Shown here: piece after piece, positions 1 to 46,047 of the stretch
Numbering within the stretch: the stretch's first letter is position 1
Layout of the letters: every line of letters starts with the position of its first letter
IMG/VR virus record: IMGVR_UViG_3300045999_010230
Location: 1 to 46,047 of that record
Direction: 5' to 3' (one strand)
Length of the DNA stretch: 46,047 nucleotides
From: a virus
The notes under the pieces: model-generated
What the model was told of the DNA's origin: nothing
The model's database searches: none
What the model saw: only the letters and a program-made list of their open reading frames with translations
Made by a program: the position numbers and the translations under genes

Positions 1-300
1 TCAGCCCTCTACCACGGGCGCGGGCTCGTCGGCCACGGGGGGCGCGTCGGGCACGATCTCGACGATGGTCAGGCCGAGCTGCTGCGCGGTGTAGGTGTAG
101 AGGTAATCGTCGTCGGTGCCCCACTGCGAATAGGCGTCGCCAGTGAGGTTGACCGTGCCGGTCGTGAGGTTCGCGCGCTGCGCGTCCTGGAGCCACCACT
201 GGTAGCTCGCGCTCGTGCCGGGCTGCACGTTGACGTTGTTGATCCACAGCACGGTGGCCGTGGACGGGAAGACGGTTACGGGTTCGATGGTTGCGAACAT
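1..300 (-). CDS. Small fibre-associated protein, copy 1
   Basis: A 99-residue protein encoded 9 bp downstream of the tail-fibre stop. It starts MFATIEPVTVF and is polar, with a Trp-Trp pair (YQWWLQDAQ). The C-terminus is rich in Pro, Ala and Val. I do not recognise the family. Its position directly after the fibre gene suggests a fibre accessory or chaperone-like role, which is inference. Its first 67 codons are identical to the protein at 38763-39176, but the C-terminal part differs (AQQLG here, ATALG there) and is shorter. The stop codon lies exactly at base 1 of the window. Confidence 0.75.
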   Translation of the reverse strand: MFATIEPVTVFPSTATVLWINNVNVQPGTSASYQWWLQDAQRANLTTGTVNLTGDAYSQWGTDDDYLYTYTAQQLGLTIVEIVPDAPPVADEPAPVVEG

Positions 301-962
301 GGGGGATCCTTACACGGAGAATTGCCAAGTGATGCGAGCGAGCGTCGAGCTTGCGACGGTCGGCAGGTATACGGTGGACCCGGATTGCGCGCCCACGCCG
401 CTATTTCCGCCAGAGAAGTTGGTCGGGACAGCCGCCTCGACCGCCGCAGTTGCGGGCGCCGAAACCGTGGTCGTTCCGGCCGTCGAGGAAAACGTTCCAG
501 TTGAGTTCAGCAGCAGTTCGCAAAAAACCATACGGCCCACGCGTGTCCATCGCGCGCTAGTAACGGTTGGCGCAGTTCCGCCAAAGCCTGCGAGAGTCGG
601 CGTCCATGAGCCGTTTTCCTGGTACGCGTCCAACGTCTGCGTGTCCGCGTTGCCCGGCGTCGCGGGGAGCTTGAGGCCCTGTTGCGAGCCCGCGGCTTGA
701 ATCGTCGCGCCGGTGTTGGCGGTGTTGAGAATGACGTTGCCCGAGCTGTCGATGCGCATGCTCTCCAGCGTGCTGCTGGATCGACGGAAGACGATGCTTC
801 CGGCAGAGCCGGAAACGTTGCCGTCGATGTAGAAGTCCGTGCTATTTTGCAGCAGGCGCGTGTGCCCGGACGAGTTCTGCACGAACACTTGGCCGTTGCT
901 TGCGCCGTAGACAGTCAGGCCGCCGGAGACCGGACTCGCCGTGCCGATGCCGACGTTGCCGG
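98..962. repeat. 865-bp exact direct repeat, copy 1
   Basis: This block matches 38974-39838 base for base as far as I can compare by eye (offset 38876). It covers the C-terminal 217 codons of the tail fibre and most of the following small gene. It ends where the fibre N-terminal regions diverge: base 963 differs from 39839. On the other side base 97 differs from 38973. A further short match covers 38-79, after which the ends of the two small genes differ. Because both flanks diverge, this is not a simple terminal overlap of one circular contig. Confidence 0.95.
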
Positions 963-1341
963 CGCCGTCCGCCGTCCATACCGCCGTTTGACCAGTCGTC
1001 GTGCCGTTGGACACGAAGCACACGATGCGATTGCTTGCTGCGCCGCCCGCGGCAAACTGAAAGCCGAAGCCGCTTCGATACAGCGCATCGGCGCTGAACG
1101 TCGCCATCCAGTCCGCCGACGTGGGGACGCCTCCGGAGTTTGGCACCAGGAGCTGAAGCCGCGAGATTGCCGGGTTTGCACCAAGGTTTACGCCGAGGTT
1201 GGAACCCGTCTGCTTGACGATGCTATCCCCCAGCGTCGTCGTGGTCGTTCCCCACACGGGAATGGTGCCCACGGTGCCGGAGCCGCCGACGGGGGTGCCG
1301 CCGGTCGTAGGGCCTGCCGCAAAAAGTTGAGGAGCGCCCAT
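310..1341 (-). CDS. Tail fibre protein, phage A
   Basis: A 343-residue receptor-binding fibre. The start at 1341 overlaps the upstream stop; the reading frame continues further upstream, but only as antisense of the neighbouring gene. The N-terminal 126 residues contain a Gly/Thr-rich stretch (GGSGTVGTIPVW) and LGDSIVKQTGSNLGV, common in phage fibres with a trimeric beta-rich shaft. The conserved NVGIGTASP motif follows, then a tip with the GSWTPTLAGF pattern seen at fibre C-termini. The last 217 residues are identical to those of the fibre at 39186-40310, while the N-terminal anchor is different. That is the usual signature of receptor-binding-tip exchange. Host receptor unknown. Confidence 0.85.
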   Translation of the reverse strand: MGAPQLFAAGPTTGGTPVGGSGTVGTIPVWGTTTTTLGDSIVKQTGSNLGVNLGANPAISRLQLLVPNSGGVPTSADWMATFSADALYRSGFGFQFAAGGAASNRIVCFVSNGTTTGQTAVWTADGAGNVGIGTASPVSGGLTVYGASNGQVFVQNSSGHTRLLQNSTDFYIDGNVSGSAGSIVFRRSSSTLESMRIDSSGNVILNTANTGATIQAAGSQQGLKLPATPGNADTQTLDAYQENGSWTPTLAGFGGTAPTVTSARWTRVGRMVFCELLLNSTGTFSSTAGTTTVSAPATAAVEAAVPTNFSGGNSGVGAQSGSTVYLPTVASSTLARITWQFSV

Positions 1342-1342
1342 G

Positions 1343-1735
1343 TCAGTTCCCCACCACGCGGACGTCGAGCGTCGAGGCAAGCACGCCGATGCAGAGCCCG
1401 GTGCCGTCACGCACGTCGAAACGCTGTGACTGGCCCGGCGGGATCTCCCACGCCGTATCGGCGAGACCCGGCGACGCGCACGTCTGGTTGTCGTAGCCCT
1501 CGATGCCCGCGACGAAGACACTCACGGTGCTCGACGGGTTGCGGATGAGGATGCCCTGCGTGTACGCGCTGTCGAGCGTACGCACATGGTTCGTCGCCGA
1601 GAGGACCACGACCGTGCCTGGGGTCGGCACGACGCTGTCATCCGTGCGCGCGGATTCGAGCTGCCGGAACGTCGGGCTCACTCGCGCGGTATAGGTTCGT
1701 ACTTTGGCCCCAAGGCCTGTGCCGATTCGAGTCAT
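1343..1735 (-). CDS. Small virion protein between ejection proteins and fibre
   Basis: A 130-residue protein starting MTRIGTGLGAKV, preceded by an AAGGAG ribosome binding site. It is predicted mostly beta, with a stretch (IRNPSSTVSVFVAGIEGYD) similar in style to small virion proteins placed next to fibres. Its stop overlaps the fibre start by a few bases. The gene at 40312-40620 holds the equivalent position in the second module and has a comparable feel (values anchored to PGQ and a beta-rich fold), but I see no clear sequence identity. Function unknown; a fibre-attachment or tail-knob accessory role is plausible from position only. Confidence 0.6.
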   Translation of the reverse strand: MTRIGTGLGAKVRTYTARVSPTFRQLESARTDDSVVPTPGTVVVLSATNHVRTLDSAYTQGILIRNPSSTVSVFVAGIEGYDNQTCASPGLADTAWEIPPGQSQRFDVRDGTGLCIGVLASTLDVRVVGN

Positions 1736-1783
1736 GGTCTTTCTCCTTGCCTGTGGTATCCCCGGCCTGTGCCGGCATGAGTC

Positions 1784-4700
1784 TTAGAGCTTCGTGTTCT
1801 CCACGAGCGGTGATTTGGTCGACGGGCGCGTGCGGGCAGCGGCAGCCTCGGAGCCTGGGCGCATCGGCTGCTCACGGGTCGGCGCCATGCCGATGTACTG
1901 CTGGCTCTGGTAGACGCTCATGGTGTAGCCCCGCGCCTTCTTCTTGCCCTTGGTCAGGCCAAAGAGCGGGGCGATCATGAGGTTCGGCTGGTCGCGGTGC
2001 AGGAGCGTGACGACGTTCTGCAGGCGAGAGTACGCCTCGGGCGACAGGCGCTGGATCACCTCGACGTCCTGCTGGCGCAGTGTGCCGTCCTTGATGAAGC
2101 GCAGCACGAGCTCCGGGTTCTTCACGACAGCCACGGAGCGGGCGAACGCATTGGCGTTGGCGCCCGTCATGATGCCTGCCGGCGGACGCTTGCGCTGCAG
2201 GTAGTCCACCATCTCGTCGAACTGCTGACGAGCCGACTGCAGGTTCGCCACGTTGACCTCGGGCGCCGACGCCATGCGGGTCCAGGTCGCGCGGATGGCG
2301 TCGCGGTCATTGATCACCTGGTCGACGAAGTAGTTCGCCTCCTCGGCGGAGAACTTGTACTCGGGCTTCGCCTCGGCCGCGCGAGCCGCAGGGGGAAGCG
2401 CACGCATCGCGCCACGGGCGAACTTGTCGACCATGCCCGTCGCCGCGAGGCCGTTCATGAGGGTCGCCACTGCACGGCCAACCCCTCGGCCGCTCTTCGC
2501 GCCGATGACCGCCCCGAGGATGGTCGTGATGAGGCTGTGGCCGAAGAGAACGTCGAGGGCCTGCGAGCCCACGATGGCGCCAAGCACGGACGGGCTCTCC
2601 GCCGCCGCTTCCTTCACACCCGCCTCGGCCAGCAGCGCCTTGATGCGGCGCCCCTCCTCGGTCTGGTAGAACTTCTTGAGCTGCGCGGCGACGAACTGCT
2701 CGCCCTCGGGGGCGATGAGGCGACCCTCCATGCCGCGGCGAAGCACGCCGCCCTCGCGCTCGATGGCCGCGATGGTGTCGCTGAGCTGCTTCTTCGTGAC
2801 CTGCTGGGCCTCGAGGTCGGCCGCAAGGGTCTGTGCCGCTGCCTTGCGCTCCGTCAGGACGCGGACCTTATCCTTAGCTGCCGCAAGCCGCGTCTCGTTG
2901 CGCACGTTGATCATGCGCTCGTTGAGCTCGGCGAGGGTCGCCCGGCTCTGGGTCGTCTTCCAGAGGTCGTTCGCGCGGTCGACGCGCATGCTGTCGCGAA
3001 GCGCGCGGCTGCTGTCGACGGTCGCCTGAGCATCGGTGCGCACCGCCTTGATGCGCTCGTGAGCATCGCGTTCGGCGGAGAGCTTGCGCGTCGCGGTCTC
3101 GGCTCGGCGACCGGTGCCCTCCGCAGCCTTCTCGAGCTTCGTGATGCGGGCGACGATCTTGGCCTCTTGCGCACCCGCCTCGCGGATGGCGGTCTCGGCC
3201 TCGATGATGGTCCTGTCGAGCTGCTCGGTGGTCACCCGCTCGACCGTGGCCGCCGTGCGCTCTGCTGCCGTCATGGCGGGCGTTGCGGCCTGCGCCTCGA
3301 CCGATGGCAGGGCGGCTTCGAAAGCCGCTCTAGCGGCCTTTGCAGCGTTCGCATCGGCCACCGCGGCGCGGCGCAGGAGCAGGTTGGCGTCGTTGCCAGC
3401 CCGCCTGAAGATTTCGGCAGTGCCCGCCTCACCAAGCTGGTTCACGAGCAGCGCGCGTGCGCGGTCCGCGGCCTTCGAGATGTTGAGGAGCTCGGGCCTC
3501 GTGCCGCCGATGGCGCCCGTGCGCTTGATGAGCCGCGCCTCGGCGCCGCCCGCAGCGGCCCGGTCGACCATGGTGACCATGGTTGCGACGGTTCGGCTCG
3601 GCAGCTTGGCCAGCACGGCCTCGTTGTCGAGCAGCGCGCCGACGACGCTCTTGCGCCCGCCGCCGCCCGCTTCGACGTCCATCACGCGCGCCAGGAATGA
3701 GAACGCGTCGCCTTCCTCGATGCGCGTCGCTTCGATGAGCGCGCCGTTGATGGCGCGATCCGAGGTCGGGCGGATGCCGAGCTCCTTGAGAGCCGCCTCC
3801 TCGAACTCAGCGTTGGTCATCGCGCGAGCGGCATTCTCCGTCGCCGTGCGCTCCGCGGCGCGAGCGTCCTGACCTGCGATGCTGGCCATGGCGTCGACCG
3901 TCGTCTGCGCCTCTTTGCGCACCGCCGCGTCGAGCGTGGCATCGCCGAGCATGGTCGCCATCTCGGAGACGTGCGCAGCCTGAGCGCCGAGCGTCTGGCC
4001 CGCCTGGTCAATCGCCTGCAGGGATGTCTCGGTCTTGCTGATGGACTCATCAAGAGAGGTGACGTCACGACCGGCTGCCGCCTCGGCGTCGCGCTTCGCT
4101 CGCTTCGAGAGGAGCTCCTCGGTCTTGCGCGCGCGCTCCTTGGCTTGCTGCTCGGCGTTCTTGGCCATCTGCCGGCGCGTGGCAGCCATCTCTGTCGCAA
4201 TCGGGTTGATCTGCGACTCGAGCCGGGTGACGTCCTCGGTTGCCGCCGCGAGCGCGTCACCGAGCGTCGTGACGCGCTTGCTGACGGACGCGACTGCGGT
4301 TTCGAGACGACCCGGCTTCACCCCGAGGTCGGTCAGGTTGGTCACGAAGGCGTTGTAGTCGTCCGCCGCCTTGGTCATGCGGGACGCGAGGTCGCGGGCC
4401 TGGTCGGCCTTGGCCATCTCCGTCGCGCGTGCCTCGGTGACTGCCGCCTCTGCGCCCGCTGCCTCGAGCTCCTTGGCCGCCTTCGCTGCCGCGCGGCGTT
4501 CGAGCATGCGTCCGCCCGCGCCGAAGAGCGCCCCAAAGCCGGCACCCACCGTGGCGCCTGCCGCGCCCGCGGTGCCGAGGTTCGCCTGGCGTTCCTCGAT
4601 GGCCGCCTGACTGAGCTCCGAGCCTGCGCCGAAACCAGCGCCGATGGCTGCTTCACGAGCAATGAGACCGCCGAGGCTGCGAGCTCCCGCGCCGAGGCCG

Positions 4701-5137
4701 CCCGTCAGCGCGGTGGCCGGGACGGCGCCCGCGAGCGAGCCAACCGTGATGGCGGTCGGCTGCGCCTGCTCAAGCTGCGCAAGCGTCTCGGGCTCCATGC
4801 CCGCCATGGTCAGGAGCTTGCCAGCGGTGCCGAACGTCGGCAGTTGCGCAGCGCCATACGCGAGGCCCGCGAGGGTACCACCAGGGCCTCCGAAGCGTTC
4901 CTCCGCGGTGCGCTCGAACGTTGCTTCGCTGGTCTCGAGACGCGGCATGGCGCCGTACTGCGCCTGGATGTCCGCGAGGTCGGCGAGCGAGAGCTTGCCG
5001 CCGCCGTCTGCGAGCGTGACCTCCTGCTGAGGGTTCGTCGGCGTGAAGCCGGCGGACATGAGCCGCGCAGCCTGTGCCTGTGGCACCGACAGCGTGCGGC
5101 CTGCAGGGTCACGCAGCGAGACGACGTTCTGCTTCAC
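1784..5137 (-). CDS. Large internal virion (DNA ejection) protein
   Basis: A 1117-residue Ala-rich protein that starts at GTG 5137, overlapping the upstream stop (GTGA). It has long charged helical and coiled-coil stretches (about residues 240-460 and 620-830). Two Gly/Ala-rich hydrophobic segments lie near residues 180-210 and 860-920, and the C-terminus is basic. It is the third of three consecutive internal-protein genes between the nozzle and fibre genes, the position and size of T7 gp16-like ejection proteins. I see no clear lysozyme or transglycosylase motif. By analogy it would leave the capsid at infection and help form a channel across the envelope. Confidence 0.7.
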   Translation of the reverse strand: MKQNVVSLRDPAGRTLSVPQAQAARLMSAGFTPTNPQQEVTLADGGGKLSLADLADIQAQYGAMPRLETSEATFERTAEERFGGPGGTLAGLAYGAAQLPTFGTAGKLLTMAGMEPETLAQLEQAQPTAITVGSLAGAVPATALTGGLGAGARSLGGLIAREAAIGAGFGAGSELSQAAIEERQANLGTAGAAGATVGAGFGALFGAGGRMLERRAAAKAAKELEAAGAEAAVTEARATEMAKADQARDLASRMTKAADDYNAFVTNLTDLGVKPGRLETAVASVSKRVTTLGDALAAATEDVTRLESQINPIATEMAATRRQMAKNAEQQAKERARKTEELLSKRAKRDAEAAAGRDVTSLDESISKTETSLQAIDQAGQTLGAQAAHVSEMATMLGDATLDAAVRKEAQTTVDAMASIAGQDARAAERTATENAARAMTNAEFEEAALKELGIRPTSDRAINGALIEATRIEEGDAFSFLARVMDVEAGGGGRKSVVGALLDNEAVLAKLPSRTVATMVTMVDRAAAGGAEARLIKRTGAIGGTRPELLNISKAADRARALLVNQLGEAGTAEIFRRAGNDANLLLRRAAVADANAAKAARAAFEAALPSVEAQAATPAMTAAERTAATVERVTTEQLDRTIIEAETAIREAGAQEAKIVARITKLEKAAEGTGRRAETATRKLSAERDAHERIKAVRTDAQATVDSSRALRDSMRVDRANDLWKTTQSRATLAELNERMINVRNETRLAAAKDKVRVLTERKAAAQTLAADLEAQQVTKKQLSDTIAAIEREGGVLRRGMEGRLIAPEGEQFVAAQLKKFYQTEEGRRIKALLAEAGVKEAAAESPSVLGAIVGSQALDVLFGHSLITTILGAVIGAKSGRGVGRAVATLMNGLAATGMVDKFARGAMRALPPAARAAEAKPEYKFSAEEANYFVDQVINDRDAIRATWTRMASAPEVNVANLQSARQQFDEMVDYLQRKRPPAGIMTGANANAFARSVAVVKNPELVLRFIKDGTLRQQDVEVIQRLSPEAYSRLQNVVTLLHRDQPNLMIAPLFGLTKGKKKARGYTMSVYQSQQYIGMAPTREQPMRPGSEAAAARTRPSTKSPLVENTKL

Positions 5138-6753
5138 TTGGTCTTCGCCTTCTGGGCCGCGACCGCGCGCGCCGCGGTCTCTGCCCTGGTGAGCTTGTTG
5201 TACTCGTCAAGCGCCATGAGCGGCACGCCGAGGCTCTGCTGCATGAGGTTGTACATGATGGGGTTCGACCGCTGCGACTCGATGAGGGTCGAGCTCATGC
5301 GGCGCTCCTTGGCCACCTGGTCGTTGACGTAGGTGTTGAACGCGTCGTAGCTCAGAAGAGCGTTCTTCAGCGTGTCGCGCGCGAGCTCGTTGTTCGTGAC
5401 GGCGCCGCCCGAGACGACGCGGAGGTCTTGGTTGATGACACCCTGAACGGCGCCGGCAATCTTGCGCTCCTCGTCGGTTGTGGCGCGCTTGAGCACCTCG
5501 CGGTTGATGGCGTCCGACAGCACCGTGAACGCGGTCGCATCGTTGAGGTTCTTTGCCATGTTGCTCTGCAAAATCTGGTTGACCGCAGGAGCAACGGAGC
5601 TGTCCCAGAACTTGCGGATCTGGTCGGGGCGAGCCGCGCCGGCGAGGCGGTTCACGAGCGTGCTGACGGCGTTGAGCTTGTCGATTGCCGCGGCGTTGCC
5701 CTTCACGAAGGCGGGGTAAGCCTTGCGAGCTTCCTCGTACATCTTCGGGTCTGCCTGTGCGCCCGCGCGGATGCCGTCGAGCAGCTTCATGCGCATGTCC
5801 TGCACCGCGCGGAACTGCGCCGCAGCAGCCGCCGCGTTCTTCTCGTCGATGCGCATCTGCAGGTCGCCCTGCTGCGCCTTGAGGTTGCCCGAGGCTTCGG
5901 TAAGGGCTGCGCGTGACTTGGCGTCGCCGACGCGCTGGGCTGCGAAGTCGAGGGCGCGCGAGTACTGGTCGAGCGCAGCGCCTGCGGAAAGTGCGAGAGC
6001 TTGCTGCTCGTCGGCGCCCATCTGGCGAGCGTCGAGGAAGTTGTTCCGGCGCACCGTCTGACCCTGGAGCATGCGCTCGTACTGGGTCTTCTGGTTCATG
6101 ATGTCCCGCTCGACAGCCTTGTCGACCTCTTGCAGGATCTCGTTGGGGCCCGCGCGACCAGCGGCGCCCTTGAGCATGCCCACGAGGCCAGCGGAGAACG
6201 AGAGGATCGCCGTGTCGACGGGGCGGCTACCGAGGTCGCGAAGGAGGCGCGAGGCGTCGAACGAGTCCTGCGCCTTGCGCATGGCCGCTTCGTCCTCGGC
6301 CATGGCCACTTTGCGCGCATCGAAGAGCTGCCGCTGCTGACCCTGCAGGACCGCGAGGTCGTCGCGGTACTTCTGCGCCGCCGCCTCGGCCTGGTTCATG
6401 ATGTCGGCGCGGCGCGTCGTCTCGCGCTCCATGACCGGCACGACGCTCTCGATGGCCTGCCCGCGCAGCCGGAAGCCTTCCTTCTGGAGCTCGTTCATGC
6501 CGATGGGGCGCCGGCCACCGCCAGTCAGCCCCATGATCTTCATGCGCTCGTCGACCATCGCGAGCTGCTTGCGCAGGAGGTCGTTCTCAGACGCCTGCTG
6601 CTGCTCGAGCGTCATCTGCGGCGCAGGCGCTTGCTCCGCAGCGGGTGCAGGCAGAACCTCTGGCGCCGCCTCCACGGGAGGAAGCTCCTTCTCGGGCTCG
6701 GCGAAGTAGTTCGCGAGGTAGTCGTACGGATCGCGGGACGGCTCAAAATCCAT
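5134..6753 (-). CDS. Internal virion protein, helical
   Basis: A 539-residue protein, acidic and Pro-rich at the N-terminus (residues 1-50). Long alpha-helical, Gln/Ala/Arg-rich coiled-coil segments follow through most of its length, and it ends in a basic Ala/Lys tail. It sits between the 365- and 1117-residue internal proteins, so it corresponds by position to the middle ejection protein (T7 gp15-like). No catalytic motif seen. The stop overlaps the next start. Confidence 0.65.
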   Translation of the reverse strand: MDFEPSRDPYDYLANYFAEPEKELPPVEAAPEVLPAPAAEQAPAPQMTLEQQQASENDLLRKQLAMVDERMKIMGLTGGGRRPIGMNELQKEGFRLRGQAIESVVPVMERETTRRADIMNQAEAAAQKYRDDLAVLQGQQRQLFDARKVAMAEDEAAMRKAQDSFDASRLLRDLGSRPVDTAILSFSAGLVGMLKGAAGRAGPNEILQEVDKAVERDIMNQKTQYERMLQGQTVRRNNFLDARQMGADEQQALALSAGAALDQYSRALDFAAQRVGDAKSRAALTEASGNLKAQQGDLQMRIDEKNAAAAAAQFRAVQDMRMKLLDGIRAGAQADPKMYEEARKAYPAFVKGNAAAIDKLNAVSTLVNRLAGAARPDQIRKFWDSSVAPAVNQILQSNMAKNLNDATAFTVLSDAINREVLKRATTDEERKIAGAVQGVINQDLRVVSGGAVTNNELARDTLKNALLSYDAFNTYVNDQVAKERRMSSTLIESQRSNPIMYNLMQQSLGVPLMALDEYNKLTRAETAARAVAAQKAKTK

Positions 6754-6763
6754 GGCGGCCTCC

Positions 6764-7861
6764 TCAGTCGATCTCGAAGTCGATGCGACGAGCCTTGCGT
6801 GCCTTCGGAGCTGTGACCGCCTTGCGGCGCGTCGGCATCACCGGCATCGGCGCCTTCGGGACGGAGCCGCGGCGGTTGAAGATCTCGCGCATGGCGGAGC
6901 CTTCGTCGCTCAGCCCAGCCATGGCCGGCATGGTGCGCGTCATGGCGATGGGGCTCGGAGTCATGTGCGGGCCCTGCGCGGCGCCGAGCGTCGTCATGCC
7001 GGTGAGCGTACCTTCGGGGCGGGTCTCCACGAACGGACGAGGGCCTGCGAGGTTGGGCGTCGGGACGAACGACGGGGTCGCTGCGTACTGAGCCGCGAGT
7101 GACTGGCCCGCAGCCTGAATGGGGGCCTGCACCTGCGCGAGGCTTTGCACGGGGCCGCGCGTTTCACCGACATCACGCACCGATGGACCACCGATCACTG
7201 TCTCCGGCATCGTGACGACACCTGGCGCCTGGCGTTCACTGGCGATGACCGTCTCAGGCATGTTCACGACGCCGGCAGCCGCGCCAGCGTCTGACGCTGC
7301 GAGGCTCTGGCCAGGAGCGTTGGTCTGCGATCCGCCCATGCGCACGCGACCACCAGTCTTCTTCTTGCCTCCCTCGCCAGGAATCAGGGTGCGGCCCGCG
7401 AGGCCGAGTACGCCCTCGGCAAAGCCAGCAAGCTCGTCACGCTTGCGCTGCGCCTCTCGGCCAGCGACGTCCGCGAGCGCCATCTGGCCCGCTGCCACGC
7501 CACGACGGGCACGCTCCTGCTCTACCGCACGGAGCTCGGCGAGCTGCGAGGCATACCGCGCCTGCACGTCGGCACCCTGGCGCATTGCCTCGCGACGCAT
7601 GCCCGCCTGCTGCTGCGCCGTGCCACGAGCCGCCTGCGACTCCAGGTCCGAGATGGCTCGACCGCGGGCGTAGGCGAGCCCCGCCTGCCCCTGCGTCGTG
7701 CCGCCCTCGGCCACGCGCATGTAGGGAGCCATCGCGTCGAGGATGCGCTGGCGCTCCTCCTCCTCGGCGCTTTTCACGCCGAATGCACTGCCAAGCGCAC
7801 GGCTTACGAACGGAGTCGCCGCGTTAACCGCGAGCGTTGCAGCAGTGATTGGATCGGCCAT
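6764..7861 (-). CDS. Internal virion protein A-like
   Basis: A 365-residue protein. The N-terminus (MADPITAATLAVNAATPFV) is a mildly hydrophobic helix, as in small podovirus internal virion proteins. An amphipathic Ala/Arg/Gln-rich helical region follows to about residue 150. A low-complexity Pro/Gly/Thr region with repeated MPETVI-A motifs (GVVNMPETVIASE, GVVTMPETVIGGP) comes next, and a short basic tail ends it. It is the first gene after the nozzle-like protein, matching the first ejection protein. Assignment rests on order and composition, not on a catalytic motif. Confidence 0.6.
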   Translation of the reverse strand: MADPITAATLAVNAATPFVSRALGSAFGVKSAEEEERQRILDAMAPYMRVAEGGTTQGQAGLAYARGRAISDLESQAARGTAQQQAGMRREAMRQGADVQARYASQLAELRAVEQERARRGVAAGQMALADVAGREAQRKRDELAGFAEGVLGLAGRTLIPGEGGKKKTGGRVRMGGSQTNAPGQSLAASDAGAAAGVVNMPETVIASERQAPGVVTMPETVIGGPSVRDVGETRGPVQSLAQVQAPIQAAGQSLAAQYAATPSFVPTPNLAGPRPFVETRPEGTLTGMTTLGAAQGPHMTPSPIAMTRTMPAMAGLSDEGSAMREIFNRRGSVPKAPMPVMPTRRKAVTAPKARKARRIDFEID

Positions 7862-7869
7862 GACTACTC

Positions 7870-10800
7870 CTAATGCTTGGCTTCCTCGGTGATACGCTTA
7901 TTGAGCCCGCTCTTCAAGCCAACGACGAGGGCGATGTTCGAGAAACGAACGCCAGTCGTGTTCTGCGAGATGGATGGCGGTGAGAGGGTCTGCGCGCCCA
8001 TCACGATCAACTGACCCTTCTGATTCGCGACATGCGCCTCGAGCTGGATCAGGCCTTGGATGCTGTTGATCGACGTCACCTCAGCGGAGGTGAACGTCAC
8101 GGTCTGGGACGCGGAGCCATCGGTTCCGAGCAGCATCGACATCCCGGGGATTCCCGTCGTCGTAAAGGCCCTGGCGAGCAGGCGGATGCGCTTGGTGCGC
8201 TGGAATCCCTGCACTTCGTTCAACGCGAATGGCGCCGTCTGCCAGAGCACCGGGATGTACTGGTAGGTGTAGGTGGCGCCCGCGTTCGCGAGGCCGTCCA
8301 CGTATCCATTGCCTTGCTGATACACATGGGCCTGGCTGGTCGGGTCATCGACCGGGTTGGCGCATGCCAGCCATGGCTTGTTGTCGATGACGGTCATGCT
8401 CGCCGGGCCCTCACCGAGGGCTGCAAGAGACCACTCGTACCAGGTGTTGCTCATGTAGCTGTACACGAGCACCGTGAACCCGGCCCCCGTAACGACGCGC
8501 GAGACACGGTTGGTCTGACAGACGAAGTACACTTCCTCTGTCGCCGGGTTGTGCGAGACACTCGTCACGAACGGATAGGTCTCAAGGCGCTGCTTGACCT
8601 TGTCGCCGATGGGCCGGATCTGCAGGTCAGGGGTCAGGAGCTCGATGCTGCGCGGCGACCGGAAGAAGATGCCGATGGGCGTCGCGATGACGCTTCGGTG
8701 GTCGATGCATCCGATGCCGTGCGGCAGGCGCGTGGGCTCCGAGAGCGACGAGCTCTGCCCCGTTGCATCGGGCATCGTGCCGGCGACGACGTAGATGTCG
8801 TTCTCCTTGAAGATGAACAGGTTCGAGTTCATCGACGCGAGGCCGGTGACAGCGCCGCCCGACTCGATGGTCAGCGTGAGCGTGTCGTTGAACCCCGGCG
8901 CGTCCGTGGGTGAGAGCTCCTTCGTGAACCACACGACGGTCGCATCGTCTGCGCCGCCGATGACGAGGCGGTTCTGGTGGACACACATCGCCTTGCATCC
9001 AGGGGGCGCCACGTTGTCGAGCACACCACCGGTGGTATACAGGTACGGCTCGCGCAACATCCCGTTGTAGTCGCCAGTCGGGCCGTCAAACATGCCGTTG
9101 TAGCCGTCCTTGTAGTCGGGCGGACTGGGCACACGGTTGTGGTTGGTGAAGACAAGGCCGCATGGCGTCGTGGTGATGGTTCCCGCCCCAATCGACAGCG
9201 CATCGAACGGCCTTGAGGCATATGGCACGACGCCGCGCGTCGCATTCCGAGGCACGACGAAGTCGTTGATCGGATTGAGGAAGTTCTGCCACGGCATGCG
9301 GTACATGACCGTCGAGTACGGCTCGCAGGTCGAGTACGGCTGCAGCGTCACGCGACGTGGATCCTCCGATGCCGCGTTGAGCCGGTTCGTGAGCTCAAGG
9401 CGCGGCACGAAGACGCCCCACTTGAACACCGTAACTCGACCTCCTCGGCGGATGGCGCCACGGTCTCGAGGAACTGGGTACGAGGAGTAGATCTCCGCGC
9501 ACACGGTGTACTGAATTGGGCTCGACGGGCTTGAGCGGACGATGCGGCCGGTGCCGTCTGCGTATTCGTAACACCACGACATCAGGAAGTCGCCGCCGAC
9601 CTCCGACTGTGAGTACGCGCTTTCCCGATTGCCCTTTACCGTTCCCGTCGCCGGGTCGCTCCACCCAGCAGCCGAACGCGGAGCCCAGAGGAAGTACGAC
9701 TCCGTTCCAACGATCGACGGGTTGTTGTTGTCGTTCGAGAAGCCACTGCCAGCGTTCTGGTAGCGCCCGTAGTAGTGGGGCCCAAACGCGCTCGCCCCAC
9801 CCTCGTAGCCAGGCTTGGTGAACGACGAAAATTGCTGGATGCGGCCATCCGCATAGATCGCCTCATAATTTGACGACGGGTCTCCGCCCCACTGTGTCGT
9901 GAGGTTGCCGAAGTTTGTCGACCCATTCAGGCCCACCTCGTAGAAGAAGAATGGCTTGCTGACATTGTTCAGCAGGTAGAAAAACTGCAGGAGCGCGGAC
10001 GACGACTGGAATCTCTGGAATGGATTCTGGATATTGGGCGCCGACGCCAAGTACTGTGGCTGTGCCCCTCCATCGCCCCAACTGATGCTGGTGAGGTCGC
10101 GTTGCGGCCACACGAGCATGCCGTGCTCGTTGCAGTTCACGCCGTCAAAGACCGACAGGAGGCCGCCGTTGATGAACGTGTAGTCCGACATGCGGACCAT
10201 CTGGCGCCAGTTCTGCGCCAGGTACTCGTAGTCGATGGCGAAGCACTCCTGCAGGCCCTTCGAAGAGCCGTTACGGAGCGCGCCGACCGTGAACCCGTTC
10301 TGCGTTAACCGCAAGGATGGCACGTTCAGCGGAGGCGCAGTCACGCGCATCATGTTGGCGCCCTCGACGAAAAACCCCACGTTGTTGACGTAGGCTACCG
10401 ACGACGCGCTGGGGTACGGCGCGAGCTCCAGGTTCGGTCGTCCGCCAGGAAGGCTAATCGTCGCCTCCTGGCTCTCGTCGAATCGCAGCAGGAAGGTGCT
10501 TGCTTGGCTGTCATCGCCAGCAGGTGTTGCGGCGACGTAGTTGACCGAGCCCGCGCGGTAAATGTCGCTGACGATGCGCCATGGCCCACCAAGCGCGCAT
10601 CGGAGGGCCGTGCTTGTCCCGCCGCTATACGGCACAAGCGGCTCATACTCAGAGACAAAGGTCTCCGTGTAGGCGTAGATCTCGAGGAAGTTGTTGAGCT
10701 TGTGCGGGCTCGCCGCGCCAAACGGAGCATCACCCTGCGGATTCGTCGTGGGAGACGCTGATGCGCTGGAGAGGGCGATGTTGAAGTTCTTCTCGTCATC

Positions 10801-12936
10801 CGTCGAGACGGCCCAGCGATGCACGCAGTGCTCTTGCTGGCCGATGTAGTAGAACGACGTATCGGCCCCACGCGTGGCAAGATTCGGGATATCCGACCCC
10901 ACGGGCTGCTGGATCATCCCGGAGGTGAGGTTGTAGATCTGTGCGCCGGTCAGCGTGCCCGCGCCGGTGATACCCGTGATGCCGTTCGCGTCGACCGCTT
11001 GTGCTACGTTTGCTCCCACAAACGCGAATCCTCCTGGGGCCGGGCCGCCGAGAGGGTTCTGAATCGCAATCGCCTCGATGCCGGTCGTCGTACGACCAAC
11101 GCGCACCGTACACGTCGCGACGACTGCGCCGCCGACGAGGATGCTGCAGTTCGTATAGGTTCCGGGTGTGTACCCGGTATTCCCCGCGCTGCCTGGCGCC
11201 GGCAGCGTCACGAGTTGCACCTGCCGGCTTGGCTCTGGCACCTGCACCCATCGAATCGGAAGGTCGCTCTGATAGCGCCTCTCCGTGAGAACATAGGCAG
11301 AGCGAACGGCCGTAAACTGTGCGTCCGATCCATCGAAGTCGGCCGCGCCGACCGTCTGGTACGGCGAGGATGACCTCGGTGTCAGCGTGTACAGGTCATC
11401 ACGACTGACGCCAATATCGCAAAAGTACACCTGGTCGGAGCCATCATCCAACTCAATGGCAATCGTCCACTCGCTGTTTGGCGTCGGAGTCGTCCCGTTG
11501 GCCTGAAATGGCCCGGCAACCGGCACACCACCAGGCGCCGGCCATGCAAGCCCGCTCTTGACGACGCGCTCCGTATTGGGCCCACCCGTTTGCCTCCGCG
11601 GAGCCTGCGCCGTGGCAAGCACCGCAGAGAGGTCGTCCGTCGTTTGGAAGCCGATAAGGGGGATGTACTTGCCGCCGACGTATGCCAGCGACCATACCGT
11701 GCCCGCAACGGACGGCCTAATCATGCCGGCCACAAGCTGCCCATCCAGTCGGTCCGTTCCCGCGATGCCGCCTTCTCCGCTGGCGTAGTAGCGCGCGACG
11801 ACGCGCGCAGCGTATCCCACGTTCGCCATCCAGTCGGACGGCCCCGCGGGCAACGCGGACGTTCGTTGATAGAGCATGATGCCGCGGTTGGCCCACGGAA
11901 GGAACCCCTCCGTGATGCGAGGTCCGCGGAACAGAATGTCGGGCACTGTTGCAAGCACGCTGACAACGCCCGTCACAGTGTTCACCACACCAGCCGTCGC
12001 CTCAATACGCGCCGGCGTGACATTGCTGGCACTGTCCTTTTCGCACATCGCCCAGACAAGCGCTTGCGACGGGACGCCGCCAACGGTCGGGGCGATTGAA
12101 CAGACGTCGAAGTTGCGGTGAGTGTCCACCATAAGAATGGCGGTCGGCGACGTCAGCACCTTGGCCGTCGTACCGACGATGGCTCCAGTGTCTGGGCTTA
12201 CAAGGACGTGCTCCACGTTCCCAGTGGCCGCATTCCACCAAAACGCCATAGGCCACACCGTGGACGCCAGGCTGCCCGTGACCGGGAGAGCCACTAGGCG
12301 CAGGTTCTTGGCCGACGTGACCTTACTGCCGAGCGGATTCAGCACGCGCGTCGGCGGCACGATGTACGCGTCGGTGCCCACGACCTGCACGGAGTAGTAG
12401 ACGCTGTTGCCGTCGCCGTTCTCCTGGTCGAGCATCATGCGGTCGGACGAGAGCTCCTGACCGGTGCGCTTGCCCGTGACCCAGAACGTGACGCGCTTGG
12501 TCTCGTTGTCGTAGGTGAGGCTCTCGATCTCGATGATGCTGCCACCCGTCGAGGACGTCGACACCAACGTGCCGACGTGCTCGGGAAGGTCGTTGACCTC
12601 CCGCCAGCCTCGCTCATCCTGGCCGCCTACCCAGTCGAAGAACTTGCCACCCGACGCCAGGACGGCGCGCGTGCCGCTTGCTGACGAGTTCGCCGAGATG
12701 GCCTCCACGGCCGGGCTGACAGGCGACGTTCCGCCCGTGGGGGTGGAGAACGACAGCGCCGGAAGCTTGTTCGCCGTCTGCGTCACGAGCTCCATGCCGA
12801 GGCGCGAGTCGAACGCCCCTTTGACGATGGACTGCACGTTGAGGAGCGACTGCATCTCGGGCGGCTGCACCGAGAAGACGTCGTCGTCCTGGTTGATGCC
12901 ACCCGCCAGCGGGACGTTTACGACGCGCTCTTCCAT
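7870..12936 (-). CDS. Very large tail nozzle-like protein
   Basis: A 1688-residue protein; ATG at 12936 overlaps the upstream stop as TGATG. The N-terminus (VNVPLAGGINQDDDVFS ... QSLLNVQ) has the pattern of podovirus tail nozzle proteins. The C-terminal third (from about residue 1290) carries beta-propeller-like text typical of nozzles, for example HQNRLVIGGADDATVVWF, LFIFKENDIYVV and VYSYMSNTWYEWSL. Nozzles are usually about 600-900 residues, so the central part is either a large insertion or several added beta domains. It lies between the adaptor-side genes and the ejection proteins, as expected for the tube tip. It should cap the tail channel and open at infection. Confidence 0.7.
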   Translation of the reverse strand: MEERVVNVPLAGGINQDDDVFSVQPPEMQSLLNVQSIVKGAFDSRLGMELVTQTANKLPALSFSTPTGGTSPVSPAVEAISANSSASGTRAVLASGGKFFDWVGGQDERGWREVNDLPEHVGTLVSTSSTGGSIIEIESLTYDNETKRVTFWVTGKRTGQELSSDRMMLDQENGDGNSVYYSVQVVGTDAYIVPPTRVLNPLGSKVTSAKNLRLVALPVTGSLASTVWPMAFWWNAATGNVEHVLVSPDTGAIVGTTAKVLTSPTAILMVDTHRNFDVCSIAPTVGGVPSQALVWAMCEKDSASNVTPARIEATAGVVNTVTGVVSVLATVPDILFRGPRITEGFLPWANRGIMLYQRTSALPAGPSDWMANVGYAARVVARYYASGEGGIAGTDRLDGQLVAGMIRPSVAGTVWSLAYVGGKYIPLIGFQTTDDLSAVLATAQAPRRQTGGPNTERVVKSGLAWPAPGGVPVAGPFQANGTTPTPNSEWTIAIELDDGSDQVYFCDIGVSRDDLYTLTPRSSSPYQTVGAADFDGSDAQFTAVRSAYVLTERRYQSDLPIRWVQVPEPSRQVQLVTLPAPGSAGNTGYTPGTYTNCSILVGGAVVATCTVRVGRTTTGIEAIAIQNPLGGPAPGGFAFVGANVAQAVDANGITGITGAGTLTGAQIYNLTSGMIQQPVGSDIPNLATRGADTSFYYIGQQEHCVHRWAVSTDDEKNFNIALSSASASPTTNPQGDAPFGAASPHKLNNFLEIYAYTETFVSEYEPLVPYSGGTSTALRCALGGPWRIVSDIYRAGSVNYVAATPAGDDSQASTFLLRFDESQEATISLPGGRPNLELAPYPSASSVAYVNNVGFFVEGANMMRVTAPPLNVPSLRLTQNGFTVGALRNGSSKGLQECFAIDYEYLAQNWRQMVRMSDYTFINGGLLSVFDGVNCNEHGMLVWPQRDLTSISWGDGGAQPQYLASAPNIQNPFQRFQSSSALLQFFYLLNNVSKPFFFYEVGLNGSTNFGNLTTQWGGDPSSNYEAIYADGRIQQFSSFTKPGYEGGASAFGPHYYGRYQNAGSGFSNDNNNPSIVGTESYFLWAPRSAAGWSDPATGTVKGNRESAYSQSEVGGDFLMSWCYEYADGTGRIVRSSPSSPIQYTVCAEIYSSYPVPRDRGAIRRGGRVTVFKWGVFVPRLELTNRLNAASEDPRRVTLQPYSTCEPYSTVMYRMPWQNFLNPINDFVVPRNATRGVVPYASRPFDALSIGAGTITTTPCGLVFTNHNRVPSPPDYKDGYNGMFDGPTGDYNGMLREPYLYTTGGVLDNVAPPGCKAMCVHQNRLVIGGADDATVVWFTKELSPTDAPGFNDTLTLTIESGGAVTGLASMNSNLFIFKENDIYVVAGTMPDATGQSSSLSEPTRLPHGIGCIDHRSVIATPIGIFFRSPRSIELLTPDLQIRPIGDKVKQRLETYPFVTSVSHNPATEEVYFVCQTNRVSRVVTGAGFTVLVYSYMSNTWYEWSLAALGEGPASMTVIDNKPWLACANPVDDPTSQAHVYQQGNGYVDGLANAGATYTYQYIPVLWQTAPFALNEVQGFQRTKRIRLLARAFTTTGIPGMSMLLGTDGSASQTVTFTSAEVTSINSIQGLIQLEAHVANQKGQLIVMGAQTLSPPSISQNTTGVRFSNIALVVGLKSGLNKRITEEAKH

Positions 12937-13352
12937 CAACGAATCTCCAACTGAAGCCTGACGGGGTCGAGGATATCATTCCCGTCCGAGTCTTTGGGCG
13001 CGATGTAGCGCAGGCGCATGATCTGTTGCCCAAGAGGCCCTGGCACCGGGACGATCTGAAGGTTCGGCACCGCTGCCGGCGCGCTGCTCGCGAGCGGCGT
13101 GTTGGTCAGCACCTTGCCGATGTTGAAGCCGTTCGGCACCCGTCCGAGGTTGTGCGGAACGTCGACCGTCTGGCCAGGCCGAAAGACCACGCCCTGGTCG
13201 GGCTTGTTCTTGATGACGCTCTTGACCGTCGTCTGGTTCGGAGGCCCGTTGCGCACAGACTCCGTGGTCTGACGCAGGACGTCCTGCACCTTGTCGAGCG
13301 CCTCATTGCCAGAGGGCGCCGGTACGAACTGCTGTGGCTTCGTCTGAGCCAT
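12936..13352 (-). CDS. Small virion protein next to nozzle
   Basis: A 138-residue protein with an AGGTGAG ribosome binding site. It has a helical N-terminal third and then a beta region (VVFRPGQTVDVPHNLGRVPNGF), a pattern reminiscent of phage fibre or tail segments in which a heading such as VPHNLGR-P-G precedes beta structure. It is encoded between adaptor and nozzle. Function unknown; probably a structural component. Confidence 0.6.
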   Translation of the reverse strand: MAQTKPQQFVPAPSGNEALDKVQDVLRQTTESVRNGPPNQTTVKSVIKNKPDQGVVFRPGQTVDVPHNLGRVPNGFNIGKVLTNTPLASSAPAAVPNLQIVPVPGPLGQQIMRLRYIAPKDSDGNDILDPVRLQLEIR

Positions 13353-13355
13353 GGC

Positions 13356-14324
13356 TCACCTCGCCCAGGGATAGGCACGGCGGCTGAGGAGCCGCACGTC
13401 TCGCACGCGCTCCGGCTGCGTCGCGTCGCGCTCGGCAGCGTGGATCTCGAACCGCTTGAAGAGCTCGTCGCGGACGACCTTGATCGACGCCGCCTGCTCG
13501 ATGCTCTCCTCCTTGAGAAGGCACTTGATCGCGGAGTCCTTGACGACCCACTCGTCCCAGCCCGCGCGACCGTCCACGCGGTCAGTGGACACGAGCATCT
13601 TCTGCGGCGCCGGGTAGTACCAGACGCGGTAGGTACCCGTCATCATTGGGGCAATCGACACCTTCTCACGCCCGTCGAGGGTGAACAGGCGGTACAGCGG
13701 AAGCGCGATGCTTCCCTGGTAGGTGTTCATCTGGCGGAGCGCGTTCTGCTGCTCCCATTGAAAGCGCCGCAGCGGGTTCCAGACGGCGTTGCCTGACGTC
13801 GTGTCGCTCGCCCACACGCCCTTGCACTTGTAGAAGTCCGAGTCGAGATGCACGGTCGCCGTCGCCGTGACGTTCACGCCTTGCGTGACCGTGAGCACGG
13901 CCGTGTCGACAAGCTGCGTGGTCGTCGTGTAGCCGTTGCCCGCGTTCGTCAGCGTCATGCCGGTGATGGCGCCAGCGAGGGTCGTCAGCGTCACGGTCGC
14001 CGTAGCGTTCGTGCCCTGCACGAGCGTGGCGGAACCGTTTGCGTAGCCCGCGCCCACCGTGAACGAGTTGATGGCGCGCACGACACCCGTGCGCCCATCG
14101 TTCAGAATGTCGAAGTCTCCTGCGCTACTCGACGCCGTCGAGCTGATGTCGGTGTAGCGCAGGAGATACTCCTGATCGAACATCACCATCCGGTCGTAGA
14201 GCTCAGCCCACGACTGGTTGATGTAGGACTGCAACTCCGCGGACGTGATGAACTGCGAGTTCACCATGTCGGCTTCACGCCGCACGGCCAGTTCGAGCTC
14301 AGCAAGCGTCCGCGAGTATGCCAT
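13356..14324 (-). CDS. Head-tail adaptor with beta-repeat insertion
   Basis: A 322-residue protein. The N-terminal region (about 1-65: LAELELAVRREADM, ELQSYINQSWAELYDRMV) is the helical signature of podovirus adaptor/gatekeeper proteins. The C-terminal half (GREKVSIAPMMTGTYRVWYY, then helices LLKEESIEQAASIKVVRDELFKRFE across separate turns) resumes the adaptor pattern. Between them, about residues 86-165, lies a beta-repeat with G-GY-NG, AT-TVTL and NAGNGYT elements. A related repeat occurs in the protein at 14582-15610. The position between capsid-side genes and nozzle fits an adaptor sitting on the portal. Confidence 0.7.
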   Translation of the reverse strand: MAYSRTLAELELAVRREADMVNSQFITSAELQSYINQSWAELYDRMVMFDQEYLLRYTDISSTASSSAGDFDILNDGRTGVVRAINSFTVGAGYANGSATLVQGTNATATVTLTTLAGAITGMTLTNAGNGYTTTTQLVDTAVLTVTQGVNVTATATVHLDSDFYKCKGVWASDTTSGNAVWNPLRRFQWEQQNALRQMNTYQGSIALPLYRLFTLDGREKVSIAPMMTGTYRVWYYPAPQKMLVSTDRVDGRAGWDEWVVKDSAIKCLLKEESIEQAASIKVVRDELFKRFEIHAAERDATQPERVRDVRLLSRRAYPWAR

Positions 14325-14327
14325 CGA

Positions 14328-14582
14328 TCAGTCCTCTTCCTCTTCGTAGTCGCTGCCACAGGACGAGACGGCCTCTTTGAAGAGCTTCGCCGCCTTCGCC
14401 CAGTTGCCCTTTGCCTTGGCCTGCTCATAGGCCTGCAGCATCGCGCCCAGTTCGCTGCCCATCTCCATGTCCTCGCCGTCGTCTTCGGAACCCAGGGAGG
14501 GCCCGGAGGGTTTCTCCGAGCCCATCCCCGGCTTCTTCTTCCCGATGGCGATCATGAGGGCCATGCCGCCTTTGCCCTTCAT
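14328..14582 (-). CDS. Small acidic protein in head operon
   Basis: An 84-residue protein starting at ATG 14582 (TGATG overlap; a GTG one codon earlier is the alternative). It has a basic N-terminus (MKGKGGMALMIAIGKKKPG), a Ser/Pro/acidic middle, one helix (AMLQAYEQAKAKGNWAKAA) and a Glu/Asp tail. Family not recognised. Its place between decoration-like protein and adaptor suggests a minor virion or assembly factor. Confidence 0.6.
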   Translation of the reverse strand: MKGKGGMALMIAIGKKKPGMGSEKPSGPSLGSEDDGEDMEMGSELGAMLQAYEQAKAKGNWAKAAKLFKEAVSSCGSDYEEEED

Positions 14583-15610
14583 CACACAACCGCCGAGCTG
14601 TTGCGGAGAAGGAGCTGGAAGGCGATCTGCGCTCCAGGATACGGATCCGCAGGCAAGTTGTTGTGATCGGTGATGAGGACATCGACGTCGCCGTTCGTCG
14701 TGTTCACGTTGAGCACACTGGCCGTGATACCAAACGTCACGGTGCCCGCCGCCTTGCCATCAAGACCGATGTTAGAAAACACCGTGCTCGCGAGGCTGCC
14801 GTTGGATACACCGGACCCCTGGTTGAGACACAGGGTCGCCGCCTCGACGACAATCGGTGGAAGCGATCCACTGACGCGCGTGCTGTTGAACGCGAATCGG
14901 TAGACGCCCGCTGCGACGCGCGAGATGGTCATGTTTGCCGTGGCGGGAGAACCGACCGTATACGCCGTTGCGAGACAGGCTTTGCCAGCCGACTCTTGAA
15001 GCGACACACGGAACCCCTCGGCTGCGGTGGGAAATCCACTGCCGAGGTTGGCGAGCAGCGCGGGAAGCAGACGAGCGGCTTTGACCGCGTTGCTGACTAC
15101 CCACATACTCCCGCTAATGGTACCGGTGCCGGTGCCAGTGGTGAGAGGTACGTCGACTACAGCAGGAGTGCTCGCCGTTCCAATGCCGCCGCCGCTGAAC
15201 GTGCAGGGCAACGAGCCCGTCGACGACAACGGGTATTGCGTGCCGCCATCGGTGATGTTGACCGATTGAATTGCGCCGCCCGAGACGACAACCGTCGCCT
15301 GCGCGGTAGCGATACTACCGTTGGTCACAGTCACACCAGTGAACGTACCATTGTTGTATCCCGCACCGCCGCTCGTGACGGGCGCAAACCCGTCCTGAAG
15401 CGTCGAGAGCAGGGTAAAGGTCTGAAGGCCGCTGGTGATGGTGCCGGTCTTGGTCTCCGCGAGGATGTCGAGCCGCTGGATTGCGGTCGGCTCCGTCACG
15501 ATGAACCCACCGGTCCCACTCGCTCCGCTGACGACACAGGTCGCCGACAGGAACGTGGTGGCCGGCTGATTCGACCCCATCTGGTTATAGAGAGTTGCGT
15601 TCAGTGCCAT
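14582..15610 (-). CDS. Putative head decoration / beta-repeat virion protein
   Basis: A 342-residue beta-rich protein rich in Thr, Gly, Ser and Val. About residues 80-130 contain a beta-repeat (GGAGYNNGTFTGVTVTNG, then VVVSGGAIQSVNITDGG) of a kind common in phage decoration and fibre proteins. The rest alternates short beta strands. It follows the capsid gene by 27 bp, the usual site for decoration or head-fibre proteins. No enzyme motif. Function inferred from location and composition. Confidence 0.6.
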   Translation of the reverse strand: MALNATLYNQMGSNQPATTFLSATCVVSGASGTGGFIVTEPTAIQRLDILAETKTGTITSGLQTFTLLSTLQDGFAPVTSGGAGYNNGTFTGVTVTNGSIATAQATVVVSGGAIQSVNITDGGTQYPLSSTGSLPCTFSGGGIGTASTPAVVDVPLTTGTGTGTISGSMWVVSNAVKAARLLPALLANLGSGFPTAAEGFRVSLQESAGKACLATAYTVGSPATANMTISRVAAGVYRFAFNSTRVSGSLPPIVVEAATLCLNQGSGVSNGSLASTVFSNIGLDGKAAGTVTFGITASVLNVNTTNGDVDVLITDHNNLPADPYPGAQIAFQLLLRNSSAVV

Positions 15611-15636
15611 GATGCGGCTCCTTTCTCAGGCTCCGA

Positions 15637-16953
15637 TCAGAGACCGAAGTTGGTGAGGACGATGTTCGCGCCGGGGTTGTTGCAGATGAACTGACCGTAG
15701 TGGCCGAAGCGGACCTCGTACTGGTCGTTGTCGTTGACGCGCAGGTAGTCGTTGTTGTCGTAGTCGAGCATCTGCGGCGCCGGGCCGAGGGTCGAGAGCT
15801 CCCAGGACGACATCTGAAGCATGAACGCCTTGCTGCGCGGGCAGAAGGGGTTCGAAACGATGTTCATCGGGCCGTTGGCACCGTCGTACTGGATGCTCTT
15901 GAACGAGATGCCAGCGATGTTCGACTGCACGCGGTCGTACACGATATCCGTGCCGAGCGACTTCTTCAGATTCTGCAGGTCGAGCGGGTTTACGAAGATC
16001 GTGTCCGGCGAGCCGACGCCCTGCACGAGGACGCGCGCCTCGGCCTCCATGAGCGCCTCGTTCATCGGAAGACCCGTGACCGAGAAGTTCTGACCGGCAA
16101 GACGGATCGGGTCCGACGTGCGGTTGAGACCCCAGAACGGGGTCGACGTCACGCTCGACGGAATCCAGGCCTGGATGCCCGTCACGACACCTTCGGCATA
16201 GCCATTGGCCGCGCCAGTTCCGGGGGCTGCCACTGGGCCGTCGCCCGAGCGCACGACGCGGTCGGTCGCCGCAATCGCGCCAGCGGTCAGGTTCACCACG
16301 CCGCCGACGCCAACGACCGTGATGACGCCGGTCTGACGGTTGATGCCCGAGACGTAGACACCGTCGCCCGCGGCAGTCGTCGCCGGGGTGGTGACGCGCG
16401 CCACCTGCGGAGGGGCGCCCGCCGGGAAGAAGTCGAGCTTCATCCCGAGGTTGAAGTAGACGGCGTCCGCCGGCGTCGCGAGCGTGAAGGTCGTCGCGGT
16501 AAACGAGGCGATAATGCCACGCGTGCCGGTGCCGTCACCGAAGAGCTGGAACTCGAGGTCGGCGAGCTCGTTCGTCGAGATGCCGTCCGTCTCGTTGTTC
16601 CAGAGGTCGACGAGCGCGCCGCTCGTGCGGACCGCAGCCTTCATGGTCTCGCCGTCCATGCGGAGGAGGCCGTAGTGGCGCGTGCGATAGACCTGGAAGC
16701 GGTTGTAGGTACCGCCGCCGCCGTTCGTGCCAGCGCGCGCGACGCCCTGGGCGATGTTGAACTGGCTCGAGCTGCCCTGCGGGCGCTCGTTCTGGAGCGC
16801 GACCACGCGGAACTCGCCGTCGAAGTTCGTCGTCTTCTTGACGAGCGAGAGGAGCGAAAAGTTCTTGTAGAGGGCCTGCGGGAGGGCGCCGTCCGGGTAC
16901 TTGATCTTGAGGATCGACTTGACGGCATCGAAGGTCGGGTTGCTGTACGGCAT
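15637..16953 (-). CDS. Major capsid protein, HK97-type
   Basis: A 438-residue protein. It lies directly downstream of the scaffold gene and upstream of the decoration-like gene, the canonical capsid position. The N-terminus (YPDGALPQALYKNFSLLSL) and conserved core text (TRHYGLLRMDGETMKAA, then PDTIFVNPLDLQNL and a C-terminal beta section) match HK97-fold major capsids of podoviruses that use a separate scaffold. The middle section (about 160-260) is Gly/Val/Thr-rich and beta, probably an inserted surface domain. No relation in sequence to the P22-type coat at 42511-43821. Confidence 0.85.
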   Translation of the reverse strand: MPYSNPTFDAVKSILKIKYPDGALPQALYKNFSLLSLVKKTTNFDGEFRVVALQNERPQGSSSQFNIAQGVARAGTNGGGGTYNRFQVYRTRHYGLLRMDGETMKAAVRTSGALVDLWNNETDGISTNELADLEFQLFGDGTGTRGIIASFTATTFTLATPADAVYFNLGMKLDFFPAGAPPQVARVTTPATTAAGDGVYVSGINRQTGVITVVGVGGVVNLTAGAIAATDRVVRSGDGPVAAPGTGAANGYAEGVVTGIQAWIPSSVTSTPFWGLNRTSDPIRLAGQNFSVTGLPMNEALMEAEARVLVQGVGSPDTIFVNPLDLQNLKKSLGTDIVYDRVQSNIAGISFKSIQYDGANGPMNIVSNPFCPRSKAFMLQMSSWELSTLGPAPQMLDYDNNDYLRVNDNDQYEVRFGHYGQFICNNPGANIVLTNFGL

Positions 16954-16964
16954 GACTGAGACTC

Positions 16965-17939
16965 CTAATTGGTTGCTTGCGAGGTTGCTTTCTTGACTGC
17001 GGCCACCAGAGCTGCCCTCTGTTCGTCAGGAGAGAGCAGCCCAAACGGCTTGCCAGCAGTCCGCGATTCGCTGGCAGCCTTCGTCGTGAGGGTCTTCGCC
17101 GGGGCCTTCTTGCCGGCAGGGGCCTCGCCCTTCTGCTCCACGCCACCACCGCCAAACCGCTTCACGCGGTCGGCGTACTTCTTCTCCAGCGCGCGGATGA
17201 CCTCGATGTCTTCGGGCGGCTCGCCGTAGCGTTCCTCGTGGCGCTCGGCGACGCGAAGCGCCTCGTCCCACAGGCTCTCGACGTCGTCCGAGAACATGTT
17301 GAAGAGGGTCGGGTACTCCGCCTTCGTGACCTGCGTCAGGAACTCGTTCCGAGCCTGCGCAATCTGCTGCTCTTGCTGATGGGCCTGACGCTCGGCCATC
17401 GCCTCCTCGCGCTCCTTGCGCAGCGCCTGGATCTCCTTCTTGACCTCGTCGAGCTCGCCAAAGGGCACGTCCATGTTGCCCTCGCGCATGCCTGCGTCGA
17501 TGAGCTCTTGGAAGTCGAACCCGAACTCTTGGAACGTGCGCGCGGGGGCGCGGCGGAGCTTCTTGAAGAGGTCCTCGACGACCTGCTTCTTCGAGTACTC
17601 GATGTACTGCGCCGCCTTCTCAAGCTTCGCCTCGAGCTGACGGGCGTAGTTCTCCGCCTTGCGCACGCGCGACTCGGCCGCCTGCCGAATGGCGAGCACC
17701 TGCTCGGCGAAGTCCTCCTGCCCCTCGGGCTCCTCGGTCTGCGCCTCGGCACTGGCTTCGGTCTCACCGGCTTCGGCCTCGACGGTCTCCTCGCCCTCGC
17801 CGGATGCATCGACCTCGGGCTCGCGCGTGGGCTCCGGGGTCTCGGGCTCCTGCGCGGGCGCCTCCTCGGCCTCCGCCTGGCTGGAAGAGATGACGGTATC
17901 CGCTGCTGCGCGCATCCGCGCGACCAAATCGTCAGACAT
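16965..17939 (-). CDS. Scaffolding protein, phage A
   Basis: A 324-residue protein with a very acidic Glu/Pro/Thr-rich first 100 residues, a long charged coiled coil (about 100-260) and a basic Lys/Arg/Ala C-terminus. This is the composition of podovirus scaffolds, whose basic C-terminus contacts the capsid. The gene overlaps the portal stop by 8 bp and precedes the capsid gene by 12 bp. It should be used in procapsid assembly and then leave. Confidence 0.85.
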   Translation of the reverse strand: MSDDLVARMRAAADTVISSSQAEAEEAPAQEPETPEPTREPEVDASGEGEETVEAEAGETEASAEAQTEEPEGQEDFAEQVLAIRQAAESRVRKAENYARQLEAKLEKAAQYIEYSKKQVVEDLFKKLRRAPARTFQEFGFDFQELIDAGMREGNMDVPFGELDEVKKEIQALRKEREEAMAERQAHQQEQQIAQARNEFLTQVTKAEYPTLFNMFSDDVESLWDEALRVAERHEERYGEPPEDIEVIRALEKKYADRVKRFGGGGVEQKGEAPAGKKAPAKTLTTKAASESRTAGKPFGLLSPDEQRAALVAAVKKATSQATN

Positions 17940-19815
17940 TCATGGCCTCCATTGCCTGTGCCGGCGGCTCTTCCGCTGGCGGTGCTTCTTCCACGGGAGG
18001 AGGCGCAACCTGCTGTGCGGCAGCAGCCTGCTGCGCCGCGGCTTCCATGCGCGCCTGCTCGATCAGCGCCTCGATCTTCGTGACGTAATCGTCGAGCACC
18101 TCGATGCGGTCCTCGGTCACGCCATCGACGCGCGCCTTGTTGTAGTGCTTGCGAGCGCGGTCGTACGCCACCGCGAGGTCCAGACGCTTGTCCGGGTCCG
18201 GGTAGGGTTCGCCACGCAGGATGAGCGACACGGCCTTGTCGACCACGTCGAGGTCCGCGGTCTCAAGGTCGCGCTCGGAGTCGATGTCGCCGATGTTGAG
18301 GAGGTTTGCCACGACCCGGCGGTCGGTGATGACCTTGCGGTCCACGAGCTCGAGGACCTCCTGGAAGAGCGCAGCCTTGGTCTGGGAAAGCGCGCTGATG
18401 GGCTCGCAGCGGAGCGTGAACTCCTTGCGGTCCATCTGCACCTGCGACCAGTTGATGCGCTCAAGCTGCCCCGAGCCTGGCGCGAGGATCTCGACGTCAA
18501 TCCCGTCCTCGGATGCCTCTTCGCACGCATCGACGATGAGCCAGCCGATGTCGACGTGGAACTGACGCACAGCCTCGTGCGCCACGCGGAAGCGCGCGTC
18601 CTCCATGTCATCGTAGACCGTGAGCGCGCGCCCGGACGCCTGACGAAGGCCCGCTGGCAATACTGACTGCGCGGCCAGTTCCGAAATGCCCTCGTACCGG
18701 AGCATGTTCGACGCGATCATGTCCTTGTACGCGTAGGTGTCCGGGTGGACCGGCTGCGGGTTGAACACGACCGGCGGCGTGCCCTCGTACTCGAAGATGG
18801 TGCCGACATCGTTGTCGATCTTCGTCTTCGTCATCGTGCCGGCTTGCACCGCGATGTGCGAGCCGCCCATGAGGTTGTGCGCGGTCTGGATCTTCTCGCT
18901 GAGGAGGTCGTACTCATCCTGCGGGGCCGCGAGCTCGAGCGCCATCGACGGTCCGTAGAACCCAGACAGCACCGTGTTGGTGCGGCAGAACGCCCAGCCG
19001 AAGTTCGTCGAGCGGCGCCACGGCGTCGCCTGGAGGGTTCCGGTGCTGAGTGCGATGACGCGCAGCCCGTCCTTGGCCTTCGAGCCAGACGCGAGATGGA
19101 TGCCCTCGTAGACCAAGATTTGGTCCGAGTAGCGCGACGAGTTCATGTAGTTCGAGTCGTCGTCCGCAGGCTTCGGGGCCGCGAGGATGGCTTTCGTGCG
19201 CTCCGTCGAGCTTCCGAAGAGCGTCGGATCGTTGCCGCCGAACGCTTCGAGCACGACGCCGCGGTCCATGTAGCAGCGGTGGTAGAGGCAGCGCGGCGTG
19301 CCGTAGCGGGCCTCGGGCTCGCTCACGAGCATGTCGAAGGCCGGCACTCGCTCGATGACCACCTGTCGGTCGTCGCCGATGTACACCTTGACCATCGCGA
19401 TCCCGAAGACGAGCTCGTCGAGGAGCAACTGCGGGTAGATTTTGGAGTACTGCGCAGCCACGAAGGCACCCGCCAGGAAGCGATCCAGTCGCTTCGCTCG
19501 GTACCTTTGCAGGAAATCGCCTCCCACGGTCACGGTGCTCGGCAGCGGCATCTGCCGCGCGAGCTTGGCCTGCATCGTGTGGATGGCGTTGCGCGCCACG
19601 TTGAACGACACCCGGTCGTCCCAGACGTTTCGCACCGGCATGCCGAACATTTTCAGGTCGGTGCCGTACACCTCCGCCGCGCGGGTCCACATTTGACGGC
19701 GATACGTCGTCTCATTGCGGATGGCCGTGACCGCTCCCACCAGGGCGACGTACGGATCCTCCTTCTGCTGATGAAGGAGCCACCATGCATCCGTGGTTTC
19801 GGAGATACCCGCCAT
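17932..19815 (-). CDS. Portal protein, phage A
   Basis: A 627-residue protein immediately downstream of TerL and upstream of scaffold, as expected for a portal. It has a helical N-terminus, a central beta region with YRAKRLDRFLAGAFVAAQYS, a stem-like region (QDEYDLLSEKIQTAHNLMGG), a helix-rich section (SGRALTVYDDMEDARFRVA) and an Ala/Gln/Pro-rich C-terminal tail that would form the barrel or tail side. It forms the dodecameric channel for DNA. It is unrelated in sequence to the P22-like portal at 44758-46047. Confidence 0.85.
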   Translation of the reverse strand: MAGISETTDAWWLLHQQKEDPYVALVGAVTAIRNETTYRRQMWTRAAEVYGTDLKMFGMPVRNVWDDRVSFNVARNAIHTMQAKLARQMPLPSTVTVGGDFLQRYRAKRLDRFLAGAFVAAQYSKIYPQLLLDELVFGIAMVKVYIGDDRQVVIERVPAFDMLVSEPEARYGTPRCLYHRCYMDRGVVLEAFGGNDPTLFGSSTERTKAILAAPKPADDDSNYMNSSRYSDQILVYEGIHLASGSKAKDGLRVIALSTGTLQATPWRRSTNFGWAFCRTNTVLSGFYGPSMALELAAPQDEYDLLSEKIQTAHNLMGGSHIAVQAGTMTKTKIDNDVGTIFEYEGTPPVVFNPQPVHPDTYAYKDMIASNMLRYEGISELAAQSVLPAGLRQASGRALTVYDDMEDARFRVAHEAVRQFHVDIGWLIVDACEEASEDGIDVEILAPGSGQLERINWSQVQMDRKEFTLRCEPISALSQTKAALFQEVLELVDRKVITDRRVVANLLNIGDIDSERDLETADLDVVDKAVSLILRGEPYPDPDKRLDLAVAYDRARKHYNKARVDGVTEDRIEVLDDYVTKIEALIEQARMEAAAQQAAAAQQVAPPPVEEAPPAEEPPAQAMEAMNV

Positions 19816-19848
19816 TTCTGGCCCAGTATCCCCAAGTTATCGTGACTC

Positions 19849-21492
19849 TCAAGCGAGAAAGCGTCGCTTTTTGGCCAATCGGTCAGCTTTTCGACGCATG
19901 GTCTTTTCCAGCGGCAGCCAAATCTGCTTTTCCTCTTCCGTCATGCCGCCGTAGCCATCCTCGAACGATTTTGCCGTGTCGGTGGGCTGCTGCTCGTGCC
20001 ATCTCGTGAGCGCCATGCACACCGCGGGGGCGTAGTCGGCGTGCCTGCCGTCGTTCGTCTTGCCGAGGTCGATGGTGATGCCGCTCTGAGTGTAGCGGCG
20101 CACCACTCGCTGCAGGTCTTGCTTTACAAGCGGGTCTGGAGGGAGCTCGACCTCGCCCATTTCAAACATCGTGCGCAGCGTGAGGTATCGCTTCGTGCGC
20201 TCATTGGCCGACCAGGCGTGCGGAACGAGTACGAGGCCCACCTGGTGCGCCAAATCTCGCAACGCGTCGCCCATGTACTGGTCGCTGTCGAGCACCGTCA
20301 CACGATACGCCTTCAAGATGGTCGCGATCTCCTTCAGGACCGTGGCCGGGGACAAGGGATTGGTAGGACTTCCGGTCCACTGCTTGGCCAGGCAGATGAC
20401 TTTCTCCCTGCGGCCCTGGCCGGTGGCCACGACGAGCGTGAACGAGTTGCCGCGCGTGGCCGGGTCGATGGCCGCGGTGTAGCGGATGCCCTGCTGCGGC
20501 GGCGAGGTGATGGGCGTCTCGCGCGTAGCGCCTTCGAGCATGGCTGTCGTGAAGAGCGCCTCCTCGGGATCTGCAAATTCAGCCTCGATGTCGGTGCGAT
20601 AGATGCGCGGGTCGCGCTTCGCGATCTCGAGCTTGTCAGGCGTCCAGATGATGGGCGCCATGTCGTACGCCGGCGCCTTGATGACGATGCAGTCGCGGTC
20701 GGGCTTGCCCCAGCGGTCCTTCACAAGGTCGTAGAGAAAGCCCATCGGAGCCCACGGAGAGCTGATGTAGACGAGCTGAGCGCCAGGAAGGATGCGTAGG
20801 AGCACTGCATCGCGCAGGTCGTTGACCGAGACCGCTGCGTCGTCGGCGCCCCAGCGCGCGACCTCGTCCATGATGACGCCTGCGGACCAGCGAGCAACGA
20901 GCGAGGAGCCTGCCTTCGAGGCCGCGACGACCTTGATCTCGACGGGTCGGCCGCTCGGGTGCTTGACCATGAGCGTGTCGGCGGTGGGCGTCTCGAGAAT
21001 CAGCTTCGAGAGCAGCGGAGACGCCATCATCCTGCCCACGATGTGACCGAAGATGACGTCTGCGAGGTCCTTGCTCAGCGAGACGATTGAGATGCGCGGG
21101 ATCTCACCTGGTCCAAGACGCGTAAGGTCTGCTCGCTGAGACCAGTATACCGCGAGCGCCGCGGCGCTGAGGCTCTTTGCAGTTCGGATACCTGCCACAA
21201 TAGCGACTTCACTTGGTCGGACAGGCGCCGGGAGTGTGCCGCCACACGCGCGGAGGACCACGTCATCATCGCCCAGCTCGTCCAGAGCGCGACCATCAAC
21301 GATGCGCGCGATGGCTCGCTGAAGAGGTGAGGCGGTAGTGAGAGCAAAGCCAAGAGGACTGGTGAGAAGACCCTCGAAGTGAGTGAGGCTCTTCTGCGCC
21401 AGTTGCTCTTTGACTCGGGCCTCGAAGCTCGCGAGTACATGGTCAGCTTGGGATGACTTTGCGGGGACGTCCGCGGCGCCTGACTTCTTCAA
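19849..21492 (-). CDS. terL: Terminase large subunit
   Basis: A 547-residue packaging motor. The ATPase domain has a degenerate P-loop (GIRTAKS, residues 101-107) and Walker B VIMDE (206-210). The C-terminal RNase-H-like nuclease has D343 (AAIDPATRG), D402/D404 (VLDSDQY) and D486 (HADYAP) as candidate metal-binding acids. The start is TTG 21492, the only in-frame initiator near a GAGGAG site about 8 bp upstream, so it overlaps the previous gene by 50 bp. Together with portal it cuts and packages DNA. No obvious TerS sits beside it. Confidence 0.92.
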   Translation of the reverse strand: MKKSGAADVPAKSSQADHVLASFEARVKEQLAQKSLTHFEGLLTSPLGFALTTASPLQRAIARIVDGRALDELGDDDVVLRACGGTLPAPVRPSEVAIVAGIRTAKSLSAAALAVYWSQRADLTRLGPGEIPRISIVSLSKDLADVIFGHIVGRMMASPLLSKLILETPTADTLMVKHPSGRPVEIKVVAASKAGSSLVARWSAGVIMDEVARWGADDAAVSVNDLRDAVLLRILPGAQLVYISSPWAPMGFLYDLVKDRWGKPDRDCIVIKAPAYDMAPIIWTPDKLEIAKRDPRIYRTDIEAEFADPEEALFTTAMLEGATRETPITSPPQQGIRYTAAIDPATRGNSFTLVVATGQGRREKVICLAKQWTGSPTNPLSPATVLKEIATILKAYRVTVLDSDQYMGDALRDLAHQVGLVLVPHAWSANERTKRYLTLRTMFEMGEVELPPDPLVKQDLQRVVRRYTQSGITIDLGKTNDGRHADYAPAVCMALTRWHEQQPTDTAKSFEDGYGGMTEEEKQIWLPLEKTMRRKADRLAKKRRFLA

Positions 21493-21736
21493 CCTTCGGC
21501 TCCTCTACTTCCTCGATGGCGGCTTGCTCGGTAGATTCGACCGGCTCGGCAAGAGTGCGGAGCTCGACGACGTTGGAGAGGGGGACGCGGATGTCGCCAG
21601 AGCAGACGAACTCTCCCTCGAGACGGAGGTCGGTGTGCTTTGGACGAAAGAGCGTGGTGGTGACGCGGGAGAACTCTGCGGGATCGGAGACTCCGCGGAG
21701 GAAGACGGCGCGCTGGAGCGAGATTTTCTCTGACAT
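21443..21736 (-). CDS. Small protein with AT-hook-like C-terminus
   Basis: A 97-residue protein. The N-terminal 60 residues are beta-like, followed by an acidic helix. The C-terminus carries RRRGRPRK (about 87-94), a core close to AT-hook minor-groove binders. The gene overlaps the TerL start by 50 bp. Family not recognised. An AT-hook next to TerL raises the idea of a DNA-recognition role in packaging, but the motif is short and Arg-rich tails are common. Confidence 0.65.
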   Translation of the reverse strand: MSEKISLQRAVFLRGVSDPAEFSRVTTTLFRPKHTDLRLEGEFVCSGDIRVPLSNVVELRTLAEPVESTEQAAIEEVEEPKVEEVRRRGRPRKVIPS

Positions 21737-21969
21737 TGTCGTTCTGCTTTCTTGATGGCGGCCACGAGGGCCTCGATGAATGGAATCCCCATCGTCTGGG
21801 TGGACGTGAGGTCGGGGGAGACGAACTTGATCTCCTTGCCGAAGGAGTGGATGTGCCAGCCTGTGAAGGCGGTCACGATGTCGCCGTACTTGCGCCATGC
21901 GTCGCAGTATGCCTTCGAGCGCACGAGCATGCGCCCGCCGGGGACTGCGCGTTTGTCACTGTCGCTCAT
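21505..21969 (-). CDS. Unknown small protein, C-terminus uncertain
   Basis: A 154-residue frame starting MSDSDKRAVPGGR. The first 75 residues look like a real protein: LVRSKAYCDAWRKYG, then FGKEIKFVSPDL and a helix FIEALVAAIKKAE. The part after about residue 78 is Ser/Pro/Arg low complexity that reads through the whole of the next gene in another frame. So either two genes overlap by 232 bp or the true protein ends nearer 21736 because of a frameshift or sequencing error. The start overlaps the upstream stop by 14 bp. Function unknown. Confidence 0.55.
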   Translation of the reverse strand: MSDSDKRAVPGGRMLVRSKAYCDAWRKYGDIVTAFTGWHIHSFGKEIKFVSPDLTSTQTMGIPFIEALVAAIKKAERQCQRKSRSSAPSSSAESPIPQSSPASPPRSFVQSTPTSVSRESSSALATSASPSPTSSSSALLPSRSNLPSKPPSRK

Positions 21970-22222
21970 TGCGCCTCTTGAAGTGGCCAGCCGAACACAT
22001 GGAGCAGGTGCCCGTATAGGGCACGCGCCCGTCTTTGACCCAGCGGAGCCACTGCTCAAGCACTTCGCCCTTGTAGCGGCACTTGGTGCAACGCACGAGG
22101 CAGCGGCGCTTCTGGGCGAACGTCTGCGGGTCGCCGGGGTCGATGACTTCGAGGACGCCGGCAACGTCGCCGGCCTTGAACGCGATGGGCCTGCGCTGGC
22201 CTGGTTGGTAGAAGGTCGCCAT
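21956..22222 (-). CDS. Zinc-ribbon-like small protein
   Basis: An 88-residue protein with CLVRCTKC (about residues 41-48) and GTCSMCSAGHFKRR (about 71-84). This gives Cys pairs spaced as in a zinc ribbon, and the middle helix is aromatic and basic. Likely a small nucleic-acid-binding protein. It lies in the chain of small overlapping genes below the PAPS-reductase gene. Family not identified. Confidence 0.65.
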   Translation of the reverse strand: MATFYQPGQRRPIAFKAGDVAGVLEVIDPGDPQTFAQKRRCLVRCTKCRYKGEVLEQWLRWVKDGRVPYTGTCSMCSAGHFKRRNERQ

Positions 22223-22224
22223 GT

Positions 22225-22410
22225 TCACTCGTCGATTGGGAGGGTGACCTCGTAGGTCTGCCCGCTCTGCCATGCGTTGAAGTCGTAGTACCCAGACTGA
22301 CGGTACTCGATGAAGAGCGCGTCGTTCGGGGCGCGGTAGAACCCGTACTCGTCCGGGCCAATCTCCTCGCGGCGACCGTCTGGGTAGACGGCGAAGACTT
22401 TGACCGTCAT
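22225..22410 (-). CDS. Hypothetical protein, 61 aa
   Basis: The start ATG 22410 overlaps the upstream stop (ATGA), which chooses this initiator over one further upstream. The protein has Tyr/Asp-rich beta-like text (MTVKVFAVYPDGRREE ... YRQSGYYDFNAW). No family recognised. Part of the tightly packed small-gene chain 21443-25264. Confidence 0.55.
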   Translation of the reverse strand: MTVKVFAVYPDGRREEIGPDEYGFYRAPNDALFIEYRQSGYYDFNAWQSGQTYEVTLPIDE

Positions 22411-22712
22411 GGCGCGGCCTCCAGTGCGGCGACCATCGCGCCTACCTCTGTTTTCGCGCTTCCCAGGCGGACCCAGTTTTCCGCAAGGTGCCCGCACTCC
22501 CACCAGCTATTTGGCGCGCCCCGCTGATCTGCGGTGCGAATGTTGGGCATCCCATACGCCTCCCGCACCAAGTGCAACAGGCCACCGATGGTGCATGGAT
22601 CGGCAAGATCCGGCACTGGCACGGCGGCGCCGCTTTCCAGCGTCTTCATGCCGCGTAGCCATCTCCAATGCCTGCATTTGACGGTCCTGCGGCCGAGGTC
22701 TTCGATGTTCAT
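22407..22712 (-). CDS. HWR-PDL family protein, paralogue of 31486-31893
   Basis: A 101-residue protein; ATG 22712 overlaps the previous stop (ATGA). It shares C-(R/K)HWR-(W/F)-L-GM near the N-terminus and a downstream PDL-D-CT-GG-L-LVR motif with the plus-strand protein at 31486-31893. Both end in an Ala/Leu/Glu helix. This family is frequent in phage genomes but has no function known to me. It is notable that the two copies lie in opposite operons. Confidence 0.65.
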   Translation of the reverse strand: MNIEDLGRRTVKCRHWRWLRGMKTLESGAAVPVPDLADPCTIGGLLHLVREAYGMPNIRTADQRGAPNSWWECGHLAENWVRLGSAKTEVGAMVAALEAAP

Positions 22713-22891
22713 GGCTTCCACCTCTTGGCCATGTAGGCCTCAAAGTCGCGCTCGAATGTGCGCAGGTAATCCTCGTGCAGCTCGAAGATCCTGCTGCTCT
22801 CCATGTCTCCGTGCGGCCCCAGCGTGCAGACGACGGTGCCGTACTTCGTTGGCGTGAAGTAGAACCACGGGTCTTTTTGCTTCTTCTTCAT
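22709..22891 (-). CDS. Hypothetical protein, 60 aa
   Basis: MKKKQKDPWFYFTPTKYG start; aromatic-rich, then a charged helix (LHEDYLRTFERDFEAYM) and a basic end. The start overlaps the previous stop. No family recognised. Confidence 0.55.
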   Translation of the reverse strand: MKKKQKDPWFYFTPTKYGTVVCTLGPHGDMESSRIFELHEDYLRTFERDFEAYMAKRWKP

Positions 22892-23235
22892 GGCTCCCCC
22901 GGAATCGGCGTACCGCCGACAATCTCGGCAGCGTGCTCGCGAGTGATTGCGTGACCAAGCCGGTCGCTACCGAAGGCAATGAGCCGCGCCGCACACGCAT
23001 CGCGCATGACTTCTGCACCTCGGCGGTAGTACTGCTCCGCCAATGCCGAGCCGAAGCTGGCGCGCGCTTCGTTGTAGCTCTCCCGCGTGACGCGCACCAT
23101 CTCTCGCAGTGCGTTCACCTCGTCCATTAGCGCTTCGACCATCAGCTCTGCATCTTCTTTGATCGGGGAAGTCTGGTCTGGCCGACGACGGGCATAAATC
23201 GCCCTTGCGTTGGCGCGAAGTTCTTCGCTGGTCAT
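22888..23235 (-). CDS. Hypothetical helical protein, 115 aa
   Basis: The start at 23235 overlaps the upstream stop (ATGA) and excludes the antisense extension. It begins with an N-terminal TSEELRANARAIYARRR helix, then a long charged helix (ELMVEALMDEVNALREMV), and later basic text. No motif. Conserved-looking charged periodicity suggests a helical bundle or coiled coil. Confidence 0.55.
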   Translation of the reverse strand: MTSEELRANARAIYARRRPDQTSPIKEDAELMVEALMDEVNALREMVRVTRESYNEARASFGSALAEQYYRRGAEVMRDACAARLIAFGSDRLGHAITREHAAEIVGGTPIPGEP

Positions 23236-23858
23236 GGCTCCTCCCACATCGGCGCGCACAGGCGGCGATAGGCGTCGCGGTACGCCTCCCGCGTCGCGCG
23301 AAGCTCTGCGTCCTGGTTGGCCACGCGGACGAGCAGCTCGTCGCGCTCGTCGGTGAGCAGCTCCACTTGCCGAGCGAGGCGTTCGATCTCCTCGCCCTCG
23401 CGCTTGCACATGACCTGCCAATGCGTGCTCGCGTCGGTCAGGCGCTCCACCTCGGCGCGCGCTTCGTCGCGCTCGCGCACGAGGCGGTCGTACTGCTCAA
23501 GGCTGCGCTCGGCCTCCACGTCGCGCTCGTCGAGAGCAGTGGTGAGGATGGCGATCTCCAGGTCTGCCTCGGCCTTGGCGGTCGTGAGGGCGAGGATGGT
23601 TTCGCGCGCCTCGTCGAGCTGCCGCGCCAGTTCGAGCATGGCGCTCTGCGCCGTGCGGCCCTGCATGCCTGCGGACTCCCAGGCGAAGAGGGAGAGATCG
23701 CGCTCGCGGGTCACCTCGGCGAGGTTCAGCGCGCACACTTCCCAGTCCGTCCGTGCCGCGTTGCGTTCCTGCACCGCGTCAACGAGCCGCGCGCGGAGCT
23801 CGTGGCGCTCGCGCGTGACGGTCTCAAGCTCGGCCTCGAGCTCCTCGATGGTCTTCAT
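23232..23858 (-). CDS. Long coiled-coil protein
   Basis: A 208-residue protein starting MKTIEELEAELE. Nearly the whole length is Glu/Leu/Arg-rich heptad-like sequence (ERLTDAS, RVANQDAELRA), so an extended coiled coil is expected. No membrane segment or catalytic motif. Its role in the early-middle leftward operon is unknown. Confidence 0.6.
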   Translation of the reverse strand: MKTIEELEAELETVTRERHELRARLVDAVQERNAARTDWEVCALNLAEVTRERDLSLFAWESAGMQGRTAQSAMLELARQLDEARETILALTTAKAEADLEIAILTTALDERDVEAERSLEQYDRLVRERDEARAEVERLTDASTHWQVMCKREGEEIERLARQVELLTDERDELLVRVANQDAELRATREAYRDAYRRLCAPMWEEP

Positions 23859-24124
23859 GCGCGCTTCTCCCAGTCGCGAGCGAAGCGTTCCTTCAGCTCG
23901 GCGAGTAACTCATTGGGTGCCGCGTCGAGCGCGTATGCGCAGGCCTCTTCAATCGTTGCAGCAGGGAACACGGTCGAGCGAGCGCACGCCTGATAGTAGA
24001 GCGACTTGCCGCCAACGACGGTGATGCAGTACCTCCAGTCGCCCGCGTTGATCTCGCGCACCTCCACGCGCTCCGCTTCCCAGGCCTGTTTGACGCTTTC
24101 TGTCAGTTCTTCGACGGTCTTCAT
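23855..24124 (-). CDS. Hypothetical protein, 89 aa
   Basis: It begins MKTVEELTESVKQAWE. The N-terminus resembles the start of the following coiled-coil gene (MKTIEELEAELE), which may reflect local duplication of a start region. It then has an alpha/beta stretch (CITVVGGKSLYYQAC) and a helical end. Function unknown. Confidence 0.55.
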   Translation of the reverse strand: MKTVEELTESVKQAWEAERVEVREINAGDWRYCITVVGGKSLYYQACARSTVFPAATIEEACAYALDAAPNELLAELKERFARDWEKRA

Positions 24125-24390
24125 GGCTCGGGCCTGCGGGTGAAGGCGACGCGCTCGACGACGACGGTGTGGCGGTCGTACTCACCACCGTCGACCTCGA
24201 CATGGGCGATGTCCTCGCCAGCCGTGTAGAAGGCCAGGTAGCGCTTGCCGCCGGCGCGCGTGCGAAGCTGGTCGGCAATGATGCCAAAGACGGTCATGGC
24301 GGCGTAGCAGTCCTCGAAGGCGCCATGCATGATGGGGCGCTCGTCCTTGTCGTACGGGAGCTCCATGACGAGGAAGATGTGGTCAGCCAT
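24121..24390 (-). CDS. Hypothetical protein, 89 aa
   Basis: MADHIFLVMELPYDKDE start; a predicted small alpha/beta fold with a central GGKRYLAFY strand and VVVERVAF near the end. It overlaps the upstream gene by 8 bp. No family recognised. Confidence 0.55.
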   Translation of the reverse strand: MADHIFLVMELPYDKDERPIMHGAFEDCYAAMTVFGIIADQLRTRAGGKRYLAFYTAGEDIAHVEVDGGEYDRHTVVVERVAFTRRPEP

Positions 24391-25264
24391 CGGAGGTCTC
24401 CTCGTCGGAGGTGGCGCAGAGCCCCCAGCGGACGCAGCCCTGCTCTTGGGGTTCGGCGGCGAAGAGTTCGAACTGGCGACCGCCGTAGCCGGTCATGGCC
24501 CACTGCATGACCTTGTCGATGGGCCAGCACTCCTTGCCGGTGCCGGTCTTGGCTTGGAACCAGCCAGGGGGGTTCTTGAGCTCCTTGCCTTGCTCTTCGT
24601 TGCGCGCCTTGGCCTTGATGGTGACGAGCCCCTCAAGTTCGCGGAGCTTGTCGACCCTGGCGGGGTCAATCTGCTGAAGGAGGCGGAGCTCGTCCTTCTT
24701 GGCGTAGACGCACGGCCAGCAGCCGACACGGGTCGCGCCCTTGAGGTAGAGCGGGTTGGGCCTGAGACCGTGGCGTTTGTGGATGTCGATGACGTCTTGC
24801 TCGGACCAGGTGAGGAGCGGGCGCCAGACCTCGCAGTCGAAGCCGTCCTGCCATTCCCACTCGGGCAGCTTAGAGCGGGCGATGCTCTCCGCTGCGCGGA
24901 CGCCGACCGCGTTGACGACCTCGCCATGCTCATCTTGCCACTTGGCGATGTGCTTGGCCATGGGTCTGACCTTGAGGAGCTGGGTGCAGAAGCGCTGCAC
25001 GCGCGAGGGGAACATGCCCTTGTGGAGGACGAGCTCTTCCATCTGCCGCGGAGGGGTGACCCAGGTGATGGGGCCGATGACGCGGGTGAGCTCACCGCGC
25101 AGGTAGTCGTAGGTGTCTGGGTGTTCCCACCCGGTGTCGAGGAAGACGCGCTCGTGCGCGATTCCCTGCTCGGTCAGCCAAAGCGAGAGAGCGGCGCTGT
25201 CTTTTCCCCCGCTAACAGACGCGATGACGTGTCGAGATCTCAACCTCTCCAAAAAGTCGCCCAT
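24383..25264 (-). CDS. PAPS reductase / adenine nucleotide alpha-hydrolase family enzyme
   Basis: A 293-residue protein. The PP-loop SGGKDS lies at residues 18-23, followed by FLDTGWEHPDTY and GVRAAES (121-127). C93 (RFC-Q-LK-RP) and C182-x2-C185 (GCWPC) could bind an Fe-S cluster, as in many PAPS/APS reductases and DndC-like proteins. This is the first gene of the leftward operon, with a GGAGG site 6-10 bp before ATG 25264. Phage members of this family may act on sulfur or modified nucleotides; the actual substrate is not visible. No Dnd partner genes lie nearby, so phosphorothioation is not supported. Confidence 0.85.
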   Translation of the reverse strand: MGDFLERLRSRHVIASVSGGKDSAALSLWLTEQGIAHERVFLDTGWEHPDTYDYLRGELTRVIGPITWVTPPRQMEELVLHKGMFPSRVQRFCTQLLKVRPMAKHIAKWQDEHGEVVNAVGVRAAESIARSKLPEWEWQDGFDCEVWRPLLTWSEQDVIDIHKRHGLRPNPLYLKGATRVGCWPCVYAKKDELRLLQQIDPARVDKLRELEGLVTIKAKARNEEQGKELKNPPGWFQAKTGTGKECWPIDKVMQWAMTGYGGRQFELFAAEPQEQGCVRWGLCATSDEETSDG

Positions 25265-25668
25265 CGAAGGCCTCCATTCGCGCGGTGATTAGCACACCCT
25301 AAAAGACTCTGCGTCGATATTCGATAAGCCCAGTGTCGAATCTGTCTTCCAATCATACGTTAACTAGGTCTATGGGGGGACTGAGGGGGGTCTCTCTTCA
25401 GTGCGGCGTGTGAGTGTGCTGTAGCCGGTCAGGCGCAAGCACCTCACCAAGCAAGCGCGAGGCCTTGGAGGGGACGCGCTCCGCGGGCCCGGACGCTCGG
25501 TAGCGGAAATTTTTTGAGGGTGCTCCCCCCTACCCCCGGGGCAACGCGAAGTGCAGAGGGGGGCCGGTAGCTGACAGCGTTTCGAATGCTCGCATGAGCG
25601 CTGCTTCTGACGCGCTTGGACGCGATGCGTTATGCTTGCGCGAATGTTCGGAGCGTGGCACGCGTGAT

Positions 25669-25700
25669 GCCCCTCCGACGCTCCGCCCCTCCGACGCTCG
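25669..25700. repeat. Tandem 16-bp repeat, two copies
   Basis: GCCCCTCCGACGCTC occurs twice with a 16-bp period, the two copies differing only at the last base. It sits in the non-coding control region. It could be a protein-binding site or a slippage product. Confidence 0.7.
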
Positions 25701-25850
25701 CCAGCGACACCACGCGACGAGAAGACGCGGCGCAACCTACCAGTGCGACCGACGCACGCACGGCGCCGTCAAGGGGCACGCACGGGGCAACGGCGCGTCG
25801 CACGGAGATCCGCAGCGCTCTCGGCGATTCCTTGCGCGACTCTGACACAT

Positions 25851-25866
25851 GGGTCAGCGCTGACCA
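25851..25866. promoter_or_regulatory. Operator-like inverted repeat 1
   Basis: GGGTCA, four bases GCGC, TGACC, then A: a 14-bp perfect palindrome GGTCAGC-GCTGACC within it. It shares half-sites and spacing with the sites at 25871 and 25943. Start-to-start distance to site 2 is 20 bp, about two helical turns, as for cooperatively bound repressor sites. Confidence 0.65.
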
Positions 25867-25870
25867 CAAC

Positions 25871-25886
25871 GGGTCACGATTGACCC
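25871..25886. promoter_or_regulatory. Operator-like inverted repeat 2
   Basis: GGGTCA, spacer CGAT, TGACCC: perfect 6-bp half-sites. It carries TTGACC followed by CACGCGACG, so it may also overlap a -35 element. It is in phase with site 1. Confidence 0.65.
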
Positions 25887-25942
25887 ACGCGACGATACGC
25901 GGCGAAACGCTGAGAGTTAACCACGCGACAGGCACTTAGACG

Positions 25943-25958
25943 GGGTACGCGTTGACCC
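25943..25958. promoter_or_regulatory. Degenerate operator-like inverted repeat 3
   Basis: GGGTAC, GCGT, TGACCC: the same 16-bp architecture as sites 1 and 2 with two mismatches in the left half-site. It lies 72 bp beyond site 2 and also begins TTGACCCACGC like site 2. Confidence 0.45.
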
Positions 25959-26470
25959 ACGCTTGGCATGCCTTGCTTCGCCGGTAGCAATGCACGCCAC
26001 TCGCAAGAATGCTGCGCGCTAGCGCGAATTGGACACGTTGGCACGCGAGTCGCAAAGGGGGTTACGTCCGCGGCACGGTCCGCTGACTCGGCGACGGCGA
26101 TCCCGTCTTGGTTGCGCCTTGTGGCGCTCTCCCCAATCGCATGCGCGCAGGCTTTGCCTCGCGTTCACCGCCCACGCTTGCGTGGACGTCGACTCGTGCC
26201 GGGTACTCACTCCCGGGTAAATCCGTCGACGGGTGAACGTGTGCCACTGACTGACTCGGAGTGTAGGACAGACTCCCCACGCGCTTGCTCATATGCACCA
26301 TGCGCCGCTGTCGGCCAAAAGCACCCTGAACCTGGGGGCGCATGGGATCACGCGTTCGAACGTCGCCCCGGTGGGGTGTCGACTCGGGCGCAGTAGCATC
26401 GCGAGCGGTTGCGGAATACCCCTGCCGCTCGCGTGTTACCGTCGGTTCGCAAGTTCGCTCGCGTGTCGAC

Positions 26471-26488
26471 GGTAGCACTCACGCTACC
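26471..26488 (+). promoter_or_regulatory. Leader hairpin before first early gene
   Basis: GGTAGC, loop ACTCAC, GCTACC gives a 6-bp stem. It ends three bases before the GGAGG ribosome binding site (26492-26496) of the gene at 26501. There is no T-run, so attenuation by a leader hairpin or translational control is possible, and termination is less likely. Confidence 0.45.
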
Positions 26489-26500
26489 ACTGGAGGCAGA

Positions 26501-26857
26501 ATGGAACGCCCCCGAACCTGTTACGACGTCTTTCGCGCGCCGTTCGACTTGGACGCCCGCATGCGAGACACCGTCGCCGCGGCACAGCGCGCGAGCGACA
26601 TTCACGGAGTCGCCGCCGCGCGTCGCGACTTCCACGACGCCCTCGAACATATCCGCATGAACTGGGACTTGCGCAGTTGGTACACGTTCGCGCTCGGCGC
26701 CGACTGGTACGGCGCGCTCTGGCAGGAATGGGAGTCGCGCTTCACCGGCGAGATTCCCCGCACGTACGTCAGCCGCGATTCCCTCGGCTGGTTCCTCGGC
26801 ACCGAATGCGGCGCCTACGACTGCGACGAGTTCGAATCCGTCGCCGGAGCCCTATAG
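26501..26857 (+). CDS. First early gene, hypothetical, 118 aa
   Basis: ATG 26501 follows a GGAGG site at 26492-26496 and is chosen over the in-frame start at 26342, which lies in the control region. The protein is acidic and aromatic (RMNWDLRSWYTFALGADWY; EWESRFTGEIPR; GTECGAYDCDEFESV). No family recognised. It leads the rightward operon, the position where phages often place host-takeover proteins, but nothing in the sequence proves that. Confidence 0.6.
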   Translation: MERPRTCYDVFRAPFDLDARMRDTVAAAQRASDIHGVAAARRDFHDALEHIRMNWDLRSWYTFALGADWYGALWQEWESRFTGEIPRTYVSRDSLGWFLGTECGAYDCDEFESVAGAL

Positions 26858-26870
26858 TTTCCCGGCCCCC

Positions 26871-26882
26871 GGCTCGCGAGCC
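26871..26882. promoter_or_regulatory. 12-bp perfect palindrome
   Basis: GGCTCG-CGAGCC lies in the 105-bp spacer between the first two early genes. No T-run follows. Operator or weak hairpin; function unknown. Confidence 0.35.
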
Positions 26883-26962
26883 CCGTGCTCGCTTGTCGCG
26901 TCATGCTCGCGACCACGTCGCCTGCATGCCGCGCCAATTCCGGCGCTCGATTGGAGGTAACC

Positions 26963-27691
26963 TTGCCAGGTTACATCTTGTATCAGGGTCCGTCCCTGTT
27001 CGATGGCGAGGATATCGTGGTCATTGCCACGACTTCTTCGCGCAACGTCAAAACGCAAGACATGGTTCAAACCTGGGTCTTGCGTCGCGACATCCGCCCG
27101 GACCACGCCGTCAAGCGTGGTCTCGACGCGACCATCTGCGGCACCTGCCCCTACCGGGGCGGAAACGGCTGCTACGTGCTCGTGTGGAACGCGCCGCTCT
27201 CCGTGTGGAACGCGTTCCATCGCGGCTCCTACGAGGACATCTCCGGCGACCTTGACGCGATCGCTCGCGTCGGCGCTGGTATGCGCGTCCGCCTCGGAGC
27301 CTACGGTGACCCCGTCGCCGCGCCCATCGACATCTGGGAGGCGCTCGTCGCCCAGTCCGCCGGGCATACCGGCTACACGCACGCGTGGCGGCAAGCGCCG
27401 CGCGAGTTTCGCGCGCTCCTCATGGCGAGCGCCGACAACTCCGACCACGCCGCACGCGCCCAGCTACTCGGGTGGCGTACATTCAGACTGAACCTCGACG
27501 GCCAGCGCGAGCGCGGCGAGATGACGTGCCCCGCGAGTAAGGAAGCGGGCATGCGCACATCGTGCTCCGAGTGCCGCGCCTGCGACGGGCAACGGCGCGA
27601 GGGGCTGAGCGCGAAGAACGTCACCATCCGCCTACATGGCGCGACGACATCGCGCGCACGCGCTGCAATCCTTCAACTCGGAGCACCATGA
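26963..27691 (+). CDS. Cysteine-rich conserved phage protein
   Basis: A 242-residue protein. The start is taken as TTG 26963 because GGAGG lies at 26953-26957 and the family-like N-terminus begins PGYILYQGPSLFDG. A first cysteine group is ICGTCPYRGGNGCYV (C-x2-C-x7-C), and a second is TCPASKEAGMRTSCSECRAC near the C-terminus. This resembles a widespread family of uncharacterised phage and plasmid proteins (possibly DUF7227; recalled, not searched). The cysteines suggest zinc or Fe-S binding. Function unknown. The stop overlaps the next start. Confidence 0.7.
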   Translation: MPGYILYQGPSLFDGEDIVVIATTSSRNVKTQDMVQTWVLRRDIRPDHAVKRGLDATICGTCPYRGGNGCYVLVWNAPLSVWNAFHRGSYEDISGDLDAIARVGAGMRVRLGAYGDPVAAPIDIWEALVAQSAGHTGYTHAWRQAPREFRALLMASADNSDHAARAQLLGWRTFRLNLDGQRERGEMTCPASKEAGMRTSCSECRACDGQRREGLSAKNVTIRLHGATTSRARAAILQLGAP

Positions 27692-27954
27692 GGATCTCAT
27701 CTTTTGCCAAGCGGGCTATCCGCGCGGCGTCCGTGCGCTACGCCGACGCCAAGACCTGGGGCGCGCAAACGGACTCGTACGAGTCGCTTCGCGACATGAT
27801 CGCTGTCGCCATCGGGCTGCCCGATTCCACCACGGCGGACTGCACCGTACTCGACGTGCTCGGGCTCTCCGAGGACGAGTACGGCAACCCCGATGCCGTG
27901 CTCGCGGCGATTGACGACGTGTCCGCACACGAACTGGAAGAAGCCGGTTTCTGA
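27688..27954 (+). CDS. Hypothetical protein, 88 aa
   Basis: ATG 27688 overlaps the upstream stop (ATGA). It has a basic N-terminus (RISSFAKRAIRAASVRYADA), then acidic helical text (SEDEYGNPDAVLAAIDDV). No motif recognised. It is followed by a 98-bp spacer with three inverted repeats. Confidence 0.55.
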   Translation: MRISSFAKRAIRAASVRYADAKTWGAQTDSYESLRDMIAVAIGLPDSTTADCTVLDVLGLSEDEYGNPDAVLAAIDDVSAHELEEAGF

Positions 27955-27966
27955 CGACCTGCGCAT

Positions 27967-28035
27967 CCGAGCCTCGCTCGGGTGCCGCCTTCAGCCCTCG
28001 ACGGTCTCCGTCGTCGGTTGACGGCGGCTTGCCGC
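27967..28035. promoter_or_regulatory. Three consecutive inverted repeats in spacer
   Basis: CCGAGC-CTC-GCTCGG (27967-27981), CGACGG-TCT-CCGTCG (27999-28013) and GCGGC-TT-GCCGC (28024-28035). The first two have 6-bp stems with 3-base loops. A TTGACG element at 28018-28023 lies between the second and third. None is followed by a T-run. A folded leader or a small regulatory RNA segment before the next gene is possible. Confidence 0.45.
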
Positions 28036-28052
28036 AGAAAGGAGCTGCCATC

Positions 28053-28241
28053 ATGGCACCCGACGTCATCATCATGGAAAGCATCGCCAAGCGGCTGGAG
28101 GCGGGCACCTATCGCCCGCGTCTTCCCGCGGCCCCCGTTCCCGCTCCGCCCCAATCGCTCCTCCGCGACATCGCGTTCGCGCTCCCGCGCGTCGCGATCC
28201 TGTTCGGAGCCCTCGTCGCCCTCTACGGGGTGACGCCGTGA
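28053..28241 (+). CDS. Small membrane protein, 62 aa
   Basis: ATG 28053 is placed 10 bp after an AAAGGAG site. A hydrophilic Pro-rich N-terminal half is followed by one hydrophobic helix, about residues 42-60 (IAFALPRVAILFGALVALYG). Probably a single-pass inner-membrane protein. The stop overlaps the next GTG start. Its role is unknown. Confidence 0.55.
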   Translation: MAPDVIIMESIAKRLEAGTYRPRLPAAPVPAPPQSLLRDIAFALPRVAILFGALVALYGVTP

Positions 28242-28444
28242 GGTTCGACAGTCCCCACAGCTACGTCGTCAAGACCCGTCGAGGCTTCGACGCGCGGTGC
28301 TACGTCACCCGCGCCGACGACCTCAACGCGCTTGGCCGCGTGGTGGACGAGTCGTCGCACCGCACGCTGGCCGCGGCGGTCAAGGCCGCCAAGGCCTTCC
28401 ACCGCACGCACGGCGGAACCATCCGTCTCCCGGAGGAGTCATGA
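28238..28444 (+). CDS. Hypothetical protein, 68 aa
   Basis: GTG start at 28238 overlapping the upstream stop (GTGA). Basic, with beta strand VVKTRRGFDARCYV and a helix AAAVKAAKAFHRTHGG. No family recognised; overlaps the next gene by 4 bp. Confidence 0.5.
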   Translation: MRFDSPHSYVVKTRRGFDARCYVTRADDLNALGRVVDESSHRTLAAAVKAAKAFHRTHGGTIRLPEES

Positions 28445-28758
28445 ACTATGATCGAGCCGTTGCCCTCTGCCGCCAGGTGCTCGCCGCGCAGAGCGACGTC
28501 GCGCCAACGACCCTGGCGGACAACTTCCCGCCCAGCTACCGAATCGAGCCCATCGGCGGGTCGATGATCAACGTCACGAACCGTGACGCCACGTTCACGC
28601 TCGACGTCGAGACCCGGTCGGTCACGATCTGGCCAACGGACCGCTGCTTCTCCATCCGAGAGCTTCGGGACCTGCTCGCCATGGCGATGGACTTCGAGCA
28701 CGACATCGACGACGAGACCTGGGAGGCCGCCGAGCGGCTGATTGGGTGGGACGAATGA
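28441..28758 (+). CDS. Hypothetical protein, 105 aa
   Basis: Start at ATG 28441, overlapping the upstream stop. Helical N-terminus, a small beta section (INVTNRDATFTLDVE) and an acidic C-terminal helix (ELRDLLAMAMDFEHDIDD). Its stop overlaps the next start. No motif recognised. Confidence 0.55.
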   Translation: MNYDRAVALCRQVLAAQSDVAPTTLADNFPPSYRIEPIGGSMINVTNRDATFTLDVETRSVTIWPTDRCFSIRELRDLLAMAMDFEHDIDDETWEAAERLIGWDE

Positions 28759-28925
28759 ACACGCACGTCATCGTGGACAACGCGTCGACCGGCTACGTGG
28801 TCTACGTGCCCGGCATGGCCGCCGTCTACTTCCACGACCGCGAGGAGGCGCTCCGCTTCGCGCGCTCGATGCACCGGTGGCCACTGTTCGACGCCACATG
28901 GGAGTTTAACGATCCCGACTGTTGA
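28755..28925 (+). CDS. Hypothetical protein, 56 aa
   Basis: A short gene with ATGA overlap at its start; begins MNTHVIVDNASTG and contains VYFHDREEALRFARSM, an alpha/beta-like pattern. It ends 3 bp before the palindrome at 28928. Function unknown. Confidence 0.5.
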   Translation: MNTHVIVDNASTGYVVYVPGMAAVYFHDREEALRFARSMHRWPLFDATWEFNDPDC

Positions 28926-28950
28926 CGCGCCACGCGTGGCGTGTCAGTAT
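28922..28950 (+). promoter_or_regulatory. Palindrome over a possible internal promoter
   Basis: TTGACG (28922-28927) followed by the perfect 14-bp palindrome CGCCACG-CGTGGCG (28928-28941). A weak CAGTAT lies 17 bp after TTGACG. This could be a -35/-10 pair with an operator in the spacer, serving the gene at 28989. The -10 is poor, so the promoter call is tentative; the palindrome is exact. Confidence 0.4.
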
Positions 28951-28988
28951 CTAACCCGAACCGCGCCGAGTGGCGCTTAGGAGGAATG

Positions 28989-29378
28989 ATGGATCCGATT
29001 CCGTGGGCGCGCGCTGACGTTCAGCGCGAGTACGTACGCTGGTGGAGGCAGTGGGGCTGGGAGTACCGGCTCGACTTCCTGCACGATGACCGCCCATACC
29101 GCAAGCGCGTGGGCTGGGGCGGCGACACTGTCGAAACCACGCTCACGCGCTACGGCGCGTCGGGGTGGGAGTACCAGCTGCCCGTGGTGGTCGAGGGTCA
29201 CTTCGTCCCCGCCGAGCGGGGATGCACCCTCACCCCGGACATCCCGGCCACCTGGGAGGATGTCGAGGTCCGCTACTTCCGCCCCGGTCGTGGCTGGAAG
29301 TGGCTCGAGCTCACCGAGGATGAATTGGAATGGGCGCAAGACGTACTCAAGCGCCAACGAGAAAGGATTTGGTGGTGA
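28989..29378 (+). CDS. Trp-rich hypothetical protein
   Basis: A 129-residue protein. AGGAGG at 28979-28984 lies too close to the first ATG (28986), so ATG 28989 is preferred. Very rich in Trp and Arg (EYVRWWRQWGWEYR; YFRPGRGWKWLEL), and the C-terminus ends in RIWW. No family recognised. Its stop overlaps the next start. Confidence 0.55.
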   Translation: MDPIPWARADVQREYVRWWRQWGWEYRLDFLHDDRPYRKRVGWGGDTVETTLTRYGASGWEYQLPVVVEGHFVPAERGCTLTPDIPATWEDVEVRYFRPGRGWKWLELTEDELEWAQDVLKRQRERIWW

Positions 29379-29611
29379 CCATGAACGACGATAGCTTGAC
29401 CGACGCACGCATCGTGCCCGTGGACGACATCATCGCGACCCTCGAGGCCGCGCGCATCGCCATCAGTCGCATCAGTGCGCTGCCGCGCCGTGCTGACGAC
29501 GGCGACTCGTACCGGCGCGGGCTGCACACTGGCGTCCTCCTCGCGGAGGCGTCGGGCGCGAACCTGTCCCTTGCAAGCCTCATCCACGCCATCCGGCAAG
29601 CGCATGGGTGA
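29375..29611 (+). CDS. Hypothetical helical protein, 78 aa
   Basis: GTG 29375 is chosen because it overlaps the upstream stop and has AAAGGA at good spacing; ATG 29381 is the alternative. Helical (ATLEAARIAISRISAL; ASGANLSLASLIHAIRQ). The start context GTGACCATGAACGA recurs at the start of 32642-33094. Function unknown. Confidence 0.5.
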   Translation: MTMNDDSLTDARIVPVDDIIATLEAARIAISRISALPRRADDGDSYRRGLHTGVLLAEASGANLSLASLIHAIRQAHG

Positions 29612-29756
29612 GTTCCTCATGCTCTGCGGGGTGCTCGTGTTCCTCGGCGCGAGCGGCTCCGCCCTTCAATTCCTCATCATGGGCGCCTTCGCGGCGCTCT
29701 TCACCCCCTGGCCATGGCTCGCCCTGGCCGCCTTGCTCGGAATGGAGAAGAAATGA
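29604..29756 (+). CDS. Two-helix membrane protein, 50 aa
   Basis: ATG 29604 overlaps the upstream stop. Almost the whole protein is hydrophobic: MGEFLMLCGVLVFLGASG and then LQFLIMGAFAALF, PWLALAALLG, ending MEKK. Two membrane helices are likely. It lies in the early operon rather than with the lysis genes, so a holin call is weak; a membrane-altering early protein is possible. Confidence 0.55.
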   Translation: MGEFLMLCGVLVFLGASGSALQFLIMGAFAALFTPWPWLALAALLGMEKK

Positions 29757-30016
29757 TCGCCTACCAAATCGACAGAGCGGCGGGTAAGAACGCCGACCGG
29801 GTCAACGGCCGAACCTTCGTGACGCTTCGCAACGCGATGCACTACATCGCCATCCTCTACGCGCACCCCATGGCGCGCGAGTCGGTGTGCCGCACCCGGC
29901 CAGTCGACGGCGAGTGGTACGTCTACCGCCGCCCCGCGGACCGTCTCGCCGACCGCAACGGCGCCGCCCCCCACCTTTTGCTCGCGGTCGTGCGCCGCGT
30001 CGAGGTGCAGCCGTGA
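29753..30016 (+). CDS. Hypothetical protein, 87 aa
   Basis: ATGA start overlap at 29753. Alpha/beta-like with IDRAAGKNADRVNG and a C-terminal strand LLAVVRRVEVQ. No motif; overlaps the next GTG start. Confidence 0.5.
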   Translation: MIAYQIDRAAGKNADRVNGRTFVTLRNAMHYIAILYAHPMARESVCRTRPVDGEWYVYRRPADRLADRNGAAPHLLLAVVRRVEVQP

Positions 30017-30396
30017 GCGCCACCCGCTACACCGCCGCCGCTGGCGAGCCCGTCACCGCGCGTGACTGGCTCGACACCTACGCCGCCCGCGCGTACGAGC
30101 GCCTCGGCGAGTACCTCGCCCGGTACGAGCCCGACCTCACGAGCGAAGGCCTTGCCCGCGTGGCCCGCGCCTACGCCCTCGTGACCGACGCTCCCATGAG
30201 CGCCGAGGCGCGCTACGACCTGCGCACCACCCGGCGCAACGTCGCCGCCACCATCGAGCGCCTCGACCGGCGCGCGAACCTGCGCCTCGCGGGTCTCGCC
30301 AGTCGCGAGGAGCACATGGAGACCCTCGGCCACCTGTCGGAGGCGCGCGAGCTGCTCGCCGCCATCGACCTCGTGCTCAAGGACATCGAGTCGTGA
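30013..30396 (+). CDS. Hypothetical Arg-rich helical protein, 127 aa
   Basis: GTG start 30013 overlapping the upstream stop. Nearly all helical, Arg/Ala/Leu-rich with Tyr (YAARAYERLGEYLARYEPD; TIERLDRRANLRLAG). No motif. Overlaps the next gene by 4 bp (GTGA). Possibly nucleic-acid binding given the basic charge. Confidence 0.5.
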   Translation: MSATRYTAAAGEPVTARDWLDTYAARAYERLGEYLARYEPDLTSEGLARVARAYALVTDAPMSAEARYDLRTTRRNVAATIERLDRRANLRLAGLASREEHMETLGHLSEARELLAAIDLVLKDIES

Positions 30397-30782
30397 GCAT
30401 GCCGACCACCCACGAGCGCACCGCCGCGACCACGTCGGCGTTGCGCGAAGTGGAGGCCGAGCTCGTCGCCCTCATCCGCCGCCTCGACGCGCGGGTGACG
30501 GCGCTCGAGCTTCGCCTCGGCGCGCTCGTGCTCGGCGCCACCTGCCACCCCGAGTGGGTCAGCCCTGGCGCTGGCCCCGCCGCCAAGGCGCGCCGTGCCC
30601 TCGTCGTCGAGACCGTCATCGGCGCCGCTGGCAAGAGCGGCATGACCTTCGCCCAGGTCGCCGCCTACCTCCACGTCCCCGCCGCACGTCACGACGTGCT
30701 GCGCGAGGACATTGCCTACCTCTGCGAGGCTGACCGCCTCGTCCGCACATCCAGAAACCACGCCAAATGGAGAACCCCGTAA
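30393..30782 (+). CDS. Coiled coil plus winged-helix-like protein
   Basis: A 129-residue protein, GTG start at 30393. Residues 15-45 form a coiled coil (EVEAELVALIRRLDARVTAL). The C-terminal part (ALVVETVIGAAGKSGM, then FAQVAAYLHV and a basic end) resembles a small winged-helix DNA-binding domain. It is directly upstream of the recombination genes, so a regulator or DNA-binding replication accessory is a reasonable guess. Confidence 0.55.
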   Translation: MSMPTTHERTAATTSALREVEAELVALIRRLDARVTALELRLGALVLGATCHPEWVSPGAGPAAKARRALVVETVIGAAGKSGMTFAQVAAYLHVPAARHDVLREDIAYLCEADRLVRTSRNHAKWRTP

Positions 30783-31489
30783 TGCCCCGCAAGACCACGA
30801 CCACCGAGACCGCCGCCCCGATCATCAACGAGGAGGCGCCCACGCTCAAGCTCTGGAACGCCGTGCAGGCCACCGACCCGGCCTACACCAAGTCCTTCTC
30901 GCGAAGCGGCGGCTTTCGCGGCACCGCCATCAATCACACCTACCAGCAGAAGCGTGCGACCGAGGCCTTCGGCCCCAAGGGCATCGGCTGGGGTTCGACC
31001 GTGCTCGACGAGGGCATGGAACACGGCGCCCCCATCGTCCATGAGAAGCACGGCGTCATCGGCCACGAGAAGGTGCATGTCCTGCGCATCGAGCTCTGGT
31101 ACATCCTAGACGGCCAGCGCGGCGCGGTGCAGGCCTTCGGCCAGACGACGTTCGTCGGCAGCAACAAGCACGGCACGTTCACCGACGAGGAGGCTCCCAA
31201 GAAGAGCCTCACGGACGCAGAGTCCAAGGCCCTCGCGTCCCTCGGGTTCAGCGCCGACGTGCACCTCGGGCTCTTCGACGACAGCAAGTACGTCAACGAC
31301 CTGTCTGCCAGGGTGGCAGAGGCCGAGAAGCCCAAGGGCCCGACCCTCGAGGAGCTCGTCGCCGCCGTCGAGTCGGCCACCACCCTCGACGAGCTGCGCG
31401 CCGCTGGGCAGAAGGCCGCTAGCCTGTCGCCCGACGACCGGGCCAAGCTCAAGCCGGTCTACACGGCCAAGCAGGAGAGCCTCAAATGA
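30782..31489 (+). CDS. Candidate Rad52-like single-strand annealing protein
   Basis: A 235-residue protein. Core text AFGPKGIGWGS and later KKSLTDAESKALASLGF, with HLGLFDDSKYV, is a pattern shared with phage annealing proteins of the Rad52/Sak superfamily as I recall them. A linker and helical C-terminal tail follow. It is next to a nuclease (31890) in the early operon, the usual SSAP-exonuclease pair for recombination-dependent replication. Start ATG 30782 overlaps the upstream stop TAA. Confidence 0.65.
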   Translation: MPRKTTTTETAAPIINEEAPTLKLWNAVQATDPAYTKSFSRSGGFRGTAINHTYQQKRATEAFGPKGIGWGSTVLDEGMEHGAPIVHEKHGVIGHEKVHVLRIELWYILDGQRGAVQAFGQTTFVGSNKHGTFTDEEAPKKSLTDAESKALASLGFSADVHLGLFDDSKYVNDLSARVAEAEKPKGPTLEELVAAVESATTLDELRAAGQKAASLSPDDRAKLKPVYTAKQESLK

Positions 31490-31893
31490 CCACGCACCGC
31501 GAACTTGCCGCTCGCGCGGTGGCCTGCAAGCACTGGCGCTTCTTGCCTGGCATGCGCATCGCCGGCCACAACACCGCGGGCCGGCCGGCAAGCATGCGTC
31601 TGCTCGACATTCCCGGCTCCGCGTGGCCCGAGTTCTGGGTTGCGGAAACCCGTAACGCCGAGGAGGTTCGTTTCCTTACCGGCGTTCGCGACTCCGCGTT
31701 CCTTCCGGACCTGACCGACGCATGCACACTTGGCGGTGTGCTCGATCTTGTTCGCTCTACGTCGAAGACCGCAAACCCGAGTGCGGTCTGCAACGTACGT
31801 AGCGAGTGGTACATGAACCCGTGGCATACCGCGTTTCCACACGCCTCCACTGAGGCTGAGTGCCTCGTACTTGCACTGGAGATGGCGCAATGA
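31486..31893 (+). CDS. HWR-PDL family protein, paralogue of 22407-22712
   Basis: A 135-residue protein with C-KHWRFLPGM and LPDLTDACTLGGVLDLVR, matching motifs of the minus-strand protein at 22407-22712. It has an additional central segment and ends in an ALEMA helix like its paralogue. It is wedged between the annealing protein and nuclease genes with ATGA overlaps on both sides, so it is co-expressed with them. Function unknown. Confidence 0.65.
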   Translation: MTTHRELAARAVACKHWRFLPGMRIAGHNTAGRPASMRLLDIPGSAWPEFWVAETRNAEEVRFLTGVRDSAFLPDLTDACTLGGVLDLVRSTSKTANPSAVCNVRSEWYMNPWHTAFPHASTEAECLVLALEMAQ

Positions 31894-32645
31894 ACCTGCC
31901 CGTCCTGTCCGCGAGCCGGTCCGACCTGCTCGCCTGCGAGCTTGCCACGAGGCTGCCCTGGGATGAGGCTCCCGCTGGTCCGGCGGCGCAGGTAGGCACC
32001 CGCTTCCACGAGCTCGTGGAAGGCGCCATCAAGGCGCGGGAATGGGTGCCCCTCGACCCGCTCGACGCCGCCTTCGAGGTGCCGCTGCGTGCGGCGCTTG
32101 AGTGGTTCACCTCTACCGCTGCCCCCGACAGCGGCGAGGTCCTGCTTGAGCAGGCCTACGAGCTCAAGCCCCTCGGCGGGTACACGCACGAGCCAGGTCG
32201 GCGCGAGCCCCACTGGCGCGATACCATGACCTGCACGGTCCTGCCGAAGCGGGGCCACCGCGAGTATCCTCGCGACCCCTCGGCGTTCTACGGCACCGCC
32301 GACGTCGTCCTACTCGACGGCCGAGGTGGCGCCCACGTATGCGACTGGAAGACCGGCCGCCGCTCTGACGGCCACCGCGCCCAGCTCCTGAGCCTCGCGC
32401 TCATGGTCGCCGAGGCGCACAAGGTCGACCGCGTGCAAGCGACCGCCGTCTACGTCGACCTCAAGACGGGCAAGGTGAAGACCGAGTCCTTCGTCGTCGA
32501 CAGCTTCGACCTCCACGTTCACGCTGGTCTGCTCGTGCGCATCTTCAAGAGCCGCGTGGTGGCTGGCGCCATGCCCGACCCGGTCCCCGGGAAGTACTGT
32601 TTTTTCTGCCCCGCAGTGGGCTGCCCTGAGAAACTCCGAAAGTGA
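31890..32645 (+). CDS. Cas4/RecB-like nuclease with Fe-S cysteine pattern
   Basis: A 251-residue PD-(D/E)XK nuclease. H40-E41 (RFHELVE), D138 (YGTADVV), D152-x-K154 (CDWKTG) and Q165 in the following helix (RAQLLSLAL) form the active-site order of RecB/Cas4 nucleases. C16 plus C237, C240 and C245 (CFFCPAVGC) match the one-plus-three cysteine layout of Cas4/AddB-type 4Fe-4S clusters. It follows the annealing protein candidate and should resect DNA ends for it. Confidence 0.85.
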   Translation: MNLPVLSASRSDLLACELATRLPWDEAPAGPAAQVGTRFHELVEGAIKAREWVPLDPLDAAFEVPLRAALEWFTSTAAPDSGEVLLEQAYELKPLGGYTHEPGRREPHWRDTMTCTVLPKRGHREYPRDPSAFYGTADVVLLDGRGGAHVCDWKTGRRSDGHRAQLLSLALMVAEAHKVDRVQATAVYVDLKTGKVKTESFVVDSFDLHVHAGLLVRIFKSRVVAGAMPDPVPGKYCFFCPAVGCPEKLRK

Positions 32646-33094
32646 TGACCATGAACGAAGACATCCGCCGCCTTGAGCAAAAGATCGACGAAGTCCTCAA
32701 GCTCCTCAAGGACATGCCCACCGGGACGAAGCCCGGCGGCTTCTCCCTCAAGACCGTGAGCGACAGCGACCTCGACGGGAAGTACGGCAACCCCGAGGTG
32801 CGCATGGTTCCCTCGAAGTGGACCGGCCAGGACTACAAGGGCTGGAAGTTCAGCGACTGCCCGGCCGAGTTCCTCGACGAGCTCGCGGGCATGCTCGAGG
32901 CCATCGCTCGCAAGCAAGCGCAGGACCCCGTCAAGGCGAAGTACGCCGACTGGTCGGCGAAGGACGCCGCCCGCGCCCGCGCCTGGGCCGAGCGCCACCG
33001 CAAGAACGGCGGCCCCGCCAAGGCCGCGCCCATGCCCGACGACTGGAACGACACCATCGGCGGCGACACCGGCAGCGACGCATTCCCCTTCTGA
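32642..33094 (+). CDS. Conserved phage replication-associated protein with SSB-like tail
   Basis: A 150-residue frame from GTG 32642; ATG 32645 or 32651 are alternatives because no clear ribosome site decides. It has a short coiled coil (RRLEQKIDEVLKLLKD), then the conserved stretch VPSKWTGQDYKGWKFSDCP and FLDELAGMLEAIA, an Ala/Arg helix, and an acidic end DWNDTIGGDTGSDAFPF. The final D-FPF resembles the SSB C-terminal tail that recruits replication proteins. I see no OB fold, so an SSB itself is not proven. Confidence 0.6.
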   Translation: MMTMNEDIRRLEQKIDEVLKLLKDMPTGTKPGGFSLKTVSDSDLDGKYGNPEVRMVPSKWTGQDYKGWKFSDCPAEFLDELAGMLEAIARKQAQDPVKAKYADWSAKDAARARAWAERHRKNGGPAKAAPMPDDWNDTIGGDTGSDAFPF

Positions 33095-33107
33095 CCTGGA
33101 GAAAACC

Positions 33108-33302
33108 ATGAAGACCATCGCAGCAATCGCCATCGCCCTCATGCTCGCGAGCCGCACCGAAGCGGCGCCCGAGCAGCCCGAGCCCACCGCCGGTCGGTGC
33201 ATGGGGTACCCGCCCTTCTGCCCGTACGGCCAGGCCCCGCTCTGCGTCTGCCAGGACGACTACAGCTACAACTGCATCTGGATGTGCGCGAGCACCCGCT
33301 GA
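33108..33302 (+). CDS. Secreted six-cysteine miniprotein
   Basis: A 64-residue protein with a good start (GGAG at 33098-33101, ATG 33108). Residues 1-19 are a Sec-type signal peptide (MKTIAAIAIALMLASRTEA, cleavage likely before A20). The mature part is Pro-rich with six cysteines at 31, 38, 46, 48, 56 and 60 (C-x6-C-x7-C-x-C-x7-C-x3-C), a disulfide-stabilised small-domain pattern. Nothing in the early operon explains it. A periplasmic or surface role such as superinfection exclusion or inhibition of a host envelope factor is a speculation. Confidence 0.7.
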   Translation: MKTIAAIAIALMLASRTEAAPEQPEPTAGRCMGYPPFCPYGQAPLCVCQDDYSYNCIWMCASTR

Positions 33303-33312
33303 AACAACGAGA

Positions 33313-33353
33313 CCGCTGGTAGGCGCCCTTCCCGCGTGACGTCCTACCGGCGG
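33313..33353 (+). promoter_or_regulatory. 11-bp stem hairpin in spacer
   Basis: CCGCTGGTAGG (33313-33323) and CCTACCGGCGG (33343-33353) pair across a 19-base loop with one wobble. It lies 10 bp after the miniprotein stop. No T-run, so a transcript-end or processing hairpin, or an operator, rather than a classical terminator. Confidence 0.55.
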
Positions 33354-33390
33354 CTCTCGCCCCCTCGCAACAGTACGAAGGACCACCATC

Positions 33391-33696
33391 ATGCCATCGA
33401 AGAACGTTCAGATCCACATCGTCATCAGCACCGACACCCGCATGGCGACGCGCGCCTACGGCCGCGACGAGAAGGGGTGGTACTGCGAGATGAGCACGTC
33501 CGAGCACTGCGATGGCGCCCCCGTGACCGAGCACGAGACCGAGCCCTTCGACTTGTCCTGCACCGACCACGCGGTGGCCGACGCCCTCATGGCGGTGCAT
33601 GCGGCGTTCGGCGTCATGCTCGAGCCCGGGGAGCGGCTGCCCAACCTCGTGCCCGTCGAGCTCAAGGCGCCGACCCAGGGCTCGACACTGAACTGA
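33391..33696 (+). CDS. Hypothetical protein, 101 aa
   Basis: ATG 33391 with GAAGGA upstream. Small alpha/beta protein (MPSKNVQIHIVISTDT; CEMSTSEHCDGAPVTEHETE) with a helical C-terminal half. No motif recognised. A 129-bp spacer with two inverted repeats follows it. Confidence 0.55.
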   Translation: MPSKNVQIHIVISTDTRMATRAYGRDEKGWYCEMSTSEHCDGAPVTEHETEPFDLSCTDHAVADALMAVHAAFGVMLEPGERLPNLVPVELKAPTQGSTLN

Positions 33697-33717
33697 ACCC
33701 GTGGCAGAAAAGGTTTG

Positions 33718-33744
33718 CCCCCGGTCGTTGCAAGCGACCGAGGG
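33718..33744. promoter_or_regulatory. Inverted repeat in initiator leader
   Basis: CCC-C-CGGTCG, 7-base loop TTGCAAG, CGACCG-A-GGG. Nine base pairs with one internal mismatch. It lies 22 bp after the upstream gene and about 80 bp before the replication initiator gene. It could be a hairpin in the leader of the initiator mRNA. Confidence 0.45.
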
Positions 33745-33797
33745 CGGATATCGTTCAGGGCGAAGAGAAGACTAGCGCGGGCTTGTCCGCCTGTCGA

Positions 33798-33825
33798 GAT
33801 CTTCGCCACAGCCTCGGTGAAGATC
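33798..33825 (+). promoter_or_regulatory. Inverted repeat touching the initiator start codon
   Basis: GATCTTC (33798-33804) pairs with GAAGATC (33819-33825), with CC/GG extending the stem around one internal mismatch. The right arm ends at the base before ATG 33826, so it covers the ribosome-binding region (GGTGAAG). A folded mRNA would hide the start, suggesting translational control of the replication initiator. Confidence 0.5.
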
Positions 33826-34542
33826 ATGGCCCAGTGGTACAAGCAATACACGAGCGAGCTGGCCTCGCTCGAAACGCTGCTGCGATGCGGCAGGCAAGAC
33901 GTCATCACGGCGTGGTTCCGCGTCGTGCGGCACGCCGTCGAGCGCGAGGCCGACGAAGTGCCAGAGTCGATGCGAGGTGACCTTGAGCTTCTCGCGGAGT
34001 TCGGGTTCGCGGTCTCGTTCGGCGAGCGATGCAAGGACCTCGTTGACCAGCGCGAGGCAACCAAGCGGTGGCGGTCCACTCGCTCAGCAACATCACGTGA
34101 TATCACACAAGGTCACGTGGCATCACGTGGTACCACAGAATCTCACGAGATCTCAGGTGATATCCTAGAAGAGAAGAGAATAGAGAAGAGGGAGAAGAGA
34201 GAGAGTAAGCCGCGCGCTGAGCGCACGGCCAAGCCCTCTCTGGAGACCTGGTTTCCGAATGACGCACATCGAGAGCTCGCAAAGGCACAGGGCGTCGACT
34301 GTGACCGAGAGGCCGCGAAGATGCGCGACTACCTTCTGGCCAGCGGCAAGCGGTACAAGGACAACGATGCTGGCTTCCGCAACTGGCTGAGTCGCGCGAG
34401 ACCTGAGCCCGTAGGCCGCCCGACGCTCGTGAGGCCCAACCTCTCGAACAACCTGCTGCAGACTGACCACCCCGATGGAGCCGGCGAGGAGTACTGGCTC
34501 AAGGGCATCGAGAAGTACAAGTATGGAGGAACAAGTGGATGA
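33826..34542 (+). CDS. Replication initiator (O-like)
   Basis: A 238-residue protein; ATG 33826 is chosen because the frame upstream lies in the non-coding leader. The N-terminal part is helical. Residues 89-128 are encoded by a decamer array and purine tract and are low complexity (SRDITQGHVA and SRGTTESHEI in a 10-residue period). The C-terminal region has SLETWFPNDAHRE and later YLLASGKRYKDNDAGFRNWL, the pattern of phage replication proteins with a DnaT-like C-terminal domain that load host helicase. A DnaC-like gene overlaps the end, as in lambda O and P-type modules. Confidence 0.75.
   Translation: MAQWYKQYTSELASLETLLRCGRQDVITAWFRVVRHAVEREADEVPESMRGDLELLAEFGFAVSFGERCKDLVDQREATKRWRSTRSATSRDITQGHVASRGTTESHEISGDILEEKRIEKREKRESKPRAERTAKPSLETWFPNDAHRELAKAQGVDCDREAAKMRDYLLASGKRYKDNDAGFRNWLSRARPEPVGRPTLVRPNLSNNLLQTDHPDGAGEEYWLKGIEKYKYGGTSG
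34091..34205. other. Probable replication origin inside initiator gene
   Basis: From 34091 to 34160 seven decamers follow each other without a gap. Their bases 4-9 read CACGTG, CACACA, CACGTG, CACGTG, CACAGA, CACGAG, CAGGTG, so the consensus is NNTCACGTGR once per 10 bp, near one helical turn. An eighth, weak unit spans 34161-34170. Next, 34167-34205 is 39 bases of purine with one T (34181). This layout, iterons followed by an asymmetric purine-rich tract inside the initiator gene, is analogous to lambda ori within O. The periodicity is seen; the origin function is inference. Confidence 0.65.
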
Positions 34543-35215
34543 CTTGGCAACCCTGATCGCCCAGACCATGGAGGCGACGCAGAAGCTCCAAGAGCTTCAC
34601 ACCCGCAAGCACGAGACCGTCGCCAAGGGCGAGCTCGCCCAGAAGCAGCTCACCGTCGAGGACGCGGTCCACAAGTTCCGCTTCATCCCCGAGCGGTTCC
34701 GCGCTGTCGTCACCACCATGCTCAGCAACGGCGTCCCGCGCGCCATCGCCGACCTGACCCCAGCCCTCGACCAGACCGGCGTGTCGGTTCCCTTCCTGAC
34801 CCTCGTCGGCAAGAGCGGCGCAGGCAAGACCTCGACGGCTCTTGCCATCCCAGTCGCCCGGTACCTCATGGCCTACATGAAGCACGGCCCCGTGAACATC
34901 GACCAGCGCCTGCTGTCCTGGCGCTTCCTGCACGCCGACGACATCTGCACCGCGCGCAAGACCTCGAAGCTCGGCGAGGAGCCAGCCGAGCTCCGCAAGG
35001 CCATGAGCTGGAACCCGCTGATCATCGACGACGTGATCGGTCAGAAGGACATCGACGGCGATCTCTACCGCGTCATCCGGTACCGCGAAGAGAACGGCTA
35101 CCAGACGATCATCACGACTGGCATGCTGTCGTCAGCCGTCGAGACCGCCTATGGTCCTCAGTTCTCCCGACGCATGTTCTCGGGCGTCACCAAGATCATC
35201 GAGAGGAAGACCTGA
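34535..35215 (+). CDS. DnaC-like helicase loader ATPase
   Basis: A 226-residue AAA+ protein. GTG 34535 is preferred because GGAGGA (34525-34530) lies 4 bp before it; ATG 34523 is the alternative and includes that site. Numbered from ATG 34523, Walker A GKSGAGKTS lies at 96-104, Walker B LIIDD at 166-170, and IITTG near 196-200 may hold sensor 1. The N-terminal 60 residues are charged and helical and may contact the helicase or the initiator. It probably loads a host DnaB-type helicase, since no phage helicase or polymerase is visible in the window. Confidence 0.8.
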   Translation: MDDLATLIAQTMEATQKLQELHTRKHETVAKGELAQKQLTVEDAVHKFRFIPERFRAVVTTMLSNGVPRAIADLTPALDQTGVSVPFLTLVGKSGAGKTSTALAIPVARYLMAYMKHGPVNIDQRLLSWRFLHADDICTARKTSKLGEEPAELRKAMSWNPLIIDDVIGQKDIDGDLYRVIRYREENGYQTIITTGMLSSAVETAYGPQFSRRMFSGVTKIIERKT

Positions 35216-35223
35216 AAAGAAGA

Positions 35224-35245
35224 CGGGCCGCGCGAACGCGACCCG
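35224..35245. repeat. Stem-loop after loader gene
   Basis: CGGG-C-CGCG, tetraloop CGAA, CGCG-A-CCCG: eight pairs with one mismatch. It lies 9 bp after the helicase-loader stop and in the 97-bp gap before the next gene. No T-run follows, so it is not a clear intrinsic terminator. Nothing else is seen in the gap apart from a GGAGGG and the ribosome binding site of the next gene. Confidence 0.4.
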
Positions 35246-35312
35246 CCTGAGCCCAGAGAATGGAGGGAATCTGTGCCTGGGCCTGGTATACATAGAAGAC
35301 CTGGAGGTATCA

Positions 35313-35666
35313 ATGGGAGCCATCAAGAAAGCATTCAGCCTCAAGGCTGCTCACAAGGACCCGAAGGGCGGGCTCACCGCCGCCGGTCGCGCGGCCTACA
35401 ACCGCGCCACAGGGTCGAAGCTCAAGCCCGGTGTCCGAGGCCCGGCAAGCACACCCGAATTGCTGCGCCGTAAAGGGTCCTTCCTGGCCCGAATGTTCTC
35501 GAACCCTACCGGAGGGGCTCTGAAGCGTGGAAAGCCCACCAGGAGGGCGCTGAGCGCCGCTGCGTGGGGTGAGCCCGTTCCGAGGACGACGGGCGGCATG
35601 CTCGCCCTGGCTGCCAAGGGTCGGCGCATGCTCGACCGCTACAAGGCGATCAAGAAGAATGGCTAG
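35313..35666 (+). CDS. DUF6321-like conserved phage protein
   Basis: A 117-residue basic protein; GGAGG at 35303-35307, ATG 35313. It contains KDPKGGLTAAGRAAYNRATG and KPGV-GPA, and a following RRKGSFLARM segment, which match my memory of the DUF6321 family. Many phage members lie near packaging and replication genes; function unknown. Very basic throughout, so DNA or RNA contact is likely. Overlaps the next gene by 8 bp. Confidence 0.65.
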   Translation: MGAIKKAFSLKAAHKDPKGGLTAAGRAAYNRATGSKLKPGVRGPASTPELLRRKGSFLARMFSNPTGGALKRGKPTRRALSAAAWGEPVPRTTGGMLALAAKGRRMLDRYKAIKKNG

Positions 35667-36183
35667 GAAGAAAGCTATCGCCCAGTCGGTGGCGGCCACG
35701 AAGGCGGCGCAGGTTGGCAAGCTCGACCGTCCGCTCCTGCCGGCCAAGACCAGTCAGCAGGACATCGCCATCGAGGCCGTGGCCAAGCTCATGTACTCGG
35801 GCCAGTGGGACTCGGACGCCCGCGAGGCGACGCTCAAGGAGCTCGGCTGCTCGCTCGAGTCCATGAACCGCTACGAGCGCGAAGCTCAGCGCCTCGTGCG
35901 CATGAGCATGCGGCACTCCGGCAAGGCCTTCGAGCGCCTCGCCGGCGTTCTCAACGAGGTCATCGACCGCAGCCTGCAGGAGAACGACCTGCGCACCACG
36001 GTCATGGCCGCCGGCAAGCTCGCTGACATCACCGGCCTGAACAAGCAGGTCATCGAGCACCGCGAGGGAGACAAGCTCGAAGAGTTCCGCCGCCGCGCCA
36101 TGGCCGGCGAGGACGTCGAGCAGCTTGCGAAGGAGGCCACCGAGTTCCTCCTTGGCATCGAGTCGGGCATCATGTATCAGTAA
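35659..36183 (+). CDS. HTH-containing protein, candidate small terminase
   Basis: A 174-residue protein beginning MARKKAIAQSVAATKAAQ. The middle reads like a helix-turn-helix (WDSDAREATLKELGCSLES), then helices LVRMSMRHSGKAFERL and TTVMAAGKLADITGLNK, a layout common in small terminases. No other TerS is found next to TerL, so this is the best candidate in the window, but it is on the opposite strand from TerL and could be another DNA-binding protein. Confidence 0.5.
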   Translation: MARKKAIAQSVAATKAAQVGKLDRPLLPAKTSQQDIAIEAVAKLMYSGQWDSDAREATLKELGCSLESMNRYEREAQRLVRMSMRHSGKAFERLAGVLNEVIDRSLQENDLRTTVMAAGKLADITGLNKQVIEHREGDKLEEFRRRAMAGEDVEQLAKEATEFLLGIESGIMYQ

Positions 36184-36204
36184 GTCAGAGCCTTGGAGGG
36201 AATC

Positions 36205-36570
36205 ATGGGCAAGATGCAGCGTGAAAAAGGAAAGCGCGGCGAGCGTGAGCTTGCCGACGAGCTCAAGAAGTGGCTTCCGCAGTTCGCGGACAAGATCAAG
36301 CGCGGCCTCCAGTCGCGCGACGGTGGCGAGGTTGCGGACGTCGAGGGCATCCCCGGCTTCTGGTTCGAGAACAAGTGCGGCGCGAAGCCCAACCCACGTG
36401 CGGCCCTGAAGCAGGCGCAGGCTGCGGCGCTTGCCGACCAGCTCGTCGTCGTCCGCATTCGCGACGACCGGCAGGAGCCGTTCTTCGTGCTGCCCGCCGA
36501 GGACTTCTACACGATGCTCGAAGCGTGGTTCGACCACCAAGAGCTCATGCGCCTGCGGCGGGGGCTCTGA
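36205..36570 (+). CDS. Hjc-like Holliday-junction resolvase
   Basis: A 121-residue protein; GGAGGG at 36195-36200 selects ATG 36205 over the TTG upstream. Motif order of PD-(D/E)XK archaeal-type resolvases: E13/E15 (KGKRGERELADEL), D45 (EVADVEG), E55-x-K57 (WFENKCG). Common in phages, where it resolves recombination and replication intermediates before packaging. It fits the annealing and nuclease genes upstream in the operon. Confidence 0.75.
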   Translation: MGKMQREKGKRGERELADELKKWLPQFADKIKRGLQSRDGGEVADVEGIPGFWFENKCGAKPNPRAALKQAQAAALADQLVVVRIRDDRQEPFFVLPAEDFYTMLEAWFDHQELMRLRRGL

Positions 36571-37028
36571 TGAAGCGCGCCGCGTTTACTGTGGTCAACC
36601 CGGTGCCGGGTGCCGAGCGCAAGGTGCGCTTCGCCTGCTCGTACCGCTTCAGCCTCGAGCCCGTCTACGAGGCCGAGGTGCAGCGTATCTGCAGCGAGCG
36701 CGGCGTGCGCGTGTCGAACTTCGTCCGCGATGCCGTGGCCGGGTGGCTGACGAGCAAGGAGTACAAGGCGGGAGCCGCCCGCGGCGCTCGTTTCCACGAC
36801 ACCTACGGGAAGCTCTCGCCGCAGCAGCTCAGCGTCCGGTTCACACCGGCGCTGTTCCACAGCGTGACCCTCGCTGCGCAACGGCTAGGCTTTGGACGTC
36901 GCGGCATCTCCGCGATCATCCGCCTCTCCATCGCGCATGCGCTCAGGCCTTCGCCTTCTTCTTCCGACGACGGCTCACGTCCAGAGCAATCGCCAGCGCC
37001 TGCTTGCGCGGGTAGCCCTCATCCTTGA
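36570..37028 (+). CDS. Protein with two ribbon-helix-helix-like domains
   Basis: A 152-residue protein starting MKRAAFTVVNPVPG, TGATG-overlapped with the upstream stop. Two regions look like ribbon-helix-helix units: KVRFACSYRFSLEPVYEAEV with SNFVRDAVAGWL, and LSVRFTPALFHSVTLAAQRL with SAIIRLSIAHAL. One polypeptide could therefore form the two-fold RHH dimer alone. Possible transcription regulator. The end overlaps, on the opposite strand, the small gene at 36943-37077 by 86 bp, and its last residues are low complexity. Confidence 0.6.
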   Translation: MKRAAFTVVNPVPGAERKVRFACSYRFSLEPVYEAEVQRICSERGVRVSNFVRDAVAGWLTSKEYKAGAARGARFHDTYGKLSPQQLSVRFTPALFHSVTLAAQRLGFGRRGISAIIRLSIAHALRPSPSSSDDGSRPEQSPAPACAGSPHP

Positions 37029-37077
37029 GCTTCTCGAGGTTCTTGCCGATGTTCTTCTTGCCGGGCTTCATGGGCAT
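36943..37077 (-). CDS. Small basic KQAxAIAL-type protein
   Basis: A 44-residue protein, MPMKPGKKNIGKNLEKLK start and KQALAIALDVSRRRKK end. AGGAGG sits 5 bases before the ATG (37077). A similar small protein, with KQAVAIAL, lies at 42291-42434 in the P22-like module, and both recall the KQAIAIGL motif of DUF6496 proteins. It overlaps the plus-strand gene 36570-37028 and ends the leftward lysis operon. Confidence 0.65.
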   Translation of the reverse strand: MPMKPGKKNIGKNLEKLKDEGYPRKQALAIALDVSRRRKKKAKA

Positions 37078-37086
37078 GGGGTCCTC

Positions 37087-37692
37087 CTAGAGCATGACGA
37101 CGGTGGGAAGGACGACGTTCGTGAGCTCACGCGTGTAGCGTCGCGAGATGCTGTTCACGATGCGGGAGTATTCCTCCTCGCTGGCGGTGAAGTAGCCGCC
37201 GCGCTTGAGCTCGCGCACGTAGCCGGTGGCGTCACCCACCTTGGCGCGCTCGAGCGCCTTCGGGTAGCGCCGGAAGAGCAGCCCCAGGTGCGCCTCGGCG
37301 GCCTCGTCGAGCGTCTCCCAGGAGGCGAAGCAGTTCATCCGCTGCTTGCCCGAGTAGCGCAGGGTCATGGTGCCGTTCGGGTTCGTCCGCACGAGCGTCA
37401 CCTCGGAGCCAGGCTTCGAGGAGGCGAGCTCCGATTGCGCTCGGGCTGTGGGCCAGGTCTCGGTCGTCGTGAAGTAGCACCAGTCGTAGTCTCCGTGCCT
37501 CTTCGCGCCGCCGAGGTTGAAGTTCATGATGGCCTTCCAATGGCCAGTCTCCAGGGCGCTCTGGGCGTGGAGGATGTGGAGAACCTTGCGGTCTGGGGGA
37601 GCGCCTGTGAGCAACTGCCACGCGGTCCCCAGAGCCAGGAATACTTGCTCGGGAGTCACGGGCGTGCGCTTAGCAGGACGCTCCTGGCCCAT
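37087..37692 (-). CDS. Endolysin, GH73/FlgJ-like glucosaminidase
   Basis: A 201-residue protein; ATG 37692 overlaps the upstream stop (TGATG). The catalytic glutamate is probably E48 in HAQSALETGHW, followed by NFNLGG, the signature of GH73/FlgJ muramidases. The C-terminal half has CFASWETLDEAAEAH and ARAKVGD-like text with Tyr-rich ends and may bind cell wall. No signal peptide is seen, so release likely needs a holin. It sits in a lysis cassette with a spanin-like lipoprotein. Confidence 0.8.
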   Translation of the reverse strand: MGQERPAKRTPVTPEQVFLALGTAWQLLTGAPPDRKVLHILHAQSALETGHWKAIMNFNLGGAKRHGDYDWCYFTTTETWPTARAQSELASSKPGSEVTLVRTNPNGTMTLRYSGKQRMNCFASWETLDEAAEAHLGLLFRRYPKALERAKVGDATGYVRELKRGGYFTASEEEYSRIVNSISRRYTRELTNVVLPTVVML

Positions 37693-37862
37693 CAATCCTC
37701 CGTGCCTTCGAGCGCCTGGAGCTTCCGCAGCTTCTCCTCAGCCGCGCTCGGCCCGGCGAGGATGACCTTCGCCGAGGGCACGTTCGCGTAGATGAAGTCG
37801 AGAACGTAGGGGTAGTGGTGCTTGAGAAGCTCGAACACCGCCAGGATCTCTGCCTCGGTCAC
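37692..37862 (-). CDS. Small lysis-cassette protein, 56 aa
   Basis: GTG start at 37862 overlaps the upstream stop (GTGA). Begins VTEAEILAVFELLKHHYPY, with a hydrophobic helix (YVLDFIYANVPSAKVIL) and an acidic end. It sits between endolysin and lipoprotein genes. No known family; possibly an inner-membrane-associated partner. Confidence 0.5.
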   Translation of the reverse strand: MTEAEILAVFELLKHHYPYVLDFIYANVPSAKVILAGPSAAEEKLRKLQALEGTED

Positions 37863-38104
37863 GGCCCCTCCAGCTTGATGAGCACGGTCTTCACCTCGCC
37901 GTAGACCTGCACGCAACCTTCAAGTTCTACTTGAGAGTTCGACTCCTTGGCGCACCGCTCGTCCGCCTCCTTGAGCGCCTGGGCGAGGTAGCGGACCGCT
38001 CGCTGCGCGGGCGGCAGAGGAGCCTGCGTAGGCCAACGCGGACCACAGCAGCCAGCAAGCGAGCCAGCAAGAACCAGAAGGACAGCCCCTGTCGCATGAC
38101 GCAT
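37859..38104 (-). CDS. Lipoprotein, o-spanin candidate
   Basis: An 81-residue protein. Residues 1-19 are a lipoprotein signal peptide ending in the lipobox LAGC (C19), followed by C20 and a Pro-rich start, then a charged helix (LAQALKEADERCAKESN). Small lipoproteins in lysis cassettes act as outer-membrane spanins in many Gram-negative phages. An i-spanin partner with one N-terminal membrane helix may be the neighbour at 38104-38322 or 38322-38579. TGATG overlap with upstream gene. Confidence 0.6.
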   Translation of the reverse strand: MRHATGAVLLVLAGSLAGCCGPRWPTQAPLPPAQRAVRYLAQALKEADERCAKESNSQVELEGCVQVYGEVKTVLIKLEGP

Positions 38105-38322
38105 CACGACTTGCCTCCAGCGGTGAACTCCGCGATGGACGAGACCATCTTCACCGGGTCGAGCCCGGTCGCACGGAGGAACCGAGTGAACGCCGCGAGG
38201 CGTGGGTGGCGCTCGCAACGCTCGACCCACTCCTCGGGCGTACGGGTGCGCAGGATGATGTTCAAGAGGCCGGTGATGGCCGGCCAAATGAACACCGCCC
38301 ACAGCTCCACCTTGTCGTGCAT
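38104..38322 (-). CDS. Single-pass membrane protein, holin candidate
   Basis: A 72-residue protein starting at ATG 38322 (TGATG). Residues 6-23 (ELWAVFIWPAITGLLNII) form a membrane helix. The rest is Arg-rich with PEEWVERCERHPRLAAF, and a weakly hydrophobic C-terminus. The position in the lysis cassette supports a holin or i-spanin-like role; which of the two is not decidable here. Confidence 0.55.
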   Translation of the reverse strand: MHDKVELWAVFIWPAITGLLNIILRTRTPEEWVERCERHPRLAAFTRFLRATGLDPVKMVSSIAEFTAGGKS

Positions 38323-38579
38323 CACGGCTTCCCCAAGAGGTGGTGGAACTTGCTCTCTACGGCCCACAAGAAGCCGGTGATGATGACGCCCCAGACGACG
38401 TTCATGAACTTCTTGGTGCCGCGTTCGGCTTCCAGTCTGAGCTTGCGCCCAAACTGAAGGTCCTCGCGGAAGCTGTTGACGCTCTCGATGCTGTCGATGT
38501 CGACGCCGAGCAAGAAGAACGTCTCGCGAACGGCCTTCTCGGCTGCCTCTTCGGCGACGGACTTCGTGCTCGGCGCCAT
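38322..38579 (-). CDS. DUF6127-like membrane protein, holin candidate
   Basis: An 85-residue protein with a charged N-terminal half (KSVAEEAAEKAVRETFFLLG, then FGRKLRLEAERGTKK) and one membrane helix near residues 58-76 (FMNVVWGVIITGFLWAVES). This arrangement is known from phage proteins of the DUF6127 type (recalled). It is placed between a fibre-associated gene and other lysis genes, so a holin role is plausible. Confidence 0.55.
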   Translation of the reverse strand: MAPSTKSVAEEAAEKAVRETFFLLGVDIDSIESVNSFREDLQFGRKLRLEAERGTKKFMNVVWGVIITGFLWAVESKFHHLLGKP

Positions 38580-38581
38580 GG

Positions 38582-38770
38582 TCAGGCCTGCGCCTGCGCA
38601 GCCTCGGTCACCACGGGGGCAACCTGCTGCGGCGGGTTGAGCTTCAGACCGTTCGACACGACCTGGAGCGACTCGTTGATCGCGACGGCTTCGTGCAGTT
38701 CGAGAAGGCCAGCCTTTTGGGCACGCATCACGATCAGCACGAGGTTCTTGAACGCTTGCTCTTCATTCAT
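38582..38770 (-). CDS. Small protein before lysis cassette, 62 aa
   Basis: ATG 38770 with a GGAGGA site upstream (38776-38781). MNEEQAFKNLVLIVMRAQK start, two helices and a Pro/Ala-rich end (NPPQQVAPVV). It overlaps the upstream fibre-associated gene by 8 bp. Family not recognised. Confidence 0.5.
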   Translation of the reverse strand: MNEEQAFKNLVLIVMRAQKAGLLELHEAVAINESLQVVSNGLKLNPPQQVAPVVTEAAQAQA

Positions 38771-39176
38771 CGGTTCCTCCATCCACCGCAGGTGCGGCTT
38801 CATCGGAAGGTGCCACGACGGGAGCGGGCTCGTCAACAGGAGCGGGCTCCACTACCACGGGCGCGGTCTCCACTACCACGGGCTCCGGCGTCGACTCGGG
38901 AGCGGGCGGAGCAGGGGGCGCGTCGGGCACGATCTCGACGATGGTCAGGCCGAGCGCGGTCGCGGTGTAGGTATAGAGGTAATCGTCGTCGGTGCCCCAC
39001 TGCGAATAGGCGTCGCCAGTGAGGTTGACCGTGCCGGTCGTGAGGTTCGCGCGCTGCGCGTCCTGGAGCCACCACTGGTAGCTCGCGCTCGTGCCGGGCT
39101 GCACGTTGACGTTGTTGATCCACAGCACGGTGGCCGTGGACGGGAAGACGGTTACGGGTTCGATGGTTGCGAACAT
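38763..39176 (-). CDS. Small fibre-associated protein, copy 2
   Basis: A 137-residue protein. Its first 67 codons are identical to the protein at 1-300 because they lie in the 865-bp repeat. It then has a longer Pro/Val/Glu/Ala-rich tail with four PxxVVxxAP-type repeats (EPVVVETAPVVVEPAP). Both copies follow a tail fibre by 9 bp. The tail difference shows these are separate alleles and not a sequencing duplicate of one gene end. Function unknown. Confidence 0.75.
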   Translation of the reverse strand: MFATIEPVTVFPSTATVLWINNVNVQPGTSASYQWWLQDAQRANLTTGTVNLTGDAYSQWGTDDDYLYTYTATALGLTIVEIVPDAPPAPPAPESTPEPVVVETAPVVVEPAPVDEPAPVVAPSDEAAPAVDGGTDE

Positions 39177-39838
39177 GGGGGATCCTTACACGGAGAATTG
39201 CCAAGTGATGCGAGCGAGCGTCGAGCTTGCGACGGTCGGCAGGTATACGGTGGACCCGGATTGCGCGCCCACGCCGCTATTTCCGCCAGAGAAGTTGGTC
39301 GGGACAGCCGCCTCGACCGCCGCAGTTGCGGGCGCCGAAACCGTGGTCGTTCCGGCCGTCGAGGAAAACGTTCCAGTTGAGTTCAGCAGCAGTTCGCAAA
39401 AAACCATACGGCCCACGCGTGTCCATCGCGCGCTAGTAACGGTTGGCGCAGTTCCGCCAAAGCCTGCGAGAGTCGGCGTCCATGAGCCGTTTTCCTGGTA
39501 CGCGTCCAACGTCTGCGTGTCCGCGTTGCCCGGCGTCGCGGGGAGCTTGAGGCCCTGTTGCGAGCCCGCGGCTTGAATCGTCGCGCCGGTGTTGGCGGTG
39601 TTGAGAATGACGTTGCCCGAGCTGTCGATGCGCATGCTCTCCAGCGTGCTGCTGGATCGACGGAAGACGATGCTTCCGGCAGAGCCGGAAACGTTGCCGT
39701 CGATGTAGAAGTCCGTGCTATTTTGCAGCAGGCGCGTGTGCCCGGACGAGTTCTGCACGAACACTTGGCCGTTGCTTGCGCCGTAGACAGTCAGGCCGCC
39801 GGAGACCGGACTCGCCGTGCCGATGCCGACGTTGCCGG
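38974..39838. repeat. 865-bp exact direct repeat, copy 2
   Basis: This is the second copy of the block at 98-962. Here it joins the lysis cassette on one side (below 38974) to the P22-like fibre and head module on the other (above 39838). Identity without a visible mismatch implies very recent exchange, or one sequence placed twice by assembly. Confidence 0.95.
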
Positions 39839-40310
39839 TTGATCGCTCGACGGTCATCGCAGGGCTCCACGTTGTGGACCCAGCACGCCGGGAAATCTGG
39901 AAGTTGCCGGTGCTGTTGCTGTTGAAGAGTCCCCATCCGAACGTTGCGCTCGCAAGCGTCGCGTTGTTCAGGCTTGAGACAAATGGGATCGTGTCGGAGT
40001 TGCCACCGTTCACGAATGCCCAGCACGTGGGAGACGCGATCGAGTCCACGACGCTCACAAGCGAGTTCGTCGTGTTCATGTTCAGCAGGCCCGAGGCGAT
40101 ATTGAGCGCAGAGGTACCCGTCGCAAGGCTCCACGTCTGCGCCGCGCTGCTTGCGAGGTTGCGCGAGACGAACGTGACCGTACTTCCGTTGTCCGTGATG
40201 CCGCTGTTGCCCAGCGTCGTCCCCGAGCCACTCCACACCGGGATCGTGCCGGGGGTGCCGGAGCCGCCGACGGGGGAGCCGAGCGGTGCGGATACTGCTT
40301 TGAGTGCCAT
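39186..40310 (-). CDS. Tail fibre protein, phage B
   Basis: A 374-residue fibre. The N-terminal 157 residues differ from the 1-1341 fibre except for the GGSGTPGTIPVW-type segment. They contain Ser/Asn-rich beta shaft text (TSALNIASGLLNMNTTNS). From NVGIGTASP to the end, 217 residues are identical to the other fibre. It is followed by its own small fibre-associated gene. Start at 40310; stop of the upstream gene overlaps nearby. Confidence 0.85.
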   Translation of the reverse strand: MALKAVSAPLGSPVGGSGTPGTIPVWSGSGTTLGNSGITDNGSTVTFVSRNLASSAAQTWSLATGTSALNIASGLLNMNTTNSLVSVVDSIASPTCWAFVNGGNSDTIPFVSSLNNATLASATFGWGLFNSNSTGNFQISRRAGSTTWSPAMTVERSTGNVGIGTASPVSGGLTVYGASNGQVFVQNSSGHTRLLQNSTDFYIDGNVSGSAGSIVFRRSSSTLESMRIDSSGNVILNTANTGATIQAAGSQQGLKLPATPGNADTQTLDAYQENGSWTPTLAGFGGTAPTVTSARWTRVGRMVFCELLLNSTGTFSSTAGTTTVSAPATAAVEAAVPTNFSGGNSGVGAQSGSTVYLPTVASSTLARITWQFSV

Positions 40311-40311
40311 G

Positions 40312-40620
40312 TCAGAAGCCCTCGCCGGGGATGACTTGAAGCGACCCGCCAGCGGCCGCCGCGATGTGCGCGAAGAACTGATAGCCGCGCTGCTTCGTGA
40401 TGGTCTTCGTCTGGCCGGGGAGGATCGTGTAGTCCGCGTTCAGCAAAGCCACGACGGCGTTCGTCTCGCCGAAGCGAATCGAGCAACGCACCGCCGAGAG
40501 GTTGGTGATCTCGACCGCGCTCGCGTTGTTCGGGAACGCCTGCACCGCAGACGCGACACCGGGGGAAACGAGAACGCCCTTCCCGTAGTCGGGGGCGAAT
40601 GGCTGGGTGTAGTAGCTCAT
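40312..40620 (-). CDS. Small virion protein upstream of fibre, phage B
   Basis: A 102-residue protein starting MSYYTQPFAPDYGKGVLV. Beta-rich, with SIRFGETNAVVALLNADY and PGQTKTI. It occupies the same place relative to the fibre as the gene at 1343-1735 does in phage A. Function unknown, probably a structural accessory. Confidence 0.55.
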   Translation of the reverse strand: MSYYTQPFAPDYGKGVLVSPGVASAVQAFPNNASAVEITNLSAVRCSIRFGETNAVVALLNADYTILPGQTKTITKQRGYQFFAHIAAAAGGSLQVIPGEGF

Positions 40621-40630
40621 GGATGCGGCC

Positions 40631-41464
40631 TCAGATCAGGTAGGTTGCGACGAAACGGTACTGCGTGCCCGCGGCGGCGGGCGGCGACGCTGCGGTGAAG
40701 GTCGGCGAGCCCGACTTCGTGAGGGCCGCGCGCCACTGACCGCCGAGGAAGGCGACGGCAAGCTGCCAGCCGTCGAGCGGCGTGCCGACGAAGCCCGTGT
40801 TCGTTGGCGGCATGAGCCCAAGCGGGAGGCCGGTGAAGTAGTCCGTCGCCGTCGTGAACGCGAAGCTCGATGCGGCGGCGAGCGTGAACGAGAACTCGAG
40901 CGTGACCTGGTTTGCGACCTGCGTGTAGCGCCCCGCGAAGGTCGTGTTGACCGCAGGCACCGCCAGCGTCGGCGAGGGCGTCCAAATGCCCTGCGTCACC
41001 GTCGTCGTGTTCTGCGCGATGTACCAAGCCTGCGAGGCGGCGTTGTAGCGCAGCTTGAACGACGAGTTCGCCGCGAGTGCAGTCGGGGCGCCGAATGCGG
41101 CGTTCGCTCCGTTCAGGGACAGCGCGAGAGCCGAAACAGACTGTTGGCAGAAGACGAGGAGCTCCGTTCCGTCGGCGATCTGCGCGGCGGCGGGGAGCGT
41201 GATCGTCATCGTCGCAAAGGGGCCCGTCGGCGTGATGACGAGCCACGTCGAGGCAGTCGTGCTCGCGACCTGCACGTTGGTCCCGTTGACGTTCGGCGAG
41301 GCGTACTGCGTCACGTAATCCGGCGAAACGAACTGCGCCTCGATGTACGCGAGGAGCGTCGAAAGCGACGCCTTCCGCGCGTCGCCGTTGCTCGCCGAGT
41401 AGACGGGAAGCTGGTCCGAGCCCGAGAGCTGGTTGAGTTGCGAGAGCTGGTTGATCGTTGGCAT
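40631..41464 (-). CDS. Tail fibre/knob-like protein with conserved N-terminal anchor
   Basis: A 277-residue protein. The N-terminal MPTINQLSQLNQLSGSDQLP and VYSASNGDARKASLSTLLAY form a widespread podovirus fibre N-terminal segment. The C-terminal half is a beta-rich region with TQGIWTPSPTLAVPAVN, similar in pattern to fibre tips. It is upstream of the fibre and just downstream of gp4-like factor, so it may be a tail fibre adaptor. Confidence 0.65.
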   Translation of the reverse strand: MPTINQLSQLNQLSGSDQLPVYSASNGDARKASLSTLLAYIEAQFVSPDYVTQYASPNVNGTNVQVASTTASTWLVITPTGPFATMTITLPAAAQIADGTELLVFCQQSVSALALSLNGANAAFGAPTALAANSSFKLRYNAASQAWYIAQNTTTVTQGIWTPSPTLAVPAVNTTFAGRYTQVANQVTLEFSFTLAAASSFAFTTATDYFTGLPLGLMPPTNTGFVGTPLDGWQLAVAFLGGQWRAALTKSGSPTFTAASPPAAAGTQYRFVATYLI

Positions 41465-41473
41465 CGTGAACCC

Positions 41474-41956
41474 TTACTCGTAATCGATTGGCGCGTCGTT
41501 GCCCGCGAGAAGCGGCTCGACGGGGTGCGGGAGGAACGGGTCGCCCTGCCACGTCCACGGCTTGTTCCCGGCGCCTGCGGGCATCGTGCGCGGGAACTGC
41601 TGCTCCTGCGGCATCGCGGCGCGGACGAGGATCGTGTTGTACGCCTCGCGCGCGGTCGCCATCGTCGCGGGGAGGACCTGCTTGCCGTAGCTCGGCGCGA
41701 GTCGGCACGCGAGGTTGCAGACGATCGCCTCGTTCGCGCGGTCAGGCACGCCGGTCTGCTCGTCGAGGTCGCTCTGCGTCGGGAAGAGCGGCAGCGGGTA
41801 GCCGAGACGGATGCCGCGCTCGTTCCACTCGGCCATCATGCCGTCGAGACGGCGCAGTGCCGTCTGAAGGTCGTTCGCCGTGAGGTTGAACACGTAGTCG
41901 GCGAGGCCGATCTCCGTCAGCGCCGCCTCGATGTACTGCCGCTTCGAGTAGCCCAT
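41474..41956 (-). CDS. P22 gp4-like tail accessory factor
   Basis: A 160-residue protein. Helical N-terminus YSKRQYIEAALTEIGL with LTANDLQTALRRLDGMMAEW, the signature of P22 gp4 and its homologues. Further text GVPDRANEAIVCNLACRLAP and a Pro-rich C-terminal tail. P22 gp4 binds the portal and stabilises packaged DNA. It sits downstream of coat, consistent with the P22 order. Confidence 0.75.
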   Translation of the reverse strand: MGYSKRQYIEAALTEIGLADYVFNLTANDLQTALRRLDGMMAEWNERGIRLGYPLPLFPTQSDLDEQTGVPDRANEAIVCNLACRLAPSYGKQVLPATMATAREAYNTILVRAAMPQEQQFPRTMPAGAGNKPWTWQGDPFLPHPVEPLLAGNDAPIDYE

Positions 41957-41959
41957 GCG

Positions 41960-42289
41960 TTAACCCTCCGATGACGTCAGCGCAGACTCGATGCGCTCCC
42001 CGAGCGTCTTGTCGCTCCAACGCTTGTCGACCTTGATGCCGAGTTCGCAGGCCTTCGCTTCGAGCTCCGCGCGCGTGGGCGGGGCGTCGTCGTCGACGCT
42101 CACGTCGAGCGCAGGAGCAACCGCGACCGCAGGAGCAGCGGCGACGGGCACGGCAGGCTGAGCGGGCTTCGGCGCGAGGGCGTCGGCCTTGCTCGTGCAC
42201 CAGCCTTCGGCGACGCGCTTTGCGACGAGGTGCGGGGCCTCGTTGCGGTACTCGAGCCCGTGCTTGGTCTTGCGGTAGACGAGGGGCAT
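41960..42289 (-). CDS. Small protein with HeH/SAP-like C-terminus
   Basis: A 109-residue protein with a basic N-terminus (PLVYRKTKHGLEYRNEAPHL), a Pro/Ala/Val linker (KPAQPAVPVAAAPAVAV) and a C-terminal helix-extended-loop-helix-like element (TRAELEAKACELGIKVDKRW). Such tails bind DNA in some phage proteins. The role near gp4 is unknown. Confidence 0.6.
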   Translation of the reverse strand: MPLVYRKTKHGLEYRNEAPHLVAKRVAEGWCTSKADALAPKPAQPAVPVAAAPAVAVAPALDVSVDDDAPPTRAELEAKACELGIKVDKRWSDKTLGERIESALTSSEG

Positions 42290-42290
42290 T

Positions 42291-42434
42291 TCACTTCCCC
42301 TTCTTCGCGGCCTTCGCCTTGCGCGCCGTCGAAAGCGCGATCGCGACGGCCTGCTTCTGCGGCTTCCCGGCCTTCATCTCCATCTTGATGTTCTTCGAGA
42401 CGGAGCCCTTCGAGTATCCTTTGACGAGCGGCAT
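42291..42434 (-). CDS. Small basic KQAxAIAL-type protein, phage B
   Basis: A 47-residue Lys-rich protein (MPLVKGYSKGSVSKNIKMEM, ending KKGK) containing KPQKQAVAIALSTARKA. It matches in motif and size the protein at 36943-37077. The rho-independent terminator at 42455-42487 lies between the coat stop and this gene, so its transcription must come by read-through or another promoter. Confidence 0.6.
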   Translation of the reverse strand: MPLVKGYSKGSVSKNIKMEMKAGKPQKQAVAIALSTARKAKAAKKGK

Positions 42435-42454
42435 GGCGGCACCTTAGCACGACG

Positions 42455-42487
42455 CAAGAAAAAAGAAGGGGCGACCGAAGCCGCCCC
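42455..42487 (-). terminator. Rho-independent terminator after coat gene
   Basis: On the minus strand GGGGCG, a loop containing C(UUCG)G, CGCCCC, followed by TTCTTTTTTCTTG: a GC-rich stem with an extra-stable UUCG tetraloop and a T-run. The hairpin lies at 42468-42487 and the T-run at 42455-42467. It lies 24 bp downstream of the coat stop. It is the clearest intrinsic terminator in the window. Confidence 0.88.
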
Positions 42488-42510
42488 AACTTTTCTCGCT
42501 CAGTGATTGC

Positions 42511-43821
42511 TCACTGGTCGAACAAAAGCACCCCCGCCATTTCCGGGTTCAGGAGCGCCGTGCCGAAGAGCACGTCGACGCGGTACTCGGTGAGGCTCGA
42601 GAGCAGGTTGAACTGCTTCTGCATCACGACCTCGATGCCCTGGTCGGTCGACGCGCGCATGACGGCGACACCGGCGTTCTCGGGGATCGCGAGGCGACCC
42701 GGGAGAAGCTCGATCGCCGACTTGTGCCAGAAGCAGTTGATGTCGGCGGTCGTGGTGTTGAGGAAGGTGATCTGCGCAGCCGCGAGGCCGACGCCAGCGC
42801 GCTCGCAGTTCTTGTACTGGAGCTCGGCCTCGGTCGGCGCGTTGTCGGCGCTGATGATCGGCGGGGTGATGACGATCGTGTTGCCGACGGGAGCGCCGAC
42901 AACGCGGAAGGTCTTCGGCTGGCCGGTCGGGCGCTTCGTGATGAGATGCACCGCCTCGATGCCCTCAATGGTGAACGAGTCGCCGTCGTTGAAAAGGGCG
43001 CCGTTGTTCACGGTGACCGTCTGGAAGCGGTTGTCGACGTTCATCGTGCCCGCGACGTTGATAACGGTCGCGCGCGGAACGAAGTTCGCCTGCGCGCCGT
43101 TGGTCGCGATGGTCGCGGCGCCGGGGATCTGCGTGTTGCCGGTCTGACGGAGCGCATAGTCCTGCTTGTAGGTCTCGAAGCTCGACACCATGCCGACGAA
43201 CGCGCGCTCGAACGCCTTGTCGGAGCGGTTGTTCGCGCCGAAGGAGCGCGTCGTGCCGACGACGTTGCCCGCGAGGCCGTTGTAGCTGCGCGAGGAGAGC
43301 GAGAGGTAGCGCATGTCACCAGGGACGCCCGTCTCGTTCATGAGCGTATCGCAGAGCGCGATGTCGTCGAACGAGCCCGCCGGGGTGCCGGTCGTCACGA
43401 CGAGCGAGCCGAGAGCGGTCGCCGTCTGCATCACCGCGACGTTGATATCGGAGGCAAGCTTCTGGTTCGCGCCAGACGCGAGACGGCCTTCCTGAAGCGC
43501 GTCGCGGAGCTCGACGGAGTTCATGCCCCACGCAACGGTCTTGAGGTTGGTGATGCTCGCCGGGACGGTGAGCTGCGTCTTGTCCGAGATGGTGATCGGC
43601 GTGCCCGGCGTGGTCGTCGCCGAGGTCATGATGTACGGCTGCGGGCGCCACACGGTACCGTAGTTCGGCGAGACACCCGGCGGGAAGATCGTCGTGCGGG
43701 CTGCGTCGGTCTGGTTGTAGTTGTACACCGAGACGTTGCGGCTCATGACGAGCGCGTCGTTGAAGCCCTCGAGGAGCTGATCGAAGGCAACCTTCTCTTC
43801 TTTGCTGAATGCGTTCGGCAT
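42511..43821 (-). CDS. P22-type coat protein
   Basis: A 436-residue protein. The N-terminus MPNAFSKEEKVAFDQLLEGF, then LVMSRNVSVYN, WRPQPYI and a middle inserted domain region, fit P22 gp5-like coats as I remember them. It lies downstream of the scaffold gene. The termination signal downstream suggests strong late expression of coat. It is of a different lineage from the HK97-type capsid at 15637-16953 in sequence, although P22 coat also has the HK97 fold with an extra domain. Confidence 0.85.
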   Translation of the reverse strand: MPNAFSKEEKVAFDQLLEGFNDALVMSRNVSVYNYNQTDAARTTIFPPGVSPNYGTVWRPQPYIMTSATTTPGTPITISDKTQLTVPASITNLKTVAWGMNSVELRDALQEGRLASGANQKLASDINVAVMQTATALGSLVVTTGTPAGSFDDIALCDTLMNETGVPGDMRYLSLSSRSYNGLAGNVVGTTRSFGANNRSDKAFERAFVGMVSSFETYKQDYALRQTGNTQIPGAATIATNGAQANFVPRATVINVAGTMNVDNRFQTVTVNNGALFNDGDSFTIEGIEAVHLITKRPTGQPKTFRVVGAPVGNTIVITPPIISADNAPTEAELQYKNCERAGVGLAAAQITFLNTTTADINCFWHKSAIELLPGRLAIPENAGVAVMRASTDQGIEVVMQKQFNLLSSLTEYRVDVLFGTALLNPEMAGVLLFDQ

Positions 43822-43839
43822 TGTCGTATTCCTTAAACG

Positions 43840-44721
43840 TTACTTCGTCTGTGATCGAAGCTTCGCCTTGTATGCGATCACCTTAGTGCGATCACCGGTT
43901 CGGTCGGCTTCTTCGTACAGACGTTCGAGCACCTGGTCATGGGAGCCGCCCGCGAGGCGAGTCGTCGACTTGACGACGGTTTCCGGGGCGGCGGCTGGTT
44001 TGCGTGGGTTCACCTTCAACTGAGTCTCCAACTTGGCGACCGCGAAGGCGAACTTCACGGGGTCACTGATGGCGGCGAGCTCCTTGAGCTTGGCCGGGTC
44101 CTTTCCGATGGCGTAGGTGACGAGTGCAGGGTTCTCGGACCCGCTCACGATGATGCCTTGCTGCGTGACGTTGAGTGACTCGGTGACGCTTGCTTCGGCG
44201 TCGTCGTAGTCGCGCACGCGGAGGGAGGCTTTCGCTTTCCCGTAGGCGTCGAGGCGAGCTTGCCATGCCTGCTTTTGCTGCTCTTCGGCCTGCTTCTGCT
44301 TCACGGCGTGCTCGTCAGCTTGCCGCTTGCGTTCGAACCATGCCGCGAGAGCCGCTTCGAACTTCTCCGCGTCGTAGTCGTGATCCTCAAGCTTCGGTTT
44401 CGCGCCGAGCGCAGGCGGCTTGGTCTCGTCCTGCTGCGGCGTCTGCACCTTCGCTCGAAGCTCGCGCACTTCGCGCTGAAGCTCCCTCTCTCGTCGCCGG
44501 AGTTCGCGCACCCATGCGGGCGCCGATTGCTTCGGCTCCTCGGCCTGCACCGGCTTGTCGCCGATGCTGACCTCGACCTCATCCTCGATCGCGTCCTCGT
44601 CTTCCGTCTCCGCGGCCTCCGGCTTCGTCTCGTCGGCTTGCGGTTCGGCTGGCGTCTCGCCTGCCTCTTCGGTCGTCTCGGTTGCGGTCGTCTCTTCGGT
44701 CGTCTCCTCGGTGTCTTCCAT
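43840..44721 (-). CDS. Scaffolding protein, phage B
   Basis: A 293-residue protein with an extremely acidic Glu/Thr/Ala N-terminal 60 residues, a coiled-coil middle (REVRELRAKVQ; LAAWFERKRQADEHA) and a basic C-terminus ending KLRSQTK. It lies between the P22-like portal and coat, the gp8 position. It should bind coat by its basic C-terminal helices. Its composition resembles the scaffold at 16965-17939 but I see no clear identity. Confidence 0.8.
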   Translation of the reverse strand: MEDTEETTEETTATETTEEAGETPAEPQADETKPEAAETEDEDAIEDEVEVSIGDKPVQAEEPKQSAPAWVRELRRRERELQREVRELRAKVQTPQQDETKPPALGAKPKLEDHDYDAEKFEAALAAWFERKRQADEHAVKQKQAEEQQKQAWQARLDAYGKAKASLRVRDYDDAEASVTESLNVTQQGIIVSGSENPALVTYAIGKDPAKLKELAAISDPVKFAFAVAKLETQLKVNPRKPAAAPETVVKSTTRLAGGSHDQVLERLYEEADRTGDRTKVIAYKAKLRSQTK

Positions 44722-44757
44722 CGTGCCCTCTGCTCGGCGATAGGCTCGCCGGGTGCC

Positions 44758-46047
44758 TTACGACTGCGTGACGGGTCGCGCGGTAGTGGCTCGCGCTATC
44801 GCTTCGGCAGTCTTGATAGCCTGATCCTGTGCGGAAATGTTGACAGACGCAAGGGTCTTGACCGTTTCGGCCTTCGTCTTCTCGCTGTTGGCGAGCGCGA
44901 GCGCCGTGTCAGCCTGAGCCTTCATCGCCTTCGCTTGCGCTTCTTGCGCGGCGGCTTGCAGGTAGAGCGCCTGCGGGTCCGGCTGCGCGTTCTGCATCGC
45001 GGCTGCCATCTCCTGCGCCTCTTGCTCGCTCGGCTTCACGGCGCCCATCTGCACGAGCTTCTTCCTGAAGAACGCGCGCACGTCGGAGACGCCCTCGCCC
45101 TCGATGTTCATCATCGCCAAGGCTTCAAGGACCGCCTTCGTTTGCGGGTCAGAGGCAACCGCGATGAGCGGCGTGAGCGTGCGCACCGTCGCGCTTCGCT
45201 TGCTCTGCGACGACGGCCCAACGTCGACGGCTACGTCGAAGCGTGCGCGCGAGAGGTCGTTCGACATCTCCACGGCGCCCGTCTCGCCGATGGTCGGTTG
45301 AAGGAGCTCGACGGCCGACGCGGCGCCTTCGGCGTCGACGGTCTTCATCGTGCGACCCTCTTCGACGTACACCTCGCGCGCCATGCCGAGCCACACCTCG
45401 CCGCAACGCTTCATGGCTTTGGCGAAGTTCGAGACGTAGATGAACGTCTGCATGTCGAGCCGCTGCTGCACGGCGGCGACCGTCTCCGCTGCGACGTTCG
45501 CGCGCACCTGCTCGCCCGCCTCGGCGTTGCCGAGCACGTCGCGCATGTCCTGCTCTGCGATCTGAATCAGCGCGGCGAGAGCAGGCGGAACCTGCGGCGG
45601 CTTCGTGTAGCCGAGCGGACCCGCCGGGGCCGACGAGCCGTCGGGGTTCGTGAGGCGGTTCAGGAGCAGGTAAGGGAAGTTGCGCAGGTTGTCCTGCTCC
45701 CACATCCACTGGTGACCCGCGACCTGCTCGGGATCGAAGAGGGGCTTTTCGACCGACGAGAGCGCGGAGATCTCGGCGAGCTTCGAACGCTGCATGTTCG
45801 CGATGCGTTGCGCGTCCTTCGCGAGGCGGACGTGCCCCATGCACCGCTCGATGTTGTCGACGAACCAGCGCTTGCCGTACGTCACGACGATCGGGATGTT
45901 CGGACCCGCGATGAGGCCGAAGTCCTCGAGCACGCGACCGCCGGAAAGGAGATACTTGTGCACGCGTCGCGTCTTGCGGCGCTTCGACGGCAGCTCGGTC
46001 GCGCCGGTCGACGCGAGCATCTGTTCGAGGTTCTCGTCCTCGTCGAA
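44758..46047 (-). CDS. P22-like portal protein, 5' end outside window
   Basis: The last 429 residues are visible; the start is beyond base 46047. Text YGKRWFVDNIERCMGHVRLA, RLAKDAQRIANMQRSKLAEI and SALSSVEKPLFDPEQVAG matches P22 gp1-like portals. The C-terminal part (about the last 120 residues) is Ala/Gln/Lys-rich helix, as expected for a P22 barrel. It is followed by scaffold. It has no sequence similarity that I can see to the portal at 17932-19815. Confidence 0.85.
   Translation of the reverse strand, partial: FDEDENLEQMLASTGATELPSKRRKTRRVHKYLLSGGRVLEDFGLIAGPNIPIVVTYGKRWFVDNIERCMGHVRLAKDAQRIANMQRSKLAEISALSSVEKPLFDPEQVAGHQWMWEQDNLRNFPYLLLNRLTNPDGSSAPAGPLGYTKPPQVPPALAALIQIAEQDMRDVLGNAEAGEQVRANVAAETVAAVQQRLDMQTFIYVSNFAKAMKRCGEVWLGMAREVYVEEGRTMKTVDAEGAASAVELLQPTIGETGAVEMSNDLSRARFDVAVDVGPSSQSKRSATVRTLTPLIAVASDPQTKAVLEALAMMNIEGEGVSDVRAFFRKKLVQMGAVKPSEQEAQEMAAAMQNAQPDPQALYLQAAAQEAQAKAMKAQADTALALANSEKTKAETVKTLASVNISAQDQAIKTAEAIARATTARPVTQS

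Follow-up and report, generated by a model that had tools for sequence, protein, structure and literature searches.

Chimeric metagenome contigs at repeats common to mosaic phages have been discussed previously (PMC10563150), and the DNA analysed here, the whole 46,047-nucleotide stretch of an IMG/VR virus record (IMGVR_UViG_3300045999_010230; hereafter the window), resembles them in that one repeat links sequences of different phages within a contig. Unlike in those chimeras, the insertion at the repeat appears to comprise a whole circular phage, and relatives together with exact k-length overlaps allow the correct pairing to be recovered. Distantly related Alteromonas phages have a fibre and chaperone module in common (PMC10579305), and the present case is similar insofar as a fibre and the gene next to it are common to phages otherwise unrelated in genes. 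However, the sharing in Alteromonas phages is described as probably ancient, whereas here up to 865 bases agree at 100%; moreover, only the fibre 3' end and part of the next gene are involved, and the small protein encoded by that gene carries no chaperone assignment, as judged from its sequence and predicted model. Fragment exchange across taxonomic borders is most pronounced in receptor-binding proteins, among others (PMC10684548). Protein fragments are likewise exchanged across such borders here, but the exchanged unit spans a gene boundary, with its downstream edge at a near-constant place in the small gene. Set beside these systems, the join in the window is very probably an artefact, and the shared tip or cassette adds a new instance to the receptor-binding mosaicism already described (PMC10579305, PMC10684548).

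The repeat and the two phages it joins

The path of the contig can be written x-R-A-R-y, where R is the repeat, A is the larger phage (region 963-38973), and the outer segments x and y are assigned to B, a P22-like phage. The features are as follows:

1..97, minus strand: x, the 3' end of a 99-codon small gene (1-300), B version; the contig begins at its stop codon
98..962, minus strand: R copy 1, comprising the fibre 3' part (tip) and the small-gene 5' part; identical to 38974-39838, with tip relatives in A and B contigs
963..1347, minus strand: A fibre gene, N-terminal part; frame about 310-1347, open through R
1784..25264, minus strand: A late genes, including putative ejection proteins, a nozzle-like 1689-aa protein, capsid, portal, TerL and a PAPS-reductase-like gene
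26885..36183, plus strand: A early genes, including PHROG exonuclease-family, PD-(D/E)XK nuclease, DnaC-like loader and others; order kept in A relatives
37087..38836, minus strand: A lysis cassette and small ORFs; 61-73% in A relatives versus 37-42% in B relatives
37087..37695, minus strand: glucosaminidase-type endolysin (PF01832)
38763..39176, minus strand: A small gene, 137 aa, partly within R; homologues lie between fibre and lysis genes in A contigs
38974..39838, minus strand: R copy 2, assigned by its identity with R copy 1
39839..40310, minus strand: B fibre gene, N-terminal part; whole frame 39186-40310, the first 98-102 bases being 94-97% identical to B contigs
40312..46047, minus strand: B P22-like block of tail genes, Ad3 adaptor, coat, scaffold and truncated portal; PHROG E-values 1e-34 to 9e-83

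Self-comparison of the window bore out the predicted 865-bp identical block: 98-962 and 38974-39838 match on the same strand at 865/865 bases, and the match cannot be extended by even one base to the left or right. Within each copy, ~650 bases come from the fibre 3' part, and the rest is the 5' part of the small gene downstream. The further claim that all four flanks differ stands, but the two small-gene flanks turned out to be homologous. The right edge is sharp and falls inside the fibre gene at the codons for a GNVGIGTASP motif, whereas the left edge is graded, as one and the same small gene occupies the flank in both places: positions 38-97 and 38914-38973 agree at 54/60 bases, and similarity is gone beyond them. 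Apart from R, the only window repeat at E 1e-3 is a 49-base match at 86% (1252-1300 and 40233-40281) in the fibre N-terminal linker. Searches of 50,697 phage records with the R DNA, the A portal and the small protein returned no match.

Re-pairing the flanks across R yields exactly 38,876 bp, as originally predicted, and the fibre and small-gene frames are open over both new joins. The predicted layout was also recovered, with minus-strand late genes below ~25.3 kb, plus-strand early genes at ~26-37 kb and minus-strand lysis genes from 37.1 kb. Of the genes attributed to A, TerL, capsid and a portal-like gene are present, and gene order together with weak profile matches is the only basis for naming a scaffold, an adaptor, a nozzle and three ejection proteins. 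Several late genes share 94-99% protein identity with 3300035670_001246; the capsid matches Pfam SU10_MCP (1.9e-10), and TerL has only three matches among the 50,697 phage records, with identity of at most 25%. The tail may be of podovirus type, on adaptor and nozzle names taken from gene order and weak matches. Phage A is apparently a complete 38,876-bp circular map and probably a podophage. Its PAPS-reductase-like gene lies at 24383-25264 (PF01507, 6.7e-26).

The remainder had been described as a fragment of a P22-like phage, and P22-type coat, scaffold, portal and Ad3 adaptor genes are indeed present in order (PHROG matches 283, 648, 156 and 637, at 1e-34 to 9e-83). The coat protein shows 97-99% identity to 9 IMG/VR contigs and about 30-49% to P22-coat phages. 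The portal is cut by the contig end at the right edge of the window, its profile match beginning at residue 255 of 681. By sequence, B is a P22-like phage, of which ~6.2 kb are present here. The last 60 bases of the window match no IMG/VR contig, so the portal side of B could not be extended, and a genome-collection search with the coat gave only 40-49% matches, in three bacterial records, so that no host can be named.

The short left stub x is present at 100% over its 97 bases in another contig, L154 (IMG/VR 3300045999_001333), and the last 127 bases of L154 are exactly positions 1-127 of the window, end to end. Beyond this overlap, L154 carries 10 kb of the same tail genes as B relatives (69-98% protein identity for the first gene); the stub therefore belongs to B. 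The C-terminus encoded by x, VADEPAPVVEG, also occurs in B contig L133, and EPAPVVEG in L145. Adjoining contigs of a k=127 de Bruijn assembly show a 127-base end-to-end overlap, and the overlap observed here suggests that the window and L154 are neighbouring contigs of one such assembly; a search for the value of k in publications on the assembler's use found none. Tetranucleotide composition places B closest to L154 (r 0.95-0.96), with A segments almost equal (0.88-0.95), and is not decisive.

Flank pairing in relatives and the origin of the join

When fetched loci were classified by structural gene set, 57 belonged to A, 92 to B, and 0 carried both. A relatives present the order ejection gene, fibre, small gene, short ORFs, endolysin and then converging early genes, and the full order is found on single contigs (e.g., 3300009158_000009 and 3300007734_000663). 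B relatives carry portal, scaffold, coat, tail genes, fibre and small gene in this order, and B-type tail genes come next; their endolysin is a different one (37-42% identity) and lies ~11 kb farther on (e.g., 3300035703_000248 and 3300016484_000240). The proposed partner swap agrees with both orders, as relatives join the A fibre to the A lysis cassette, and the B fibre through x to B tail genes. Lineages upstream and downstream of the small gene were then tabulated for 34 public contigs, hand-collapsed to those with markers on either side, giving 10 A-A, 23 B-B, 1 A-B and 0 B-A (Fisher p 8e-8, a guide only, since the contigs are related). In the given order, neither copy of R in the window is concordant (the left is A-B, the right B-A); after the swap they become A-A and B-B.

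The sole A-B contig, L139 (10001-11435), runs from A-type ejection genes via the small gene to a B-type tail gene that is 92-96% identical to L079/L074, and it may be a real hybrid or another junction chimera.

A-family relatives of the same gene order close as circles of 37.2-38.9 kb by end overlaps, against 38,876 bp for the re-paired window. An exact 127-base end repeat turns G006 (38,124 bp) into a 37,997-bp circle, an exact 123-base repeat turns G005 (37,342 bp) into a 37,219-bp circle, and G019 (38,895 bp), whose 126-base end repeat starts one base in, gives a circle of about 38,769 bp. Neither G005 nor G006 has its fibre-small-lysis join near a contig end; in both it is internal. Leaving out overlapping slices of one contig, the exact end overlaps in fetched loci other than L154 and the window are circle closures (127 bases in G006, 123 in G005).

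The original prediction had left the choice between a recombinant and an assembly chimera open, and the 127-base end overlaps together with the concordance table favour the latter. An exact repeat lies at both joins, the contig combines two structural gene sets that are unrelated, and relatives contradict the given pairing and support the swapped one. We consider it very probable that two phages of the same metagenome were fused into the window during assembly and that the predicted swap is correct. A and B would each carry the same 865-base R through recent natural exchange, and R would exceed the short-read insert length. In the assembly graph, A would form a loop leaving and re-entering R; the walk would come in from B's x edge, pass through R, A and R again, and go out by B's y edge, thereby inserting A into B.

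Circular A DNA might alternatively have joined B by one recombination at R, leaving x-R-A-R-y physically in one molecule. Such a cointegrate would have the same topology as the contig, and R offers 865 bases of perfect homology, but the molecule would have a portal and a coat gene from each phage, and its length would exceed what one ~40-kb head can take if B is the size of its relatives' contigs (33-35 kb). Given also that 0 fetched relatives carry both gene sets and that A relatives close as independent circles, this origin is very unlikely. A reciprocal natural recombination, combining A head genes with B tail genes and B head genes with the A lysis cassette, finds a parallel in L139 and in the fact that fibre modules do travel between the A and B groups. 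Nevertheless, 33 of the 34 contigs are concordant, B-to-A contigs number 0, and L139 is itself a fragment ending ~1 kb past the junction, which makes this explanation similarly improbable. It is barely credible that R is a terminal repeat physically present on phage A DNA, or that the fibre tip is truly duplicated within one genome: some phages do have direct terminal repeats a few hundred bases long (PMC10563150), but R runs from mid-fibre gene to mid-small gene, both belonging to an operon that closed relatives show uninterrupted, and unique DNA of another phage lies beyond both copies.

If the window is an assembly chimera, the record is unfit for use as a single genome: it would introduce a spurious phage carrying two sets of head genes, and gene-sharing networks would be distorted by it. 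Once re-paired, the record provides one phage of 38,876 bp that is apparently complete, along with part of another. At fibre tips common to unrelated phages, short-read assemblers could pass from one genome into the other, and such cases should recur.

Two further A-type contigs show irregularities of their own. The end of G010 (L190, L191; 41,960 bp) is an exact 127-bp copy of the contig's bases 2932-3058, implying a second lollipop, with a 38,902-bp circle and a 2.9-kb tail bearing another fibre and small gene, and thus a similar case in one relative. G008 (L182, L183; 38,852 bp), also an A relative, breaks in the fibre region and has a 22-bp end repeat; the fibre tip may therefore break assemblies elsewhere too.

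Exchange of the fibre tip and small gene between groups

Sharing of the fibre tip extends to A and B contigs of other samples, where the common unit is the fibre 3' end and the 5' part of the small gene. Exact A-B runs across samples reach 449 bases (L138/L143) and 445 bases (L140/L142). DNA shared between A and B at 88% or more near the small gene is limited to ~1.75 kb upstream and 1.5 kb downstream, and sharing peaks within the gene's first 250 bases. All matches running into the small gene (45/45) end 250-325 bases past its start, with 35 beginning near the gene start and 10 about 400-500 bases upstream in the fibre gene, match ends also depending on where similarity fades. The cross-sample exact runs and the confinement of sharing therefore indicate that tip exchange between the groups is natural, and we infer from R a recent case of it.

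On balance, we lean slightly towards the view that A and the P22-like B, whose head genes are unrelated, keep a common pool of receptor-binding cassettes swapped as one unit, each cassette being defined as the fibre 3' end and the first ~85-100 codons of the next gene. Swapping could proceed by homologous recombination, in which the conserved stretch of the small gene would act as a shared landing site. If this is true, host range moves between virus groups as one unit, and cassette exchange makes the transfer of host-range genes from one virus group to an unrelated one open to testing.

Structure prediction was applied to both parts of the unit. The fibre tip model is confident only near the C-terminus, and its fold search returned non-significant matches only, some of which are phage receptor-binding heads; from its position at the fibre end, the tip is presumably a receptor-binding head. 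No fold or sequence of a known tail-fibre chaperone was recognised in the small protein: its model, confident over residues 1-90, matches nothing in the PDB at E<=1e-3, and no Pfam chaperone domain was detected. At the same threshold, BFVD holds six matches to the small protein, all of them uncharacterised phage proteins. Across the family (window 38763-39176 and homologues), variable N-terminal parts and proline-rich C-terminal parts surround a conserved GDAYAAWGTDDDYLYTYTA..LGLTI segment, and the family's ends are mixed between A and B phages.
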